64,000 nucleotides of DNA from Cephalotus follicularis (Eukaryota > Streptophyta > Magnoliopsida > Oxalidales > Cephalotaceae), in NCBI GenBank assembly GCA_001972305.1, contig BDDD01000550.1, forward strand, positions 225,116-289,115, read 5' to 3'. This document shows positions 1-64,000 of the stretch, piece after piece. The notes below the pieces were generated by a model. That model was given only the letters and a program-made list of their open reading frames with translations. It did not search any database and was not told where the DNA came from. The translations under genes were made by a program, and so were the position numbers. Position 1 is the stretch's first letter; every line of letters starts with the position of its first letter.

Positions 1-560
1 ATATAGAGTAGTCGCTCAGGTCTAAGGATCAGACGAGTTAAAGAACTCGCTAAGTGATAATCACTTATACACAACCGCAACAGTAGGAGTCACTACTGAC
101 ACGAAAATAGTGACTATCCAAACAGTGTCTCCTACGTGGGTCCAGTTCAGTGTACACGCTCCCAGCGCGCACCCCGTATTTGCCCTAGTGTCCAACACAG
201 ATAGTAGTGAGAGAATCCATCCCCCGATTCCATGAGCAGGCAACATACGCGCAAGTCTATCCGGTTCACTAATGCCCACAAAGTGAACCTATGACTTGGA
301 ACTAATTTAACATAAGGAATAAGGTAACCAATCTCACAGCCTCCATGCTAGGCATCTAACCTTATGTCAGGGCATCACAAGTGTAAGCAGGTAAACAATG
401 AACTACTTCAATTAAGTGATAAAACACAAGTGATATAGCCATTACAAAAATTAGCACGCATCATATATTTATACAAGAATAAGATTGTTCCATACATGGT
501 AAAATATGATATGACAACCCATCTAATGGCTTGTCGGGTCACTATATCTAACATATGCGT
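1..560. repeat. Diverged direct repeat, copy 1 (unclassified, LTR-like)
   Basis: This stretch resembles 1805-2340 at many points in the same order: a GTTCAGTGT block, a phrase around 284-300 reading GTGAACCTATGACTTGGAA, a GGAATAAGG block, and a later ATAGCC...TATATTTATA stretch. The similarity is patchy, so the two copies are old. A pair of same-orientation repeats about 1.8 kb apart around a non-coding middle could be the LTRs of a small non-autonomous element, or two old solo insertions. I see no primer site and no clear TG...CA ends, so the class stays open. No gene is supported here. Confidence 0.45.
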
Positions 561-1050
561 CGACGGGTACGAGAGCAGGTAGAAGAGATCGCACGGGGTG
601 GAAGAGAGAGAAAGAAAGAGTCAAAGTTGTGTGTTCAGCAAGTTTCTCTCAAACTATTTATTGTGCTGACTTTCTCTCCTCTTGGCATCAACGTGTACGC
701 AAGGCGTTGAGGTGTACGCGTCTCACATTACGAAATGGCGTCAACGCCAGAGATAATATAAGACAGGTGCGTAGTGTCATTTGTCTTCGCGTCAACGCCA
801 AAACCCCATGGTGTCAACGCGTAAATCCCCTAGTTTTTCCGGTGTTAACGCAATGCTCTCCATAGTGTTAACGCCCAGTGGACTTTCTAGTTTAGACATC
901 GACGTGATGCCCTCTGGGCGTCGATGTGTAAAGCTACTGGTTTTTTCAGTGTTAACACAATCCCTTCACGTCAACGCCCAGCAGCCCAACTAGACATAGG
1001 CGTCAACGCATACTCATAGCGTCGACGCCAAAGACAAAGAACAATCTCTT
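561..1050. repeat. Array of GCGTCAACGC / GCGTCGACGC motifs
   Basis: About a dozen copies of a 10-12 bp near-palindrome of the form GCGTCRACGC lie between 683 and 1030, for example near 734, 788, 811, 840, 865, 917, 967, 998 and 1019. Variants read GTGTTAACGC, GCGTCGATGT and ACATCGACGT. The spacing is irregular, so this is not a simple tandem repeat. A purine-rich GAGAGA tract precedes the array at about 600-625. The open frames across it are low-complexity by-products of the motif. Similar arrays with other arms occur in the LTRs further on. Confidence 0.7.
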
Positions 1051-1804
1051 CTCATTTCCAGAAAAGCCTTCGCATGGAATATTTCATCGTGGCATTGTAC
1101 GGACCTAAATCCATGCAAATGAAATACTCACTAGCCAAGCAACATCTTCCCTGATGTTTTCCTTCCACTAAATGATATGTGTCCCGCCACATATCAACCT
1201 GTTCAAAGTCAGGTAGGACCCAAAAGCATGTCGTTCTCCGGTATGATGATAAATTCCCAGTGCACCCTGTCATCTGGTACGAGCATTCTAACAGTACACC
1301 GACTATCAGACCACCCCCGGTGTGAGTGTCAATCACCCCCCAGATTCGTGTATTACCATGTCTATCAATCATTGTTCGAATAGCTATTCGTTTTATCCAG
1401 TCATCGGCATATGTGTCATGTTTCCCTCGTCATATATGACTCCGATCACAGCCTAGGGTTTGGATGAATGTCACCCCTAGTAGTGCTATGATAGCTATGA
1501 ATCTATGATCGCACTGACACTATCGGCGGACCTCCCACGGGAACCTCTCATTCCCGGTCCACCTATGCCTGATTAGGACTTTTAAGTCTGCAACGTACAT
1601 AGACAAATAGAGTCGGTCACCCTCTGCCCGGGTGTGACGATCCCATCTTGCACACTCGCCCATACATCTCAATGCAGCTCCCACAAGACCCAAAGACAAC
1701 ACTTTTGCCTGTACCTGGCTAGTGCTGGGGAAGGCGGAAATCAAAGTCAAGCAGTCACCACACAATGCATGCCAGTCGCTCAGGTAAAAGGTGACAACGC
1801 AGGC
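1051..1804. other. No recognised gene
   Basis: This segment joins the motif array to the second diverged repeat. It has two modest minus-strand open frames, 1052-1372 (106 codons) and 1520-1825 (101 codons). I recognise no domain in either protein. The base composition is less AT-rich than the DNA to the right. It may be the interior of a non-autonomous element bounded by the two diverged repeats, but nothing in the sequence proves this. Confidence 0.3.
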
Positions 1805-2340
1805 TATAGACCTACTAGTCACCATAGACTATATACTATCGAGACCATAGGAATCCTATTGACATTGGGTATAGACTATCCAAATAGGTTTCCTATTGGT
1901 GGGTCAGTTCAGTGTCTTGCTCTCTAGCATACACCTCACATTCAGCTTTAGGGATTACCCCAATTGGCTATGAGATAACCAACCTCCACTTCTAACCCGT
2001 GAGCAAGATTTACGTGACAAGTCTTCACGGTTCATCAATGGCCTTTAAGAAAGTGAACATATGACTTGAAACATTTGTCACATGGAATAAGGATCTTATT
2101 CTCATAGCCCTCTCGGTAAGAGATCCAACCATTTCAACGTGACATGACGCTATTATGGCATACAATTAATTACTTATAATTAGTCTGTTTCTTTTGGTTG
2201 GTTGGGATGAGCCACATAGCCTTGCCAATATATAAAGATGCACATAGAATATAAGAGGAATTCATAATTGTATTAAATTAAGAGTGTTTATATACAAACG
2301 AGCCATATCATGGCATACAGGGACACTCACAATCCAACAT
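1805..2340. repeat. Diverged direct repeat, copy 2 (unclassified, LTR-like)
   Basis: This is the partner of the repeat at 1-560. Matching landmarks are the GTTCAGTGT block near 1906, the GTGAACATATGACTTGAAA phrase near 2054, and the GGAATAAGG block near 2085. It lies in the same orientation as copy 1, and similarity fades past about 2300. It is probably an old LTR or a fragment of one; no coding potential is seen. Confidence 0.45.
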
Positions 2341-2839
2341 CAAGACCTTTACATGTGTACCCATTGAATGGTCTAAGATGAGGTGACAAAATATCTTGGT
2401 TATGTGTATATATATATATCATAGAAAAATGTTTACATTTTATATCACTTTATTCACCGAATATATAAATTATATTTCATGAATCCATCCATTTGATTAA
2501 ACATTTTATATTTATAAATCTTGTATGTCAATTTCTAAATTTATTTAATATCTCATTATTTCATCAATCGTTAAAAATTTAAATTTTTTTATAATTTTCT
2601 CATTTAAAATAAATATAATTTATACAAATAATTATCTATAAATATCCAGTTGGATTGGAAATTGACATGTGTGATTTATATAAACGGAGCATCAATTTTA
2701 ACAGTTGAATTTATAAAATACAAATTATAGATATAAAAACTATACTAACAAAAAACACAAGTTGTGTTTTATGTCAAAAATAATCACTATCCTCATATAT
2801 ATATATATATATATATAATATATATATATATTATAATAT

Positions 2840-2872
<33 letters not shown>

Positions 2873-3184
2873 ATGTACTTAAATATTTTGTTGTATTTCA
2901 TGAAATACTTAATCAAAAGGTGCACAAATGTTTAACTTAAATTGACATACCATTTGATTATTTCAAATGGTTAACTAGTGGTTTATTAAAGAAAACAGTG
3001 CCCATAAATCAAGAGAAGATTTTTGTTAGCTGCACTTATCATTTTCAAATTAACAATACTTGATTTAATAAGAAAAGATTTTCTTCAAACAAATTAAATG
3101 GTTAACTATTTATTTAAGTAAAAAGGTACCACTGGTTACAACTGAAGTTTATTGATTCTTGTTGTATGGATTTTTTCTAAGTCT
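2341..3184. other. AT-rich DNA, no gene seen
   Basis: The composition turns strongly AT-rich. A short stretch near 3070-3100 (AATAAGAAAAGATTTTCTTC) resembles the plus-strand ECV module seen at 32817-32840, so a small ECV scrap is possible, but it is too short to be sure. No RNA gene or terminal repeats were found. Confidence 0.4.
2796..2871. repeat. (TA)n microsatellite
   Basis: Nearly uninterrupted alternating T and A run through this stretch, broken only by short TAA/TTA slips. It explains the tyrosine/isoleucine-rich open frame on the minus strand. Confidence 0.9.
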
Positions 3185-4081
3185 TTGTTTAATTGCTCTG
3201 ATACCATTTAGAGAACGGAAGCTAACGATAATTATAATCGAGATAAGTAACAGATAATTGCATAAAATAAAGCAAAATAGAAAGGTAGGAAGATGAAAGC
3301 AATTAAAGACTGAATAATTAAATTCTGAAATTAGATGACTGAAATAAAAGTAAATTGAATTGCAGTAATTGATATGAAAAAGTTAAATGAAAAATGTTCC
3401 ACAATGTATGGATCCCTTTGAATACTGAAAATTAAAGCAATTAATATGAAAACTGTAAATGGTAAAGTTTCCACACTAACCGGCGGTAGTCGGCACTGGT
3501 AAATGGATCCTTTGAATACTTGAAATCAAATAAATGAAAGTTTAACTTTCTCCACACTGTCAGGCGGATGAACCGACCATGTCAATAGATTAGTCAAATA
3601 AAATTGTTTTGCCTTAATTCAGGGAATTTTACTAGAATAGTTGCTAGAAAACTCAATGAATAGTGGCCAAATAGTTAAACAGTTGCATAAATAGTTGTCA
3701 GAAAACTCAATGAATAGTTGACGAAAAACTTAATGAATAGTTAAACAAAACAGTACAGTTCATGAGCTTTTTTCAATACTTACAATAAGTACATGAAATA
3801 CTGGAAAATACTTACAATGTTTGGTGGCCGGAACTTATGCCGGAATGGTTACAATTCTTCATGGACTGGTTACAAATACTGGTGGAGTAGTAAGGTTACA
3901 ACTCAAGTGTTTACACTCAGGCTCTAAGTGTTTACAACCGGAGAAGAATTCATAATACTAAAATGGTTTGAATGGTTGGAATGGTTGGGAGAATACTTGG
4001 AGAAATGAACTTGTGAAATGAAAAACTTGTCTTGAATGAATGGATGAAGTTTTCTTATATAGACTTGGATGAGTGAGTTTA
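3185..4081 (-). promoter_or_regulatory. ECV-1 intergenic/leader region
   Basis: This is the reverse-complement counterpart of the ECV-3 region at about 61100-62226. It shares the AACTCAATGAATAG repeats (about 3650-3745), the CGGTAGTCGGCACTGG and CTGTCAGGCGG phrases (3479-3580), the CTCAAGTGTTTACACTCAGGC stretch, and a TATA-like CTATATAAG box near 4056-4064 on the minus strand. At its left end a primer site for tRNA-Met matches TGGTATCAGAGC on the minus strand. In the virus this region would hold the pregenomic promoter and leader. Confidence 0.75.
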
Positions 4082-4453
4082 CTATTGATGAATACTAACT
4101 TGTTTGGTGGAGTTACTATTTTGTAATAGTAACTTGTCTACTGAGTGCTTCAAATAGTGAATCATGGCTATGATGTTGATGTTTCTGCCGTAATTTGTAT
4201 CGAACTTCAATTTTCTTCGAATTGCTGAATGCTTTGTCTTGTAACTGCATGGTTCTCTGTTTGTTGAGTAACTAAATGATTGCTGTGATTTGTTGTGATG
4301 ATGGTTCTCAAATGGTCTTTTGCCTTTTGAATTCTTAAGATATTTTCTTTTGCGAAATATATCTTCCTTCGTTACCGAGAATGAGTGCGGCTTCAATTAA
4401 TTGTTTCTCATAATACTATACTAAAGAAGTAGAATGAGTTTGTGCTTCGGAAC
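4082..4453 (-). pseudogene. ECV-1 distal fragment, unrecognised small frame
   Basis: This short piece lies between the regulatory region and the element C insertion. A minus-strand frame of about 104 codons (4082-4396) is rich in serine, lysine and asparagine, and I recognise no domain in it. Its position matches the stretch just downstream of the last ORF in ECV-3 (about 60780-61080). It is labelled ECV by position rather than by protein motif. Confidence 0.5.
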
Positions 4454-5012
4454 TGTTGATGCAGAAAACCTTCCTTCAACAGTACCCTACGTGGAGGGCT
4501 TTGATTTATAATGGAAACGCTGGAATTTGTCCGAGAAAGGTAGTTTCGTGGTTGAGAATCCCTGCACAAAAGAGCAAAAAGGTAGAAGGTCCAGGAGGTT
4601 GTTCTCCCGGGGACACTCCGATGCTCAAGTTAGTAGATGCACATGGAAAAATAGGTTCTTTTGAGTACTAAAGTGGCTGACATGTGTATTGTTGTTGTTT
4701 TTAGTATTTATAGACCTTAAATGTAACTGTTGAGCGTGAAAATCGGAGTTGACAGTTGCCCCTAAGGAAAATGCCCGAGGAGCCCGGGAATTTTCCCTAA
4801 TCTCTGCCGGATTTGGTGGTCTTTCCTTGTAAGACGTGGTGTTGTGCATGCGCACATATCTGGTTGTGGGCTGGCAGCGCCCGAGGATCACGGCACATTA
4901 ATGCCATTCAAATTATAATGCCGGGCCACGTGTCCAGGCCTGAAAAAGACTTCTGACATCTTCTCCTGAGGGCACATGGTACTATGCTTTAAATAGAAAA
5001 TTCTCCACATCA
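4454..5012 (-). repeat. Element C 3' LTR
   Basis: This sequence matches 22378-22936 over its whole 559-bp length with scattered substitutions. It begins TGTTGATGCAG and ends CCACATCA on the plus strand. A shared GCTTTAAATAG box near the right end (4987-4997) lies in the U3 part of this minus-strand LTR. Confidence 0.9.
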
Positions 5013-5089
5013 TATGCCCCCCTCGTCCTTCTTCTCTGGCCTTGGCAGAGGAGGAGGAGCAGAGTTGAGAGTTCTTACCTGGACAGAGC
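5013..5089 (-). other. Element C polypurine tract and internal flank
   Basis: Just inside the left LTR the minus strand reads a purine run (GACGAGGGGGGCATA) ending at the LTR, the expected plus-strand primer of an LTR element. The internal sequence then runs to 5089, where the Tekay copy begins after the target sequence AGAGC, and it resumes at 15579 with AGAGC. Confidence 0.7.
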
Positions 5090-6427
5090 TGTAACACCCC
5101 ACGCCCGCAGGGCGGACACGTGGCATTACCCTCAATCCAATACACAATACAATGGTCGGGACTAGCAATATAAAAATGCAGAAAACTTTAAAACTTTACA
5201 ATACATATCAGTTGCGAAAGATACAAAACATTACAAGCCTTTTCAATACATAACAATCCTTTACACCGCATTACAATACAGTACATATCCATCTTTCATT
5301 ACAATATCTCAAAGCAATACATTCAAAAATCTACTACAATGTCTCACAACCAGCTCTGCGGAACCCAAGCAGTCATGCAATCAACGGTCTTCAGTCCTTC
5401 TGTCCACTGCTACCTGCTACCCTACCTATGCCGCACACAAAGGTACAACACAGCCCCACCCCGAAGGATGGGGTTAGTCACACTGGCTAAGCAGAAACCC
5501 CATACAGCATGTATGCATGTACACTGTGCAATATCGGTGACAATTTATACAATATCAATGTGCGGTGTACAATATCAATGCATGACATGACAAATGTACA
5601 TGTACAATTGGCGATCAGACGACCCGTATGACAATGGCCCATAACAGAGTATACGGATAGGATCTATAATAATCAATCAATCGATAGCAGACATTCAATG
5701 GTGGTGTATGAAACACACAATCAATCAATCAATATCCTATAGAGAATGAGACCGGTGTCCATACAGTGTCAATCAGTTAGCAGTGATCAATCCCACGAAA
5801 GGTAGTCCTTCGAAAAGGGTGGGAGATCTATCTACGATTCTCAGACTGATCAGGTCTGGAATGCATAGATCTTCCAGACTATGGCTGGGCCAATACAATC
5901 TCGATGAGCTACAGCTGAGGGAGCTACTGATGCCGTTAGGGAGCTACGGCCCTGAGCGAGCGTCAATCGTCAATCAATCGTGCTCGTCAGCACATGCTCG
6001 TAAAAGAAATGGTCAACGGAATAGGTGGACATAGTCAACCTAACATGCCGACGTAAACCAAAAGGTCGCTCTATAGGATCCATACAATACAATCAATTAT
6101 TCAATCGAGTCAGTACAACATTAAGTAAAGTCAATGAGTGGTGGTGCCTAATGGAGAAATGGGAACGTGCGTCCTTCTTACCGACTTAGACTCACAACAA
6201 CACTTACCACTCAAGCAATCGATCGATGTATCAATACAACGTCGATGCAAGGCCGATAAATGGTGGTGCCTAATGGAGGGATGGAGACGTGCGTCCATTT
6301 TACCGACTTAGACTCACAACAACACTCACGACTCAAGCAATCAATCAATTAATCCAATCATTTAAAACTATTTTCAAACACTTGAACACCTCAAGTGAGG
6401 CTCTAGTCAAGTGGCAATGTGAAAAGA
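5090..6427 (-). repeat. Tekay LTR remnant (element 3' end part)
   Basis: It starts TGTAACACCCC and matches the plus-strand-left 1.3 kb of the full LTR at 11042-13463. It stops at about 6427, where RNase H sequence begins, and so lacks the palindromic-motif block and the U3 end. Confidence 0.85.
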
Positions 6428-6624
6428 AGTATTGATTAAGAACACAACCAAGCCCCTTTCCAGAAGCATCGGTGTATACAACAAAGTCTTCGTTCCCGTC
6501 TGGTAAGGCTAGGACAGGAGCAGAAATCAATCTGTCTTTCAACTCTTGAAAACTTCTTTCACAATCTCTATCCCATACAAAAGCAGCGTTCTTCTGTGTC
6601 AATCTTGTCAACGGTGTAGCAATA
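6428..6624 (-). repeat. 197-bp RNase H repeat, left copy
   Basis: This stretch is identical to 15277-15473 by direct comparison. It encodes a piece of the RT/RNase H region on the minus strand, with the motif ALPDGNEDFVVYTDASGKG. It joins LTR sequence on its left (shared AGT at the joint) and continues into RT on its right. Confidence 0.9.
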
Positions 6625-8040
6625 CAGGAAAATCCCTCAACAAACCGACGATAATACCCTGCTAAACCCAAGAAGCTGCGAACTTCGGAAGCATTCATCG
6701 GTCATTTCCAATCTTTCATTGCCTCTACTTTCGATGGATCCACTGATAAACCGTTACCAAAAACAATATGCCCAAGAAAAGAAACCTCCGATAACCAAAA
6801 CTCGTACTTGTCGAATTTGGCATACAATCGATGATCCCTCAAAGTTTGCACTACAATGTAGAGGTGTTGGGCATGCTCCTCATCGGTCCTGGAAAAGGCC
6901 AAGAGGTCGTCAATGAACACTATAATGAACTGATCCAAATACTGTATGAACACTCAGTTCATTCGGTCCATGAAAGCAGTAGGAGCATTAGTCACACCAA
7001 AAGGCATAACAAAGAACTCATAATGGCCATATCTCGATCTGAAAGCCATCTTCGGAATATCCTCCAGTCTAACTTTCAACTGATGGTAGCCCGATCTCAA
7101 GTCAAGCTTGGAAAACACTGTCGCTCCTCTAAGCTGATCAAACAGCTCATCAATGTGTGGTAGAGGGTACTTATTCTTCACTGTAACTTTATTGAGCTGT
7201 CGGTAGTCAATACACATACGGAGGGATCCATCTTTCTTCTTGACAAAAAGGATAGGTGCTCCCCAGGGTGAAGCACTAGGTCTTATAAAACCTTTGTCCA
7301 GAAGATTCTGTAACTGTATCTTTAACTCTTTCAATTCTATCGGTGCCATTCGGTACGGTGCTCGAGAAATCGGTGCAGTTCCTGGTATCAAATCAATCAC
7401 AAACTCTATCTCTCTGTCTGGCGGCAACGACGTCAAATCCCGAGGAAAAACATCTCCGAACTCGCAAAGCACTGGAATGTCCTCCAGTTCCGGCCGCCAT
7501 CTGTCTGTATCGAGCACATGTGCCAGAAACCCCTGGCATCCCTGTCGTAACAATCTGTCTGCATGCAAAGCCAAAATCACCGGAACAAACAAAGGCTCTA
7601 AGGTGCCAAGAAACCGAAAAAGTGGTCTTCCCGGAGGACTGAAAACCACTACTTTTCGATGACAATCCACCTAAGCAAAGCTAGCAGACAACCAATCCAT
7701 GCCAAGAATCACGTCTAGGCAATCCATCGGTAAAACAATGAGATCGGATAACAAGCAACGATCATCAATCTCAACAATACAATCTCTACACACTCGATCG
7801 GTGGTCGCTGACTCACCGAGAGGTGTGGATACCTCCATCAAGAAAGGAAGGTACTCAGGCCTCAAACCAACATGGGAGACAAAATGCAATGCAATGAATG
7901 AATGGGATGAACCCGGATCAATAAGAACCGGTGCTGGAAGCTGAAAGAGTCGAATGGTACCTCCAATCACAACATCGGACCCCACTGCAGCACTCAGTTC
8001 CATAGCAAATACTCTATCCTGGACTGTCAGAGCAGAACTC
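6625..8040 (-). pseudogene. Tekay protease-reverse transcriptase fossil
   Basis: The minus strand shows an aspartic-protease region ([16 protein letters not shown]) and then a gypsy RT: a [18 protein letters not shown] block, [22 protein letters not shown], a PFGVTNAP block, a catalytic FIDD block and the FLGHIV thumb region. The order and spacing match Tekay/Del elements and the sister copy at 46432-47772. It follows gag directly on the right, and the RNase H repeat lies on the left. It is a fossil with several breaks and no present function is claimed. Confidence 0.85.
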
Positions 8041-9293
8041 ATAGGCTGCTTCCCCCTGGACTGCGAAGCCCCACGGGAAGAATACGGTACACTAACTGTC
8101 GGTCCTGGTGGAGGCAGTGCCCATTGTGTCTGATCAAATCCTCTAGGATGAGAACCCCGAGGACAATCTCTAGCAATGTGGTCGGAACCACCACAAACCA
8201 AGCAATGGCCCAAGAACCATCTACAATTCTCAAAAGTATGGTTGGTGTTCTGACAATGCCCACAAGGAACTGTAGCACTCTGATTACCACTCCCAGAAAG
8301 TCTGGAGGGTGTACCCTGACTAGGTGTTGAAGATCGGTCTCCTTGAAGTGCGTTCCTCGATCTGCCTCTCTTCTGAGAATGGGACGGTTTCCCACTATCC
8401 TGATTGCTACCCTGAGAACCAGGTGAGGGGCTACTATCAGTCTTCTGTGATTTAGCACTGCCACTGTCACTACCACTCTACCAAGAAGAAGGAGTAGGCC
8501 TGGTACGGACTGTATTTCTCATCTGTCTAGCCTCAACTGCAATATCTTCGAGCTGCATAGCTCGGGAAGAAATATCCGATATGGAGGTTAACCCGAAGGG
8601 GGTCAGCTGCCTCCTCAAATCCAATCCCAGTCCCCGAAGGAACTTCTTTGCTCTTCGCTCTTGGCTTTCCACTAAGTACGGGGCGGATCGGGCTAGTTGC
8701 GTGAACCTCGCCTCATACTCAGCAACTGTCATGCTCCCTTGCACCAAGTTAGCAAATTCAATCTCGCTTCTGTCTATCTCCACCTGAGGGTAGTACCTTG
8801 CATAGAATTCTCTTTTGAAGGCATCCCAAGAGCGGACTGTACCATTTCTTGTCCAATCTGTATTAACCATAGCCCACCAGTGCTCAACTTCTCCTTGGAG
8901 CATATACACTGCCAATACCAATCTCTGTTCATCATCACATCCCATGACCTCAAAGATCTTTTCCAGATGGATTAGCCAAGACTCAGCAAGGGTAGGATCA
9001 GGGAGTCCTACAAATGCTGGAGACTGCAAATTTAAGAAACGTCTCAACATGTCTTCCCTCCTTGGTCTACGTTCCACTCTAGCCTGTTGGCATCCCATCA
9101 GAGTATGCATCTGTGCCATAGTGGCACACAATTGTCTCCAAACCTCAGGGTCAGCACCCGCTGGTGGAGCATTAGGATCATACTCTAGAAAAGCATTACC
9201 AGGAGCCGGTTCATCATCAACAGGAATAGGGGCAGGAGCAAGGGCAGGAGCATTCCTTCCACCCCGTCGGCCACTCCTTCCTCTGTTTTCCAT
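8041..9293 (-). pseudogene. Tekay gag fossil with zinc knuckle
   Basis: The frame opens with MENRGRSGRRGGRNAP at 9293. The retrotransposon gag core follows, with landmarks LAESWLIHLEKIFEVMGC, EVEHWWAMV, WDAFKREFYARYYP and SMTVAEYEARFTQLAR, and then a serine-rich linker. A CCHC knuckle CLVCGGSDHIARDC lies near 8156-8204. The same layout is seen in element A at 45181-46320. In living relatives gag forms the virus-like particle; this copy is broken. Confidence 0.85.
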
Positions 9294-9388
9294 TACTATA
9301 AGAGACAACAATAGGATGATCAGATGAAATCACTTTCAATTACAATATCAATCTCTTTTTCAATAACAATAGCATGAATAAGCAAGAG

Positions 9389-12300
9389 CACATATCATGC
9401 AAATCCATTCAGTATATCTCAATCAACGCATTTATATACTTAGCTAGCAGGCCGACCAATGTCTCTGATACCATATTGTAACACCCCGCGCCCACAGGGC
9501 GTACACGTGGCATTACCCTCAATCCAATACACAATACAATGGTCGGGACTAGCAATATAAAAATGCGGAAAACTTTAAAACTTTACAATACGTATCAGTT
9601 GCGGATGATACAAAACATTACAAGCCTTTTCAATACATAACAACCCTTTAAACCGCATTACAATACAGTACATATCCATCTTTCATTACAATATCTCAAA
9701 GCAATACATTCCAAAATCTACTACAATGTCTCACAACCAGCTCAGCGGTACCGAAGCAGTCATGCGATCAATGGTCTTCAGTCCTTCAGTCCACTGCTAC
9801 CTGCTGCCCTACCTATGCCGCACACAAAGGTACAACACAGGCCCACTCCGAAGGATGGGGCTAGCCACACTGGCTAAGCAGAAACCCCATGCAGCATGTA
9901 TGCATGTACAATGTGCAATATCGGTGACAATTTATACAATATCAATGCATGACATGACAAATGTACATGTACAATTGGCGATCAGACTACCCGTATGACA
10001 ATGGCCCATAACAGAGCATACGGATAGGATCTATAACAATCAATCAATCAATAGCAGACATTCAATGGTGGTGCATGAAACACCCAATCAATCAATCAAT
10101 ATCCTATAGAGCATGCGACCGGTGTCAATACAGTGTCAATCAGTTAGCGGTGATCAATCCCACGGAAGGTAGTCCTTCGAAAAGGGTGGGAGATCTATCT
10201 ACGATTCTCAGACTGATCAGGTCTGGAACGCATAGATCTTCCAGCCTATGGCTGGGCCAATAAATCTCGATGAGCTACAGCTGAGAAAGCTACTGATGTC
10301 GTTAGGGAGCTACGGCCCTCAGCGAGCATCAATCGTCAATCAATCGTGCTCGTCAACACATGCTCGTCAGCATGACAATACAGTAAAAGAAACGATCGAC
10401 GGAATAGGTGGACATAGTCAACCTAACATGCCGACGTAAACCACAAGGTTGCTCTATAGGATCCATACAATACAATCAATCATTCAATCGAGTCAGTACA
10501 ACATTAAGTAAAGTCAATGAGTGGTGGTGCCTAATGGAGAAATGGGAACGTGCGTTCATCTTACCGACTTAGACTCACAACAACACTTACGACTTAAGCA
10601 ATCGATCGATGTATCAATACAACGTCGATGCAAGGCCGATAAATGGTGGTGGCTAATGGAGGGATGGAGACGTGCAACCATTTTACCGACTTAGACTCAC
10701 AACAACACTCACGACTCAAGCAATTAATCAATTAATCCAATCATTTAAAACTGTTTTCAAACACTTGAACACCTCAAGTGAGGCTCTAGTCAAGTGGCAA
10801 TGTGAAAAGAAGTTGAAAACTAGCTTTAAAACAGTTAAAAACTCCTTTCAGTACATTAGGCATCGATGTCCTTGGTGAAAGACATCGACTCCTTTTTAAA
10901 ACGGTGGAAAGACGTCGATGTCTTTAAAAGACATCGATGTCTTTCCCTATTTACACATATCATGCAAATCCATTCAGTATATCTCAATCAACGCATTTAT
11001 ATACTTAGCTAGCAGGCCGACCAATGTCTCTGATACCATATTGTAACACCCCGCGCCCACAGGGCGTACACGTGGCATTACCCTCAATCCAATACACAAT
11101 ACAATGGTCGGGACTAGCAATATAAAAATGCGGAAAACTTTAAAACTTTACAATACGTATCAGTTGCGGATGATACAAAACATTACAAGCCTTTTCAATA
11201 CATAACAACCCTTTAAACCGCATTACAATACAGTACATATCCATCTTTCATTACAATATCTCAAAGCAATACATTCCAAAATCTACTACAATGTCTCACA
11301 ACCAGCTCAGCGGTACCGAAGCAGTCATGCGATCAATGGTCTTCAGTCCTTCAGTCCACTGCTACCTGCTGCCCTACCTATGCCGCACACAAAGGTACAA
11401 CACAGGCCCACTCCGAAGGATGGGGCTAGCCACACTGGCTAAGCAGAAACCCCATGCAGCATGTATGCATGTACAATGTGCAATATCGGTGACAATTTAT
11501 ACAATATCAATGCATGACATGACAAATGTACATGTACAATTGGCGATCAGACTACCCGTATGACAATGGCCCATAACAGAGCATACGGATAGGATCTATA
11601 ACAATCAATCAATCAATAGCAGACATTCAATGGTGGTGCATGAAACACCCAATCAATCAATCAATATCCTATAGAGCATGCGACCGGTGTCAATACAGTG
11701 TCAATCAGTTAGCGGTGATCAATCCCACGGAAGGTAGTCCTTCGAAAAGGGTGGGAGATCTATCTACGATTCTCAGACTGATCAGGTCTGGAACGCATAG
11801 ATCTTCCAGCCTATGGCTGGGCCAATAAATCTCGATGAGCTACAGCTGAGAAAGCTACTGATGTCGTTAGGGAGCTACGGCCCTCAGCGAGCATCAATCG
11901 TCAATCAATCGTGCTCGTCAACACATGCTCGTCAGCATGACAATACAGTAAAAGAAACGATCGACGGAATAGGTGGACATAGTCAACCTAACATGCCGAC
12001 GTAAACCACAAGGTTGCTCTATAGGATCCATACAATACAATCAATCATTCAATCGAGTCAGTACAACATTAAGTAAAGTCAATGAGTGGTGGTGCCTAAT
12101 GGAGAAATGGGAACGTGCGTTCATCTTACCGACTTAGACTCACAACAACACTTACGACTTAAGCAATCGATCGATGTATCAATACAACGTCGATGCAAGG
12201 CCGATAAATGGTGGTGGCTAATGGAGGGATGGAGACGTGCAACCATTTTACCGACTTAGACTCACAACAACACTCACGACTCAAGCAATTAATCAATTAA

Positions 12301-12518
12301 TCCAATCATTTAAAACTGTTTTCAAACACTTGAACACCTCAAGTGAGGCTCTAGTCAAGTGGCAATGTGAAAAGAAGTTGAAAACTAGCTTTAAAACAGT
12401 TAAAAACTCCTTTCAGTACATTAGGCATCGATGTCCTTGGTGAAAGACATCGACTCCTTTTTAAAACGGTGGAAAGACGTCGATGTCTTTAAAAGACATC
12501 GATGTCTTTCCCTATTTA
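9389..12518 (-). repeat. Perfect 1565-bp tandem duplication
   Basis: The unit 9389-10953 is followed head-to-tail by 10954-12518. The unit holds the untranslated leader, the primer site and about 1.48 kb of LTR. I saw no difference between the two copies in the stretches compared, and all peptides across them are identical. The duplication is therefore very recent, or it is an assembly artefact. Confidence 0.9.
9462..9473 (-). other. Tekay primer-binding site (first copy)
   Basis: The minus strand reads TGGTATCAGAGA, matching the 3' end of initiator tRNA-Met, three bases from the LTR edge at 9477. A second copy at 11027-11038 comes from the tandem duplication. Confidence 0.9.
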
Positions 12519-13463
12519 TGTGGAGACCTGGCCGAAGACATCGACGTCCTTTAAGAAATGTGTCGATGCGCTTCAATAAAAATAGCCTGAGAATGCACAT
12601 CGATGTTCGGCATCGACGTCTTTCCAGGGGAGAGAGAGCTCGAGGCAAAGACGTCGACTTCTTTGAAAGGCGTCGATGTCTTTGCTGCAGAATCAAGGAT
12701 ATAGCACTCGTATGAGAAAAACATCGACGTCTTTGGGCTAAGGGTCGATGTCTTTTCCGGGAAAAGGTGATTTTGTGCAGAAAATAGGGCCAATCTCGGG
12801 TCAAAATCCAATTTAAAGCCATTATTTGAAAACTAAAGTTTACAATCAATCATTTGAGGTTAGTAAGACTAGTTACAACCTTCCAAAGTCGATTTCAATC
12901 ATTCAATTTAACAATTAGGTCAAGGGTTTGCTATAAACCCTAAAAACCTCAATTCAATAACTCAATCACTCAATTCAATCATGCAATTCAATCAATCAAT
13001 CAATAAAAAAGTAGGCAACTCAGTAAAGAAGTCCTACCTTTCACTGAAGCTACAAAAGTTGAGCTAACGATCGATCAATCGGCTGAAAACGCCCAATAAT
13101 CCGCTACTTTCTTGTTCAATCGGTAAGCCACCACTTGTAATCACTGTCCTTGTCGATGGAGATGAAATTCCGACTGCAAGGGAGGAAGATGGAGGCTCCA
13201 GCTAGAGAGAGAGAGGGAAGGATAAAGAGAGAGAAGAGGAAATGAGAATAATGAGAGAAAAGAGAGAAAGAATTGACTTAAATAGTCGATTCGATCAGCT
13301 CTCTGAAACTCGGCCCAAAATCCAGACTATACATGCATATGATCAATACAATATCAATACGTATAAGAATACCTCAATTAAATACGGTTCAGTAAGGTCA
13401 AATACGGTGCAATACGGTACGATGTAAGCATGAACAGTACAAAAGGGAATTCGGGTCGTCACA
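11042..13463 (-). repeat. Full-length Tekay LTR (2422 bp)
   Basis: It runs from TGTAACACCCC to GGGTCGTCACA on the plus strand, the reverse complement of TGTGACGACCC...GGGGTGTTACA. It sits between a primer site on its left and a polypurine tract on its right, so it serves both sides as in a one-LTR circle or a tandem array. The block 12420-12780 holds the AAAGACATCGATGTCTTT palindrome array. Confidence 0.9.
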
Positions 13464-13478
13464 TTCTCCCTTCCTTAA
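13464..13478 (-). other. Tekay polypurine tract
   Basis: The minus strand reads TTTAAGGAAGGGAGAA up to the LTR edge, the plus-strand priming site expected next to a 3' LTR. Element A has the same tract at 52456-52470. Confidence 0.85.
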
Positions 13479-13479
13479 A

Positions 13480-15276
13480 GGAATATGGTCCCCAGATTCA
13501 TCGGTCAAACGATCAATCAATCAAATAGGAAAGGATATGTCTCTCTCATATCGTCCTCGCGCTCCCAGGTGCGCTCCATAGAACCATGATACTACCATAG
13601 AACAATGACCAAAGGGATGGTCTTGTTCCCAAAAACTATGATCTGTCGGTCAACAATCTGTATAGGAGTCTTAGTAAACGATAAGTCAGGTTCCAACTGA
13701 ATCTGACCAAACTCAATGATGTGCAAAGGATCTCGAACATATCTCCTCAACTGAGAAACATGAAACACATCATGCACTCCCGACAATGCTGGAGGCAAGG
13801 CAAGCCTATAAGCAAGTCGGCCAATCCGATCCAATACCTCAAAAGGTCCAATAAAACGAGGAGAAAACTTTCCTTTCTTCCCGAATCTCATGACTCCTTT
13901 AGTGGGTGACACTTTGAGGAAAACATGGTCACCAACACTAAACTCCAAGCCTCTGCGATGAACATCAGCATAGCTTTTCTGTCTGTTATGTGCAACAATC
14001 AATCGGTCTCTAATCAGTTTCACTTTCTCTGCGGTAATCTGTACAATCTCTGGCCCCAAAATACTCTTCTCACCGACCTGATCCCAACAAACTGGCGATC
14101 GGCACTTCCTACCATATAGGGCTTCATAGGAAGCCATCTGTATGCTGTCGTGATAACTGTTCTTATATGAGAACTCAATCAAATGCAAGTAGTCATCCCA
14201 ACTACCTCCAAAGTCGAGAACGCATGCTCGAAGCATGTCCTCAAAAGTCTGAATGGTCCTTTTGGACAACCCATCTGTTTGGGGATGAAAAACAGTGCTG
14301 AAACTCAATTCTGTACCCATAGCTACCTGTAACTTCCTCCAAAACCCGGAAGTGAAGCGAGAGTCTCGATCTGAAACAATGCTGACAGGAGCTCCATGTG
14401 CTTTAACAATCTCTTTCATGAACAATCTGGACAACTTTTCTCTAGAATAAGTCATCCGAATCGGTAGGAAGTGGGCCGACTTCGTGAGTCGATCGACCAT
14501 AACCCAAATACCATCATGTCTGTCACAGGTCAGAGGCAACCCAGACACGAAATCCAAGGTAATATGCTCCCATTTCCATTCAGGAATGAGCAAAGGATGA
14601 AGCAAGCCCGCCGGTCTCTGGTGCTCTGCCATAACTTGCTGACAAGTAAGGCATCTCGATACAAACTCTGCGATTTCTCTCTTCATGCCAGTCCACCAAT
14701 AGCTAAGGTTTAGGTCACGATACATCTTCGTACTCGCTGGATGAACAGAGAGACGAGATTTATGAGCTTGAGAAAGAAGCTCTTCCTTCAACTCGCTATC
14801 GGCTGGAATGCAAATTTTGTTCCTGTATCTCAATAACCCATCTGTAAATAGAGAGAAATCAGGTTTCAATCCTTCATCAATAGCAGTAACCACTTTATGT
14901 AATTCAATATCCACTATCTGTGCATCTCTAATCCGGTCAAGCAATGCAAGTTGCACCTGTATATGGGAAAGAGTCATACAGGACAACTTGCGACTCAATG
15001 CATCTGCAACGACATTGGCTTTTCCAGGATGATATTCGATATCACAATCATAATCATTAAGAAGCTCAAACCACCTTCTCTGTCTCATGTTCAATACCTT
15101 CTATGAAAAGAGATATCTCAGACTCTTATGATCAGTTAAAACTGTGAACTTGGTCCCATAAAGGTAGTGGCACCATTTTCCAAGAGCCAAGACAATGGCT
15201 GCCAACTCCAAGTCATGTAATGGGTAGTTTTCTTCATGTGGTTTGATCTTTCTCGATGCATATGCGATTACTTTTC
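13480..15276 (-). pseudogene. Tekay RNase H-integrase-chromodomain fossil
   Basis: On the minus strand the RNase H end (YHPGKANVVADALSRK) leads to an HHCC zinc region (CLTCQQV) and an integrase core (WVMVDRLTKSAHFLPI, VSDRDSRFTSGFW, STVFHPQTDG). A GPY/F module (FSPRFIGPFEVLDRIG) and a chromodomain-like tail (QIVDRQI...) follow. The tail (in element A: NKTIHLVSVLW, ERTWEREDDMRE) is the group II chromodomain type found in Tekay/Del chromoviruses and is the basis for the lineage call. It is broken in places. Confidence 0.85.
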
Positions 15277-15473
15277 AGTATTGATTAAGAACACAACCAA
15301 GCCCCTTTCCAGAAGCATCGGTGTATACAACAAAGTCTTCGTTCCCGTCTGGTAAGGCTAGGACAGGAGCAGAAATCAATCTGTCTTTCAACTCTTGAAA
15401 ACTTCTTTCACAATCTCTATCCCATACAAAAGCAGCGTTCTTCTGTGTCAATCTTGTCAACGGTGTAGCAATA
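15277..15473 (-). repeat. 197-bp RNase H repeat, right copy
   Basis: This stretch is identical to 6428-6624. Its right edge joins LTR sequence through a shared CAATA, which suggests a microhomology joint. Confidence 0.9.
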
Positions 15474-15578
15474 GGTATAAGAATACATCAATTCAATACG
15501 GTTCAGTACGGTCCAATACGGTGCAATACGGTACGATGTATGCATGAATAGTACAAAAGGGAATTCGGGTTGTCACAA
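15474..15578 (-). repeat. Tekay LTR remnant (first 105 bp)
   Basis: This is the U3 tip of the LTR, ending GGGTTGTCACA on the plus strand and followed by the TSD AGAGC. Together with 5090-6427 it marks the outer ends of the original insertion. Confidence 0.85.
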
Positions 15579-15998
15579 GAGCTCTCTAGCAGGGCTGGAT
15601 ACAAACTGACCTGGGAAAAGGTAAAAACGGCTTGCATGGACCCGAGTCGGGCTTGATCGTTTGTAGATGCACCCAATTCAACATACACGTGGGCCCAACC
15701 TTATGGGCCAAACCAATTGCTGATAAGATATGACGTGATAGATGTCATTTCGCGCCATACCCCTTTAATTAATATCCATCATTGCGCTGTAAATTACGAA
15801 TTTTGAACTCCTTGGGCTTCGATGCCCGGTCTCAAAACCCTTCGTTTGCCGCTCTTAATCTGGCAGGAGGATCTCCACTGTTAAGATCAATCAGGATCTA
15901 TGGTCTGGATTCATTCCCAGGGTCTTTAAATACCCCTCTTCCATTCTGAGGATGTTCTTTACGCATTCGCAATCCCTTTTACTTAACAAAGTATCTCC
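15579..15998 (+). promoter_or_regulatory. Element C interior; possible promoter of the antisense ORF
   Basis: This stretch resumes element C after the Tekay copy. A TATA-like TTTAAATAC lies at 15925-15933, about 65 bp before the first ATG of the antisense frame at 15999, with a pyrimidine-rich stretch between them. The position would fit a promoter for the antisense transcript, but it is inferred from sequence only. No coding region is seen in the rest. Confidence 0.35.
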
Positions 15999-18862
15999 AT
16001 GTCCACTTCGACTTCGTCTTCCTCTCTCTCTGAAAGCACCATTGTCAGGACCAAACAGACAAAGAGGCTTGTTAGACTCCCTGAGGTGGTGGCCCAGGCA
16101 TCCACGGGGGTCACTATTGTTGAGCACCCCCTCAACAAGGAGGTAGAGATGGGGGCTTCCGCTATCGGGAATCCCAACGTGGCTGCCATAGAGGCTGGGG
16201 TTCAAGTTACTGAGACCCTCTTTAACTGGACAAAGATAGATCCCAAGAAGCTGGAGGAGCTGGTCAAGGAGTTACATCCCCGGCAACCTCAATTTTGAAA
16301 TCCCTACAAACCCTAGGGCCATCATGGAGTGCCGACCAGGCAACTTCGTGGTGTTCCAAGATGCTCTGGAACATGGGCTGAGATTTCCTCTGCCTCCCTT
16401 CACCGTTACCATCCTCGAACACTACCAGGTCTACCCCTCGATGCTGCAGGCCCAGTCATGGGGGTTCATCATGGCTTCCTGGTCAGGTGCCTAGAGGTGG
16501 GGGTGATAGCCACTGTTGGGCTGTTTAAGGAATTCCATACCATAATCTCCTCCCCAAAGAAGCGGGGCTTCTACTTCAAGTCTCGTGCGGGCTGTTACAA
16601 ACTACTACCCGAGAACACCAGGTCGGTCAAAAATTGCAGGGAGAAGTACTTCTTGATCAAGAACCTTCCTTGTTTCACGCCGAGCCCTCAGAGTGATACC
16701 TTGGACACCGTGGCCCTTAGCTTAAGGGTGCCCCTGAGTAGGGAAGAGAAGGTTGGCCTGGACAAGCTTCTGATGCTTGCTCCCGAGGAGGTGCTGGTGG
16801 TGGTCTCTGAGATAAGCTTCCAAACCCATGGGCTCAGCATGTCTCATGGCCGTAGGGCTAGCCCGGACCTGGCTGAGGAGATCCCCATGGGGATTAGGAT
16901 TGAAGGGGGCTCAGATGCCCAAGACAGACCTGGATCCTCGGTTGTGGGAGTTGAGAGAGGGAGAAGCACGGGTGCCCAAGATGGACCTGAATCTATGGCA
17001 ACCAGCCAAGGAGAGAGCCATACTATGCTTTCCTTTGGATCATCATTTATTATCATATATTTTTTTGTGTTTTCCTTCATCTATAATTTGAATGTTCTTC
17101 TTACTGCCCTTCTACGCCTTTGTGCAGCGATGACAAATCAGGAATCAGCTCTGGATGCTGTCAGGTCTGCCCGGGAGCAGGTCTGAGCTCAGAACCCTGA
17201 GGAGCAGAGGGGAGAGGCCGCAGCGAAGAAAAAGGCCCTCATGAGTGGGAAGTCCACTGTTGGGACCAGGAAAAGAGCCTCCAAGGTGCCCAATGACAGG
17301 GTCAGGGCTAACGAGCATGCTCGAAAGAGAGCTGAGGAGGCACAGGCCCGGGCTAAGCCGGCCAAGGAGAAGGCTCACAAAAGTTCCGAGGAGGCAAGGA
17401 TCAGGATTGAGGTGGCCGAGGAGACCTGGTCCAGGATTGAGACGACCGAGGAGACCGGGGCCGGGACCAAGGAGGCCATTGGCACCCAGTCAGGGTTGAC
17501 GAGATGGTAGAGACCAATGTGGTCATTGACGCCAGGACTGAGGAGAGGAGGGCTGAGATTTCCCTGGGCAAGCGGACTGCTGTTGAGGTACTTGACCATC
17601 CGCCGAGGAGGCAGAGGACAGAGGAGGGGGATGCACCAAGGATCGAGCCTGTTGAGGAGGGCTCCCAGGATCTTGCCCTCATGTTCCCTGCTAAGGAGGT
17701 CGAACAAATCAACAAAATTCTCATCAAGCTTGGCAGGGTTGGGGTTAATTTGAAGACATCTGGGGTCGCTATTGCCCTGGGCAAGACTTGTCTCTTCCCC
17801 CGCGAAGTGGAGTTGAGAGAGGATTGGGACACTCCCCATCTCTGGACTCATCTCTTCCAGAGCTGCTTCAGAGTTAGTAAACTTTTTCTTGATCTTTTGA
17901 TATCTGCGCATCCCCTACTTTCATTTGACAAAGTCTTCCTCTTCTCAGCTCATGAATGATGCCCAGCTTGTGAAGGAGAGGACCGAGCAGGAGAGTGCCT
18001 TGCTCAAACAACTTGGGGCGGAGAACTCTGAGTTCAAGAGGAAGAAGGATGTGCTGCTGGCCCAACTCGAAGACGTGATCAGGGTCCAGGAGGGCCTCAC
18101 CGTCGAGAAGGACAGAGTCCTCCAAGATCTGGCGAGGGAAAAGAATATAAGGCTAGCGGCTTCTGAGAGGATCGCCCTCCTTGAGGAAAAGATTAAGGCC
18201 TACGGCGAGAGGCTTGTGGAGAGGGCCATTCTTGACTTCAAGGCTTCCTTGGAGTTTCAGGAGGCTCAGGACAGGGCTGTGGAGAACTACCGGATGTCCA
18301 GGGAGTTTCAAGACGCCATGGCCGGGGCAGTGGAGGACTGCATGACTTCCAGAGAGTTTCAAGATGCCATGGTCGGGGCTGTGGAGAACTTTAGGGCTTC
18401 AGAAAACTTCAACAAAGAGGTCTTCAAGAAGTCCTCAGTCCTTTTTTGCCGGGGGTTTTACTCTTGTCGAAACATGGTGGAATTTCAGCCTGAGCTTCCA
18501 CTGGAGTCCATTTTTATGGGCCTCAGGTGAATGACTATGATTTCATCCCTAAGGGGGCTGACGACATCGAGGAGAGGGATTTCCAAACCTTTGGTAAAGA
18601 ACAAGGCCCCGATTGGGACCCCGAATGGCCGCCTGAGGGTCATGACCTGGTCTTGCTCACTGAGCCTGCCGGGGGGCCTGATGCTAACCCTTCGGCCGCG
18701 GTGCCTGTCTCTCTTGTCCTTGCTGAGGATTCCTGTGCTGACGTCTCCGTCGAAGGTGCTATTTTTGATCCCTTGGATGCGAATCCTTCTCTTGAGCGAA
18801 TGTCTGAAGATCCTCCTCCTCCCCCAATCGTGCATGCGATCCCTTCCGGGGATGAGAACTAG
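15999..18862 (+). pseudogene. Antisense extra ORF of element C (gypsy-type transposon protein-like plus coiled coil)
   Basis: Plus-strand coding potential runs opposite to gag. The first part (15999-16298) starts MSTSTSSSSLSESTIV. The next part carries the pattern of the Pfam 'putative gypsy type transposon' family (often listed as Transposase_28): a LRFPLPPF-like stretch near 16380, a SWGF block and a GFYFKSRAG block near 16565. The 3' half (about 17130-18400) is a Glu/Lys/Arg/Ala-rich coiled coil, ending in an acidic proline-rich tail. Two stretches ending TTTGTGCAG (17129) and CTTCTCAG (17948) look like intron acceptors. Extra antisense ORFs are known between pol and the 3' LTR in Tat elements; their function is unknown. 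Frame changes may be introns or breaks. Confidence 0.6.
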
Positions 18863-19589
18863 GATAGATTTCTTGTTTTGACTTGTAATTTTTCTTTCTT
18901 TTTGTATTGTAACTCTTTTACTGATTAATGATAAGAAGTATTTTTGCACCTCTCCTTCGTATGCTTTAATACTTTGCTTTGAAATATCGCCAAGTACTCA
19001 CGAAGCACTAAGCTTTTTCACCCCGGGTTTTACTTGCTCTAGCTGCGTTGTAGGCTGTGCTCGAGCTCTTCCCGAGCATGCACAATTCCCTTAGGAAAGC
19101 AAGTAACAGAGCTTGAACTTCAATTTGTGCACCATTGTTCCCCTTGGGGACTTCAAGTTAGGTTAACTGGTAGACCTCGAATCGTTGCATTACAATATTT
19201 AGGCTTAATTACCCAAGCTTTATAATCCCCTTAGGACACCTTATCTCAAAGGCGCTTAGGAAAAGAGACTTAGCCTTTACGAGTTCTGTTGTGTTCGTAG
19301 ACTAAGTTTTTGGTCTGCTCGGGTAAGTTCCCATGGTTTTTCCGAGCAGGATATCGTCTGGTTCATCATGTTTTGAACCAGGTCGGCTGAGCTTGCAGTC
19401 CTCGTAAGGACACTTGTTTCAAAGTACTCAGTACAACGAACTTGATCGTTGCGAGTTCCCATGGATTCGCCTTTCAAGACACGATTTTAGGTATAGTCGA
19501 ACAAATTCTCATGGTATTGCCAACCAGAGTGTGCTCCCTGGGGAGTCTTATTGCTTCCTTGGAAGTCTTTCTAGAACTGCCCCCTTGGG
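18863..19589. other. Element C spacer, no gene seen
   Basis: This lies between the antisense ORF and a 27-bp tandem repeat. T-rich stretches just after 18862 could serve as the antisense transcript's polyadenylation region. A phrase on gctcgagctcttcccgagc recurs loosely, and no protein motif is seen. Confidence 0.4.
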
Positions 19590-19745
19590 GGTCTTTCCGT
19601 GCTCCCCTGGAGGAGGGTTTGAGTGCTCCCCTGGATGAGGCTTTGAGTTCTCCTCTGGAGGAGTCTTTGAGTTCTCCCCTGGAGGAGGCTTTGAGGACTC
19701 CCCCGGAGGAGGCTGTGAGTGCTCCCCCGGAGGAGGCTTTGTTAA
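19590..19745. repeat. 27-bp tandem repeat in element C
   Basis: The unit GAGGCTTTGAGTGCTCCCCTG plus a GAG-rich remainder repeats about five to six times with small changes (AGT/AGG, CCCCTG/CCCCCG). Frames across it give repeated SxPLEEAL-like peptides, but nothing shows that they are translated. Confidence 0.85.
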
Positions 19746-19912
19746 GTTGAGGGAGTTTATTGGCGACCGTTCAAAGGTTTAAGGACATGAACATTGGGCC
19801 TACGGTCCCTTGTAAACTTGGAACAATGATCTTGACCATAACTTTTGAAAAAATTCAACTTTATTGCTTCAGAATTTTGTACATCTTACATAAACGCATT
19901 GGTAGTATTTTC

Positions 19913-22332
19913 TCAAATGCTCAGCATTCCAAGCTCAGGCAATCTCCCTTCCCCCCAGAGTTTCAAGTTTGAATGTTCCTGTCCAGAGCATTCTCTTGAT
20001 CTTTTGTGGGCCTTCCCTTTATCCATGACGGTAGTTTTGTAGCACCTCCTTGCCGCCTGTTGGTCTCCTCTGGCTTCCCCCACGCCAAACCTCGTAGGGA
20101 ACTTCATTAATAAGTGTCTCGTGGAAACTATCGCATCCATTAGGTTCAGACCTGGTCGCCCAATTATGGCATTGTATGGGCTGGGTGTATCTACCACCAG
20201 GAATGTCATCTCCACCTGGGACTGGCGTGGAGCCATGCCTGCAACCACAGACAGGTCGATGGATCCTAGAGGATGGACCATCTCCCCTACAAAGTCAACC
20301 AGTGGGGTCTTCATGGATTTTAGCTGGTCGATCGGTATCCTCAGCTGATCAAATGCATATTTGTACAGGATATCGGTCGAGCTCCTGCTATCAATGAGAA
20401 TCCTCTTCATAGTGACAAGTGCTACTTGAAGAGTTACCACCACTGGATCACCATGAGGGAGACGTACTCCCTCGTATTCCACATCTGAGAAGGATATCAC
20501 CTCCTCATCTCCACCTATTCTCAGCCTTTTACCGTGATTAACTTGCTGCACAACAAGGGATATCCTCCCATAGGCCTTTCTGGCCCCAGAGATGGTGTGG
20601 ATAACACCCCTGGGCTGTTGTTGCTGCTCCTCCTGTTGCCGAGGAGCCTCTTCTCTCTTTTGCTCTCTTCTTCCCTGAGGAGCATCTCTGTCTACATACT
20701 TGCGTAGATGCCCCTTTCGAATCAGGTCTTCAATCTGATTCTTCAATTGCCTGCACTCCTCGGTATCGTGCCCGTGGTCACGATGATATCGGCAATATTT
20801 CTCTGTGTTCCTCTTCTTTGCTGGGGACCTCAGTGGTGCAGGCCATTGAATGGGGACCTTGTCTTTCTCCACGGCAAGTATCCTGGTACGGGTGTCTAGG
20901 AGGGGGGCAAAGCTGTTGTATGCAGGGATTGGTGCCCCTCCCCTGGGCGAATTATTTCTCCTAGAGAGCTTGTGTCTGAGATCTTCCTTAGGCAACTCGG
21001 ACCTCTCCTTCCTCTTCTCTTTCTTCCCAGTAGCACTTCGTGAATGCTCCCCTTTCTCCTCCTGATGACCTGACCAGGGTGTTTTTTGTTTCCTGGCTGC
21101 CATCTCCTCCTCTGTATTGACATACCTTTCTACTCTCCTTAGCAGGTCTACCATATCCACCCCAGGTTTCTTCAAGAGAGAGAAAGTGAAGGATGAGTTG
21201 TTTCTTAACCCACTGTTTAATGCTGCCAGGGCAAAAGAAGGCTCCAGGTCTTTCACCGTGAGAGACTCCCTGTTGAATCTGGTGAGGTAGTCTCTCAACA
21301 ATTCATCTCTCCCCTGTACCACATTGATCAGGTGAGTTGAATTCCTCCTCTGTGTGGTGCTGTTGAGGAACTTGGTGATGAACAGTTGCGCAAACTGCTC
21401 GAAGCTCTCCATGGACCCTTTTACCAGGGTTGAATACCACGACTCGGAAGCTCCAGTCAGTGTTGCCGGGAATCCTCGGCAAAGGATTGCGTCCATGACC
21501 TGGTGCACCAGCATGGTTTGGTTGTAGGTATGCACATGTTGAATGGGATCTGTGGTCCCATCGTACTTGTCAAGACTGGGGAGCCTGAATCTGCTGGGGA
21601 GATGCTTTTCCATGATTGCTGACGTGAAGGGGTGGACGCTAATGTTGCGCACCTCAGCCAGACATCCCCTGGGCAGGTCGGCTCTTCCCAGCCTTCTCTC
21701 CATGTCTGTGAGCCTTTTATTCATTTCTCGCTCCACGTCCTCAATGTTCCTAACTCTGCTAGAAACTTGTGATTCCTCGACCGGTGTGGCTCGGTGGTCA
21801 ATACTGCTTCCCCGCATAAAGCATTGGAGTGCACTCAGGCCTCCTCTGTACCCCTGGCATCCCCTTGGGGATCCACCTCCATTGCTTGATGCCTGGAGTG
21901 CTCTGGTCGGGGATCATTGGGTTGATCTCGGGCAGTTGAGGACTCTGCCCTCTGAGATCCATGGATCCCAGGTCTCCTCCCTAGAGGAATATTGTCCCCT
22001 GACCGCATCGGGAGGAGTTTTTCTCCCCTTGGCGGGTTTCTCTCGGCACCTCTGGGGTTTCCTATCTCCACCACTGGTACTGGCCTGTTAAGGCTGCTTT
22101 GTCCTCGGACCACTGGCTGAGCAGGTCCGACCTGGTTTTGGTTGGCTAAGCTGGTAACCAACAAGTCAGTGAGACGTTCCACCCCTTGGATCAATTGATT
22201 GAATTGGTCCCTAGTGACGGGAGCTCTTTCTGGAGCCGCAATCTTTCCAGCTTTAGGATGAGGAGGTGGGACCTCCTATTGTTGGCTGCTGGTTGCTCCA
22301 GAATGATTGTTAATATTCTTTCTCAGAGGCAT
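19913..22332 (-). pseudogene. Element C gag-protease fossil (Tat type)
   Basis: On the minus strand an N-terminal proline/arginine-rich region starts near 22332 (MPLRKNINNHSG). The gag core follows with landmarks FRLPSLDKYDGTTDP, ESWYSTL, FEQFAQLFITKF and GRDELLRDYLTRFNRE, then a basic stretch, a Tat-type knuckle (YCRYHRDHGHDTEEC, about 20770-20815) and an aspartic-protease-like region ending in a YNAIIGRPGLN flap-side motif near 20010-20110. Sequence then leaves coding and no RT follows. Gag would package the RNA, so a pol-less element like this would depend on partner elements. It is broken in at least one place. Confidence 0.8.
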
Positions 22333-22360
22333 GATTCTTGATGGCTTTTCGCTGCGTTTC

Positions 22361-22375
22361 CCACAGACGGCGCCA
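22361..22375 (-). other. Element C primer-binding site
   Basis: The minus strand reads TGGCGCCGTCTGTGG two bases inside the LTR edge. This type of primer site is seen in RIRE2/Grande-like Tat elements. It fixes the element's orientation. Confidence 0.85.
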
Positions 22376-22377
22376 AC

Positions 22378-22936
22378 TGTTGATGCAGAAAACCTTCCTT
22401 TAACAGTACCCTACGTGGAGGGCTTTGATTTATAATGGAAACGCTGGAATCTGTCCGAGAAAGGTAGTTTCGTGGTTGAGAATCCCTGCACAAAAGAGCA
22501 AAAAGGTAAAAGGTCTAGGAGGTTGTTCTCCCGGGGACACTCTGACGCTCAAGTTAGTAGATGCACAGGGAAAAATAGGTTCTTTTAAGTGCTAAAGTGG
22601 CTAACCTGTGTATTGTCATTGTTTTTAGTATTTATAGACCTTGAATGTAACTGTTGAGCGTGGAAATTAGAGTTGACAGTTGCCCCTAAGGAAAATGCCC
22701 GAGGAGCCCGGGCATTTCCCCAAATCTCCTCCGGATTTGGTGATCTTTCCTTGTAAGACGTGGTGTTGTGCATGCGCATATCTCTGGTTGTGGGCTGGCA
22801 GCGCCCGAGGATCATGGCACATTAATGCCATTCAAATTATAATGCCGGGTCACGTGTCCAAGCCTGAAAAAGACATCTGACATCTTCTCCTGAGGGCACG
22901 TGGCACTATGCTTTAAATAGAAAATTCCCCACATCA
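22378..22936 (-). repeat. Element C 5' LTR
   Basis: This 559-bp sequence is the partner of 4454-5012 with scattered substitutions. It is followed on the right by ECV-1 sequence (GAAGCGAACATG) that continues the viral fragment broken at 4453. Confidence 0.9.
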
Positions 22937-24534
22937 GAAGCGAACATGTGTTAATGATTGACATGAATAAATTTTTTGGATGCAATCCTCAGTAATTAAT
23001 CTAGAATTGTATGGGAGACTATAAAATCTCAATCAGCTGCAATGGTTTTAGCTTTCCAATGTAGGATTTGTTCTTTTAGGGGAATAGAACAATCCCATTG
23101 TTTTGTTGATCTGAGAATATGTCTTGTGAATAACCCATTTACTTGGATTAAATGTTTAGCGGGTTCAAGTTCATGAATAAATTCTGGTGTGGTGGATTTA
23201 ATTTTTGCTTGTATGATACGGTATCCGCGATTCATCATGAGATCAATTCCAATAAGTAGTAGTTTTCTTCCTAAAAGAAAAAATTGTTCGGGACAAGTAA
23301 AAATTACATGGTAAAGCATTCCATTATCCATGAGAAATTGTGGTGTAATTTTTTGGTTTTTGAAAATGTATTATGTTGGTCCAGAGAGGTCCCAATAGGC
23401 ATTGTAAATTGTCTATATTATATGGCAGGAACATGAGTAGTATTCTAATGGTACATTTTTACAAGTTTCTAGATTTTCTGGGCACTGTTTTTGTTCAATT
23501 TTTGGAGTGTAATAAGAAAGATATCCTGTAGAAATATTAATGAATTGTTCAGGATTTGAAATAATGTGTTTAAGAAAATCTTGGATGGCATCTTATTTTT
23601 TGAATTTTTTCAATTACCTCATCAAAATTGTATCCTCTCAATGTTTTGAAAATAATGTTTGGAAAGAAAAATGCTATTGAATTTCTTATCTCAATCTCAG
23701 TGGGAGATAGTATTTTTTTTCTCTCAAATGTTTTTCTGTCGAATGGTTTTCTTGTAAATATTTTGTTTCTGTCTTAGTGGGAGACAGAGTATTGATTTCT
23801 GAACCTTGAGAGTATGATGGATCCATTATCCTGTACCCTGCAAAAATTCTCGAGTCAAATAGTCAGGAAGTGAATTGGAATCTCCTTTAATATGTTTAAT
23901 AGTAAAATCAAAACTGGATAAAATTCTTTGTCATCGTGCAAATATTTGTTTTGATGCTAAAATTTTTATGTCTTTAGTTAAAATGGAATTGGCTGCAACA
24001 CAATCAACTCTAATCAGAAATTTTTGATTTAAAAGGTTACCTTGAAATTTTTGAATAATAATACAATGGCTAAAATTTCTTTTTTGACAGTAGCATAATT
24101 CTTTTGTGCATTATTCTAAGTTCCACTAGTGTATTGTATTAATTGTTCTTTGTTGTTTACTAATTGTTTTAATATTCCACCGTATCCTATGTCTGAGGCA
24201 TCGGTTTCCACAATTTTAAATGTTGATGGAGATGCTAAATGCAAACAAGGGATTTCTTTAGCATAAATTTTATATTTGTTTTATTAATTGGGTGTGTTTG
24301 TCTGTCCATGGAGGATGAGTTTTTCTTAATCTTTGATATAACGGGGTAGATAAATCTTGGAGGTTTGGAATAAAATTTCGAATGTAATTCAAACTTCCTA
24401 GAAATCTTTGTAATTTTTTTTATCTAAAATAATGTCTGAAAATTTTTCAGCAAACAAAATAGATCTTTGAATGGGTGTATTGGTTCCTTGATATATGTTA
24501 TGACTAAGAAATCTAATGTGTGTGATAAATAATT
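22937..24534 (-). pseudogene. ECV-1 downstream ORF and RNase H remnants
   Basis: A minus-strand frame at 23029-23331 (GRKLLLIGIDLMMNRGYRII) matches the ORF at 60268-60591 in ECV-3. By position it could be the caulimovirid inclusion-body/transactivator ORF, but I see no firm motif. Two hairpin repeats with the AGTGGG loop lie at 23694-23708 and 23769-23787. The stretch 23800-24534 has decayed RNase H-like sequence. Confidence 0.55.
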
Positions 24535-25359
24535 CTAATTTTGTTTTGATAATACTAAACTATTGGTTTGAATAATTTTATAAAATATATACAAATGTTT
24601 GAAATGTTGACCTATAGAATTTGAAAATATTAAAATATCATCAATATATATAATTGAAAATGATGAGTATGGATTGAAAATGTCATTCATAATTTTTTGA
24701 AATTCATTGGGAGCATTTTTTAGTCCGAATGGCATGACATTCCACTCGTAATATCCAAAGGGAGTAGTAAAAGCAGTTTTGTATCTATCATTTTCTTGAA
24801 TTTGTATTTGCCAGATTCTCGATTTTAAATCAAAATTTGAAAATACTTTTGCTTCAGTTAATTTTTTTAACAAATCTTTTTTGTTAGGAATGGGATGTCT
24901 AATCCATTGTAAAGCAGTGTTTAATGGTTTATAATTTATGACTAATCTTGGTGTTCCTCGTTCAATTTCTGAATTCTTATTGACATAAAAGGTTGTACAA
25001 CTCCAAAGAGACTTGCTAGGCCTAATTAATTTTTTATTTAATAGTTCTTGAATTTCTTTTTTACAATGTTCCATTAATTCATGCGTCATTTGAATTGATC
25101 TTGCTTTAGTGGGAATGTTTCGTTCAAAGAAATCTTTTTCACATGGTAAGGACACCACATGACGTTTCCTGTGCCAAAAAGCATCAGAAAGATCTGAATA
25201 AAGATTATTGGTTATGTTATTTTTTAATGAAATAATTTTTTCTCGAATTTGTAAAGTCTGTGATTGTTCTTCAAGTTTCTTATTCGATATTTCTTGTTTC
25301 ATAAAATACAAATGATTTTCTTTTGTTTTTATTAAATTTATTGAATGTTCTTTAAACAT
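24535..25359 (-). pseudogene. ECV-1 reverse transcriptase fossil
   Basis: The minus strand shows the caulimovirid RT set: ELMEHCKKEIQELLNKKLIR, a LWSCTTFYVNK stretch, PRLVINYKPLN, VFSNFDLKSRIWQIQIQEN, YKTAFTTPFGYYEWNVMPFG, LKNAPNEFQ and the catalytic IIYIDDILIFSN. The FGYYEWNVMPFGLKNAP wording separates it from gypsy RT. In living viruses this enzyme copies pregenomic RNA to DNA in the cytoplasm. The copy is a fossil. Confidence 0.9.
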
Positions 25360-26002
25360 GGATAGTGTTTTTAAAAGGTTAATTTCTTTAGTAATAGGTC
25401 TTTCATTGAAAGCAAATAAAATTTTTCTTTGGAATATTTTTGTTGTAATTCCTTCATTTTTTACTTTGAATGGTTTAATAATTTCTAGAAATTGTTGACC
25501 TAGAAATGGTTTAATAATTTTTTACTTTGAATGGTTTTAACTACTATGAATGTTTGTTTGATACAAATACCATCATTGTAAATATGGACATCTGGAATTT
25601 TGAATCTAACACTACGGTTTTCACCGTTAGCAGTGGATAATTTTTGTTTAGTTTTTTCGAAGAATTTTGTTGGGTTGAATACAATTCATTTGTGCACATG
25701 AATCTATTAGGGCAATTGTTTGAAGTTTAAAAGAATCTTGAATTACAATGGTAATGTTAATGTGCCATTTTTGGTATGTTATTCTTTCTATTAAATTAAT
25801 GAATTTAGTTGATGTTTCTTCTTGTATTTCTGGATTAACAAGGTCAATTGGTTCAATCTCTTTATCAGAGGAAGAGGAAGATGAATGTTTTTGTAATAAT
25901 ATTTGTTCTAAATGTATAATTTGTTTCTTTGTTTAAATTTTTGTAACTCTTGTTTAGTTTTTTTAATATCATTTTGTAAATCTTGTAATGTTATACTTTG
26001 TG
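25360..26002 (-). pseudogene. ECV-1 protease region
   Basis: Fragments on the minus strand match the ECV-2 protease region at about 34250-34640, which reads DSGTQMNCIQ-like and ILGQPFLEVIKPF. The stretch ends at the solo LTR target TTGTG and continues at 28510. Confidence 0.65.
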
Positions 26003-28509
26003 TGTAACACCCCGCGCCCGCAGAATGGACACGTGACATTACACTCAATCCAATATACACTTCAATGGTCAGGACGTGCAATATAAAAATGCGAAAAAAC
26101 TTAAAACTTTACAATGTGCGGAAGATACAATACAATAATCCATCCATACGATGTAATACAATACGATAGCAGTGCTTTACAATACCAATCTTTTACAGTG
26201 CGATAACAGTCATTTCAATACAGTACATTTCAATCATTTAACTACAAAATCTCACCACCAGCTCAGCGGTACCCAAGCAGCCGTGCTATCAAAACGATTC
26301 TTCAGTCCTTATGTCCGCTGCTACCTGCTGCCCTACCTATTCCGCACAAAAGTACAACACAGCCCCACCCCGAAGGATGGGGTTAGCCACACTGGCTAAG
26401 CAGAAACCCCATGCAGCATGTATCCATGTATAATGTGCAATATCGGTGACAGTCTATGCAATATCTATGTGCCGTGTACAATATCAATGCATGAATACAG
26501 TTGGCGATCTGACTATCCACATGTCCTGGCCCATAACAAAACATACGGATAGGATCTATAACAATCAATCAATAGTAGACACTCAATGGTGGTGTAAAAA
26601 CACCTAATCAATCAAATAATATCCTATAGAGCATGCAACCTCGGGTCAGTACAATGTCAATCAATAGTAATGATCAATCCCATGGAAGGTAGTCCTTCGA
26701 AAAGGGTAGGAGATCTACCCAATTGTCTCAAACTGATTAGGTTTGGGACTCATAGGTCTTCCAGCCTACGGCTGGGTCAATACAATATCGATGAGCTACA
26801 ACCATGGGGGAGCTACTATACCGTTAGGGAGCTACGACCCTCCGGGAGCATCAATCGTCAATCGATAACAGTAATGCTCGTTAGCAGATCAATACAATAG
26901 ATGACGCGATCGACGAAATAGGTGGACAAAGTCGACAGCCTAAAATGCCGATGCAACTCATAAGGTCGCTCCATAAGATTCACACAATACAATCCATCAA
27001 TATGTCAGCAAAATGCCGATAAGTGGTGATGTGTAATGGAGAAATGGGAGTGCGTCCAACGTTATGAACTTAGACTCATAACACTTATGGCTCAATCAAT
27101 CAATCAATCAGTAGCCAATAGACGGTGACAATCGAATCAACAAGATGAGAGAAATGTCCATCCGGTTGATGAAAATCATTGGATCGTCGCCTATGGCTCA
27201 CTCTATCACTCTAGCAATTTGTCAATTCAATCTTTGAAAACCGTAGAAAACTGTGTTACAAACGCTTGAATAGCTCAAGTGAGGCTCTGGTCAAGCGGCG
27301 ATGTGAAAAGGAGTTGAAAATCAGCTTTTAAAACAGTAAATATTCCATTCTGCACTGAAGGCATCGATGTCTTTGGCGAAAGACATCGATGCATTTCAGG
27401 GCACTTCTTTAAAATTGTAGAAGGACATCGATGTCTTTGAAAGACATCGATGTCTTTCTCTATTTGTATAGAGAATTGGCTTAAAGACGTCAATGTCTTT
27501 GGGAAAAGGCATCGACGCGTTTCATTAAAAATAACCTGTAAATGTGCATCGATGTTCGACATCGATGTCTTTCTCTATTTGTATAGAGAATTGGCTTAAA
27601 GACGTCAATGTCTTTGGGAAAAGGCGTCGACGCGTTTCATTAAAAATAACCTGTAAATGTGCATCGATGTTCGACATCGATGTCTTTCTCAAAGAAGAGA
27701 AATCCTGGGCAAAGACGTTGATGTCTTTGAAAGACATCGATGTCTTTGCTGCAAAAACCAAAGATGCAACATTTCAAGCAAAAGACATCGATGTCCATGG
27801 GCTAGGGATCGATGTCTTTGTTGGGCAAGGTCGATTTTTATGCAGAAAACCAGCCAATCCATACCAAAATACAATTTAAAGCCATTCTTTAAAAACCAAG
27901 GTTTAAAATCAATCATTTGAGGTTAGTAAAACTTGTTACAATCTTCAGAATTCAATTTCAATCCTCTTAGATCAAGAAAATCAATAAAAACCCTAGTTTT
28001 TCAATTCAATGCAATACAATACAATCACTCAATTCAATCAATCATTCAATCAATTATGCAATTAAGCAATAGGCAATCAAGTAGGGAAGTCCTACCTTTA
28101 ACGAAGCTTCAAAAGCTGAGCTAACGATCAATCAATCGGCTGAAATCACCCAAGAATCAGCTACTTTCTTGTTCAATCGACACCCACAACTTGCAAGAGA
28201 TATCCTTGTTGACAGAGACACAAACCCAGCTGCTAGGGAGATGGAGGGAGGCTGCCAACAAGAGAGAGATGGGGAGAAGGATAGAGAGAGGGAGAAGAAT
28301 GAAAGAATGAGAGAATGAGAGTGAGAGATAGACTTATATAGTAAATTCGACCAACTCTTCGAAACTCAGCCCAAAATCCCGACTATACATGCATATAATC
28401 AATACAATAACAATAGGTATAGGAATACCTCAATTCAATACAATTCGATACGGTCCAATACGGTACAATGTATGCATGAACAGTACAAAAGGGAATTCGG
28501 GTCGTCACA
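26003..28509 (-). mobile_element. Solo Tekay LTR (2507 bp), TSD TTGTG
   Basis: It begins TGTAACACCCC and ends GGGTCGTCACA, with TTGTG at 25998-26002 and 28510-28514. No internal domain is present, as expected after recombination between two LTRs. The palindrome array lies at about 27360-27830 and holds an extra 115-bp duplication. Confidence 0.95.
27443..27672. repeat. 115-bp tandem duplication within a solo LTR
   Basis: The stretch from GACATCGATGTCTTTCTCTA through GTGCATCGATGTTC repeats with a 115-bp period and only one or two differences (for example GGCATCGACGCG against GGCGTCGACGCG). Confidence 0.85.
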
Positions 28510-29127
28510 TTGTGGTTGTGGATTATTAAATTTTTGAAATATTTTTTTGTAAAGTATATGGTTGACTAGTTGATATTGTGGTTTCATTTGATATTAAATC
28601 TTTTAGTTTTAGTAACTATTCTCTTTTTAATTATGGATCATCAATTTTGTCAACTAATTGTAATAATAAACTGGTTTCTTTTTGTTCATCAGTATTAATC
28701 ATACAAATTGTTTGGTTTTCATTGTCAATAATTTTTTCAGAACTTTGTTTATTTTCTTCTAAAATTTCTTGTTCTTCCAAATTTTTATTTTCTAAGGTTT
28801 TTTCTTCTTCAAAATATTTTTTATTTTCTTGTTGGTTAATGTAAATTTTTAAATAATCAAAAAACATAATATGAGCCTTGATTTTAGTCATGCACTCATA
28901 CCATGATATTCAAATATCATTTTGTTCAGTTTCAGAATATTTTTTAAAGAATCTGTATCTTTTTCTTAAATATTTTTCTTGAGAAAAATCTTCTTTTATT
29001 AAATCTTTATTGATTACAAATGGTTTATTAATTCTAATCATCAGAAACTGAGAATGAGGTTTCATCTTAGAATATGTTGGGGAGATAGGTTCATTAAATT
29101 CTTGAGTGTTTTCTTGAGAATTTTATT
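28510..29127 (-). pseudogene. ECV-1 coil region and HVMFFDYL module
   Basis: The minus strand has one copy of the module INKDLI...KYLRKRYRFF...KIKAHIMFFDYLKIYINQQ (about 28840-29030) and then a Glu/Lys-rich coil. The role is unknown; it lies between the movement protein and the protease. Confidence 0.6.
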
Positions 29128-29832
29128 TTATAAATCTTCTTGAGTATGAATTCCTTTTAAAATAATTGATTGATTTGAAATTTCTGACAACTTTGTTTTA
29201 GTATCAAAATAATTGGATGGTCCCGATCTAATACCAGAAGTAGAAGATCTATGTGGTTGAAATTGATAATAATTTTTATCTAATTTTTCATCACAAATAT
29301 TTAGGTAATTAAATTTTTCTCTTAAATTTTCTGAGTTTGAATTGGTTTTAACTGTTTTGCCAAACCTAATTTTTATTAATCCTTCTTCATTTTGTGTGAT
29401 TGAATGTAAAGAAGTATTTTCAATGTTTTCTTGGTTATGAGCAATAGTATCGGATTGTAAGGACCAATTCTCGAGAAGATTGATATCACTCCATTTAATT
29501 TTTTGGGGAACTAAAATGTTTGAATAATCTGTTACACATTTCATCATAGTGGTTTCTCCTTTTGTTAAATTTACTAATGATTTGGGACAAATTGAAGTAG
29601 ATTTATAATGAATATGATGAATTATTGCAATAATTTCTGATCTATGTAACATATTGTAACCGTGGAGCTTAATGTTAATTTTTAAGGTTTCTAAAATATT
29701 TTTATCAGTTAATGAAATGGTTAAATCTAGATACCCATCAAAATAGACAGGTCCATTGTATAAACTTGTTTTAATGGCTCCAATTAAAGAATCATCAAAA
29801 TTTAAGTGTCTGGCATCACGGAGACATGCCAA
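29128..29832 (-). pseudogene. ECV-1 movement-protein fossil (30K type)
   Basis: The minus-strand frame carries DDSLIGAIKTSLYNGPVYF, LDLTISLTDKN, LKINIKLHGYNM and an IIAIIHHIHYK stretch, the usual signature of the caulimovirid 30K movement protein. In living viruses this protein forms tubules through plasmodesmata. ECV-2 and ECV-3 lack this part at the matching place. Confidence 0.75.
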
Positions 29833-30341
29833 GACAGAAGTGTTTAATCATTGTTTTGTTAATGGCTTAATAGTTACTTGTACTAGAGCAAAGTGAATAT
29901 ATTTGAAGTTTTTTGCTAATTCTTTAATAGTTTTTTCATCTAATAATTGAGTATTTTGTTGAGTTTTAGTAATTTTTATTATTTGTTCAATTGTTTGAAT
30001 TCTTTCAGTGAAATTAAATGGGTTAAATGGATTATATTTATAAATTTCTTTGTTTGAAATATTCGGAGGTTTTCAATTTTGCCATTGTTTTATTCTTTCA
30101 TCTAATTCTTTATCCCTATTTGAATTATTACCAGTTTCTGAACCACTAAATGTTCTCGAAGACATAGCCCTACACAATTTATTCATTATTAATGATTTTA
30201 AAATTTTTATCTCACAACGTCTAAAGTATATGAACTTCCTAGTTTAGCGTAGATATCTTTCGATGGTCTCAGTGGGACTTACTCTCCTTCTGCCCTTACC
30301 ACCACAACAACCTACTGTTAGGAAAGATCGAACTCATCCTC
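29833..30341 (-). pseudogene. ECV-1 polyprotein start and leader
   Basis: The first ATG region (MSSRTFSGSET) lies near 30165 on the minus strand, followed by a Lys/Ile/Gln-rich stretch that leads to the movement protein. The leader right of the ATG is shared with ECV-2 in inverted orientation (CGATCTTTCCTARCAGTAGG). Confidence 0.7.
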
Positions 30342-30640
30342 CACCCAAATGGTATCAGAGCCAAAAACTCGATGCAATTATTGATTGTTAACTGAAATTA
30401 AAGTCTAGTTTCTAAACGTCTGGGTATGGGTTGAGTTCGATCTTTCCTAGCAGTAGGTTATTAGGGTTGTAAGAGCAGAAGGAGAGTAAATCCCGCTGAG
30501 ACCATCGGAAGATATCTACACTAAACCAGGAAGTTCATATACTTTAGACGTGGTGAAATAAAAACTTTAAAATCATTAATAATGAATAAATTGTGTAGGG
30601 CTATGTCTTCGAGAACATTTAGTGGTTCAGAAACTAGTTA
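30160..30640. repeat. Inverted repeat at the ECV-1/ECV-2 head-to-head joint
   Basis: Arms of roughly 175 bp (about 30160-30335 and 30425-30645) are near reverse complements holding the polyprotein start and leader of both copies. The roughly 90-bp spacer contains the ECV-2 primer site. Confidence 0.8.
30350..30361 (+). other. ECV-2 primer-binding site (tRNA-Met)
   Basis: TGGTATCAGAGC matches the primer site of plant pararetroviruses. It lies within about ten bases of the left end of ECV-2. Confidence 0.85.
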
Positions 30641-30851
30641 TAATTCAAATAGAGATAATGAATTAAATGAAAGAATAAAACAATGGCAAAATTGAAAATC
30701 TCCAAAGATTTCAATCAAGGAGATTAATAAAAGAATTCAAACAATTGAATAAACTATAAAAAGTACTAAGAATAAACGAAATATTCAATTATTAGATGAA
30801 AAAATAAAGCCAAGTAAAAATTTGAAACTATCAAATAAAAAAGATTTTAAT

Positions 30852-30893
30852 TGTTATTATTGTGGAAAGCCTGATCATATTGCAAAATATTGC
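30852..30893 (+). pseudogene. ECV-2 CCHC zinc knuckle
   Basis: The plus strand encodes CYYCGKPDHIAKYC, the knuckle usually at the end of the caulimovirid coat protein. It lies only about 250 bp after the polyprotein start, with no room for a coat core. Confidence 0.8.
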
Positions 30894-30942
30894 CATACTA
30901 GATTGCAAATTAAAAAATTAAATGAATCTAAAAATCAATCTG

Positions 30943-32694
30943 TGTAACACCCCGTGCCCGCAGGGCGGACACGTGGCATTACTCTCAATCCAATACACAA
31001 TATAATGGTCGGGACTAGCAATATAAAAATGCGAAAAACATAAAACTTTGCAATACATATCAGTTGCGGAAGAAACAGTACAAATCCATCCAAACAGTAC
31101 AATGCAAAGTTTTTACAATACAATCTTTTACAATACATCGTCAATCCTTCAATACAGTGTTACAATACAATACATAACAAATCAATCCTTTTGCTACGAT
31201 GTCTCAATCAGCTCTGCGATGCCCAAATAGTCATGCAATCGAATCGAGTCTTCAATCTTTCTGTCCGCTGCTACCTGCTGCCCTACCTATGCCGCACACA
31301 AAGGTACAACACAGCCCCACCCCGAAGGATGGGGTTAGCCACACTGGCTAAGCAGAAACCCCATGTAGCATGTATGCATGTACAATGTGTAATATCGGTG
31401 ACAATCTATACAATATCAATGTGGAGTGTACAATATCAATGCATGACATGGAAAATGTACATGTACAATTGGCGATCATACTATCCGTATGACAGTGGCC
31501 CATAACAGAGCATACGGATAGGATGTATAATAAACAATCAATTGCAGACACTCAATGGTGGTGTATGAAACACCCAATCAATCAATCAATATACTATAGA
31601 GCATGCGACCGAGTCAATACAATGTCAATCGGTTAGCGGTGATCAATCCCACGGAAGGTAGTCCTTCAAAAAGGGTGGGAGATCTATCTACGGTTTCCAG
31701 ATTGATTAGGTCTGGGACTCATAGATCTTCCAGTCTATGGCTGGGTCAATACGGTCTCGATGAGCTACAACCGAGGGAGCTACTGATACCGTTAGGGAGC
31801 TACGGTCTCAAGGGAGCATCAATCGACAATCAATCGGTACCGCTCGTCAGCGGGTCAATACTATACAATAAATGAGACGATCGGCATAATAGGTGGACAG
31901 AGACAACAACCTAACATGCCGACTCGAATCATGAGGTCGCTCTATAGGATCCATACAATACAATCAATCCATCAATCGAGTCAATACAATATTGGGTAAA
32001 GTCAATAAGTGGTGGTGTCTAATGGAGAAATGGGAACGTGCGTCCATCGTACCGACTTAGGCTCGCAACAACACTCACGACTCAAGAAATTGATCAATGT
32101 ATCAAAGTTTACAATCAATCATTTGAGGTTAGTAAAACTAGTTACAACCTTCCAAATTCAATTTCAATCCTTTAATTAACAATTAGGTCAAGGGTTAGCT
32201 ATAAACCCTAAAAACCTCAATTCATTCAATTCAATCACTCAATCACTCAATCAATCATGCAATCTAGTCAATCAATCAATCAAGCAATAGACAATTCGGT
32301 AAAAAAGTCCTACCTATCACTGAAGCTTCAAAAGTTGAGCTTGCAATCACACAAACCGTTTCTATGTCATTCAATCGCCAATCCACTCCTTGCAATCGTT
32401 GTTCTTGTCGATGGAGATGCAATCCGGGGCTGCAATGGTGGAAGATGGAGGCTGCTCAGCTAGAGAGAGAGGGAGAAGGATGAATGGTGAGAATGAGAGA
32501 AATGACAAAGGAATGAACTTATATAGTCGATTCGGTCAATTCTCCGAAACTCAGCCCAAAATCCCGATTATACATGCATATGATCAATACAATATCAATA
32601 GGTATAAGAATACATTAATTCAATGCAGTTCAGTACGGTCCAATACGGTACGATGTATGCATGAACAGTACCAAAGGGAATTCGGGTCGTCACA
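30943..32694 (-). mobile_element. Solo Tekay LTR, short form (1752 bp), TSD ATCTG
   Basis: It runs TGTAACACCCC...GGGTCGTCACA with ATCTG at 30938-30942 and 32695-32699. Compared with the full 2.4-kb LTR it lacks one inner block that includes the AAAGACATCGATGTCTTT array; the joint is near 32100. Confidence 0.95.
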
Positions 32695-32820
32695 ATCTGA
32701 CACTCTTAAAAATAATATTAAAGAATCTCTAGATTTAGAAATAATTTCCCCCACATATTCTGAAACAAAACTCCAAACAATTAGAATTAATAAACCATTT
32801 GAAATCAATAAAGATTTAAT

Positions 32821-33160
32821 AAGAGAAGATTTTCTTCACACAAAATATTTAAGAAAAAGATACAAATTCTTTAAAAAAAATTCTGAAACTGAACAAAATA
32901 ATATTCGAATAGCATGGTTTGAGTACATGACTAAAATTAAGGTTCATGTTATGTTTTTTGATTATTTACCAATTTATATTAATCAACAATAAGAGAAGAT
33001 TTTCTTCACACAAAATATTTAAGAAAAAGATACAAATTCTTTAAAAAATATTCTGAAACTAAACAAAATAATATTCGAACAGTATGGTTTGAGTACATGA
33101 CTAAAATCAAGGCTCATGTTATGTTTTTCGATTATTTACCAATTTACATTAATCAACAAG
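32821..33160 (+). repeat. 170-bp tandem duplication in ECV-2
   Basis: The unit starting AAGAGAAGATTTTCTTCACA repeats at 32991 with a few differences. It encodes the module KYLRKRYKFF...HVMFFDYLPIYINQQ. ECV-3 also holds two copies of this module, with a different spacing. Confidence 0.85.
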
Positions 33161-34640
33161 AAAATAAAAAATATTTTGAAGAAGAAAATAAAAATTTAGA
33201 AAAAAGAAATTGAAAAATTTAAAGAAAACAAACAATTTTTCATGAATCAAACCACTAATAACGAAATTATTAAAAACATTCATCTATTCTCTAAAGAAGT
33301 TGAAATCAGTAAAATTCAAACAACTCTTCTACAAATTGAAAAAATTGAGACACCATTAACTATACATGAAATTAATAAAATTAATGAATAAACTTTTAAG
33401 GAAAAAACTGAATATTTCCAACATCTAGATTCTTCAATACAAATTCAACAAATTAACAATTATTCTTCAGACTCTAAGCAAGAATCTGATGATTCTAACA
33501 ATAAAATTCACAACTGTAACAAAAATTTTGAAGAAAACAAAACATTAGAAAGTGATAATAAAGAAGAAGAAATTGTTGACAATCAAAAATTTCAAACATT
33601 AGAAGAAAACAAAGACTTAAAAAAAATCCATACAACAAGAATTCAAGAAAATAATGAAGATTTAGAAGAAGAATTTTTTCAAAAAAAATAAACATTCCTT
33701 TATGGAAACAACTAATAATAATAAAAATGTTAAAAATCATGAAGAAATAGAAGCAATTAGTACACCAAAAATTTCAAAAATTCAAGACAATGATAAAAAA
33801 TTTTGTATGATAAATACTGATAAACAAAAAGAATCTAGTTTGTTACTACAATTAGTTGATAAAATTGATGATCCATAATTAAAAAGAGAATACTTATTAA
33901 AATTAAAAAAAATAATAACCACTGAACCTACAACATCAACTGATCAACTGTACATATTGTAAAAAATATTTCAAAAAGTTAATAATCCACCAAAAAATTT
34001 AACATTGCAAGATTTACAAAAAGAAATTAAATAGACTAAACAAGAATTACAAAAATTCAAACAAAAAACAAAGAAATAAATTATAAATTTAGAACAATCA
34101 TTATTACAAAAATATTATTCTTTCTCGTTTTCTGACAAAGAAATTGAACCAATTGATCCAGAAATTCAAGAAGAAACATCAACCAAATTCATTGATTTAA
34201 TAGAAAGAATAACATACCAAAAATGACACATTAACTTTACTATTGTAATCCAATATTCTTTTAAACTTCAAAAATTTGCCATAATAGATTCAGGTACACA
34301 AATGAATTGTATTCAAGGGGGATTAATCCCAACAAAATTCTTCAAAAAAACTAAACAAAAATTATCCACTGCTAACGGTGAAAACCTTAGTGTTAGATTC
34401 AAAATTCCAGATGTCCACATTTGCAATGATAACATTTGTATCAAACAAACATTCATCTTGGTTAATGATTTAGATATAGGAATAATTCTAGGTCAACCAT
34501 TTCTAGAAGTTATTAAACCATTCAAAGTAAAAAATGAAGGAATTACAATAAAAACATTTCAAAGAAAAATTTTATTTGCCTTTAATGAAAAACCAATTAC
34601 TAAAACAATTGATCTTCTAAAGACATTATGCATGTTTAAA
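33161..34640 (+). pseudogene. ECV-2 acidic coil and protease region
   Basis: A Glu/Lys/Asn-rich coil (about 33161-34130) is followed by a retropepsin-like region. Landmarks are MNCIQGGLIPTKFF near 34302, LSTANGENLSVRFKIPD and DIGIILGQPFLEVIKPF near 34470-34530. In the virus the protease would cut the polyprotein. It is broken in several places. Confidence 0.75.
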
Positions 34641-34679
34641 TAACATTCAATAAATTTAATAAAAACAAAAGAAAATCAT

Positions 34680-35234
34680 TTGTATTTCATGAAACACGAA
34701 ATATCGAATAAAAAAATTGAAGAACAATTACGAACTCCACAAATTCGAGAAAAAAATAGTTCATTAAAAAATAACATAACCAATAATCTTTGTTCAGATC
34801 TTCCGTATGCTTTTTGGCACAGGAAACGTCATGAGGTGTCCTTATCATATGAAAAAGATTTCTCTGAACGAAACATTCTCACTAAAGCAAGACCAATTCA
34901 AATGACACATGAATTAATGGAACATTGTAAAAAAGAAATTCAAGACTTACTGAATAAAAAATTAATTAGACATAGCAAGTCTCTTTGGAGTTGTGCAGCC
35001 TTCTATGTCAATAAAAATTCAGAAATTGATCGTGGAACACCGAGATTAGTCATAAATTATAAACCATTAAACACTGCTTTACAATGGATTAGACATCCTA
35101 TTCCTAACAAAAAAGATTTGTTGAAAAGATTAACTGAAGAAAACGTATTTTCAAAATTTGATTTAAAATCAGGATTCTGGCAAATACAAATTCAAGAAAA
35201 TGATAGATACAAAACTAATTTTACTACTCCATGT
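34680..35234 (+). pseudogene. ECV-2 reverse transcriptase, N-terminal part
   Basis: The plus strand carries FWHRKRHEVSLSYEKDFSER, ELMEHCKKEIQDLLNKKLIR, PRLVINYKPLN and KFDLKSGFWQIQIQEN. Viral sequence ends at 35234 where sequence D begins (TGTCACACCCG). Confidence 0.85.
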
Positions 35235-36074
35235 TGTCACACCCGTTTCCTACCGAGATGGATGTGACAATCACATGGTAAGCCTCCTTTCGGAAACCAC
35301 CACGTGATATCTTGAAACCTGAAATTTCTTTAAAAACTATTTCATCAAAAGATAAGTTAAGCTTTCTAAAAACTTGAAAATTTTTCTAACTCTTAAATTT
35401 TTTCGAAAATCGGACATGTAGTATCCGTTTATCGGACTATGCCCCTATAAAGAAAAACGTAGTTTATAACCACACTCCTGAAGGAGGAATCAACAGTTTA
35501 TAATTGGGCTCAGCCCTCAGCAAACCACAATTTAAAACAATAACATGTATGGGTTGGGCTCATCCTCAACCATATTATCAAAGCAAGAAAACTAAATTTA
35601 TAGGGCTCCCTTTAAAAGCAAAATCATAAAATGAAATCATTTATATAAAACATAAGTAAATGCATAATTAAAATATTGATGTAATGCTGCTATGCATGTG
35701 TTAAACCCTGGTAGCATGACCTGCCTTCGTGGTCAATCATCTACAGCAACAAACTTAGCAATCATCCTGTCTCTATCTGGAAGGGAAAGAAAAAGGAGGG
35801 GGTTAGTTCAAATGACTAAGTGAGTAGAAACAAAACATCTCTTGTACATCCATCAAAGAATTGGATGTGCTGAAGAAAATGAGCACAATATAATCAAGTG
35901 TATAAGCAACAAAAATGAAATAATGTAAATCCATAGAAACTAAGCTCAAATCTCAACAACGGAAATAAAAAGGAGCTCTAATATGAATAAGACTACAAGC
36001 ACAAGGTAGAAGAAAATACTCCATGGATGCAAACTCAATGTTCAAGGAAAGAGCTCCATAATAACAACAAGATC

Positions 36075-38907
36075 TGTCACACCCCGTTATTTCGTTACCA
36101 TCATTGACAAGCATATATGGTGATATCAGTATTAAATATACATTCCAACATTTCATTTAACAATATATAACAATATGCGGAAGCAGTCAATAAGCCAGAA
36201 TATATAAAATACAAGCCGTTCGCACGCATCCCATACTACGTGCGGGTAAAGATTACAATTATCCTTATCATAAGGAATACAACAGTAAAACGAGGTATGA
36301 TTCGTTCGTTCATTACAGTATATTAAAATAAATAACAACCTTAAAACGATAAACAGAAGCTTCCAAAGCTTCAGCAGCAAGCTCCGAACGTCCTTGCTCA
36401 ATCTGTAATTGTAGGGGTTAGCCGTTGTCCTCACTTGGCTAAGAAGGAAGATAATGTATGCTGAGGAATATATGAATGCAATATGTATTCAAAATATCAT
36501 TTCAGTGTGCCAATATATAAGCAATCTTGCCAATTGGCCATGAACAGTACATATGCAAAGATACCGCACAAGGGTACAATCAATTGATTCAGTGGTTTGG
36601 GTGTCGCATATCGCTAACTCCTAGCACCAATTGCGCACCGCCTATTTATCACCCTATGCACCGAGGATGATAGATCAGGTAACAGTTACTACCGGCGTTG
36701 GCGGGTAGCTTAACAGTAATTTCTGCAATTGCAGACAGTGGGGGTGATACTCTGGCCAACTCCTGGCACCCAAGATCACATCCATAATCAGTGATATCCT
36801 CCATCACTAACTACGACAGTAACATAGACAATCAATTCAATAAGTACAATCAGTAACAATATTACATATATAAATAATATGCAATATCGAGCGTTTCTTT
36901 CCGAAACATAAAACATTTCAGTAATCGTACGTCTCATGTGAGGAAACGATATCAGTACAGTAGTGGTTTCCAATTTGGAAACAAACAGTAGGTGCCTCTC
37001 ATGTAGGAGGAAACAATAGTTCTTTAACAATAAACGTTCTTTTGAAAGTGATAGTAAATATCATAATCGTGCATATAGCACACAGTTGTTTCAATAATTA
37101 GAATCTGAAACAGTAGGTGAAAACAGTATTTCACAAATCAATAGTTGATAAATCAGTAGTGGATAATTCGGTATTCCTTGAAAATGATATTGAATTATCA
37201 CGATTTTGGATCAAGTCCCATAAATGGTTTTAATCTTGAAATTATCAGTAGTAGTGGTGTTAGTAGCACCAAACAGTAGATATATACTAACGCAAGTAGT
37301 ATATACAGTAACATTAATCAAATCAGTAGATTTTGTAAATCATAGCTTTCACTTGAAATGGTGTTTAAGCCACAAATTGTGCATATAACACATAATTCGT
37401 TCGATCAGTGAAATATCAGTAGTAATGATGTTAACTAACATCAAACAGTATGTATTATATGATGGTAACACACACAAATCAATAACAATGCAAAACAGTA
37501 GCAATTCAGTGATTATTATGCAGTTCCAGCCCAGAACAGTCGACTGCCATCAAGAACCAGCCGGCTGTTGGGTTGAGTAGTCGACTGCTTTGGGTGGCAG
37601 TCGACTGGTTTTGCCCAGAAATGCAGGCAGAACAGTTTTGTGTGATGCAATTCTAATGCCAATCAGTTCAATACAAGGAGAAATTAACATACATGTAATG
37701 CATGAACATATCTTCCAAAACATAACACTACCCCTACCTCAATTTGCTATCCCAAGATCAATTGAATGATCTTTCTCTTTAAAGCTTTCCAAGTCACTTC
37801 CCAAGCTTTCACCAATCAATTCTTTTAAGTCACAACAGTTCAATCTATACATGTTTATAGATACATGCATCAGTTCCAATGGATTCAGTAGCTCTAGAAA
37901 AACTCTAATCAACCATAGTTTTAGCCATTTAGTTCCTTAAGCTTGTTTAACTTCCTTTTACAACATCTCATGCATTTGTGTCCATCAATATCATTTAAGT
38001 GAATAGAAGATGTGTATGTATATTCATAAGGAAGTCAGTAGCTTATTATGGAGCTAACAACAACCTTCTAATCAATTTAGAGATTGTATATTCATTCACT
38101 TGTGCCAAAGTTACATTCCTTATCAATTTCATTCAATCCTAGAAGATGCTAATCATAACCATGTTAACAGAAGATTAAGCATTCTCCTAGATGACTCACT
38201 GTTGGATTATAACATCACATTAACAGGTTCGGATTTGGGACTTACCAGGAGATGTTCAAAGCTTCCCTTTTTCCTTCTTTGAGCTTTAAACTCCAACCTT
38301 CCAATGCAAGTTCTCCAATTAATCCTTCAACAATTCCTTCTTCTTTTAGTGTTTAACAACACTCAAAATCAGTCCATGCACAGATGATATAGGCTCATCA
38401 ATCTGGAATTTCGCCAGAGCCTTCACCTCTCATTTACTCCATTCTCTCCCTCACATGCATCTCTTCATTCCTTGTCATTTCTCACATTTCTCTTCTCAAT
38501 GCTGCAGGTGGCAGGCCTGCAATCTTTGCAGACAGTGCAGAGGACATGAAAGGCATCACATTGCATGTTATGGCAGCTTAGGACACGTAGCCCCCATGCA
38601 TGCCACGCACAAGTTCAGTTGACATCTGCACAGACACATGTTCTGTCGAATTTACAGTCGACTGGATGCATGGGCCAGTCGACTGTCCACCACCCGCCTC
38701 AGGCAGTCGACTGATACCCTGTGTCAGTCGGCTCTCAAGGGTCAAATTAGGGTTTCATAGTTTGGTTTTCACCAAACGAACCTCCATTCATCCCAAACAT
38801 AATTAATCACAGGAGAATATAATAATTGGACAATAACTCAATTAAAATGTATATTTTATTTCAATAATTGGATCAATATACATCAAATCGAAATTGCGGT
38901 TATTACA
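36075..38907 (-). mobile_element. Solo LTR, GTCGAC-array family (2833 bp), TSD AGATC
   Basis: It runs from TGTCACACCCC to GGTTATTACA and is flanked by AGATC at 36070-36074 and 38908-38912. The sister copy is 49351-51956. Two clusters of CAGTCGACTG motifs lie at about 37535-37615 and 38650-38740. By analogy with the Tekay LTR ending (GGGGTGTTACA) it is probably in minus orientation. No internal domain of this family is in the window, so its lineage is unknown. Confidence 0.9.
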
Positions 38908-39105
38908 AGATCCATAGTGAGACCAAGATCCACAAATGTTATCAAAATCCACAAGGAATATATAAAGATCCACAGAGTATATCTATATCTACAAAGGATA
39001 TCAAAATCAACAGGGAATATCAAGATCAGCAAAAGGACATCAAAATCCTCAAGAATATCGAATTCCACAAATGTTAATTCACGAAAAGGAAGCAAGATAC
39101 GCAAG

Positions 39106-40232
39106 TGTGACGACCCGAATTCCCTTTTGAGTCGTGAGTGTTGTTGTGAGTCTAAGTCGGTAAGATGGACGCACGTTCCCATTTCTCCATTAGACACCAC
39201 CACTTATTGACTTTACTTAATGTTGTATTGACTTGATTGAATGATTGATTGTATAGTATGGATCCTATAGAGCGACCTTGTGGTTTACATCGGCATGTTA
39301 GGTTGACCTTGTCCACCTATTCCGTTGACCATTTCTTTTATTGTATTGTCTTGCTGACGAGCATGTGCTGACGAGCACGATTGATTGACGATTGACGCTT
39401 GCTGAGGGCCGTAGCTCCCTAACGGCATAAGTAGCTCCCTCAGCTGTAGCTCATCGAGATTGTATTGGCCCAACCATAGGCTGGAAGACCTATGCGTTCC
39501 AGACCTGATCAGTCTGTGAACCGTAGGTAGATCTCCCACCCTTTTTGAAGGACTACCTTCCGTGGGATTGATCACTACTAACTGATTTATATTGAATTGA
39601 CACCAGTCGCATGCTCTATAGGATATTAATTGATTGATTGATTGATTAATTGGGTGTTTCATACACCACCATTGAGTGTCTGCCAATGATTGATTGTTAT
39701 AGATCCTATCTGTATGCTCTGTTATGGGCCACTGTCATACGGGTAGTCTGATCGCCAATTGTACATATACATTTGCCATGTCATGCATTAATATTGTACA
39801 CCACACATTGATATTGTGTAGATTGTCACCGATATTGCACATTGTACATGTTGCATGGGGTTTCTGCTTAGCCAGTGTGGCTAACCCCATCCTTCGGGGT
39901 GGGGCTGTGTTGTACCTTTGTGTGCGGCATAGGTAGGGCAGCACGTAGCAGTGGACAGAAGGACTGAAGTCCCATTGACCGCACGACTTCTTGGGTATCT
40001 CGAAGCTGATAAAGATATTGTAGTGAAAGATGGAAATGTATTGCATTGTAATACTGTTAAAGGATTGTTAATGTATGTAAAAGACTTGTATTGTATTGTA
40101 TCTTCCGCAACTGATATGTATCGCAAAGTTTTAAAATTTTTCGTATTTTTATATTGCTAGTCCCGACCATTGTATTGTGTTTTGGATTGAGAGTAATGCC
40201 ACGTGTCCACCCTGCGGGCGCGGGTTGTTACA
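39106..40232 (+). mobile_element. Solo Tekay LTR, short form (1127 bp), TSD GCAAG
   Basis: It runs TGTGACGACCC...GGGTTGTTACA with GCAAG at 39101-39105 and 40233-40237. About 1.3 kb is missing after the first 25 bp or so compared with the full LTR, including the TATA region and the whole palindrome array. Confidence 0.95.
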
Positions 40233-40611
40233 GCAAGAATAAACAAAATCCGAGAAGGAAATCTCGATACTCAATAAATGGCCCAACAATATAAACATGA
40301 GTCAAGAATGAGAGCAAGATCCATAAAAGAAACTCATAAGTCAACAATGAGATAAAGTTAAACATAAAAAGCACAATAGCAAGACTCCAATGAAATAACC
40401 AGTGACTCAACAAGTCCACTGAACGAATATCAAACTCAAGGAAATACTCAAATACATGAGAGTCAAAATAAATTCAAGTATTTGGATATCAAAGCTCAAG
40501 GATACGATCGTAACTAAAAAGACAGTATCAATATCAAGAATGTAATATGTGCCTGAAGAGTCATAAACAAACAAAATATAAGAGGATGCTGGTACCAATC
40601 ATGTCATTACC

Positions 40612-40690
40612 TCATATCATAACCCCGTCAAATCACATGGCATCATATCATAACCCCGCCAAATCATATGGCGTCATATCATAACCGCTA
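40612..40690. repeat. 31-bp tandem repeat in sequence D
   Basis: The phrase TCATATCATAACCCC returns with a 31-bp period, for about two and a half copies. The remainder of the unit reads GYCAAATCAYATGGC. Confidence 0.8.
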
Positions 40691-41950
40691 CAGCAATAAT
40701 ATACATATAGGTCATAGGCTATAGGACTGTACATATCCTTCATATACCGGTATAGAGTGCCTATGCCTCTTCCTCGTCCGAGGGGCCGGCATGATCAGTG
40801 CATAGACCCAACCCTCGTCCAAAAATCATATATATATTCAGTAACCAAACACAGTCCAATAGGAGAGTAATGGAGCAGCTTTGCTGCACTCACACTCAGC
40901 ATACCATCATAGACAATAGTATGCCGCAGATCCAGGTATGGAACCCGGGGGCAGTTTCCACATAACACCCATCATAGACCAATGGGCCTGCTAAGTAGAA
41001 TTGAGCATCGAACATATACCTCTCATTGGACTGGTAATACATATCAGAAACCTGGTACCCAACATCAGAGTATAACATAGTATAACAATATGACAAGTCG
41101 CGATATCACAAATGTGATAACGTGACCAAGTCACCCAGAACATCGAGCATATACCCGCTCGAAATCATATCACAAATCATGAACACGTTACAAAATACAA
41201 TGGGATACAATTCTCGAACAATATCACAATCATAATAAAACAGGGCATATATGAAAACAACATGACTCTCAAATAATGAATAGAGGAAGGGAATGTCTCA
41301 ACAGGAATGAACAAAGGCACATAATCACATAACAGCAATTTTCAACAAAAGATACGAAGTTATCAACGGTACCAATAATGAAGCTCAAGTATAACAATCC
41401 GGAAATAGAATGAACATAACAGCAGCAAAGGAAGTAGAAAATAATATATATGCACATATGCAAATTATCTTCATATATCCATTCATTCTCTATACTTAAT
41501 ACTCAATACTCAATAATTCCAACCTTAACATACTCGTACAAATACCATTCATTAAACCCTTAAACACTTTCAATTCTATAACTACTCATACCATGTCTCT
41601 CAGACACTTGAACATTTATGCTAGAATCTTGCAATCTATCAAATACAACCAGAATATTTATGAACATATGCACTAATTCAAAATAAGAACTCCCCAAAAA
41701 GGCAGACAAATTGCCCTGAGAAAACATGCATCGTCGGAGTTCTGTGGGACTCCGGCCAAGTTCTGGCAGCCTCGAAGCAACTCCGGCCATGTCATCAACG
41801 ACCTCCAACTGCTTCGATCTACGCGTCTGTGCTCGTGGCTCGCTGTGACTTGCTCCCAACAGCAATGCCACCGCTCAACCCATGCCAAACTCGTTGGGTC
41901 AACTCAGCTGTCAAAACGTCATCAAAATCACCAAAAAATGCTTGAGGTAC

Positions 41951-42582
41951 TGTAATACCCATAATTTTATAATATAAAGGAATGACTATTGGACTGGACT
42001 GAAAGTCGAGCCGAATTGTTTAAAGGAGAATTGGGCTTGAAATATTCATTATTGCTATTGGGCTTAAAATATGATGGGTTGAAATTGAATTAAGGAAGAA
42101 ATGGCATTTGAATTTAGAATCGGGCCTTATGGATTTGGGCCAATTTATGAGTAAATGAAGAAGGCATAACCTAGACTAAATAGAAATTATAAGAGGAAAA
42201 AGGGAGTGTTGGGCCAACACACAAGTCTTCAGCCCAATTTTGTGACGAGAATGGCGAGAATGCTCCAGGGAATTCTAGAGAATTCCACTAGTAGCTATAA
42301 ATAGAGAAGTGGATAGTGGAGTGAGGGTTGCTGGCAATTTAGGAGAAAGAGACGGGAGAGCTACCAAGGAATGAGCAAAAGGAGGAGGCATATTGAAGGC
42401 TAGGAGAGGAAGCTCTTGGATTCCAGGTAGGATCTACTTCCCACTCAATGCTTTATTTCTTATGGTACTGTTATTGCTTGTATTGAATTTGGTAATGATA
42501 GAAGGGTGAATGAGTAGAATGGGTGTTATGATTCTAGCATTAATAGATACCTACATGCTCACCATGATATAGTCTTATACCT
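41951..42582 (+). mobile_element. Sequence E: LTR-like start with TATA box
   Basis: It starts TGTAATACCCATAATTTT, typical of a plant LTR 5' end. A good TATA box CTATAAATAG lies at 42295-42304. Tekay element A then enters at TACCT (42578-42582). E may continue in the GC-rich tract after 54888. No right end, primer site or coding part was found, so the class is open. Confidence 0.5.
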
Positions 42583-44997
42583 TGTGATGACCCGAATTCC
42601 CTTTTGTACTGTTCATGCATACTTTGTACCGTATTGGACCGTACTGAATTGTATTGAATTGAGGTATTCTTATACCTATTGATATTGTATTGATCATATG
42701 CATGTATAGTCGGGATTTCGGGCTGAGTTTCGGAGAATTGACCGAATCGACTATATAAGTTAATTCCTTTGTCATTTCTCTCATTCTCACCATTCATCCT
42801 TCGCTCTCTATCCTTCTCCCTCTCTCTCTAGCTGAGCAACCTCCATCTTCCACCATTTCAGCCCCGGATTGCATCTCCATCGACAAGAACAGCAATTGCA
42901 AGGAGTGGATTGGTGATTGAACGACATAGCAACCGATTGAGTGATTGGAAGCACAACTTTTGAAGCTTCAGTGATAGGTAGGACTTCTTTATTGAATTGC
43001 CTATTGCTTTATTGATTGATTGACTGATTTGCATGATTGATTGAGTGATTGAATTGAGTGAATTGAGGTTTTTAGGGTTTATAGCTAATCCTTGACCTAA
43101 TTGTTAATTAAAGGATTGAAATTGAATTTGGAAGGTTGTAACTAGTCTTACTAACCTCAAATGATTGATTGTAAACTTTGGTTTTCAAAGAATGTCTTTT
43201 AATTGGATTTTGGCTTGAGATTGGCCCCACTTTCTGCCTAAAAATCGACTCTGCCCGGGAAAGACATCGACCCTTAGCCCAAAGACGTCGATGTCTTTTT
43301 CATCTGAGTGCTATATCCTTGATTCTGTAGCAAAGACATCGACGTCTTTCAAAAACGTTGACGTCTTTGCCTCGAGATGTCTCTCCCCTGAAAAGACATC
43401 GATGCCGAACAACGATGAGCATTCTCAGGCTGTTTTTATTGAAAAGCGTCGATGCCTTTCTCCAAGGACGTCGACGTCTTTGGCCAGTTCTCTACATAAA
43501 TAGGGAAAGACATCGACGTCTTTCAAAGACATCGATGTCTTTCCACCGTATTAAAAAGGAGTCGATGTCTTTCACCAAAGACATCGACGCTTAATGTACT
43601 GAAAAGAGTTTTTAACTGTTTTAAAGCTAGTTTTCCACTTTTTTTCACATTGCCACTTGACCGGAGCCTCACTTGAGGTGTTCAAGTGTTTGAAAACAGT
43701 TTTAATGATTGCACTGACCGATTGATTGCTTGAGTCATGTGTGTTGCTGTGAGTCTAAGTCGGTAAAATGGACGCACGTTCCCATCCCTCCATTAGGCAC
43801 CACCACTTATCGGCCTTGCTTCGACGTTGTATTGATACATTGATCGATTGCTTGTGCCATGAGTTCCGTTGTGAGTCTAAGTCGGTACGATGGACGCACG
43901 TTCCCATTTCTCTATTGGACACCACCACTTATTGACTTTACTTAAGATTGTATTGACTTGATTGATTGATTGATTGTATTGTATTGTATGGATCCTATAG
44001 AGCGACCTTGTGATTTACGTCAGCATGTTAGGTCAAATTTGTCCACCTATTCCGTCGATCGTTTCTTGTATTGTATTGTCTTGCTGACGAGCATGTGCTG
44101 ACGAGCACGATTGATTGACGATTGACGCTCGCTGAGGGTCGTAGCTCCCTAACGGCATCAATAGCTCCCTCAGTTGTAGCTTATCGAGATTGTATTAGCC
44201 CAGCCATAGGCTAAAAGATCTATGTGTTCCAGACCTGATCAGTCTAAGAACAGTAGGTAGATCTCCCACCCTTTTTGAAGGATTACCTTCCGTGGGATTG
44301 ATCACTGCTAACTGATTGACACTGAATTGACATCGGTCGCATGCTCTATAGGATATTGATTGATTGGGTGTTTCATACACCACCATTGAGTGTCTACCAT
44401 TGATTGATTGATTGATTGTTATAGATCCTATCCGTATGCTCTGTTATGGGCCATTGTCATACGGGTAGTCTGATCGCCAATTGTACATATACATTTGCCA
44501 TATCATGCATTGATACTGTACACTGCACATTGATATTAAATTGATTGTCACCGATATTGCACATTGTACATGCATACATGCTGCATGGGGTTTCTGCTTA
44601 GCCAGTGTGGCTAACCCCATCTTTCGGGGTGGGGCTGTGTTGTACCTTTGTGTGCGGCATAGGTAGGAGAGTAGGTAGCAGCGGACAAAAGGACTGAAGA
44701 CTCGAATGATCGCATGACTGTTTGGGTACCGTAGGACTGGTTGTGAGATTGTAGTGAAGTTGGAATGTACTGTATCGTAATACTGTATTGAAGGATTGAT
44801 AATGTATTGAAAAATACTGTATTGTAAAAGATTTGCATTGTACTGTATGGATGGATTTGTATTGTATCTTCCGCAAGTGTTATATATTTCAAAGTTTTAA
44901 GTTTTTCGCATTTTCATATTGCTAGTCCTGACCATTGTATTGTGTATTGGACTGAGAGTAATGCCACGTGTCCGCCCTGCGGGCGCGGGGTGTTACA
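42583..44997 (+). repeat. Element A 5' LTR
   Basis: It begins TGTGATGACCC and ends GGGGTGTTACA. The AAAGACRTCGAYGTCTTT array lies at about 43258-43595. A TATA-like TATATAA lies at 42752-42758, 169 bp from the LTR start, which would leave over 2.2 kb for R and U5. Confidence 0.92.
42752..42758 (+). promoter_or_regulatory. Tekay LTR TATA-like box
   Basis: TATATAA in the context CGACTATATAAG is conserved at the same distance from the LTR start in the 3' LTR (52640-52646). A CT-rich stretch follows about 30-80 bp downstream, as is common in plant 5' leaders. Confidence 0.6.
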
Positions 44998-45000
44998 GTA

Positions 45001-45012
45001 TGGTATCAGAGA
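45001..45012 (+). other. Element A primer-binding site
   Basis: TGGTATCAGAGA lies three bases after the LTR end and matches initiator tRNA-Met. Confidence 0.92.
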
Positions 45013-45180
45013 CATTGGTCATCCTGCTAGCGAAGTATATAAATGCGTTGATTGAGATTGACTGAATGGATTTGCATGATATGTGTTCTTGCTTATTCAT
45101 GCTATTGTTATTGGAAAAGAGATTGATATTGGAATTGAAAGTGATTGCATCTGATCATCCCATTGTTGTCTCTTATAGTA

Positions 45181-46430
45181 ATGGAAAACAGAGGAAGGCG
45201 TGGCCGACGGGGTGGAAGGAATGCTCCTTCCCTTGCTCCTGCCCCTGCTCTTGTTGATGATGAACCGGCTCCTGGTAATGCTTTTCCAGAGTATGATCCC
45301 AATGCTCCACCAGTGGGTGCTGACCCTGAGGTTTGGAGACAATTGTGTGCCACTATGGCACAGATGCATACTCTGATGGGACGCCAATAGGCTAGAGTGG
45401 AACGTAGACCAAGGAGGGAAGACATGTTGAGCCGCTTCTTAAAGTTGCAGCCTCCAGCATTTGTAGGACTCCCTGATCCTACCCTTGCTGAGTCTTGGCT
45501 AACCCATCTGGAAAAGATCTTTGTAGTCATGGGATGTGATGATGAAAAAAAATTGGTATTGGCAGTGTATATGCTCCTAGGAGAAGTCGAGCACTGGTGG
45601 GCTATGGTTAATACAGATTGGACAAGGAATGGTACAGTCCACTCTTGGGATGCCTTCAAAAGAGAATTCTATGCAAAGTACTACCCTTAGGTAGAGATAG
45701 ACAGAATAGAGATTGAATTTGCTAACTTGGTACAAGGAAGCATGACAGTTGCTGAGTACGAGGCGAGATTCACGCAATTAGCCCGATCCGCCCCATACTT
45801 AGTGGAAAGCCAAGAGCGTAGAGCAAAGAAGTTCGTTCGGGGACTGAGATTGGATTTGAGGAGGCAACTGACCCCTTTCGGGTTGACCTCCATATCAGAT
45901 ATTTCTTCCCGAGCTATGCAGCTTGAGGATATTGCAGTTGAGGCTAAACTGATGAGGAATGCAGCCCGTACCAGGCCTACTCCTTCTTCTTGGCAGAGTG
46001 GTAGTGACAGTGGCAGTGCAAAATCACAGAAGACTGATAGTAGCCCCTCACCTGGTTCTCAGGGTAGTAATCAGGATAGCGGGAATCTGTCCTGTTCTCG
46101 GAGGAGAGGCAGATCCAGGAACGCACGCCGAGGAGACCGATCTTCAGTACCTAGTCAGGGTACACCCTCCAGATTTTCTAGGAGCGGTAATCAGAGTGCT
46201 ACGGTTTCTTGTGTGCATTGCCATAAAACTAACCATACTTCTGAGAATTGTAGATAGTTCTTGGGCCATTGCTTGGTTTGTGGTGGTCCCGACCACATTG
46301 CTAGAGATTTTCCTCGGAGTTCTCGTCCTAGAGGATTTGATCAGACACAGTGGGCACCGCCTCCACCAGGACCGATAGCTAGTGTACCGTCTTCTTCCTG
46401 CCGGACTTCGCAGTCCAGGGGGAAGTAGCC
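45181..46430 (+). pseudogene. Element A gag fossil
   Basis: Gag starts MENRGRRGRRGGRNAP at 45181. Landmarks are LAESWLTHLEKIFVVMGC, EVEHWWAMV, WDAFKREFYAKYYP and SMTVAEYEARFTQLAR. A Ser/Gly-rich linker leads to two knuckle-like sites near 46207-46320 (CVHCHKTNHTSENC and a following CLVCGGPDHIARD). It matches the copy at 8041-9293. It has a few breaks. Confidence 0.88.
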
Positions 46431-46431
46431 T

Positions 46432-47772
46432 ATGAGTTCTGCTCCGACAGTTCAGGCTAGAGTGTTTGCTATGGAACCGAGTGCTGCAGTAGGGTCAGAT
46501 GTTGTGATTGGAGGTACCATTCGACTCTTTCAGCTTCCAGCGCAGGTTCTTATTGATCCGGGTTCATCCCATTCATTCATTGCATTGCATTTTTTCTCCC
46601 ATGTTGGGTTGAGACCCGAGTACCTTCCTTTCTTTATGGAGGTATCCACACCTCTCGGTGAGTCAGCGACCACCGATCGAGTGTGTAGAGATTGTATTAT
46701 TGAGATTGATGATCGTTGCTTGTTAGTCGATCTTATTGTTTTACCGATGGATTGCCTAGATGTGATTCTTGGCATGGATTGGTTGTCTGCTAGATTTGCT
46801 CAGGTGGATTGTCATCGGAAAGTAGTGGTTTTCAGTCCTCCGGGACGACCACCTTTTCGGTTTCTTGGCACCTTAGAGCCATTGTTTGTTCCGATGATTT
46901 CGGCTTGTCATGTGGACAGATTGTTACGACAGGGATGCCAGGGGTTTCTGACACATGTGCTCGATATTGACAGATGGCGGCCGAAACTGGAAGATATTCC
47001 AGTGGTTTGCGAGTTTGGAGATGTTTTTCCTCGGGATTTGACGTCGTTGCCGCCAGACAGAGAGATAGAATTTGTGATTGATTTGATACCAGGAACTGCA
47101 CCGATTTCTCGAGCACCGTATCGAATGGCACCGATAGAATTGAAAGAGTTAAAGATACAGTTACATAATCTTCTCGACAAAGGTTTTATAAGACCTAGTG
47201 CTTCACCCTGGGGAGCACCTGTTCTTTTTGTCAAGAAGAAAGATGGATCGCTCCGTATGTGTATTCACTACCGACAGCTCAATAAAGTTACAATGAAGAA
47301 TAAGTACCCTTTACCACACATTGACGAGCTGTTCGACCAGCTTAGAGGAGCGACAGTGTTTTCTAAACTCGACTTGAGATCGGGCTACCACCAGTTGAAA
47401 GTCAGACCGGAGGATATTCCAAAGACGACTTTCAGATCAAGATATGGCCATTATGAGTTCTTAGTTAAGCCTTTTGGTGTGACTAATGCTCCTGCGGCTT
47501 TCATGGACCTGATGAACCGAGTATTCAGACAGTATTTGGATCAGTTCATTGTAGTGTTCATTGACCACCTATTGGTCTATTCCAGGACCGATGAGGAGCA
47601 TGCCCAACACCTCTACATTGTATTGCAAACTTTGAGGGATCATCGACTGTATGACAAATTCGACAAGTGCGAGTTTTGGCTATCGGATGTTGCTTTTCTA
47701 GGGCATATTGTTTCTGGTGACTGTTTATCAGTGGATCCATCGAAAGTAGAGGCAGTGAAAGATTGGAAATGA
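46432..47772 (+). pseudogene. Element A protease-RT fossil
   Basis: One open stretch of 446 codons carries the aspartic-protease region ([16 protein letters not shown] near 46540) and most of the [61 protein letters not shown] and [19 protein letters not shown]. The family enzyme copies element RNA into DNA inside the particle. It continues the gag layout and leads to RNase H. Confidence 0.9.
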
Positions 47773-49350
47773 CCGATGAATGCTTCCGAAGATCGCAGCT
47801 TCTTGGGTTTAGCAGGGTATTATCGTCAGTTTGTTGAGGGATTTTCCCGTATTGCAACACCATTGACCAAATTGACACAGAAGAACGCTGGCTTTATATG
47901 AGATAGTGATTGTGAAAGAAGTTTTCAAGAGTTGAAAGACAGGTTGATTTCCACTCTTGTCCTAGCCTTACCAGACGGGAACGAAGACTTTGTTGTATAC
48001 ACCGATGCTTCTGGAAAGGGGCTTGGTTGTGTTCTTATGCAATATGGAAAAGTGATTGCATATGAATCGAGGAAGATCAAACCACATGAGGAAAACTACC
48101 CAGTGCATGACTTAGAGCTGGCGGCCATTGTCTTTGCTCTTGGGAAATGGCGCCACTACCTTTATGGGACCAAGTTCACAGTTTTTACTGATCATAAGAG
48201 TTTGAGATATCTCTTTTCACAGAAGGAATTGAACATGAGACAGAGAAGGTGGTTTGAGCTTCTTAATGATTATGATTGTGACATTGAATACCATCCTGGA
48301 AAAGCAAATGTCGTTGCAGATGCATTGAGTCGCAAGCTATCTTGTATGACTCTTTCCCATATTCAGGTGCAACCTGCATTGCTTGACCGGAATAGAGATG
48401 CACAGATAGTGGATATTGAATTACAGAAAGTGGCTACTGCTATTGATGAAGGATTGAAACCCGATTTCTCTCAATCTACAGATGGGTTATTGAGATACAG
48501 GAACATAATTTGCATTCCAGCCGATAGCGAGTTGAAGGAAGAGCTTCTTTCTCAAGTTCATAAATCTCGTCTCTCTGTCCATCTAGGGATTACGAAGATG
48601 TATCGTGACCTAAAACTTAGCTATTGGTGGGTTGGCATGAAGAGAGAAATCGCAGAGTTTGTATCGAGATGCCTCACTTGTCAGCAAGTTAAGGCAGAGC
48701 ACCAGAGACCGGCAAGTTTGCTTCAGCCTTTGCTCATTCCTGAGTGGAAATGGGAACATATTACCATGGATTTCGTGTCTGGGTTGCCTCTGACTCGTGA
48801 CAGACATGATAGTATATGGGTTGTGGTCGATCGACTCACGACGTCGGCCCACTTTCTACCGATTCGGATGACTTATTCTAGAGAGAAGTTGTTCAGATTG
48901 TTTATGAAAGAGATTGTTAAAGCACATGGAGCTCCTGTCAGCATTGTTTCGGATCGAGACTCTCGCTTCACTTCCAGGCTTTGGAGGAAGTTACAGGTAG
49001 CTATGGGTACAGAATTGAGTTTCAGCACTGCTTTTCATCCCCAAACAGATGGTTTGTCCGAAAGGACCATTCAGACATTGGAGGACATGCTTCGAGCATG
49101 CGTACTCGACTTTGGAGGTAGTTGGGATGACCACTTGCATTTGATTGAGTTCTCATATAACAATAGTTATCACGAGAGCATACAGATGGCTCCCTATGAA
49201 GCCCTATATGGTAGGAAGTGTCGATCGCCAGTTTGTTGGGATCAGGTCGGTGAAAAGAGTATTTTGGGGCCAGAGATTGTACAGATTACCGCAGAGAAAG
49301 TGAAATTGATAAGAGACCGACTGATTATTTCACAGAGAAGACAGAAAACC
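47773..49350 (+). pseudogene. Element A RNase H-integrase fossil (upstream part)
   Basis: RNase H begins near 47950 (VVYTDASGKGLGCVL, and YHPGKANVVADALS near 48290). Integrase follows with its HHCC zinc region (SRCLTCQQVKAEHQRPA) and core landmarks WVVVDRLTTSAHFLPI, VSDRDSRF, FHPQTDGLSERTIQTLEDM and EFSYNNSYH. The sequence is cut at 49350 by a solo LTR. Confidence 0.9.
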
Positions 49351-51956
49351 TGTCACACCCCATTATTTCATTTACATTAGACAAGCATATATGGTGATAT
49401 CAGGAATAAGCATAATAATCCAGCACTCTCATAACAAATCAAATACATAAGCGGAAGCAGTCATCTGGATTATAAAACATAAGTCATCCGCACGCATCCC
49501 ATACTACGTGCGGGTACAAACCAACCAAATTATCCTTATACATAAGAAAGTACAACCGTAACACGGAGCGTGATCCGTTCGATACAACACAATACATCAA
49601 AAGAAATAACAAGCTTAAGATAGAAAGTAGAAGCTCTCCAAGCTTCGGCAGCAATCTCCAAATGTCCTTGCTTAATCTAAAATTGTAGGGGTTAGCCGTT
49701 GTCCTCACTTGGCTAAGTAGGAAGATAATGCATGCTAAGGAATATATGGATGCAACATGTATGATACTTTATATTGAAATATCATTTAAGTATGCCAATA
49801 TATAAGCAATCATGCCAAGTGGCCATAGACAAAACAATGCAAGAATACCGCTCAAGGGTACAATCAATTCATACAGTGGTTTGGGTGTCACATGTCGCTA
49901 ACTCCTAGCACCAACTGCGCACCACCTATCTATCACCCTACACTCCGAAGATGATAGATCTGGTAACAATTACTACCAGCGTTAGCGGGAAGTTTAACAA
50001 TAAGAACTGCAATGCAGACAGTTTTGGGTGTGTACTCTAGCCAACTCCTAGCACATAGGACCATCTCCGTTAGCCAGTGACATCTGCCATCACTCGACTA
50101 ATCGGCAATAACAAGGACAATCAATTAAATCATTTCAGTTCAATAGTAATATCACATATATATATAATATGCAATATTAAGTGTTTTCTTTAGAAACATA
50201 TAACAATTCAGTGATCGTACATCTCATAAGAGGAAAACGATATCAATACAGTAGTGGTTTCCAATTGGGAAACAAAACAGTAGGTACCTCATATAGGAGG
50301 AAAATCAGTAGTTCGTTTAGCAATAATCTTTCATTTGAAATGATAGTTAATATCATAAATTGTGCATATAGCACATAGTTTGTTCAATTTGTGTAAATAT
50401 GAAATCAATAGGGTTTGTAACAGTCACTAGTATATACCAATTAACAATAGCATATACGGAAACAATATCAAAACAGTAGCAATTCAAATTAAGGTCAAAC
50501 AGGTCCTATATCAGAACTTTAACCCAGGACAGTCGGCTGTTCTCAAGAACAGTCGGCTGTTTTGGTTGAGCAGTCGACTGTTTTCCCTTGACAGTCGACT
50601 GGATGCATTGAGTAGTCGACTGTCATGAAGAACAGCCGACTGCTTCTGCCCAGAAATGAAGACAGTAGCAGGTTGTCTAAATTTCAATGTCCAATTTCTA
50701 ACCAATCCAACACATGCAATCATACAGAAAATAAACATACATGATATGCATAAAATATCTTCCATAAACATGTCATTACCTCTACCTCAAATGAAATCCC
50801 AAGATCAATTGGAATTGATCTTTCTCGTTGAGTTTCCAAGCTTTTCACCAACAATCTTTTAATTCCAGCAGGTTCAATCTATGCATGCATGTTTACGGAC
50901 ACATGCATTAGTACCAGTAGGTTTCAGTAATTCCTCATGACAACTACAACTCAAATAGTGGTTATTCACTAGTTCATTAAGTCTATAAATTTCCCTTTTT
51001 CAACTTACCTTTGAACTCTTTGTCAATTATATTCCACTTAACTGGTTGACAGTAAATGTATATATATCAGAAAGCCTATATCATGACAACTAATATCAAC
51101 CACAATTCGAATTAGAGTTGTTAACAATCCTCAAAGCTTCATGCTCATGTTTCTTCCTCCCTTTCATTATCATTTCAATTCAATTCTAGAAACTGTTAAT
51201 CCTTTACCATGTTAATAGAGGATAACTAACCTTCCTAGTTACATCATTAACAGTACTATTTAAGCAGGGAGCTCGAATTTGAACTTACCACGAGAAGTCC
51301 AAAGCTTCCAAGTCCCCTTTTGCACTCTAAGCTTTCAATTCCCACTTGGAGCTCCAATCCATCAACATGCAAGCTCCAATGATTTTCCAACCACTCTCCT
51401 CTATCTCTAGTGTTTTTCTAACACACACACACACAGCTCTAACAGCTGATATAAAGCTTTGAATTCGCCAGGTCCATTACTCACTCTTCTCTCCTTTCCT
51501 TCTCTCTCTCACATGCATCCCTCTTTCTCACCTTTCTCTCTTGACTTTTCAGTTTGCAGGTTGCAGGTGGAATAGAAGACATGCAAGCACTCTATTTTGC
51601 ATGCTCTGGTAGCTTACTGTCACGCATGACACCTGCCCCTCATGCAATGCCCTCTTTGTTCAGTCTCACAGGCATGCACAGACAACTGTTCTGTACCGAT
51701 CCAGTCGACTGTCTTCAACAGGCAGTCGATTGTCCACTCTCGCCTCGGACAGTCGACTGTTCCCCTGTGATAGTCGGCTATCTATGGCTGTTTTAGGGTT
51801 TCTTAAGATTGATACTTCATCAATTGTACATCCATTCATACCAAGCAATTACCAATCACAGAAATTATTATAATTGAACAAATAATTCAATTAAAAATGT
51901 ATATTTATTTTAACAATGGAATTCAATATACACTAATTGAATTTGCGATTATTACA
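49351..51956 (-). mobile_element. Solo LTR, GTCGAC-array family (2606 bp), nested in element A
   Basis: It runs from TGTCACACCCC to CGATTATTACA. Its flanks are AAACC (49346-49350) and AAAGC (51957-51961), a TSD with one mismatch. It resembles 36075-38907 throughout, including the GGGGTTAGCCGTTGTCCTC phrase. CAGTCGACTG clusters lie at about 50528-50645 and 51700-51782. It entered element A and is therefore younger than it. Confidence 0.9.
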
Positions 51957-52455
51957 AAAGCTATGCTGATGTTCATCGCAGAGGCTTGGAGTTTAGTATT
52001 GGTGACCATGTTTTTCTCAAAGTGTCGCCCACTAAAGGAGTCATGAGATACAGGAAGAAAGGAAAGCTTTCTCCTATTTTTGTTGGACCTTTTGAGGTAT
52101 TGGATCGGATTGGCCGACTTGCTTACAGGCTTGCCTTGCCTCCAGCATTGTCGGGAGTGCACGATGTGTTCCATCTTTCTCAGTTGAGGAGATATGTTCG
52201 AGATCCTTCACACATCATTGAGTATGGTTAGATTCAGTTGGAACCTGACTTATCGTTTACAGAGACTCCTATACAGATTGTTGACCGACAGATCAGAGTA
52301 TTGAGGAACAAGACCATCCATTTGGTTAGTGTTCTATGGCAGTATCATGGTTCTATGGAGCGCACCTGGGAGCGCGAGGATGATATGAGAGAGACATATC
52401 CTTTCCTATTTGATTGATTGATCGTTTGACCGATGAATCTGGGGACCAGATTCCT
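51957..52455 (+). pseudogene. Element A integrase end with GPY module and chromodomain
   Basis: The sequence resumes with the YADVHRRG region, then the GPY/F module (FVGPFEVLDRIGRLAYRLALPP) and a group II chromodomain-like tail (QIVDRQIRVLRNKTI, YHGSMERTWEREDDMRE) near 52266-52413. In the family the chromodomain is thought to steer integration to heterochromatin. This tail supports the Tekay/Del call. Confidence 0.85.
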
Positions 52456-52470
52456 TTAAGAAGGGGAGAA
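52456..52470 (+). other. Element A polypurine tract
   Basis: TTAAGAAGGGGAGAA ends at the 3' LTR start. Confidence 0.9.
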
Positions 52471-54883
52471 TGTGACGACCCGAATTCCCTTTTGTACTGT
52501 TCATGCATACTTTGTACCGTATTGGACCATACTGAATTGTATTGAATTGAGGTATTCTTATACCTATTGATATTGTATTGATCATATGCATGTATAGTCG
52601 GGATTTCGGGCTGAGTTTCGGAGAATTGACCGAATCGACTATATAAGTTAATTCCTTTGTCATTTCTCTCATTCTCACCATTCATCCTTCTCTCTCTATC
52701 CTTCTCCCTCTCTCTCTAGCTGAGCAGCCTCCATCTTCCACCATTGCAGCCCCGAATTGCATCTCCATCGACAAGAACAGCAATTGCAAAGAGTGAATTG
52801 GTGATTGAACGGCATAGCAACCGATTGAGTGATTGGAAGCTCAACTTTTGAAGCTTCAGTGATAGGTAGGACTTCTTTATTGAATTGCCTATTTGTTTAT
52901 TGATTGATTGACTGAATTGCATGATTGATTGAGTGATTGAGTGATTGAATTGAGTGAATTGAGGTTTTTAGGGTTTATAGCTAATCCTTGACCTAATTGT
53001 TAATTAAAGGATTGAAATTGAATTTGGAAGGTTGTAACTAGTCTTAATAACCTCAAATGATTGATTTTAAACCTTGGTTTTCAAAGAATGGATTTAAATT
53101 GGATTTTGGCTTGAGATTGGCCCCATTTTCTGCCTAAAAATCGACTCTGCCCGAGAAAGACATCGTCCCTTAGCCCAAAGACGTCGATGTCTTTTTCATC
53201 TGAGTGCTATATCCTTGATTCTGCAGCAAAGACATTGAAGTCTTTCAAAGACGTCGACGTCTTTGCCTCGAGATGTCTCTCCCCTGGAAAGACATCGATG
53301 CCGAACATCGATGCGCATTCTCAGGCTATTTTTATTGAAAAGCGTCGACGCCTTTCTACAAGGACGTCAACGTCTTTGGCCAGTTCTCTACATATATAGG
53401 GAAACACATCGACGTCTTTCAAAGACATTGACGTCTTTCCACCGTTTTCAAAAGGAGTCGATGTCTTTCACCAAAGACATCGACGCTTAATGCACTGAAA
53501 GGAGTTTTTAACTGTTTTAAAGCTAGTTTTCCACTTCTTTTCACATCGCCACTTGACCGGAGCCTCACTTGAGGTGTTCAAGTGTTTGAAAATAGTTTTA
53601 ATGATTGCACTGACCGATTGATTGCTTGAGTCATGAGTGTTGCTGTGTGTCTAAGTCGGTAAAATGGACGCACGTTCCCATCCCTCCATTAGGTACCACC
53701 ACTTATCGGCTTTGCTTCGACGTTGTCTTGATACATTGATCGATTGCTTGTGCCATGAGTGTCGTTGTGAGTCTAAGTCGATACGATGGATGCACGTTCC
53801 CATTTCTCCTTTGGACACCACCACTTATTGACTTTACTTATGATTGTATTGACTTGATTGATTGATTTATTGTATTGTATTGTATGGATCCTATAGAGCG
53901 ACCTTGTGATTTACGTCGGCATGTTAGGTCGACCTTGTCCACCTATTCCGTCGATCGTTTCTTGTATTGTATTGTCTTGCTGACGAGCACGATTGATTGA
54001 CAATTGACGCTCGCTGAGGGCCGTAGCTCCCTAACGACATCAGTAGCTCCCTCAGTTGTAGCTCATCGAGATTGTATTGGCCCAGCCATAGGCTGGAAGA
54101 TCTATGTGTTCCAGACCTGATCAGTCTGAGAACCGTAGGTAGATCTCCCACCCTTTTTGAAGGATTACCTTATGTGGGATTGATCACTGCTAACTGATTG
54201 ACACTGAATTGATATCGGTCGCATGCTCTATAGGATATTGATTGATTGATTGGGTGTTTCATACACCACCATTGAGTGTCTGCCATTGATTGATTGATTG
54301 TTTGTTATAGATCCTATATGTATGCTCTGTTATGGGCCATTGTCATACGGGTAGTCTGATCGCCAATTGTACATATACATTTGCCATATCATGCATTGAT
54401 ACTGTACACTGCACATTGATATTATATTGATTGTCACCGATATTGCACATTGTACATGCAAAGATGCTGCATGGGGTTTCTGCTTAGCCAGTGTGGCTAA
54501 CCCCATCTTTCGGGGTGGGGCTGTGTTGTACCTTTGTGTGCGGCATAGTTAGGGCAGCAGGTAGCAGCGGACAAAAGGACTGAAGACTCGAATGATCGCA
54601 TGACTGCTTGGGTACCGCAGGACTGGTTGTGAGATTTTAGTGAAGTTGGAATGTACTGTATCGTAATACTGTATTGAAGGATTGATAATGTATTGAAAAA
54701 GACTGTATTGTAAAAGATTTGCATTGTACTGTATGGATGGATTTGTATTGTATCTTCTGCAAGTGTTATATATTGCAAAGTTTTAAGTTTTCCGCATTTT
54801 TATATTGCTAGTCCCGACCATTGTATTGTGTATTGGATTGAGAGTAATGCCACGTGTCCGCCCTGCGGGTGCGGGGTGTTACA
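52471..54883 (+). repeat. Element A 3' LTR
   Basis: This 2413-bp sequence runs TGTGACGACCC...GGGGTGTTACA and is followed by TACCT. The palindrome array lies at about 53150-53490. Frames inside it are non-coding by-products shared by all copies of the family. Confidence 0.92.
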
Positions 54884-54888
54884 TACCT

Positions 54889-56382
54889 ACTGCACTTCAT
54901 GCACCCAACCAAGCTGTGGTGTTCCATGCGTTGCCATGCCCTGCCTCCCGAGCGTATGTGTCCAAGCACGAGAATGCGAGGTGATGCACTTTGGCATCAT
55001 GTGCACTAACTGTGCATCCTTCCATATTACGCCTGAGCAAGGCATGGTACCGAACACCCATATTCCATGAGCCGAGTAGCCATGGCGTGAACCTACTGAA
55101 CTCCCCAGTGAAATGCCGAGCTCTCCACTTTGTATGCATGCATCACCAAGCATGTAACGCCATGCATCTGAGCATGGAATGGAAAGTGTCGAGCTCACCG
55201 CACTTCCACACCCAAGCTGCCGTGGTGCCGAGGAGCCCATGCCCGACCTGCCATCATGTTGAGCTCCCATACCCGAGCTGCCGTGGTGCCGAGGTGCACA
55301 AGTGTTGAGCTGGCTATGTGCCTAGGTGCGGTGGTCATGCACCGGGGTGACTACTGTGTAGACATGCCAGAGATGCCAAAGCATTAGAGGTGCCTTGTGC
55401 CTAGATGACCATATACCGAGGACACACTATGAGGAGCCACTACCCGAGCTCCCATGCCCAAGCTGCCAGCTGCCGAGGTGCCAAATGTCAGTGCTCTTCT
55501 CTGCCATGCGCCGAGGTGAAGAGCTCTCCACGGAAATGGTGCTAAGCATTGCTGCGTGAACACCACGAGCATGCAAGGTGTAGCGTCTTAACCCACCATG
55601 CACCGTACATGCCGAGGATCCATCGCCAGTGGACACACATGCGTCCTGTCCACTGCAAGCGCCAAAGAGCCACGCGCTGAGATTCCTTGCTTCCCAGGCA
55701 TGCAATGTTCGGCACTCATGCGCTGAGCTCCCTATGCATGCGACCTTAGCATGCAACATAGGCTCCCAACCACTGCCATCGCCATCCTATAAGCCCGAGC
55801 ACCCCTGTCGAGCTCTACTGTCAAAGCGCCCGAGCTCCATGTAAGCACCTAAGGTGCCGTGGTCATGCCGAGGTGACATGTCGAGCTGCCAAGGCGCCGA
55901 GGAGCACAAGTGCTGAGCTCCGTGCCCGAGCACGATACCTGCCAAGCTCCACCCCCAGTATTCGAGCACGGCAGCCATGGCAGAGGTGCCATGCACGCCA
56001 TGCACTGCACTACCCGAGCTCAGAAAGTGTGATTTCCAAAGTATGCTTTCGTGCACTATGCATGCGTTCCGAGCTCCCGTCCAACGCCGAGCTTATCCTC
56101 TGCCATGCATGCCACAACGCCGAGCTCGTCCTCTGCCATGCGCCCAAGCTCTCACTGCATACGTTACCAGCATGCAACATCGACTGCCGAGGCTATCCAA
56201 GCATGGTATCCATGCGCCATGCACTCAACCCCTCCTCTGCCATGCATATGCCGTCTCTTCCCAGGCATCCCGAGCAGTGTGCCATGGCCTATCGTCCCTA
56301 TGCCAAACAATGTGCTCTTGCACGTGCCCATACAGGCATGATACGTGAGTGGCACTGCTCCCCGATGACTTCTCCATATTAA
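54889..56382. repeat. GC-rich tract of CCGAG / GAGCTC / GCATGC motifs, no gene
   Basis: About 1.5 kb is sharply richer in GC than its surroundings. It is built from short recurring words: GCCGAGGTGCC, CCGAGCTCC, GCCATGC, GCATGC and GAGCTC. Several overlapping frames are open on both strands (for example 55873-56382 plus), as expected from biased composition, and none shows a domain. It begins right after the element A TSD and may belong to sequence E. It ends where ECV-3 leader sequence starts. Confidence 0.6.
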
Positions 56383-56858
56383 AGTTTCTAAACATCTGGG
56401 TAGGATTACGGTTTGACTATTCCTAGGTTTGTAGATACTTGTAGGTTGTTGGGGTGGTAAGGGCAGACGGAGTGTAAGTCCCGTTGAGACCATCGAAAGT
56501 ATACATACTGAGGTATTTCTACTGAGGCAGAGGATTGTCTTTATATTTGAACGTAGTGAAACAAAAACTTTAAAATCATTAGTAATAAATATATTGTATA
56601 GGGCTATGTCTTCGAGAACATTTAGTGGTTCAGAAACTAGTAATAATTTAAATAGAGATAAAGAATTAGATGAAAGAATAAAACAAAGGCAAAATAAGAA
56701 ACTTCCAAAGATTTCAAAGATTTCAATCGAAAAAATTGATAAAAGAATTCAAAGAATTGATCAAACTACAAAAATTACTAAGAATAAACAAAATATTCAA
56801 TTATTAGATAAAGCAAGATAAAAAATTAAAAATACCAAATCAAAAAATTTATAACAAT

Positions 56859-56900
56859 TGCTATTATTGTGGAAAGCCTAATCATATTGCAAAATATTGT
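56859..56900 (+). pseudogene. ECV-3 CCHC zinc knuckle
   Basis: The plus strand encodes CYYCGKPNHIAKYC about 250 bp after the polyprotein start, the same arrangement as in ECV-2. Confidence 0.8.
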
Positions 56901-57039
56901 TACACTAGATTAGAAATTAAAAACCAAGAGAAATCTAAAAATCAAACTAATACTACTAAAATCAAAGAATCTCCAGATTTAGAAACCATTTCCCCCACAC
57001 ACTCTGAAATAAAACTTATGCCAATTAAAAAAGATAAAC

Positions 57040-57470
57040 CATTTGAAATCAATAAAGATTTTATTAGAAAAAAAAAATTAGAAGTAAATATATTTGCAAA
57101 AAAGAAACATATTCTTTAAAATTTATTCTGAAAATGAACAAAACGATATTCGAACTGCATGGTATGAGTTCATGATTCAAATCAAGTCTCATGTTATGTT
57201 TTTCGACTATTTACCTATTTACATTAGTCAAAAGGAAAACGAATCAATTAAATTTGATGAACCATTTGAAATTAACAAAGATTTGATAAGAAAAAATTTC
57301 TTTCAAGAAAAATATTTACAAAAAAAGAAACAAATTCTTTAAAAAATATTCTGAAGAAGAACAAAATAATATTCGAAAATCATGGTATGAGATCATGATT
57401 AAGATCAAGAATCATGTTATGTTTTTTTACTATTTACCAATTTATATTAGTCAACAACATAACCAAAAAG
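57040..57470 (+). repeat. Duplicated HVMFFDYL module in ECV-3
   Basis: Two diverged copies of the module PFEINKDLIR...KSHVMFFDYLPIYISQ lie head-to-tail with a period of roughly 210 bp, against 170 bp in ECV-2. The copies differ more from each other than the ECV-2 pair, so the two duplications look independent or of different age. Confidence 0.7.
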
Positions 57471-58300
57471 AAAAAGATCTTGAAGAAGAAAAAATTTTAC
57501 AAGATAGAGATTTAAAAAATAAAAATCATTTTCAAGAAGAAAACATAACATTAAAAGGAAAAAAGAATAAGTATTTTCTTACAGAAACAATTAACGATGA
57601 AAATATTTATTCATTGTCTAAAGAAGTTGAAACTAGTAAAATTCAAACAACTCCTTTACAAATTGAAAAAATTAAGACATCATTAATTACACATGAAATT
57701 GAAAAAAATAATGAACAAACTTCTAAGGAAGAAACTGAATGTTTCCAACATCGAGATTCTTCAATACAAGAAATTAATAACTCTTCTTTAGATTCTGAAC
57801 AAGAATCTGATGATTCTAACATTGAAATTCACAATTATAAAAAACATTTAGAACAAGAAAATTTTTTTGAAAAAAAAAATATAAATTTAGAAAAAGAAAA
57901 TCAACATTTTCCTACTGAAAAAATTACTAGTATTCAGGAAAGTCATGAGAATAATGATAATAAAAAATTAGAAGAAGTCACATTAGAAATCCAAAATAAT
58001 GAAAATCGAACAAATTGTATGATGAATACTGATAAACAAAAAGAATCTAATTTATTAATACAATTAGCGGATAAGATTGATTACTCATAAATAAAAAGAG
58101 AATATTTATTAACATTACAAGATTTACAAAAAGACATTAAAGATACTAAAAAACAATTACAAAAAATTTAAACAAAAAACAAATAAACAAATTATAGATT
58201 TAAAAGATATTAAAAAATAATTATAAAAATTTGAACAAAAAACAAAGAAACAAATTATACATTTAAAACGTATTTTATTACAAAAATAATCGGCTTCCTC
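57470..58300 (+). pseudogene. ECV-3 acidic coiled-coil region
   Basis: A Glu/Lys/Asn/Ile-rich stretch holds TEKITSIQESHENNDNKKLE near 57915 and the phrase LLIQLADKID near 58055, then Lys/Gln-rich repeats. It corresponds to 33161-34130 in ECV-2. No enzyme motif is present. Confidence 0.65.
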
Positions 58301-58850
58301 TTCTTCTGTTAAAGAAATTAAACCATTTAACCCTATTAAACCAAAAATTCAAGAAGAAACAATAACAAAATCAGTCAATTTAATAGAAAGAATAACATAC
58401 CAAAAATGGAATATTAACATTATTATTACAATTCAATATTCTTTCAAACTTCAAACAATTGTCCTGACAGATTTAGGTGCACAAGTAAATTGTATTCAAG
58501 AGGAATTAATCCCAACAAAATTCTTTGAAAAAACTGAACAAAAATTATCCACTGCTAACGGTGAAAACCTTAGAGTTAAATTCAAAATTTCTGATGTCAA
58601 TATCTGTAATGGAGGTATTTACATCAAACAATCATTTATCCTAGTCAAAGATAATTTAGACATAGAAATAATCCTAGGTCAACCATTTCTAAAACTTATT
58701 AAACCATTTAAAGTAACAAATAAAGGAATTACAACAAAATTATTTCAACAAAATATTCTGTTTACTTTCAATAAAAAACTAATTACTGAAGAAATTAATC
58801 TTCTAAAAACATTATCCATATTTAAAGAACACTCTATAAATTTAATAAGA
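58301..58850 (+). pseudogene. ECV-3 protease region
   Basis: Retropepsin-like landmarks are QVNCIQEELIPTKFFEKTEQ near 58490, LSTANGENLRVKFKI and IILGQPFLKLIKPFKV near 58670. It is broken. Confidence 0.75.
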
Positions 58851-59480
58851 ACAAAAGAAAAACATTTGTCTTTTATGTCAAGTAAAAAACTTGAACAACA
58901 GTTACCCGCTTCACAAATTCATAATAAAAAATTAATTAGGTTTAGCAAATCCGCTTTGAGATATACAACCTTTTATTCAGAAACACCAAGATTAATCATA
59001 AATTATAAACCATTACATATTGTTAGGCATCCTATTACAAACAAAAAAGATTTACTCAAAAGATTAACTAAGTCAGATTCAACTATCCCTTTTAAACATT
59101 AAGAATGGAATGTTAGGTTATTTGATATTCCCAGAAAAATTATGAATGATATATTTATTCCATATTCATCATTTTCAATTGTGAATATTAATGATATTTT
59201 AACATTTTTAAAAGAACAACATTTCAAATACTTATATACATTTTACAAAATTATTCAAACCAACGATTTAGTATTATCAAAAATATATTTATTCATTACA
59301 CATGATAGATTTCTTGGTCATAGTGTACATCAAGGAACTATTACATCCAGTCAAAGATCTATTCTATTTACTATGAAATTTCCAAACATTGAACAATTAC
59401 CAATTTCATCCTTTATTATTTGTTTTAATATTGATACTAACCAAATGTGTCAACAAGCTTTCTCGAGATTACAAGAAATG
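58851..59480 (+). pseudogene. ECV-3 reverse transcriptase remnant
   Basis: Short RT pieces are recognisable (PRLIINYKPLH, NKKDLLKRLT and MNDIFIPYSSFSIVNINDIL). The region is clearly reduced compared with ECV-1. Confidence 0.75.
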
Positions 59481-59497
59481 GAATATATTAAAGATAC

Positions 59498-59972
59498 TTT
59501 ATCTACCACTGAGATAAAGAAGATTATGAGTGACACTTTGTCTCCCACTGAGACAAAGGAAATTATGAGTGGTACTTTATCCTCCACTAAAATAAGGATA
59601 AGATTCCTGCAAAGGGATGAAACATTTGAAAAACATTTACAATCATTATGTGTGCTTGAAAAAATTCTTGTGTGTGATACCACTATCATTTGTTCTGTGC
59701 GCATGAAAACATCGTGTGTGAAAATTCCATTTACAGACAAATTAATATTTAACAATAGTAACCACACTCATCTGAATCCATATAAAAGGGATTCATTCCA
59801 CACTCATCCACCGTATAAAAATTCATCATTTCATACATTCATTGAAAAACACGAAACAATGGAAACACTGACATTCGATAGAGAAACAGAAAGAACAAGA
59901 AAGAGAAAACTTCCATCTCCTATTGAGATAGAAGAAAATGAGAAAAAATCTCTATCCCCCACTGAGATAGAG
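59498..59972 (+). repeat. Hairpin repeats with CCACT-like loop in ECV-3
   Basis: Four clear short inverted repeats share an ACT-containing loop or a variant: 59498-59518 (TTTATCT, ACCACTG, AGATAAA), 59536-59558, 59914-59931 and 59950-59972. A weaker one lies at 59577-59598. Within frame they encode repeated LSPTEI / LSPTET / PSPIEI peptides. ECV-1 keeps two equivalents at 23694-23708 and 23769-23787. Confidence 0.8.
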
Positions 59973-60767
59973 ATAAGAAATTCTAGAGCATTCTTCTTCC
60001 CAAATACGATTTTCAAAAAATTGAGAGAATACAACCTTGGAGAAGTCATAGAAACCATCCAAAGAATGAGACACCAAAATCTACTCAACAGTTTTCAGGT
60101 AATTCAAGACTTCCTCAGACACATTCTTTCAAATCCCGTTCAATTTCCAAAAAATTTCTGCTACCCACTTATCTTACTATTTTCCAAATAACCAACAAAT
60201 AGAATGCCCAGAAATACTAAACACTTGTCGAAACGTACCATTAGAACATTATTCTTGTACATGCCATTTGGCATATACAATTTACACAGCCTATTGGGAT
60301 CTATCAGGACCCAAAGAATATATTTTCCAAAACAAAACGATTACTCCACAATTCCTCATGGACCATGGAATGCTTCAACAAATCATTTTCACTGATTCTA
60401 GCCATTTCCAAAATTTTGGAAGAAAACTAGCAACTATTGGATCAGATCTGATGTTTCGAGGATTCCAAAACATCCAGGCAACAATTATATCCACACCTCC
60501 AAAATTTATCCATGGCATAAAACCTGCCAGACATCTAATACAACTTCAAGGGTTCAACCGTCTCCCACAATTACACAAAATGGGACTATGAGATTGTTCC
60601 CATCCTCTCCAAACTCAAATTCGCCATTGGAAAGCAAAAACAATTGCTGTCAACTGGAACCATTACTGCCTTCCATTTAATTATAGACTCATTGCTGAAG
60701 ATCAAATCCAAAAGATCTATTCAATTCAAACCCAAATTCATATCAGTTTCAAAGACGAAACAGATTA
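59860..60767 (+). pseudogene. ECV-3 downstream ORFs, possibly transactivator-like
   Basis: A frame starting METLTFDRETERTRKRK at 59860 runs to 60191, and a further frame follows to about 60767 (CHLAYTIYTAYWDL, LATIGSDLMFRGFQNIQ, PPKFIHGIKPARHLIQLQG). The second matches ECV-1 at 23029-23331. Its place after RT is that of the inclusion-body/transactivator gene in some caulimovirids, but I do not recognise that family's core motif, so the call is tentative. Confidence 0.5.
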
Positions 60768-62226
60768 AGACCTATTAATAAATTTTTATAAAAAAGATAT
60801 GCTTGAATACACAGACTACAAGAAAACACTCTCAGAAAATAGAACCCTCAATCAATGGATGAGAAATTAAGAAAACTCACCAAGAAAAGGGACCACACAC
60901 TCACAAAGAATTCTACAGCAATTCCACTTTGAAGAAAAGACAAAAAAACAAGCTACAGAAACTCCACCAGACAAGAAACTATTCAACAACAGTGAAAGCA
61001 AGCTACAGCAACTCCACTTGAACAAACTTTGAAGAAAAAACAAGAACAGTGATTCCACTCACCAAAGATGACATCATCCTCTACATCAAACTCCACTCAC
61101 GAATGCCTATATAAAGAAGCCTCCTTCATACATTCAAGCAGAGCTTAGCGAGAGCGAATCCTTCACATATTCAAGGAGAGTGAAGTTTTTGGATAGCAAG
61201 TTTTCTTACAAGTTTAGTTTCCCTTTCACAAGTCTAAAAATTCTCCAACCAATTCTCTCAACCATCTCTCTCTAGTTGTAAACACTTAGAGTCTAAGTGT
61301 AAACACTTGAGTGTTGTAACCATTCAGTATTGAAGTATTGTAAGCATTCCGACATAAGTTCCGACAACCATTCGCTGTAAGTTTTGTACATACTCCATGT
61401 CCATGTAAGTTTTTATTTTATGTAATCTTTGTACATAGTTCATATAATCAATTAAGTATTATTATGTTTTGTTTAAACTATTTATGTTCCACTGTTGATT
61501 GAATGTTCTGTGAACTATTTATTGAGTTTCTACTATTCATTGAGTTTTATGAAAACTATTCATTAAGTTTTTATTATTCATTAAGTTTTCTGACAACTAT
61601 TCATTGAGTTTAGCCACTGTTCATTGAGTTTTTCGGCAATTATTCCGGTAAGATCCTTTGAATAAAGGCAAAACAATTTATCAATTGTTCTAACTTATCC
61701 ATCGACATGATCGTTATAACCGTCTGACAGTGTGGAGAAAGTTAATTTTCATTCCAGTATTTCATTTATCAATTGTGTTTAAGACCCATCTATAAGGACG
61801 GTTGTACCGTCTGACAGAGTGATGGCTTAAACTTTTAAATTCAGTCATTTACTTTCAGTATTGAAAAGACCCATCTACAGAGGACAGCGTCCTGCCAGCG
61901 TGGTATCTTTTCATTTAATTAATGTAATTTACATTCATTAATTGAAAAGGTCTATCTACAGAGGATAGCGTTCTGCCAGTGTGGAACCTTTTCCATTTAA
62001 GTCCTTCATGTCAATTGTTTTCAATTAATTTAGTTTATTTCAGTATTTCCTTTCAGTATTTACTTTCAGCAATTTCAATTCATTTATATACTTTTAGTCA
62101 CTATAACTAGTATTTATCTTTCTGTTCATTTATCATTTCTCTGTTTGCATCTTTTTGTTCATCTTCTTTTACTGTTAATTTATCCATTTATCTGTTATTT
62201 ATCTTTGCTTAAATTGCTATTAGCTT
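60768..62226 (+). promoter_or_regulatory. ECV-3 intergenic region: TATA box and leader repeats
   Basis: A TATA box TATATAAA lies at 61109-61116. A TGACATCA site that could bind bZIP factors, reminiscent of as-1 in the CaMV 35S promoter, lies at about 61067-61074. Downstream, 61511-61640 holds repeated CTATTCATTGAGTTT words. At 61690-62000 four diverged repeats of about 75 bp read (GACCCATCTA...CTGCCAGYGTGG). Both arrays recur in ECV-1 (3470-3745). Confidence 0.65.
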
Positions 62227-62728
62227 CCGTTCCCCAAATGGTCCAACCAATTCTCTCAACTATCTCTCTCTAGTTGTAAACACTTAGAGCCTAAGTGTAA
62301 ACACTTGAGTGTTGTAACCATTCAGTATTGAAGTATTGTAAGTATTCCGACATAAGTTCCGACAACCATTCGCTGTAAGTTTTGTACATACTCTATGTTC
62401 ATGTAAGTTTTTATTTCATATAAGCTTTGTACATATATTTTATTTTATGTTCAAACTATTTATGTTTTGTTTAACTATTGATTGAATGCTTCTTTAACTA
62501 CTCATTGTGTTTTATACTAACTGTTCATGCATTTAGTCACTATTCATTGAGTTTACTATTTACTATTTATTGAGTTTTCACTATTCTAATCACTATTCAT
62601 TGAATATATTATTATTAACTAAATTAACTTATCCATCGATATGATCGGTATAACCGTCTGATAGTATAGAAAAGTTAATTTAAGTATTTCATTTAAGTAT
62701 TTTATTTTATTTTGCTTAAGACCCATCT
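62227..62728 (+). repeat. Partial second copy of the ECV leader region
   Basis: The stretch from CCAACCAATTCTCTCAAC repeats 61251 onward in the same orientation, with more divergence and a shortened inner part. It begins where the first copy reaches the place of the primer site. Confidence 0.8.
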
Positions 62729-63005
62729 AAATCTGGATATTCTTTGATTTTAATAGTATTAGTTTGATTTTTAGATTTTCTGGTTTTTTAGTTTCTAATC
62801 TAGTGTAACAATATTTTGTAATATGATTAGCTTTTTCACAATAATAGCAATTGTTATAAATTTTTTGATTTTGATTTTTAATTTTTTATATTGTTTTATC
62901 TCTTTATCTAATAATTGAATATTTTGTTTATTTTTATTAATTTTTATGGTTTGATCAAAATTTTAAATTATTTGATCAATTTCTTTAACTGAAATCTTTC
63001 TAAGT
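62729..63005 (-). pseudogene. Inverted ECV fragment holding the CCHC knuckle
   Basis: This is the reverse complement of ECV-3-like sequence around 56730-56985, with the knuckle on the minus strand near 62815-62860. Both joints are abrupt and have short shared words, which suggests end-joining of broken pieces. Confidence 0.8.
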
Positions 63006-63672
63006 TCAGCCTTTGAATTTTTTCAATGATAATAAAAAATTAGAAGAAGTCACATTAGAAATCCAAAATAATGAAAATCGAACAAATTCTATGATGAATA
63101 CTGCTAAACAAAAAGAATCTAATTTATTAATACAATTAGCGGATGAAATTGATGTCTCAGAAATAAAAAGAGAATATTTATTAACATTACAAGATTTACA
63201 AAAAGACATTAAAGATAATAAAAAACAATTACAAAACTTCAAACAAAAAACAAAGAAACAAATTATAGATTTAAAAGATACTAAAAAACAATTACAAAAA
63301 TTTAAAAAAAAAACAAAGAAACAAATTATACATTTAAAACGTATTTTATTACAAAAACAGTCGTCTTCCTCTTCTTCTTGTAAAGAAATTAAACCAATTA
63401 ACCCTATTGAACCAGAAATTCAAGAAGAAACAACAACAAAATCAGTCAATTTAATAGAAAGAATAACACACAAAAAATGGAATATTAACATTATTATTAC
63501 AATTCATGATTCTTTCAAACTTCAAACAATTGCCCTGATAGATTCAGGTGCACAAGTAAATTGTATTCAAGAGGAATTAATCCCAACAAAATTCTTTGAA
63601 AAACTGAACAAAAATTATCCACTGCTAACGGTGAAATCCTTAGAGTTAAATTCAAAATTTTTGATGTCAATA
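63006..63672 (+). pseudogene. Direct duplicate of the ECV coil-protease region
   Basis: This is nearly the same as 57952-58610 in the same orientation, with scattered differences. It has the coil, the Lys/Gln-rich repeats and the start of the protease (ALIDSGAQVNCIQEELIPTK). It ends at the next LTR. Confidence 0.85.
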
Positions 63673-64000
63673 TGTAACACCCCCTATTCGAAACCGGGAC
63701 CACTCCCGATTCGGGATCGGTGTGTCACACAGAACTGAACTAACAGAAACATATGAACAAATCGTTACTCCAAAATATCTTAGTCTTTATTCAATTCAAC
63801 AATACGTGGTGGTTCTAAAATCTGAACTACTTAAACAAACCTTAACATAATTTCAATATGTTGCTCATAACACCAGTATTCATATGATCATAAAACAACT
63901 ATTATTCAGTTGACAGAGTCAAAATCCTAAGTGTTTAAATTAACATTGACTCCAAGTTTCATAACCATATCATTACTAAAAGAAACCATATCCTAAAATG
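63673..64000. mobile_element. Edge of another LTR, cut by the window end
   Basis: TGTAACACCCCCTATTCG begins abruptly after ECV sequence (left flank CAATA). It differs from the Tekay LTR after the first dozen bases. A short inverted pair, GAAACCGGGACCACTCCCG with GATTCGGGATCGG, lies near the edge. The TGTAACACCCC edge suggests a minus-strand gypsy LTR, but the rest is outside the window. Confidence 0.55.

Follow-up and report, generated by a model that had tools for sequence, protein, structure and literature searches.

The long terminal repeats (LTRs) of one retrotransposon family assigned to Ty1/copia and of two related Ty3/gypsy families carry rows of palindromes with a GTCGAC-like core, and the spacing of these GTCGAC arrays is what is new here. 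We consider it somewhat better than an even bet, at a probability of roughly 0.55, that the rows are cis-regulatory arrays for a putative DNA-binding factor, Sirevirus-like in how they would work, though built on a different core and found in elements that are not Sireviruses. The features below lie in the window, the whole 64,000-nt stretch analysed, and the basis of each assignment is given in brackets; the name Tekay for family 2 was the earlier note's, and we read that family as chromovirus-type Ty3/gypsy.

683-1030, minus strand: family 1 array with GC arms and GTCGAC, GTTGAC and GTTAAC cores, in an LTR assigned to Ty1/copia with its 5' end at 2339 (sequence, shuffles, copies; copia via the pol end of relatives)
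654-662, minus strand: TATA-box-like AATAAATAG immediately downstream of the array of family 1 (25 of 30 copies have exactly ATAAATAG)
10908-10944, minus strand: two palindromes forming a partial family 2 array where a duplicated portion of the LTR ends, absent from the earlier note's list (sequence)
12420-12780, minus strand: family 2 array (AAAGAC-RTCGAY-GTCTTT) in a chromovirus-type Ty3/gypsy LTR, with a TATA-like CATAAATAG inside (sequence, shuffles)
27360-27830, minus strand: family 2 array that contains a 115-bp tandem duplication at 27443-27690 (sequence, shuffles)
43258-43595, plus strand: family 2 array with a TATA-like CATAAATAG inside (sequence, shuffles)
53150-53490, plus strand: family 2 array with a TATA-like ACATATATAG inside at 53390-53399, in an element with coding frames at 46432-49380 on the plus strand (sequence, shuffles)
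49351-51956, minus strand: family 3 solo LTR that interrupts the pol region of a family 2 element and is flanked by the imperfect 5-bp pair AAACC/AAAGC (Ty3/gypsy via the internal regions of relatives)
51700-51782, minus strand: family 3 array 1 (CA-GTCGAC-TG), followed about 250 bp downstream by a conserved TTATATCA (sequence, shuffles, copies)
50528-50645, minus strand: family 3 array 2 (CA-GTCGAC-TG and CA-GCCGAC-TG), followed about 95 bp downstream by a conserved TATATACT (sequence, shuffles, copies)
38650-38740, minus strand: array 1 of the second family 3 copy (sequence, shuffles)
37535-37615, minus strand: array 2 of the second family 3 copy, with similar stretches in 36074-38908 (sequence, shuffles)

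We compared each of the nine arrays named in the earlier note with 1,000 dinucleotide shuffles of its own sequence, counting the core-like hexamers GTCGAC, GTTGAC, GTCAAC, GTTAAC, ATCGAT, ATCGAC and GTCGAT. The 683-1030 array holds 11 such hexamers against a shuffle mean of 0.79, the family 2 arrays hold 12 (12420-12780), 13 (27360-27830), 11 (43258-43595) and 9 (53150-53490) against means of 1.08-1.18, and the four family 3 arrays hold 3 each against means of 0.14-0.33. The observed count was matched by no shuffle in eight of the nine arrays and by 1 of 1,000 in 50528-50645, confirming the claim that all nine carry GTCGAC-like cores, far more richly than dinucleotide shuffles; the shuffle check that the earlier note had itself proposed was passed for these arrays. 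When only GTCGAC and ATCGAT are counted, 683-1030 has a single site, equalled in 155 of 1,000 shuffles and not significant, and the strict count is equalled by 11 of 1,000 shuffles in 43258-43595, by 4 of 1,000 in 51700-51782 and by none in the other six. Perfect palindromes of 18-20 nt centred on ATCGAT or GTCGAC lie at 10927, 12492, 27439, 27730, 43525 and 53246. Across the window, GACGTC and CGATCG reach 4.7 and 4.1 times their dinucleotide expectation, both above GTCGAC at 3.9 times, the GACGTC excess arising partly because this hexamer overlaps AAAGACGTCGACGTCTTT units.

Genome-wide, arrays of three cores with 10-40 bp between them number 101,716 for GTCGAC versus 478 for the reversed control CAGCTG, counts that are dominated by high-copy families and do not represent independent events. 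Further palindromes gave 308 (CTCGAG), 4,748 (GAGCTC), 3,542 (ATCGAT) and 215 (TAGCTA) such triples. Together with the shuffles, the control palindromes rule out a chance origin of the arrays. In 166,600 unselected flank bases from 60 loci, four stretches had at least three GTCGAC, and at least one of them (at L049) lies within a matched LTR.

The three families had been described as unrelated, which appears to hold for family 1, as copia, against the two gypsy families. It does not hold for families 2 and 3, in which Ty3-type gag, RT/RNase H and integrase were found: they are similar in gag and RT and 70% identical over 102 aa of integrase, ruling out three fully unrelated families. On the evidence of the pol end in its relatives, family 1 is probably Ty1/copia: this end resembles the part behind the Pfam RVT_2 domain in locus L001 (34% over 59 aa, E 1e-09), and the family 1 pol end alone received no assignment in Pfam, NCBIfam or solved structures. 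With motifs masked, LTRs of the three families gave no alignment better than with one LTR reversed, which bears out the observation that their backgrounds share no similarity outside the motifs and leaves one ancestral LTR block for all three without support. Without masking, a single 29-bp match (E 0.007) links the LTRs of families 2 and 3, and the arrays of these two families may come from one ancestral, otherwise decayed LTR block. The idea of a core shared by LTRs of different families is supported, also across the copia/gypsy divide, where the same core points to convergence or transfer and not to inheritance.

The cores are regularly spaced. Measured start to start across the genome, GTCGAC pairs number 166,339 at 20-22 bp, against 373 at 15-17 bp, 5,964 at 25-27 bp and 7,931 at 30-32 bp; control CAGCTG pairs have a smaller peak at 20-22 bp too (1,742 versus 273, 241 and 146 at the other distances). 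GC-armed pairs on the forward strand number 4,930 at 20-22 bp versus 236 at 25-27 bp. Among 71 distinct segments, drawn from 77 of the 100 rows listed, spacers of 20-22 bp occur in 30 of 48 CA-type, 9 of 17 GC-type and 3 of 6 other segments, and off-phase spacers of 27-29 bp in 10 of the 48 CA-type segments. We then took one representative per group of related loci (seven representatives, 48 gaps, omitting gaps above 60 bp and, at L002, one of its two 21-bp gaps). The observed gaps are so well phased at 10.5 bp that no set out of 20,000 random ones did as well, and their best period was 10.3 bp. The 20 gaps of at least 25 bp alone were equalled in phasing by 34 of 20,000 random sets, and locus L001 on its own is not phased. 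A limited literature search (motif letters, LTR palindromes) returned no report of helical spacing or of GTCGAC arrays in gypsy LTRs.

Such regularity could also come about if the arrays had no common function and arose by tandem duplication within LTRs and by descent in the related gypsy families, the copia array being independent with a loosely similar core and the abundance reflecting copy number. Family 1 spacers are mutually similar (1 of 2,000), so the regular spacing of that family partly reflects tandem duplication; spacers of family 3 array 2 are borderline (90 of 2,000), the 27360-27830 array contains its 115-bp duplication, families 2 and 3 are kin by their integrase, and 683-1030 itself is without strict GTCGAC enrichment. 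We nevertheless consider this origin unlikely: other palindromes are much rarer in arrays genome-wide, GC-armed pairs share the 20-22 bp peak, and, across 30 copies of family 1, GTCGAC is the form seen most often at 4 of the 13 sites that precede the TATA box and at one that follows it. Spacer similarity beyond chance was not found in family 2 (2 pairs) or L004 (3 pairs), although few pairs were comparable.

The arrays adjoin or enclose TATA-like boxes in families 1 and 2. In family 1, ATAAATAG sits about 25 bp past the last upstream core; four of five family 2 stretches have a TATA-like box inside the array; and in family 3 the first such box is 250 bp from array 1, with array 2 some 800 bp beyond that box. 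Among the three roles suggested in the earlier note, binding by one factor appears to gain most, because helical spacing is present in two arm types and a TATA box stands beside the copia array, whereas RNA dimer or packaging loops lose weight because that array lies upstream of its TATA box. More generally, the palindrome clusters could act through RNA, being transcribed and forming hairpins for small-RNA silencing or dimer and packaging elements, with the spacing as a by-product. Three of the nine arrays, folded as RNA, reached z values of -10.0, -6.2 and -8.7 versus dinucleotide shuffles, no shuffle folding equally well, and palindrome clusters in maize Sirevirus LTRs are small-RNA hotspots according to the available parts of two reports (PMC5311732, PMC10760457). 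However, any row of inverted repeats folds stably, loop-less palindromes by themselves are poor hairpins, and RNA hairpins do not need a 10.3-bp period over gaps of 19 to 56 bp; moreover, a transcript started at the family 1 TATA box would not have the array at its 5' end. We regard action through RNA as improbable. Given the strong folding of three arrays, a small-RNA role may nonetheless apply, and Bousios et al. reportedly described the palindromes of maize Sirevirus LTRs as small-RNA hotspots in 2016.

The variant cores had been interpreted as CpG-decay forms. Decay is visible, but it explains neither the spacing nor the finding that, over 28-30 copies, 9 of the 13 sites that family 1 has upstream of its TATA box most often read GTTGAC or GTTAAC; the prevalence of these forms across family 1 copies argues against post-insertion decay of single copies as their only source and weakens that explanation. 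In family 3, GCCGAC is commonest at three of ten sites (22/29, 21/29 and 18/28 copies). Between copies, core bases outside CpG differ less than the surrounding bases up to 25 bp away, at 0.041 versus 0.114 in family 3 (15 of 20,000 draws as low) and 0.027 versus 0.084 in family 1 (440 of 20,000; 10 positions), in a test limited to sites at which half of the copies or more match the core, a choice that favours low variation. With this caveat, the data suggest that the core bases are under constraint. Under the same choice of sites, motif CpGs vary less than other CpGs (0.167 versus 0.247 in family 1, 0.092 versus 0.206 in family 3). This lower variability would also suit methylation marks, that is, CpG palindromes read or protected by methylation machinery, for host silencing or element anti-silencing, in place of activator sites. 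Every full core has a CpG and GC arms supply two more, and the VANC anti-silencing protein targets repeated short motifs in Arabidopsis VANDAL elements, as described in part of PMC5735166; the central CpG is, however, missing in most copies at 9 of 13 family 1 sites, and we think methylation marks quite unlikely.

If the arrays are cis-regulatory, as we favour, they would be rows of sites on the DNA to which a factor, most likely one of the host, binds as a dimer or cooperatively. Each site would be a GTCGAC-centred palindrome with arms particular to its family (GC, CA/TG or AAAGAC/GTCTTT) and with some centre changes tolerated, and the usual distance between sites would be two helical turns, with three, four and five turns occurring as well, the same core being used by one Ty1/copia and two related Ty3/gypsy families. 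Since the sites are in helical phase, we propose that bound proteins would lie on one face of the DNA and act jointly on the LTR promoter. The core, its arrangement in rows, the spacing, the excess across the genome and the TATA box beside the copia array are observed; protein binding itself, the role of a single protein, its origin in the host and its activating effect are inferred. A more far-reaching version is possible, though doubtful: one trans-acting plant factor would read the GTCGAC palindrome at two-turn spacing, two superfamilies would have built the phased array independently, and a large share of the LTR promoters in this genome would be under a single activator or silencer. Should one factor read the arrays, very many retrotransposon copies in a 1.6-Gb genome would be under one switch; one could then test by what route unrelated mobile elements come to share a regulator through convergence, and for what reason palindrome arrays keep appearing in plant LTRs, and the two-turn spacing would offer a simple quantitative handle for finding the protein.

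The closest known system is that of Sirevirus LTRs, which hold palindromic, CpG-bearing repeated motifs (RM) in many copies, with a TATA box downstream of the cluster (Bousios et al. 2010, PMC2829016, here and below as far as its available parts go). Its examples include a Vitis element, CGGTCGACCG, with a GTCGAC centre, and Tnd-1, ACAATCGATTGT, with an ATCGAT centre; except in Tnd-1 the RM share a CGG-CCG signature, and the motif is called Sirevirus-specific. The arrays here likewise present a high-copy palindromic motif in the LTR, but they are without CGG-CCG, their cores are GC-, CA/TG- or AAAGAC-armed forms of GTCGAC, two of the families are Ty3/gypsy, and the copia family has no Sirevirus linker. 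In family 1 relatives L037 and L026, pol stops about 15 nt before the LTR, and the linker between pol and 3' LTR with its multiple polypurine octamers AGGGGGAG was not found; L037 has one near match (AGTGGGAG) within 700 nt. In the six family 1 relatives examined, the attachment site at the 3' LTR is of the Sirevirus AT/TG kind, with TGTTGG preceded by GGGAGAT or GTGAGAT; the loci fetched did not reveal where the family 1 LTR has its 3' end. Sirevirus hallmarks also include the PBS junction CA/ATTGG-TATCAGAGC and a C-rich integrase signal. The Sirevirus TATA box follows the CpG island by 37 bp on average, compared with about 25 bp in family 1, a box enclosed by the array itself for four of the five family 2 stretches, and about 250 and 95 bp in family 3. 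Helical spacing was not found in the available RM description (PMC2829016). Maize Sirevirus palindromes similarly form clusters with strong folding in the regulatory part of the LTR, with a core and element lineages that differ from those here (available parts of PMC5311732 and PMC10760457).

The target arrays of VANC in Arabidopsis VANDAL elements are likewise dense rows of short motifs in non-coding parts of a mobile element, bound by an element-encoded anti-silencing protein that removes methylation; these are DNA transposons with YAGTATTAY in one orientation, whereas here the elements are LTR retrotransposons and the reader is putative (PMC5735166, in its available part). As defined in the available parts of PMC4482647 and PMC4916175, the CRT/DRE-like site RYCGAC (CBFHV) comes without mention of a palindromic, helically spaced array. 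GTCGAC fits RYCGAC on both strands, and the commonest form fits at 10 of 10 family 3 sites and 4 of 13 family 1 upstream sites; ATCGAT, GTTGAC and GTTAAC do not fit, leaving 9 of 13 family 1 sites outside the definition. CBF/DREB sites are themselves enriched in maize elements tied to cold, heat and salt response, according to part of PMC4287451.

The earlier note had proposed that the palindrome arrays of this window share a GTCGAC-like core, and their enrichment over dinucleotide shuffles bears this out: with 1,000 shuffles for each of all nine arrays, the observed number of core-like hexamers was reached by 0/1,000 shuffles in eight arrays and by 1/1,000 in the ninth. When strict GTCGAC or ATCGAT only were counted, the array at 683-1030 was not significant (155/1,000 shuffles reached the observed number), because it consists mostly of GTTGAC and GTTAAC. 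Across the 1.577-Gb genome, triples (three cores with 10-40 bp between) of GTCGAC number 101,716 per strand versus 478 for the reversed control CAGCTG. Triples of CTCGAG number 308 and those of its reversed control GAGCTC 4,748; for ATCGAT and TAGCTA the counts are 3,542 and 215. The combination of GTCGACGTCTTT with AAAGAC occurs 5,339 and 5,393 times on the two strands versus 15 and 14.

The arrays belong to three LTR families. The family 1 LTR, which holds the array at 683-1030, lies on the minus strand and begins TGTTGG at 2339; in its relatives, the sequence before the LTR comprises the last part of a pol frame and AAGTGGGAGAT (in one, GTGTGAGAT). This frame end gave no usable match in Pfam or NCBIfam, and it resembles the region behind the Pfam RVT_2 (copia) domain of L001, a locus outside the window with an AAAGAC-armed array (34% over 59 aa, E 1e-09). 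Family 2 LTRs, with arrays at 12420, 27360, 43258 and 53150, adjoin Ty3-type gag, protease, RT, RNase H and integrase frames. Family 3 is represented by the following feature:

49351-51956, minus strand, family 3 solo LTR

Ty3-type proteins are present in family 3 relatives, 5/30 of which end beside the complement of a tRNA-Met-type PBS, and its integrase is 70% identical to that of family 2 over 102 aa (RT pieces 67% and 76%; gag 37-44%). With motifs masked, alignments between the LTRs of the three families were no better than reversed controls. For family 1, 40 of the 8,124 DNA-search candidates were scored, and for family 3, 40 of 17,962; these totals count candidates and not family size.

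By similarity, the array parts of the eight outside loci with AAAGAC arms (L001-L008) and family 2 form five groups (L001; L002; L003 and L004; L005, L008 and family 2; L006 and L007), counted as at least four since L002 and L003, 1.2 kb apart on the same contig, may be one element. L004 contains a gag fragment. The LTR at L001:1380-1710 carries CATAAATAGGG and an array of the AAAGAC type; its end GGGCGTTACA directly adjoins a copia pol frame, apparently as a nested insertion.

In family 1, the TATA-like ATAAATAG lies about 25 bp past the end of the last upstream core (exact in 25/30 copies), with one further core site downstream of it. Among the five family 2 stretches compared, the arrays at 12, 43 and 53 kb contain CATAAATAG or CATATATAG, TATACAAATAG occurs twice in the array at 27 kb, and the stretch at 10 kb lacks a TATA-like box. 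In family 3, TTATATCA (28/30 copies) follows array 1 (51700-51782) by about 250 bp, and TATATACT (27/30) follows array 2 (50528-50645) by about 95 bp; at L001, CATAAATAGGG lies some 60 bp downstream of the array.

Spacing between cores is concentrated at two helical turns. Start-to-start, genomic GTCGAC pairs number 373 at 15-17 bp, 166,339 at 20-22 bp, 5,964 at 25-27 bp and 7,931 at 30-32 bp, versus 273, 1,742, 241 and 146 for CAGCTG, whose own smaller 20-22 bp peak stands out from 146-273 elsewhere. GC-armed pairs on the forward strand number 4,930 at 20-22 bp versus 236 at 25-27 bp. Among the 64 palindromic hexamers in the window plus L001-L008, GTCGAC ranks first at 20-22 bp with 12 pairs and has none at 15-17 or 25-27; ATATAT (11) and TATATA (10) come near it but are frequent at other distances too. 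Spacer segments from the 77 of 100 GTCGAC triple rows listed (125 distinct, 71 once those at most 25% different were merged), with arms classed by a simple rule made for this analysis, measure 20-22 bp in 30/48 CA-type, 9/17 GC-type and 3/6 other cases, with 10/48 CA-type segments off phase at 27-29 bp. For seven representatives (families 1-3, L001, L002, L004 and L007), 27/48 gaps are 19-23 bp; 0/20,000 random sets were as well phased at 10.5 bp as these 48 (best period 10.3), and 34/20,000 as well as the 20 gaps of at least 25 bp alone. The L001 gaps alone showed no phasing (7,428/20,000).

Duplication contributes to some arrays. Family 1 spacers resemble one another (1/2,000), which suggests that a two-site unit of some 53 bp was duplicated in tandem, and a 115-bp unit at 27443-27690 (2.2 copies, 99% matching), within a palindrome array, indicates array growth by duplication. 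Likeness was borderline in family 3 array 2 (90/2,000) and was not found in family 2 or L004, with two and three comparable pairs, respectively. Elsewhere in the window, a 1,565-bp tandem duplication within a family 2 LTR (9389-12314) looks recent, as its two copies do not differ over the 300 nt compared. Other repeats include an inverted repeat at 30037-30731 (311-nt arms, 90% complementary, 73 nt apart) and related AT-rich tandem repeats at 32818-33159 and 57022-57454 (units 170 and 223 bp); a minus-strand 634-aa frame with a Pfam gag domain (19913-21817) adjoins a 24-bp tandem repeat (19599-19741).

Core bases outside CpG vary less between copies than neighbors within 25 bp, at 0.041 versus 0.114 in family 3 (15/20,000) and 0.027 versus 0.084 in family 1 (440/20,000; 10 positions, five GTCGAC-type sites). 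The window's own copy is included in both sets of 30, and sites were chosen by a core match in at least half of copies, which favors low variation, so we take this as support for constraint, short of proof. Upstream of the family 1 TATA box, the commonest form is GTCGAC at four, GTTGAC at six and GTTAAC at three of 13 sites. GTTGAC contains the W-box core TTGAC. Across 683-1030 and 30 copies, GTTGAC is the commonest form in transcript sense at 6/6 sites without the central CpG on one strand; GTCAAC is commonest at 0 of 13, so the sites may be directional. In family 3, GTCGAC is commonest at seven sites and GCCGAC at three.

These features are consistent with cis-regulatory arrays in which bound protein would occupy one face of the helix repeatedly; such binding would account for the core, palindromy and spacing, and in family 1 also for the position of the array. 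Action through RNA appears unlikely; folding is strong in each of the three arrays folded, but inverted repeats are expected to fold well. For the protein-binding reading, a CBF-type factor is a lead only: RYCGAC, listed in PMC4482647 as a barley CBF site, fits the commonest form at 10/10 family 3 sites and 4/13 family 1 sites.

VANC targets (PMC5735166) offer an analogy to these arrays. Bousios et al. 2010 (PMC2829016) describe Sirevirus LTRs in which palindromic repeats that contain CpG, including CGGTCGACCG and ACAATCGATTGT, precede the TATA box, and term these repeats Sirevirus-specific. Family 1 shares the AT/TG attachment with Sirevirus but, at the loci tested, lacks the linker and multiple tracts, and the other two families belong to gypsy; by this comparison, the arrays described here may act like those of Sirevirus, but they occur in other lineages, are built on a different core and have a spacing that was measured.
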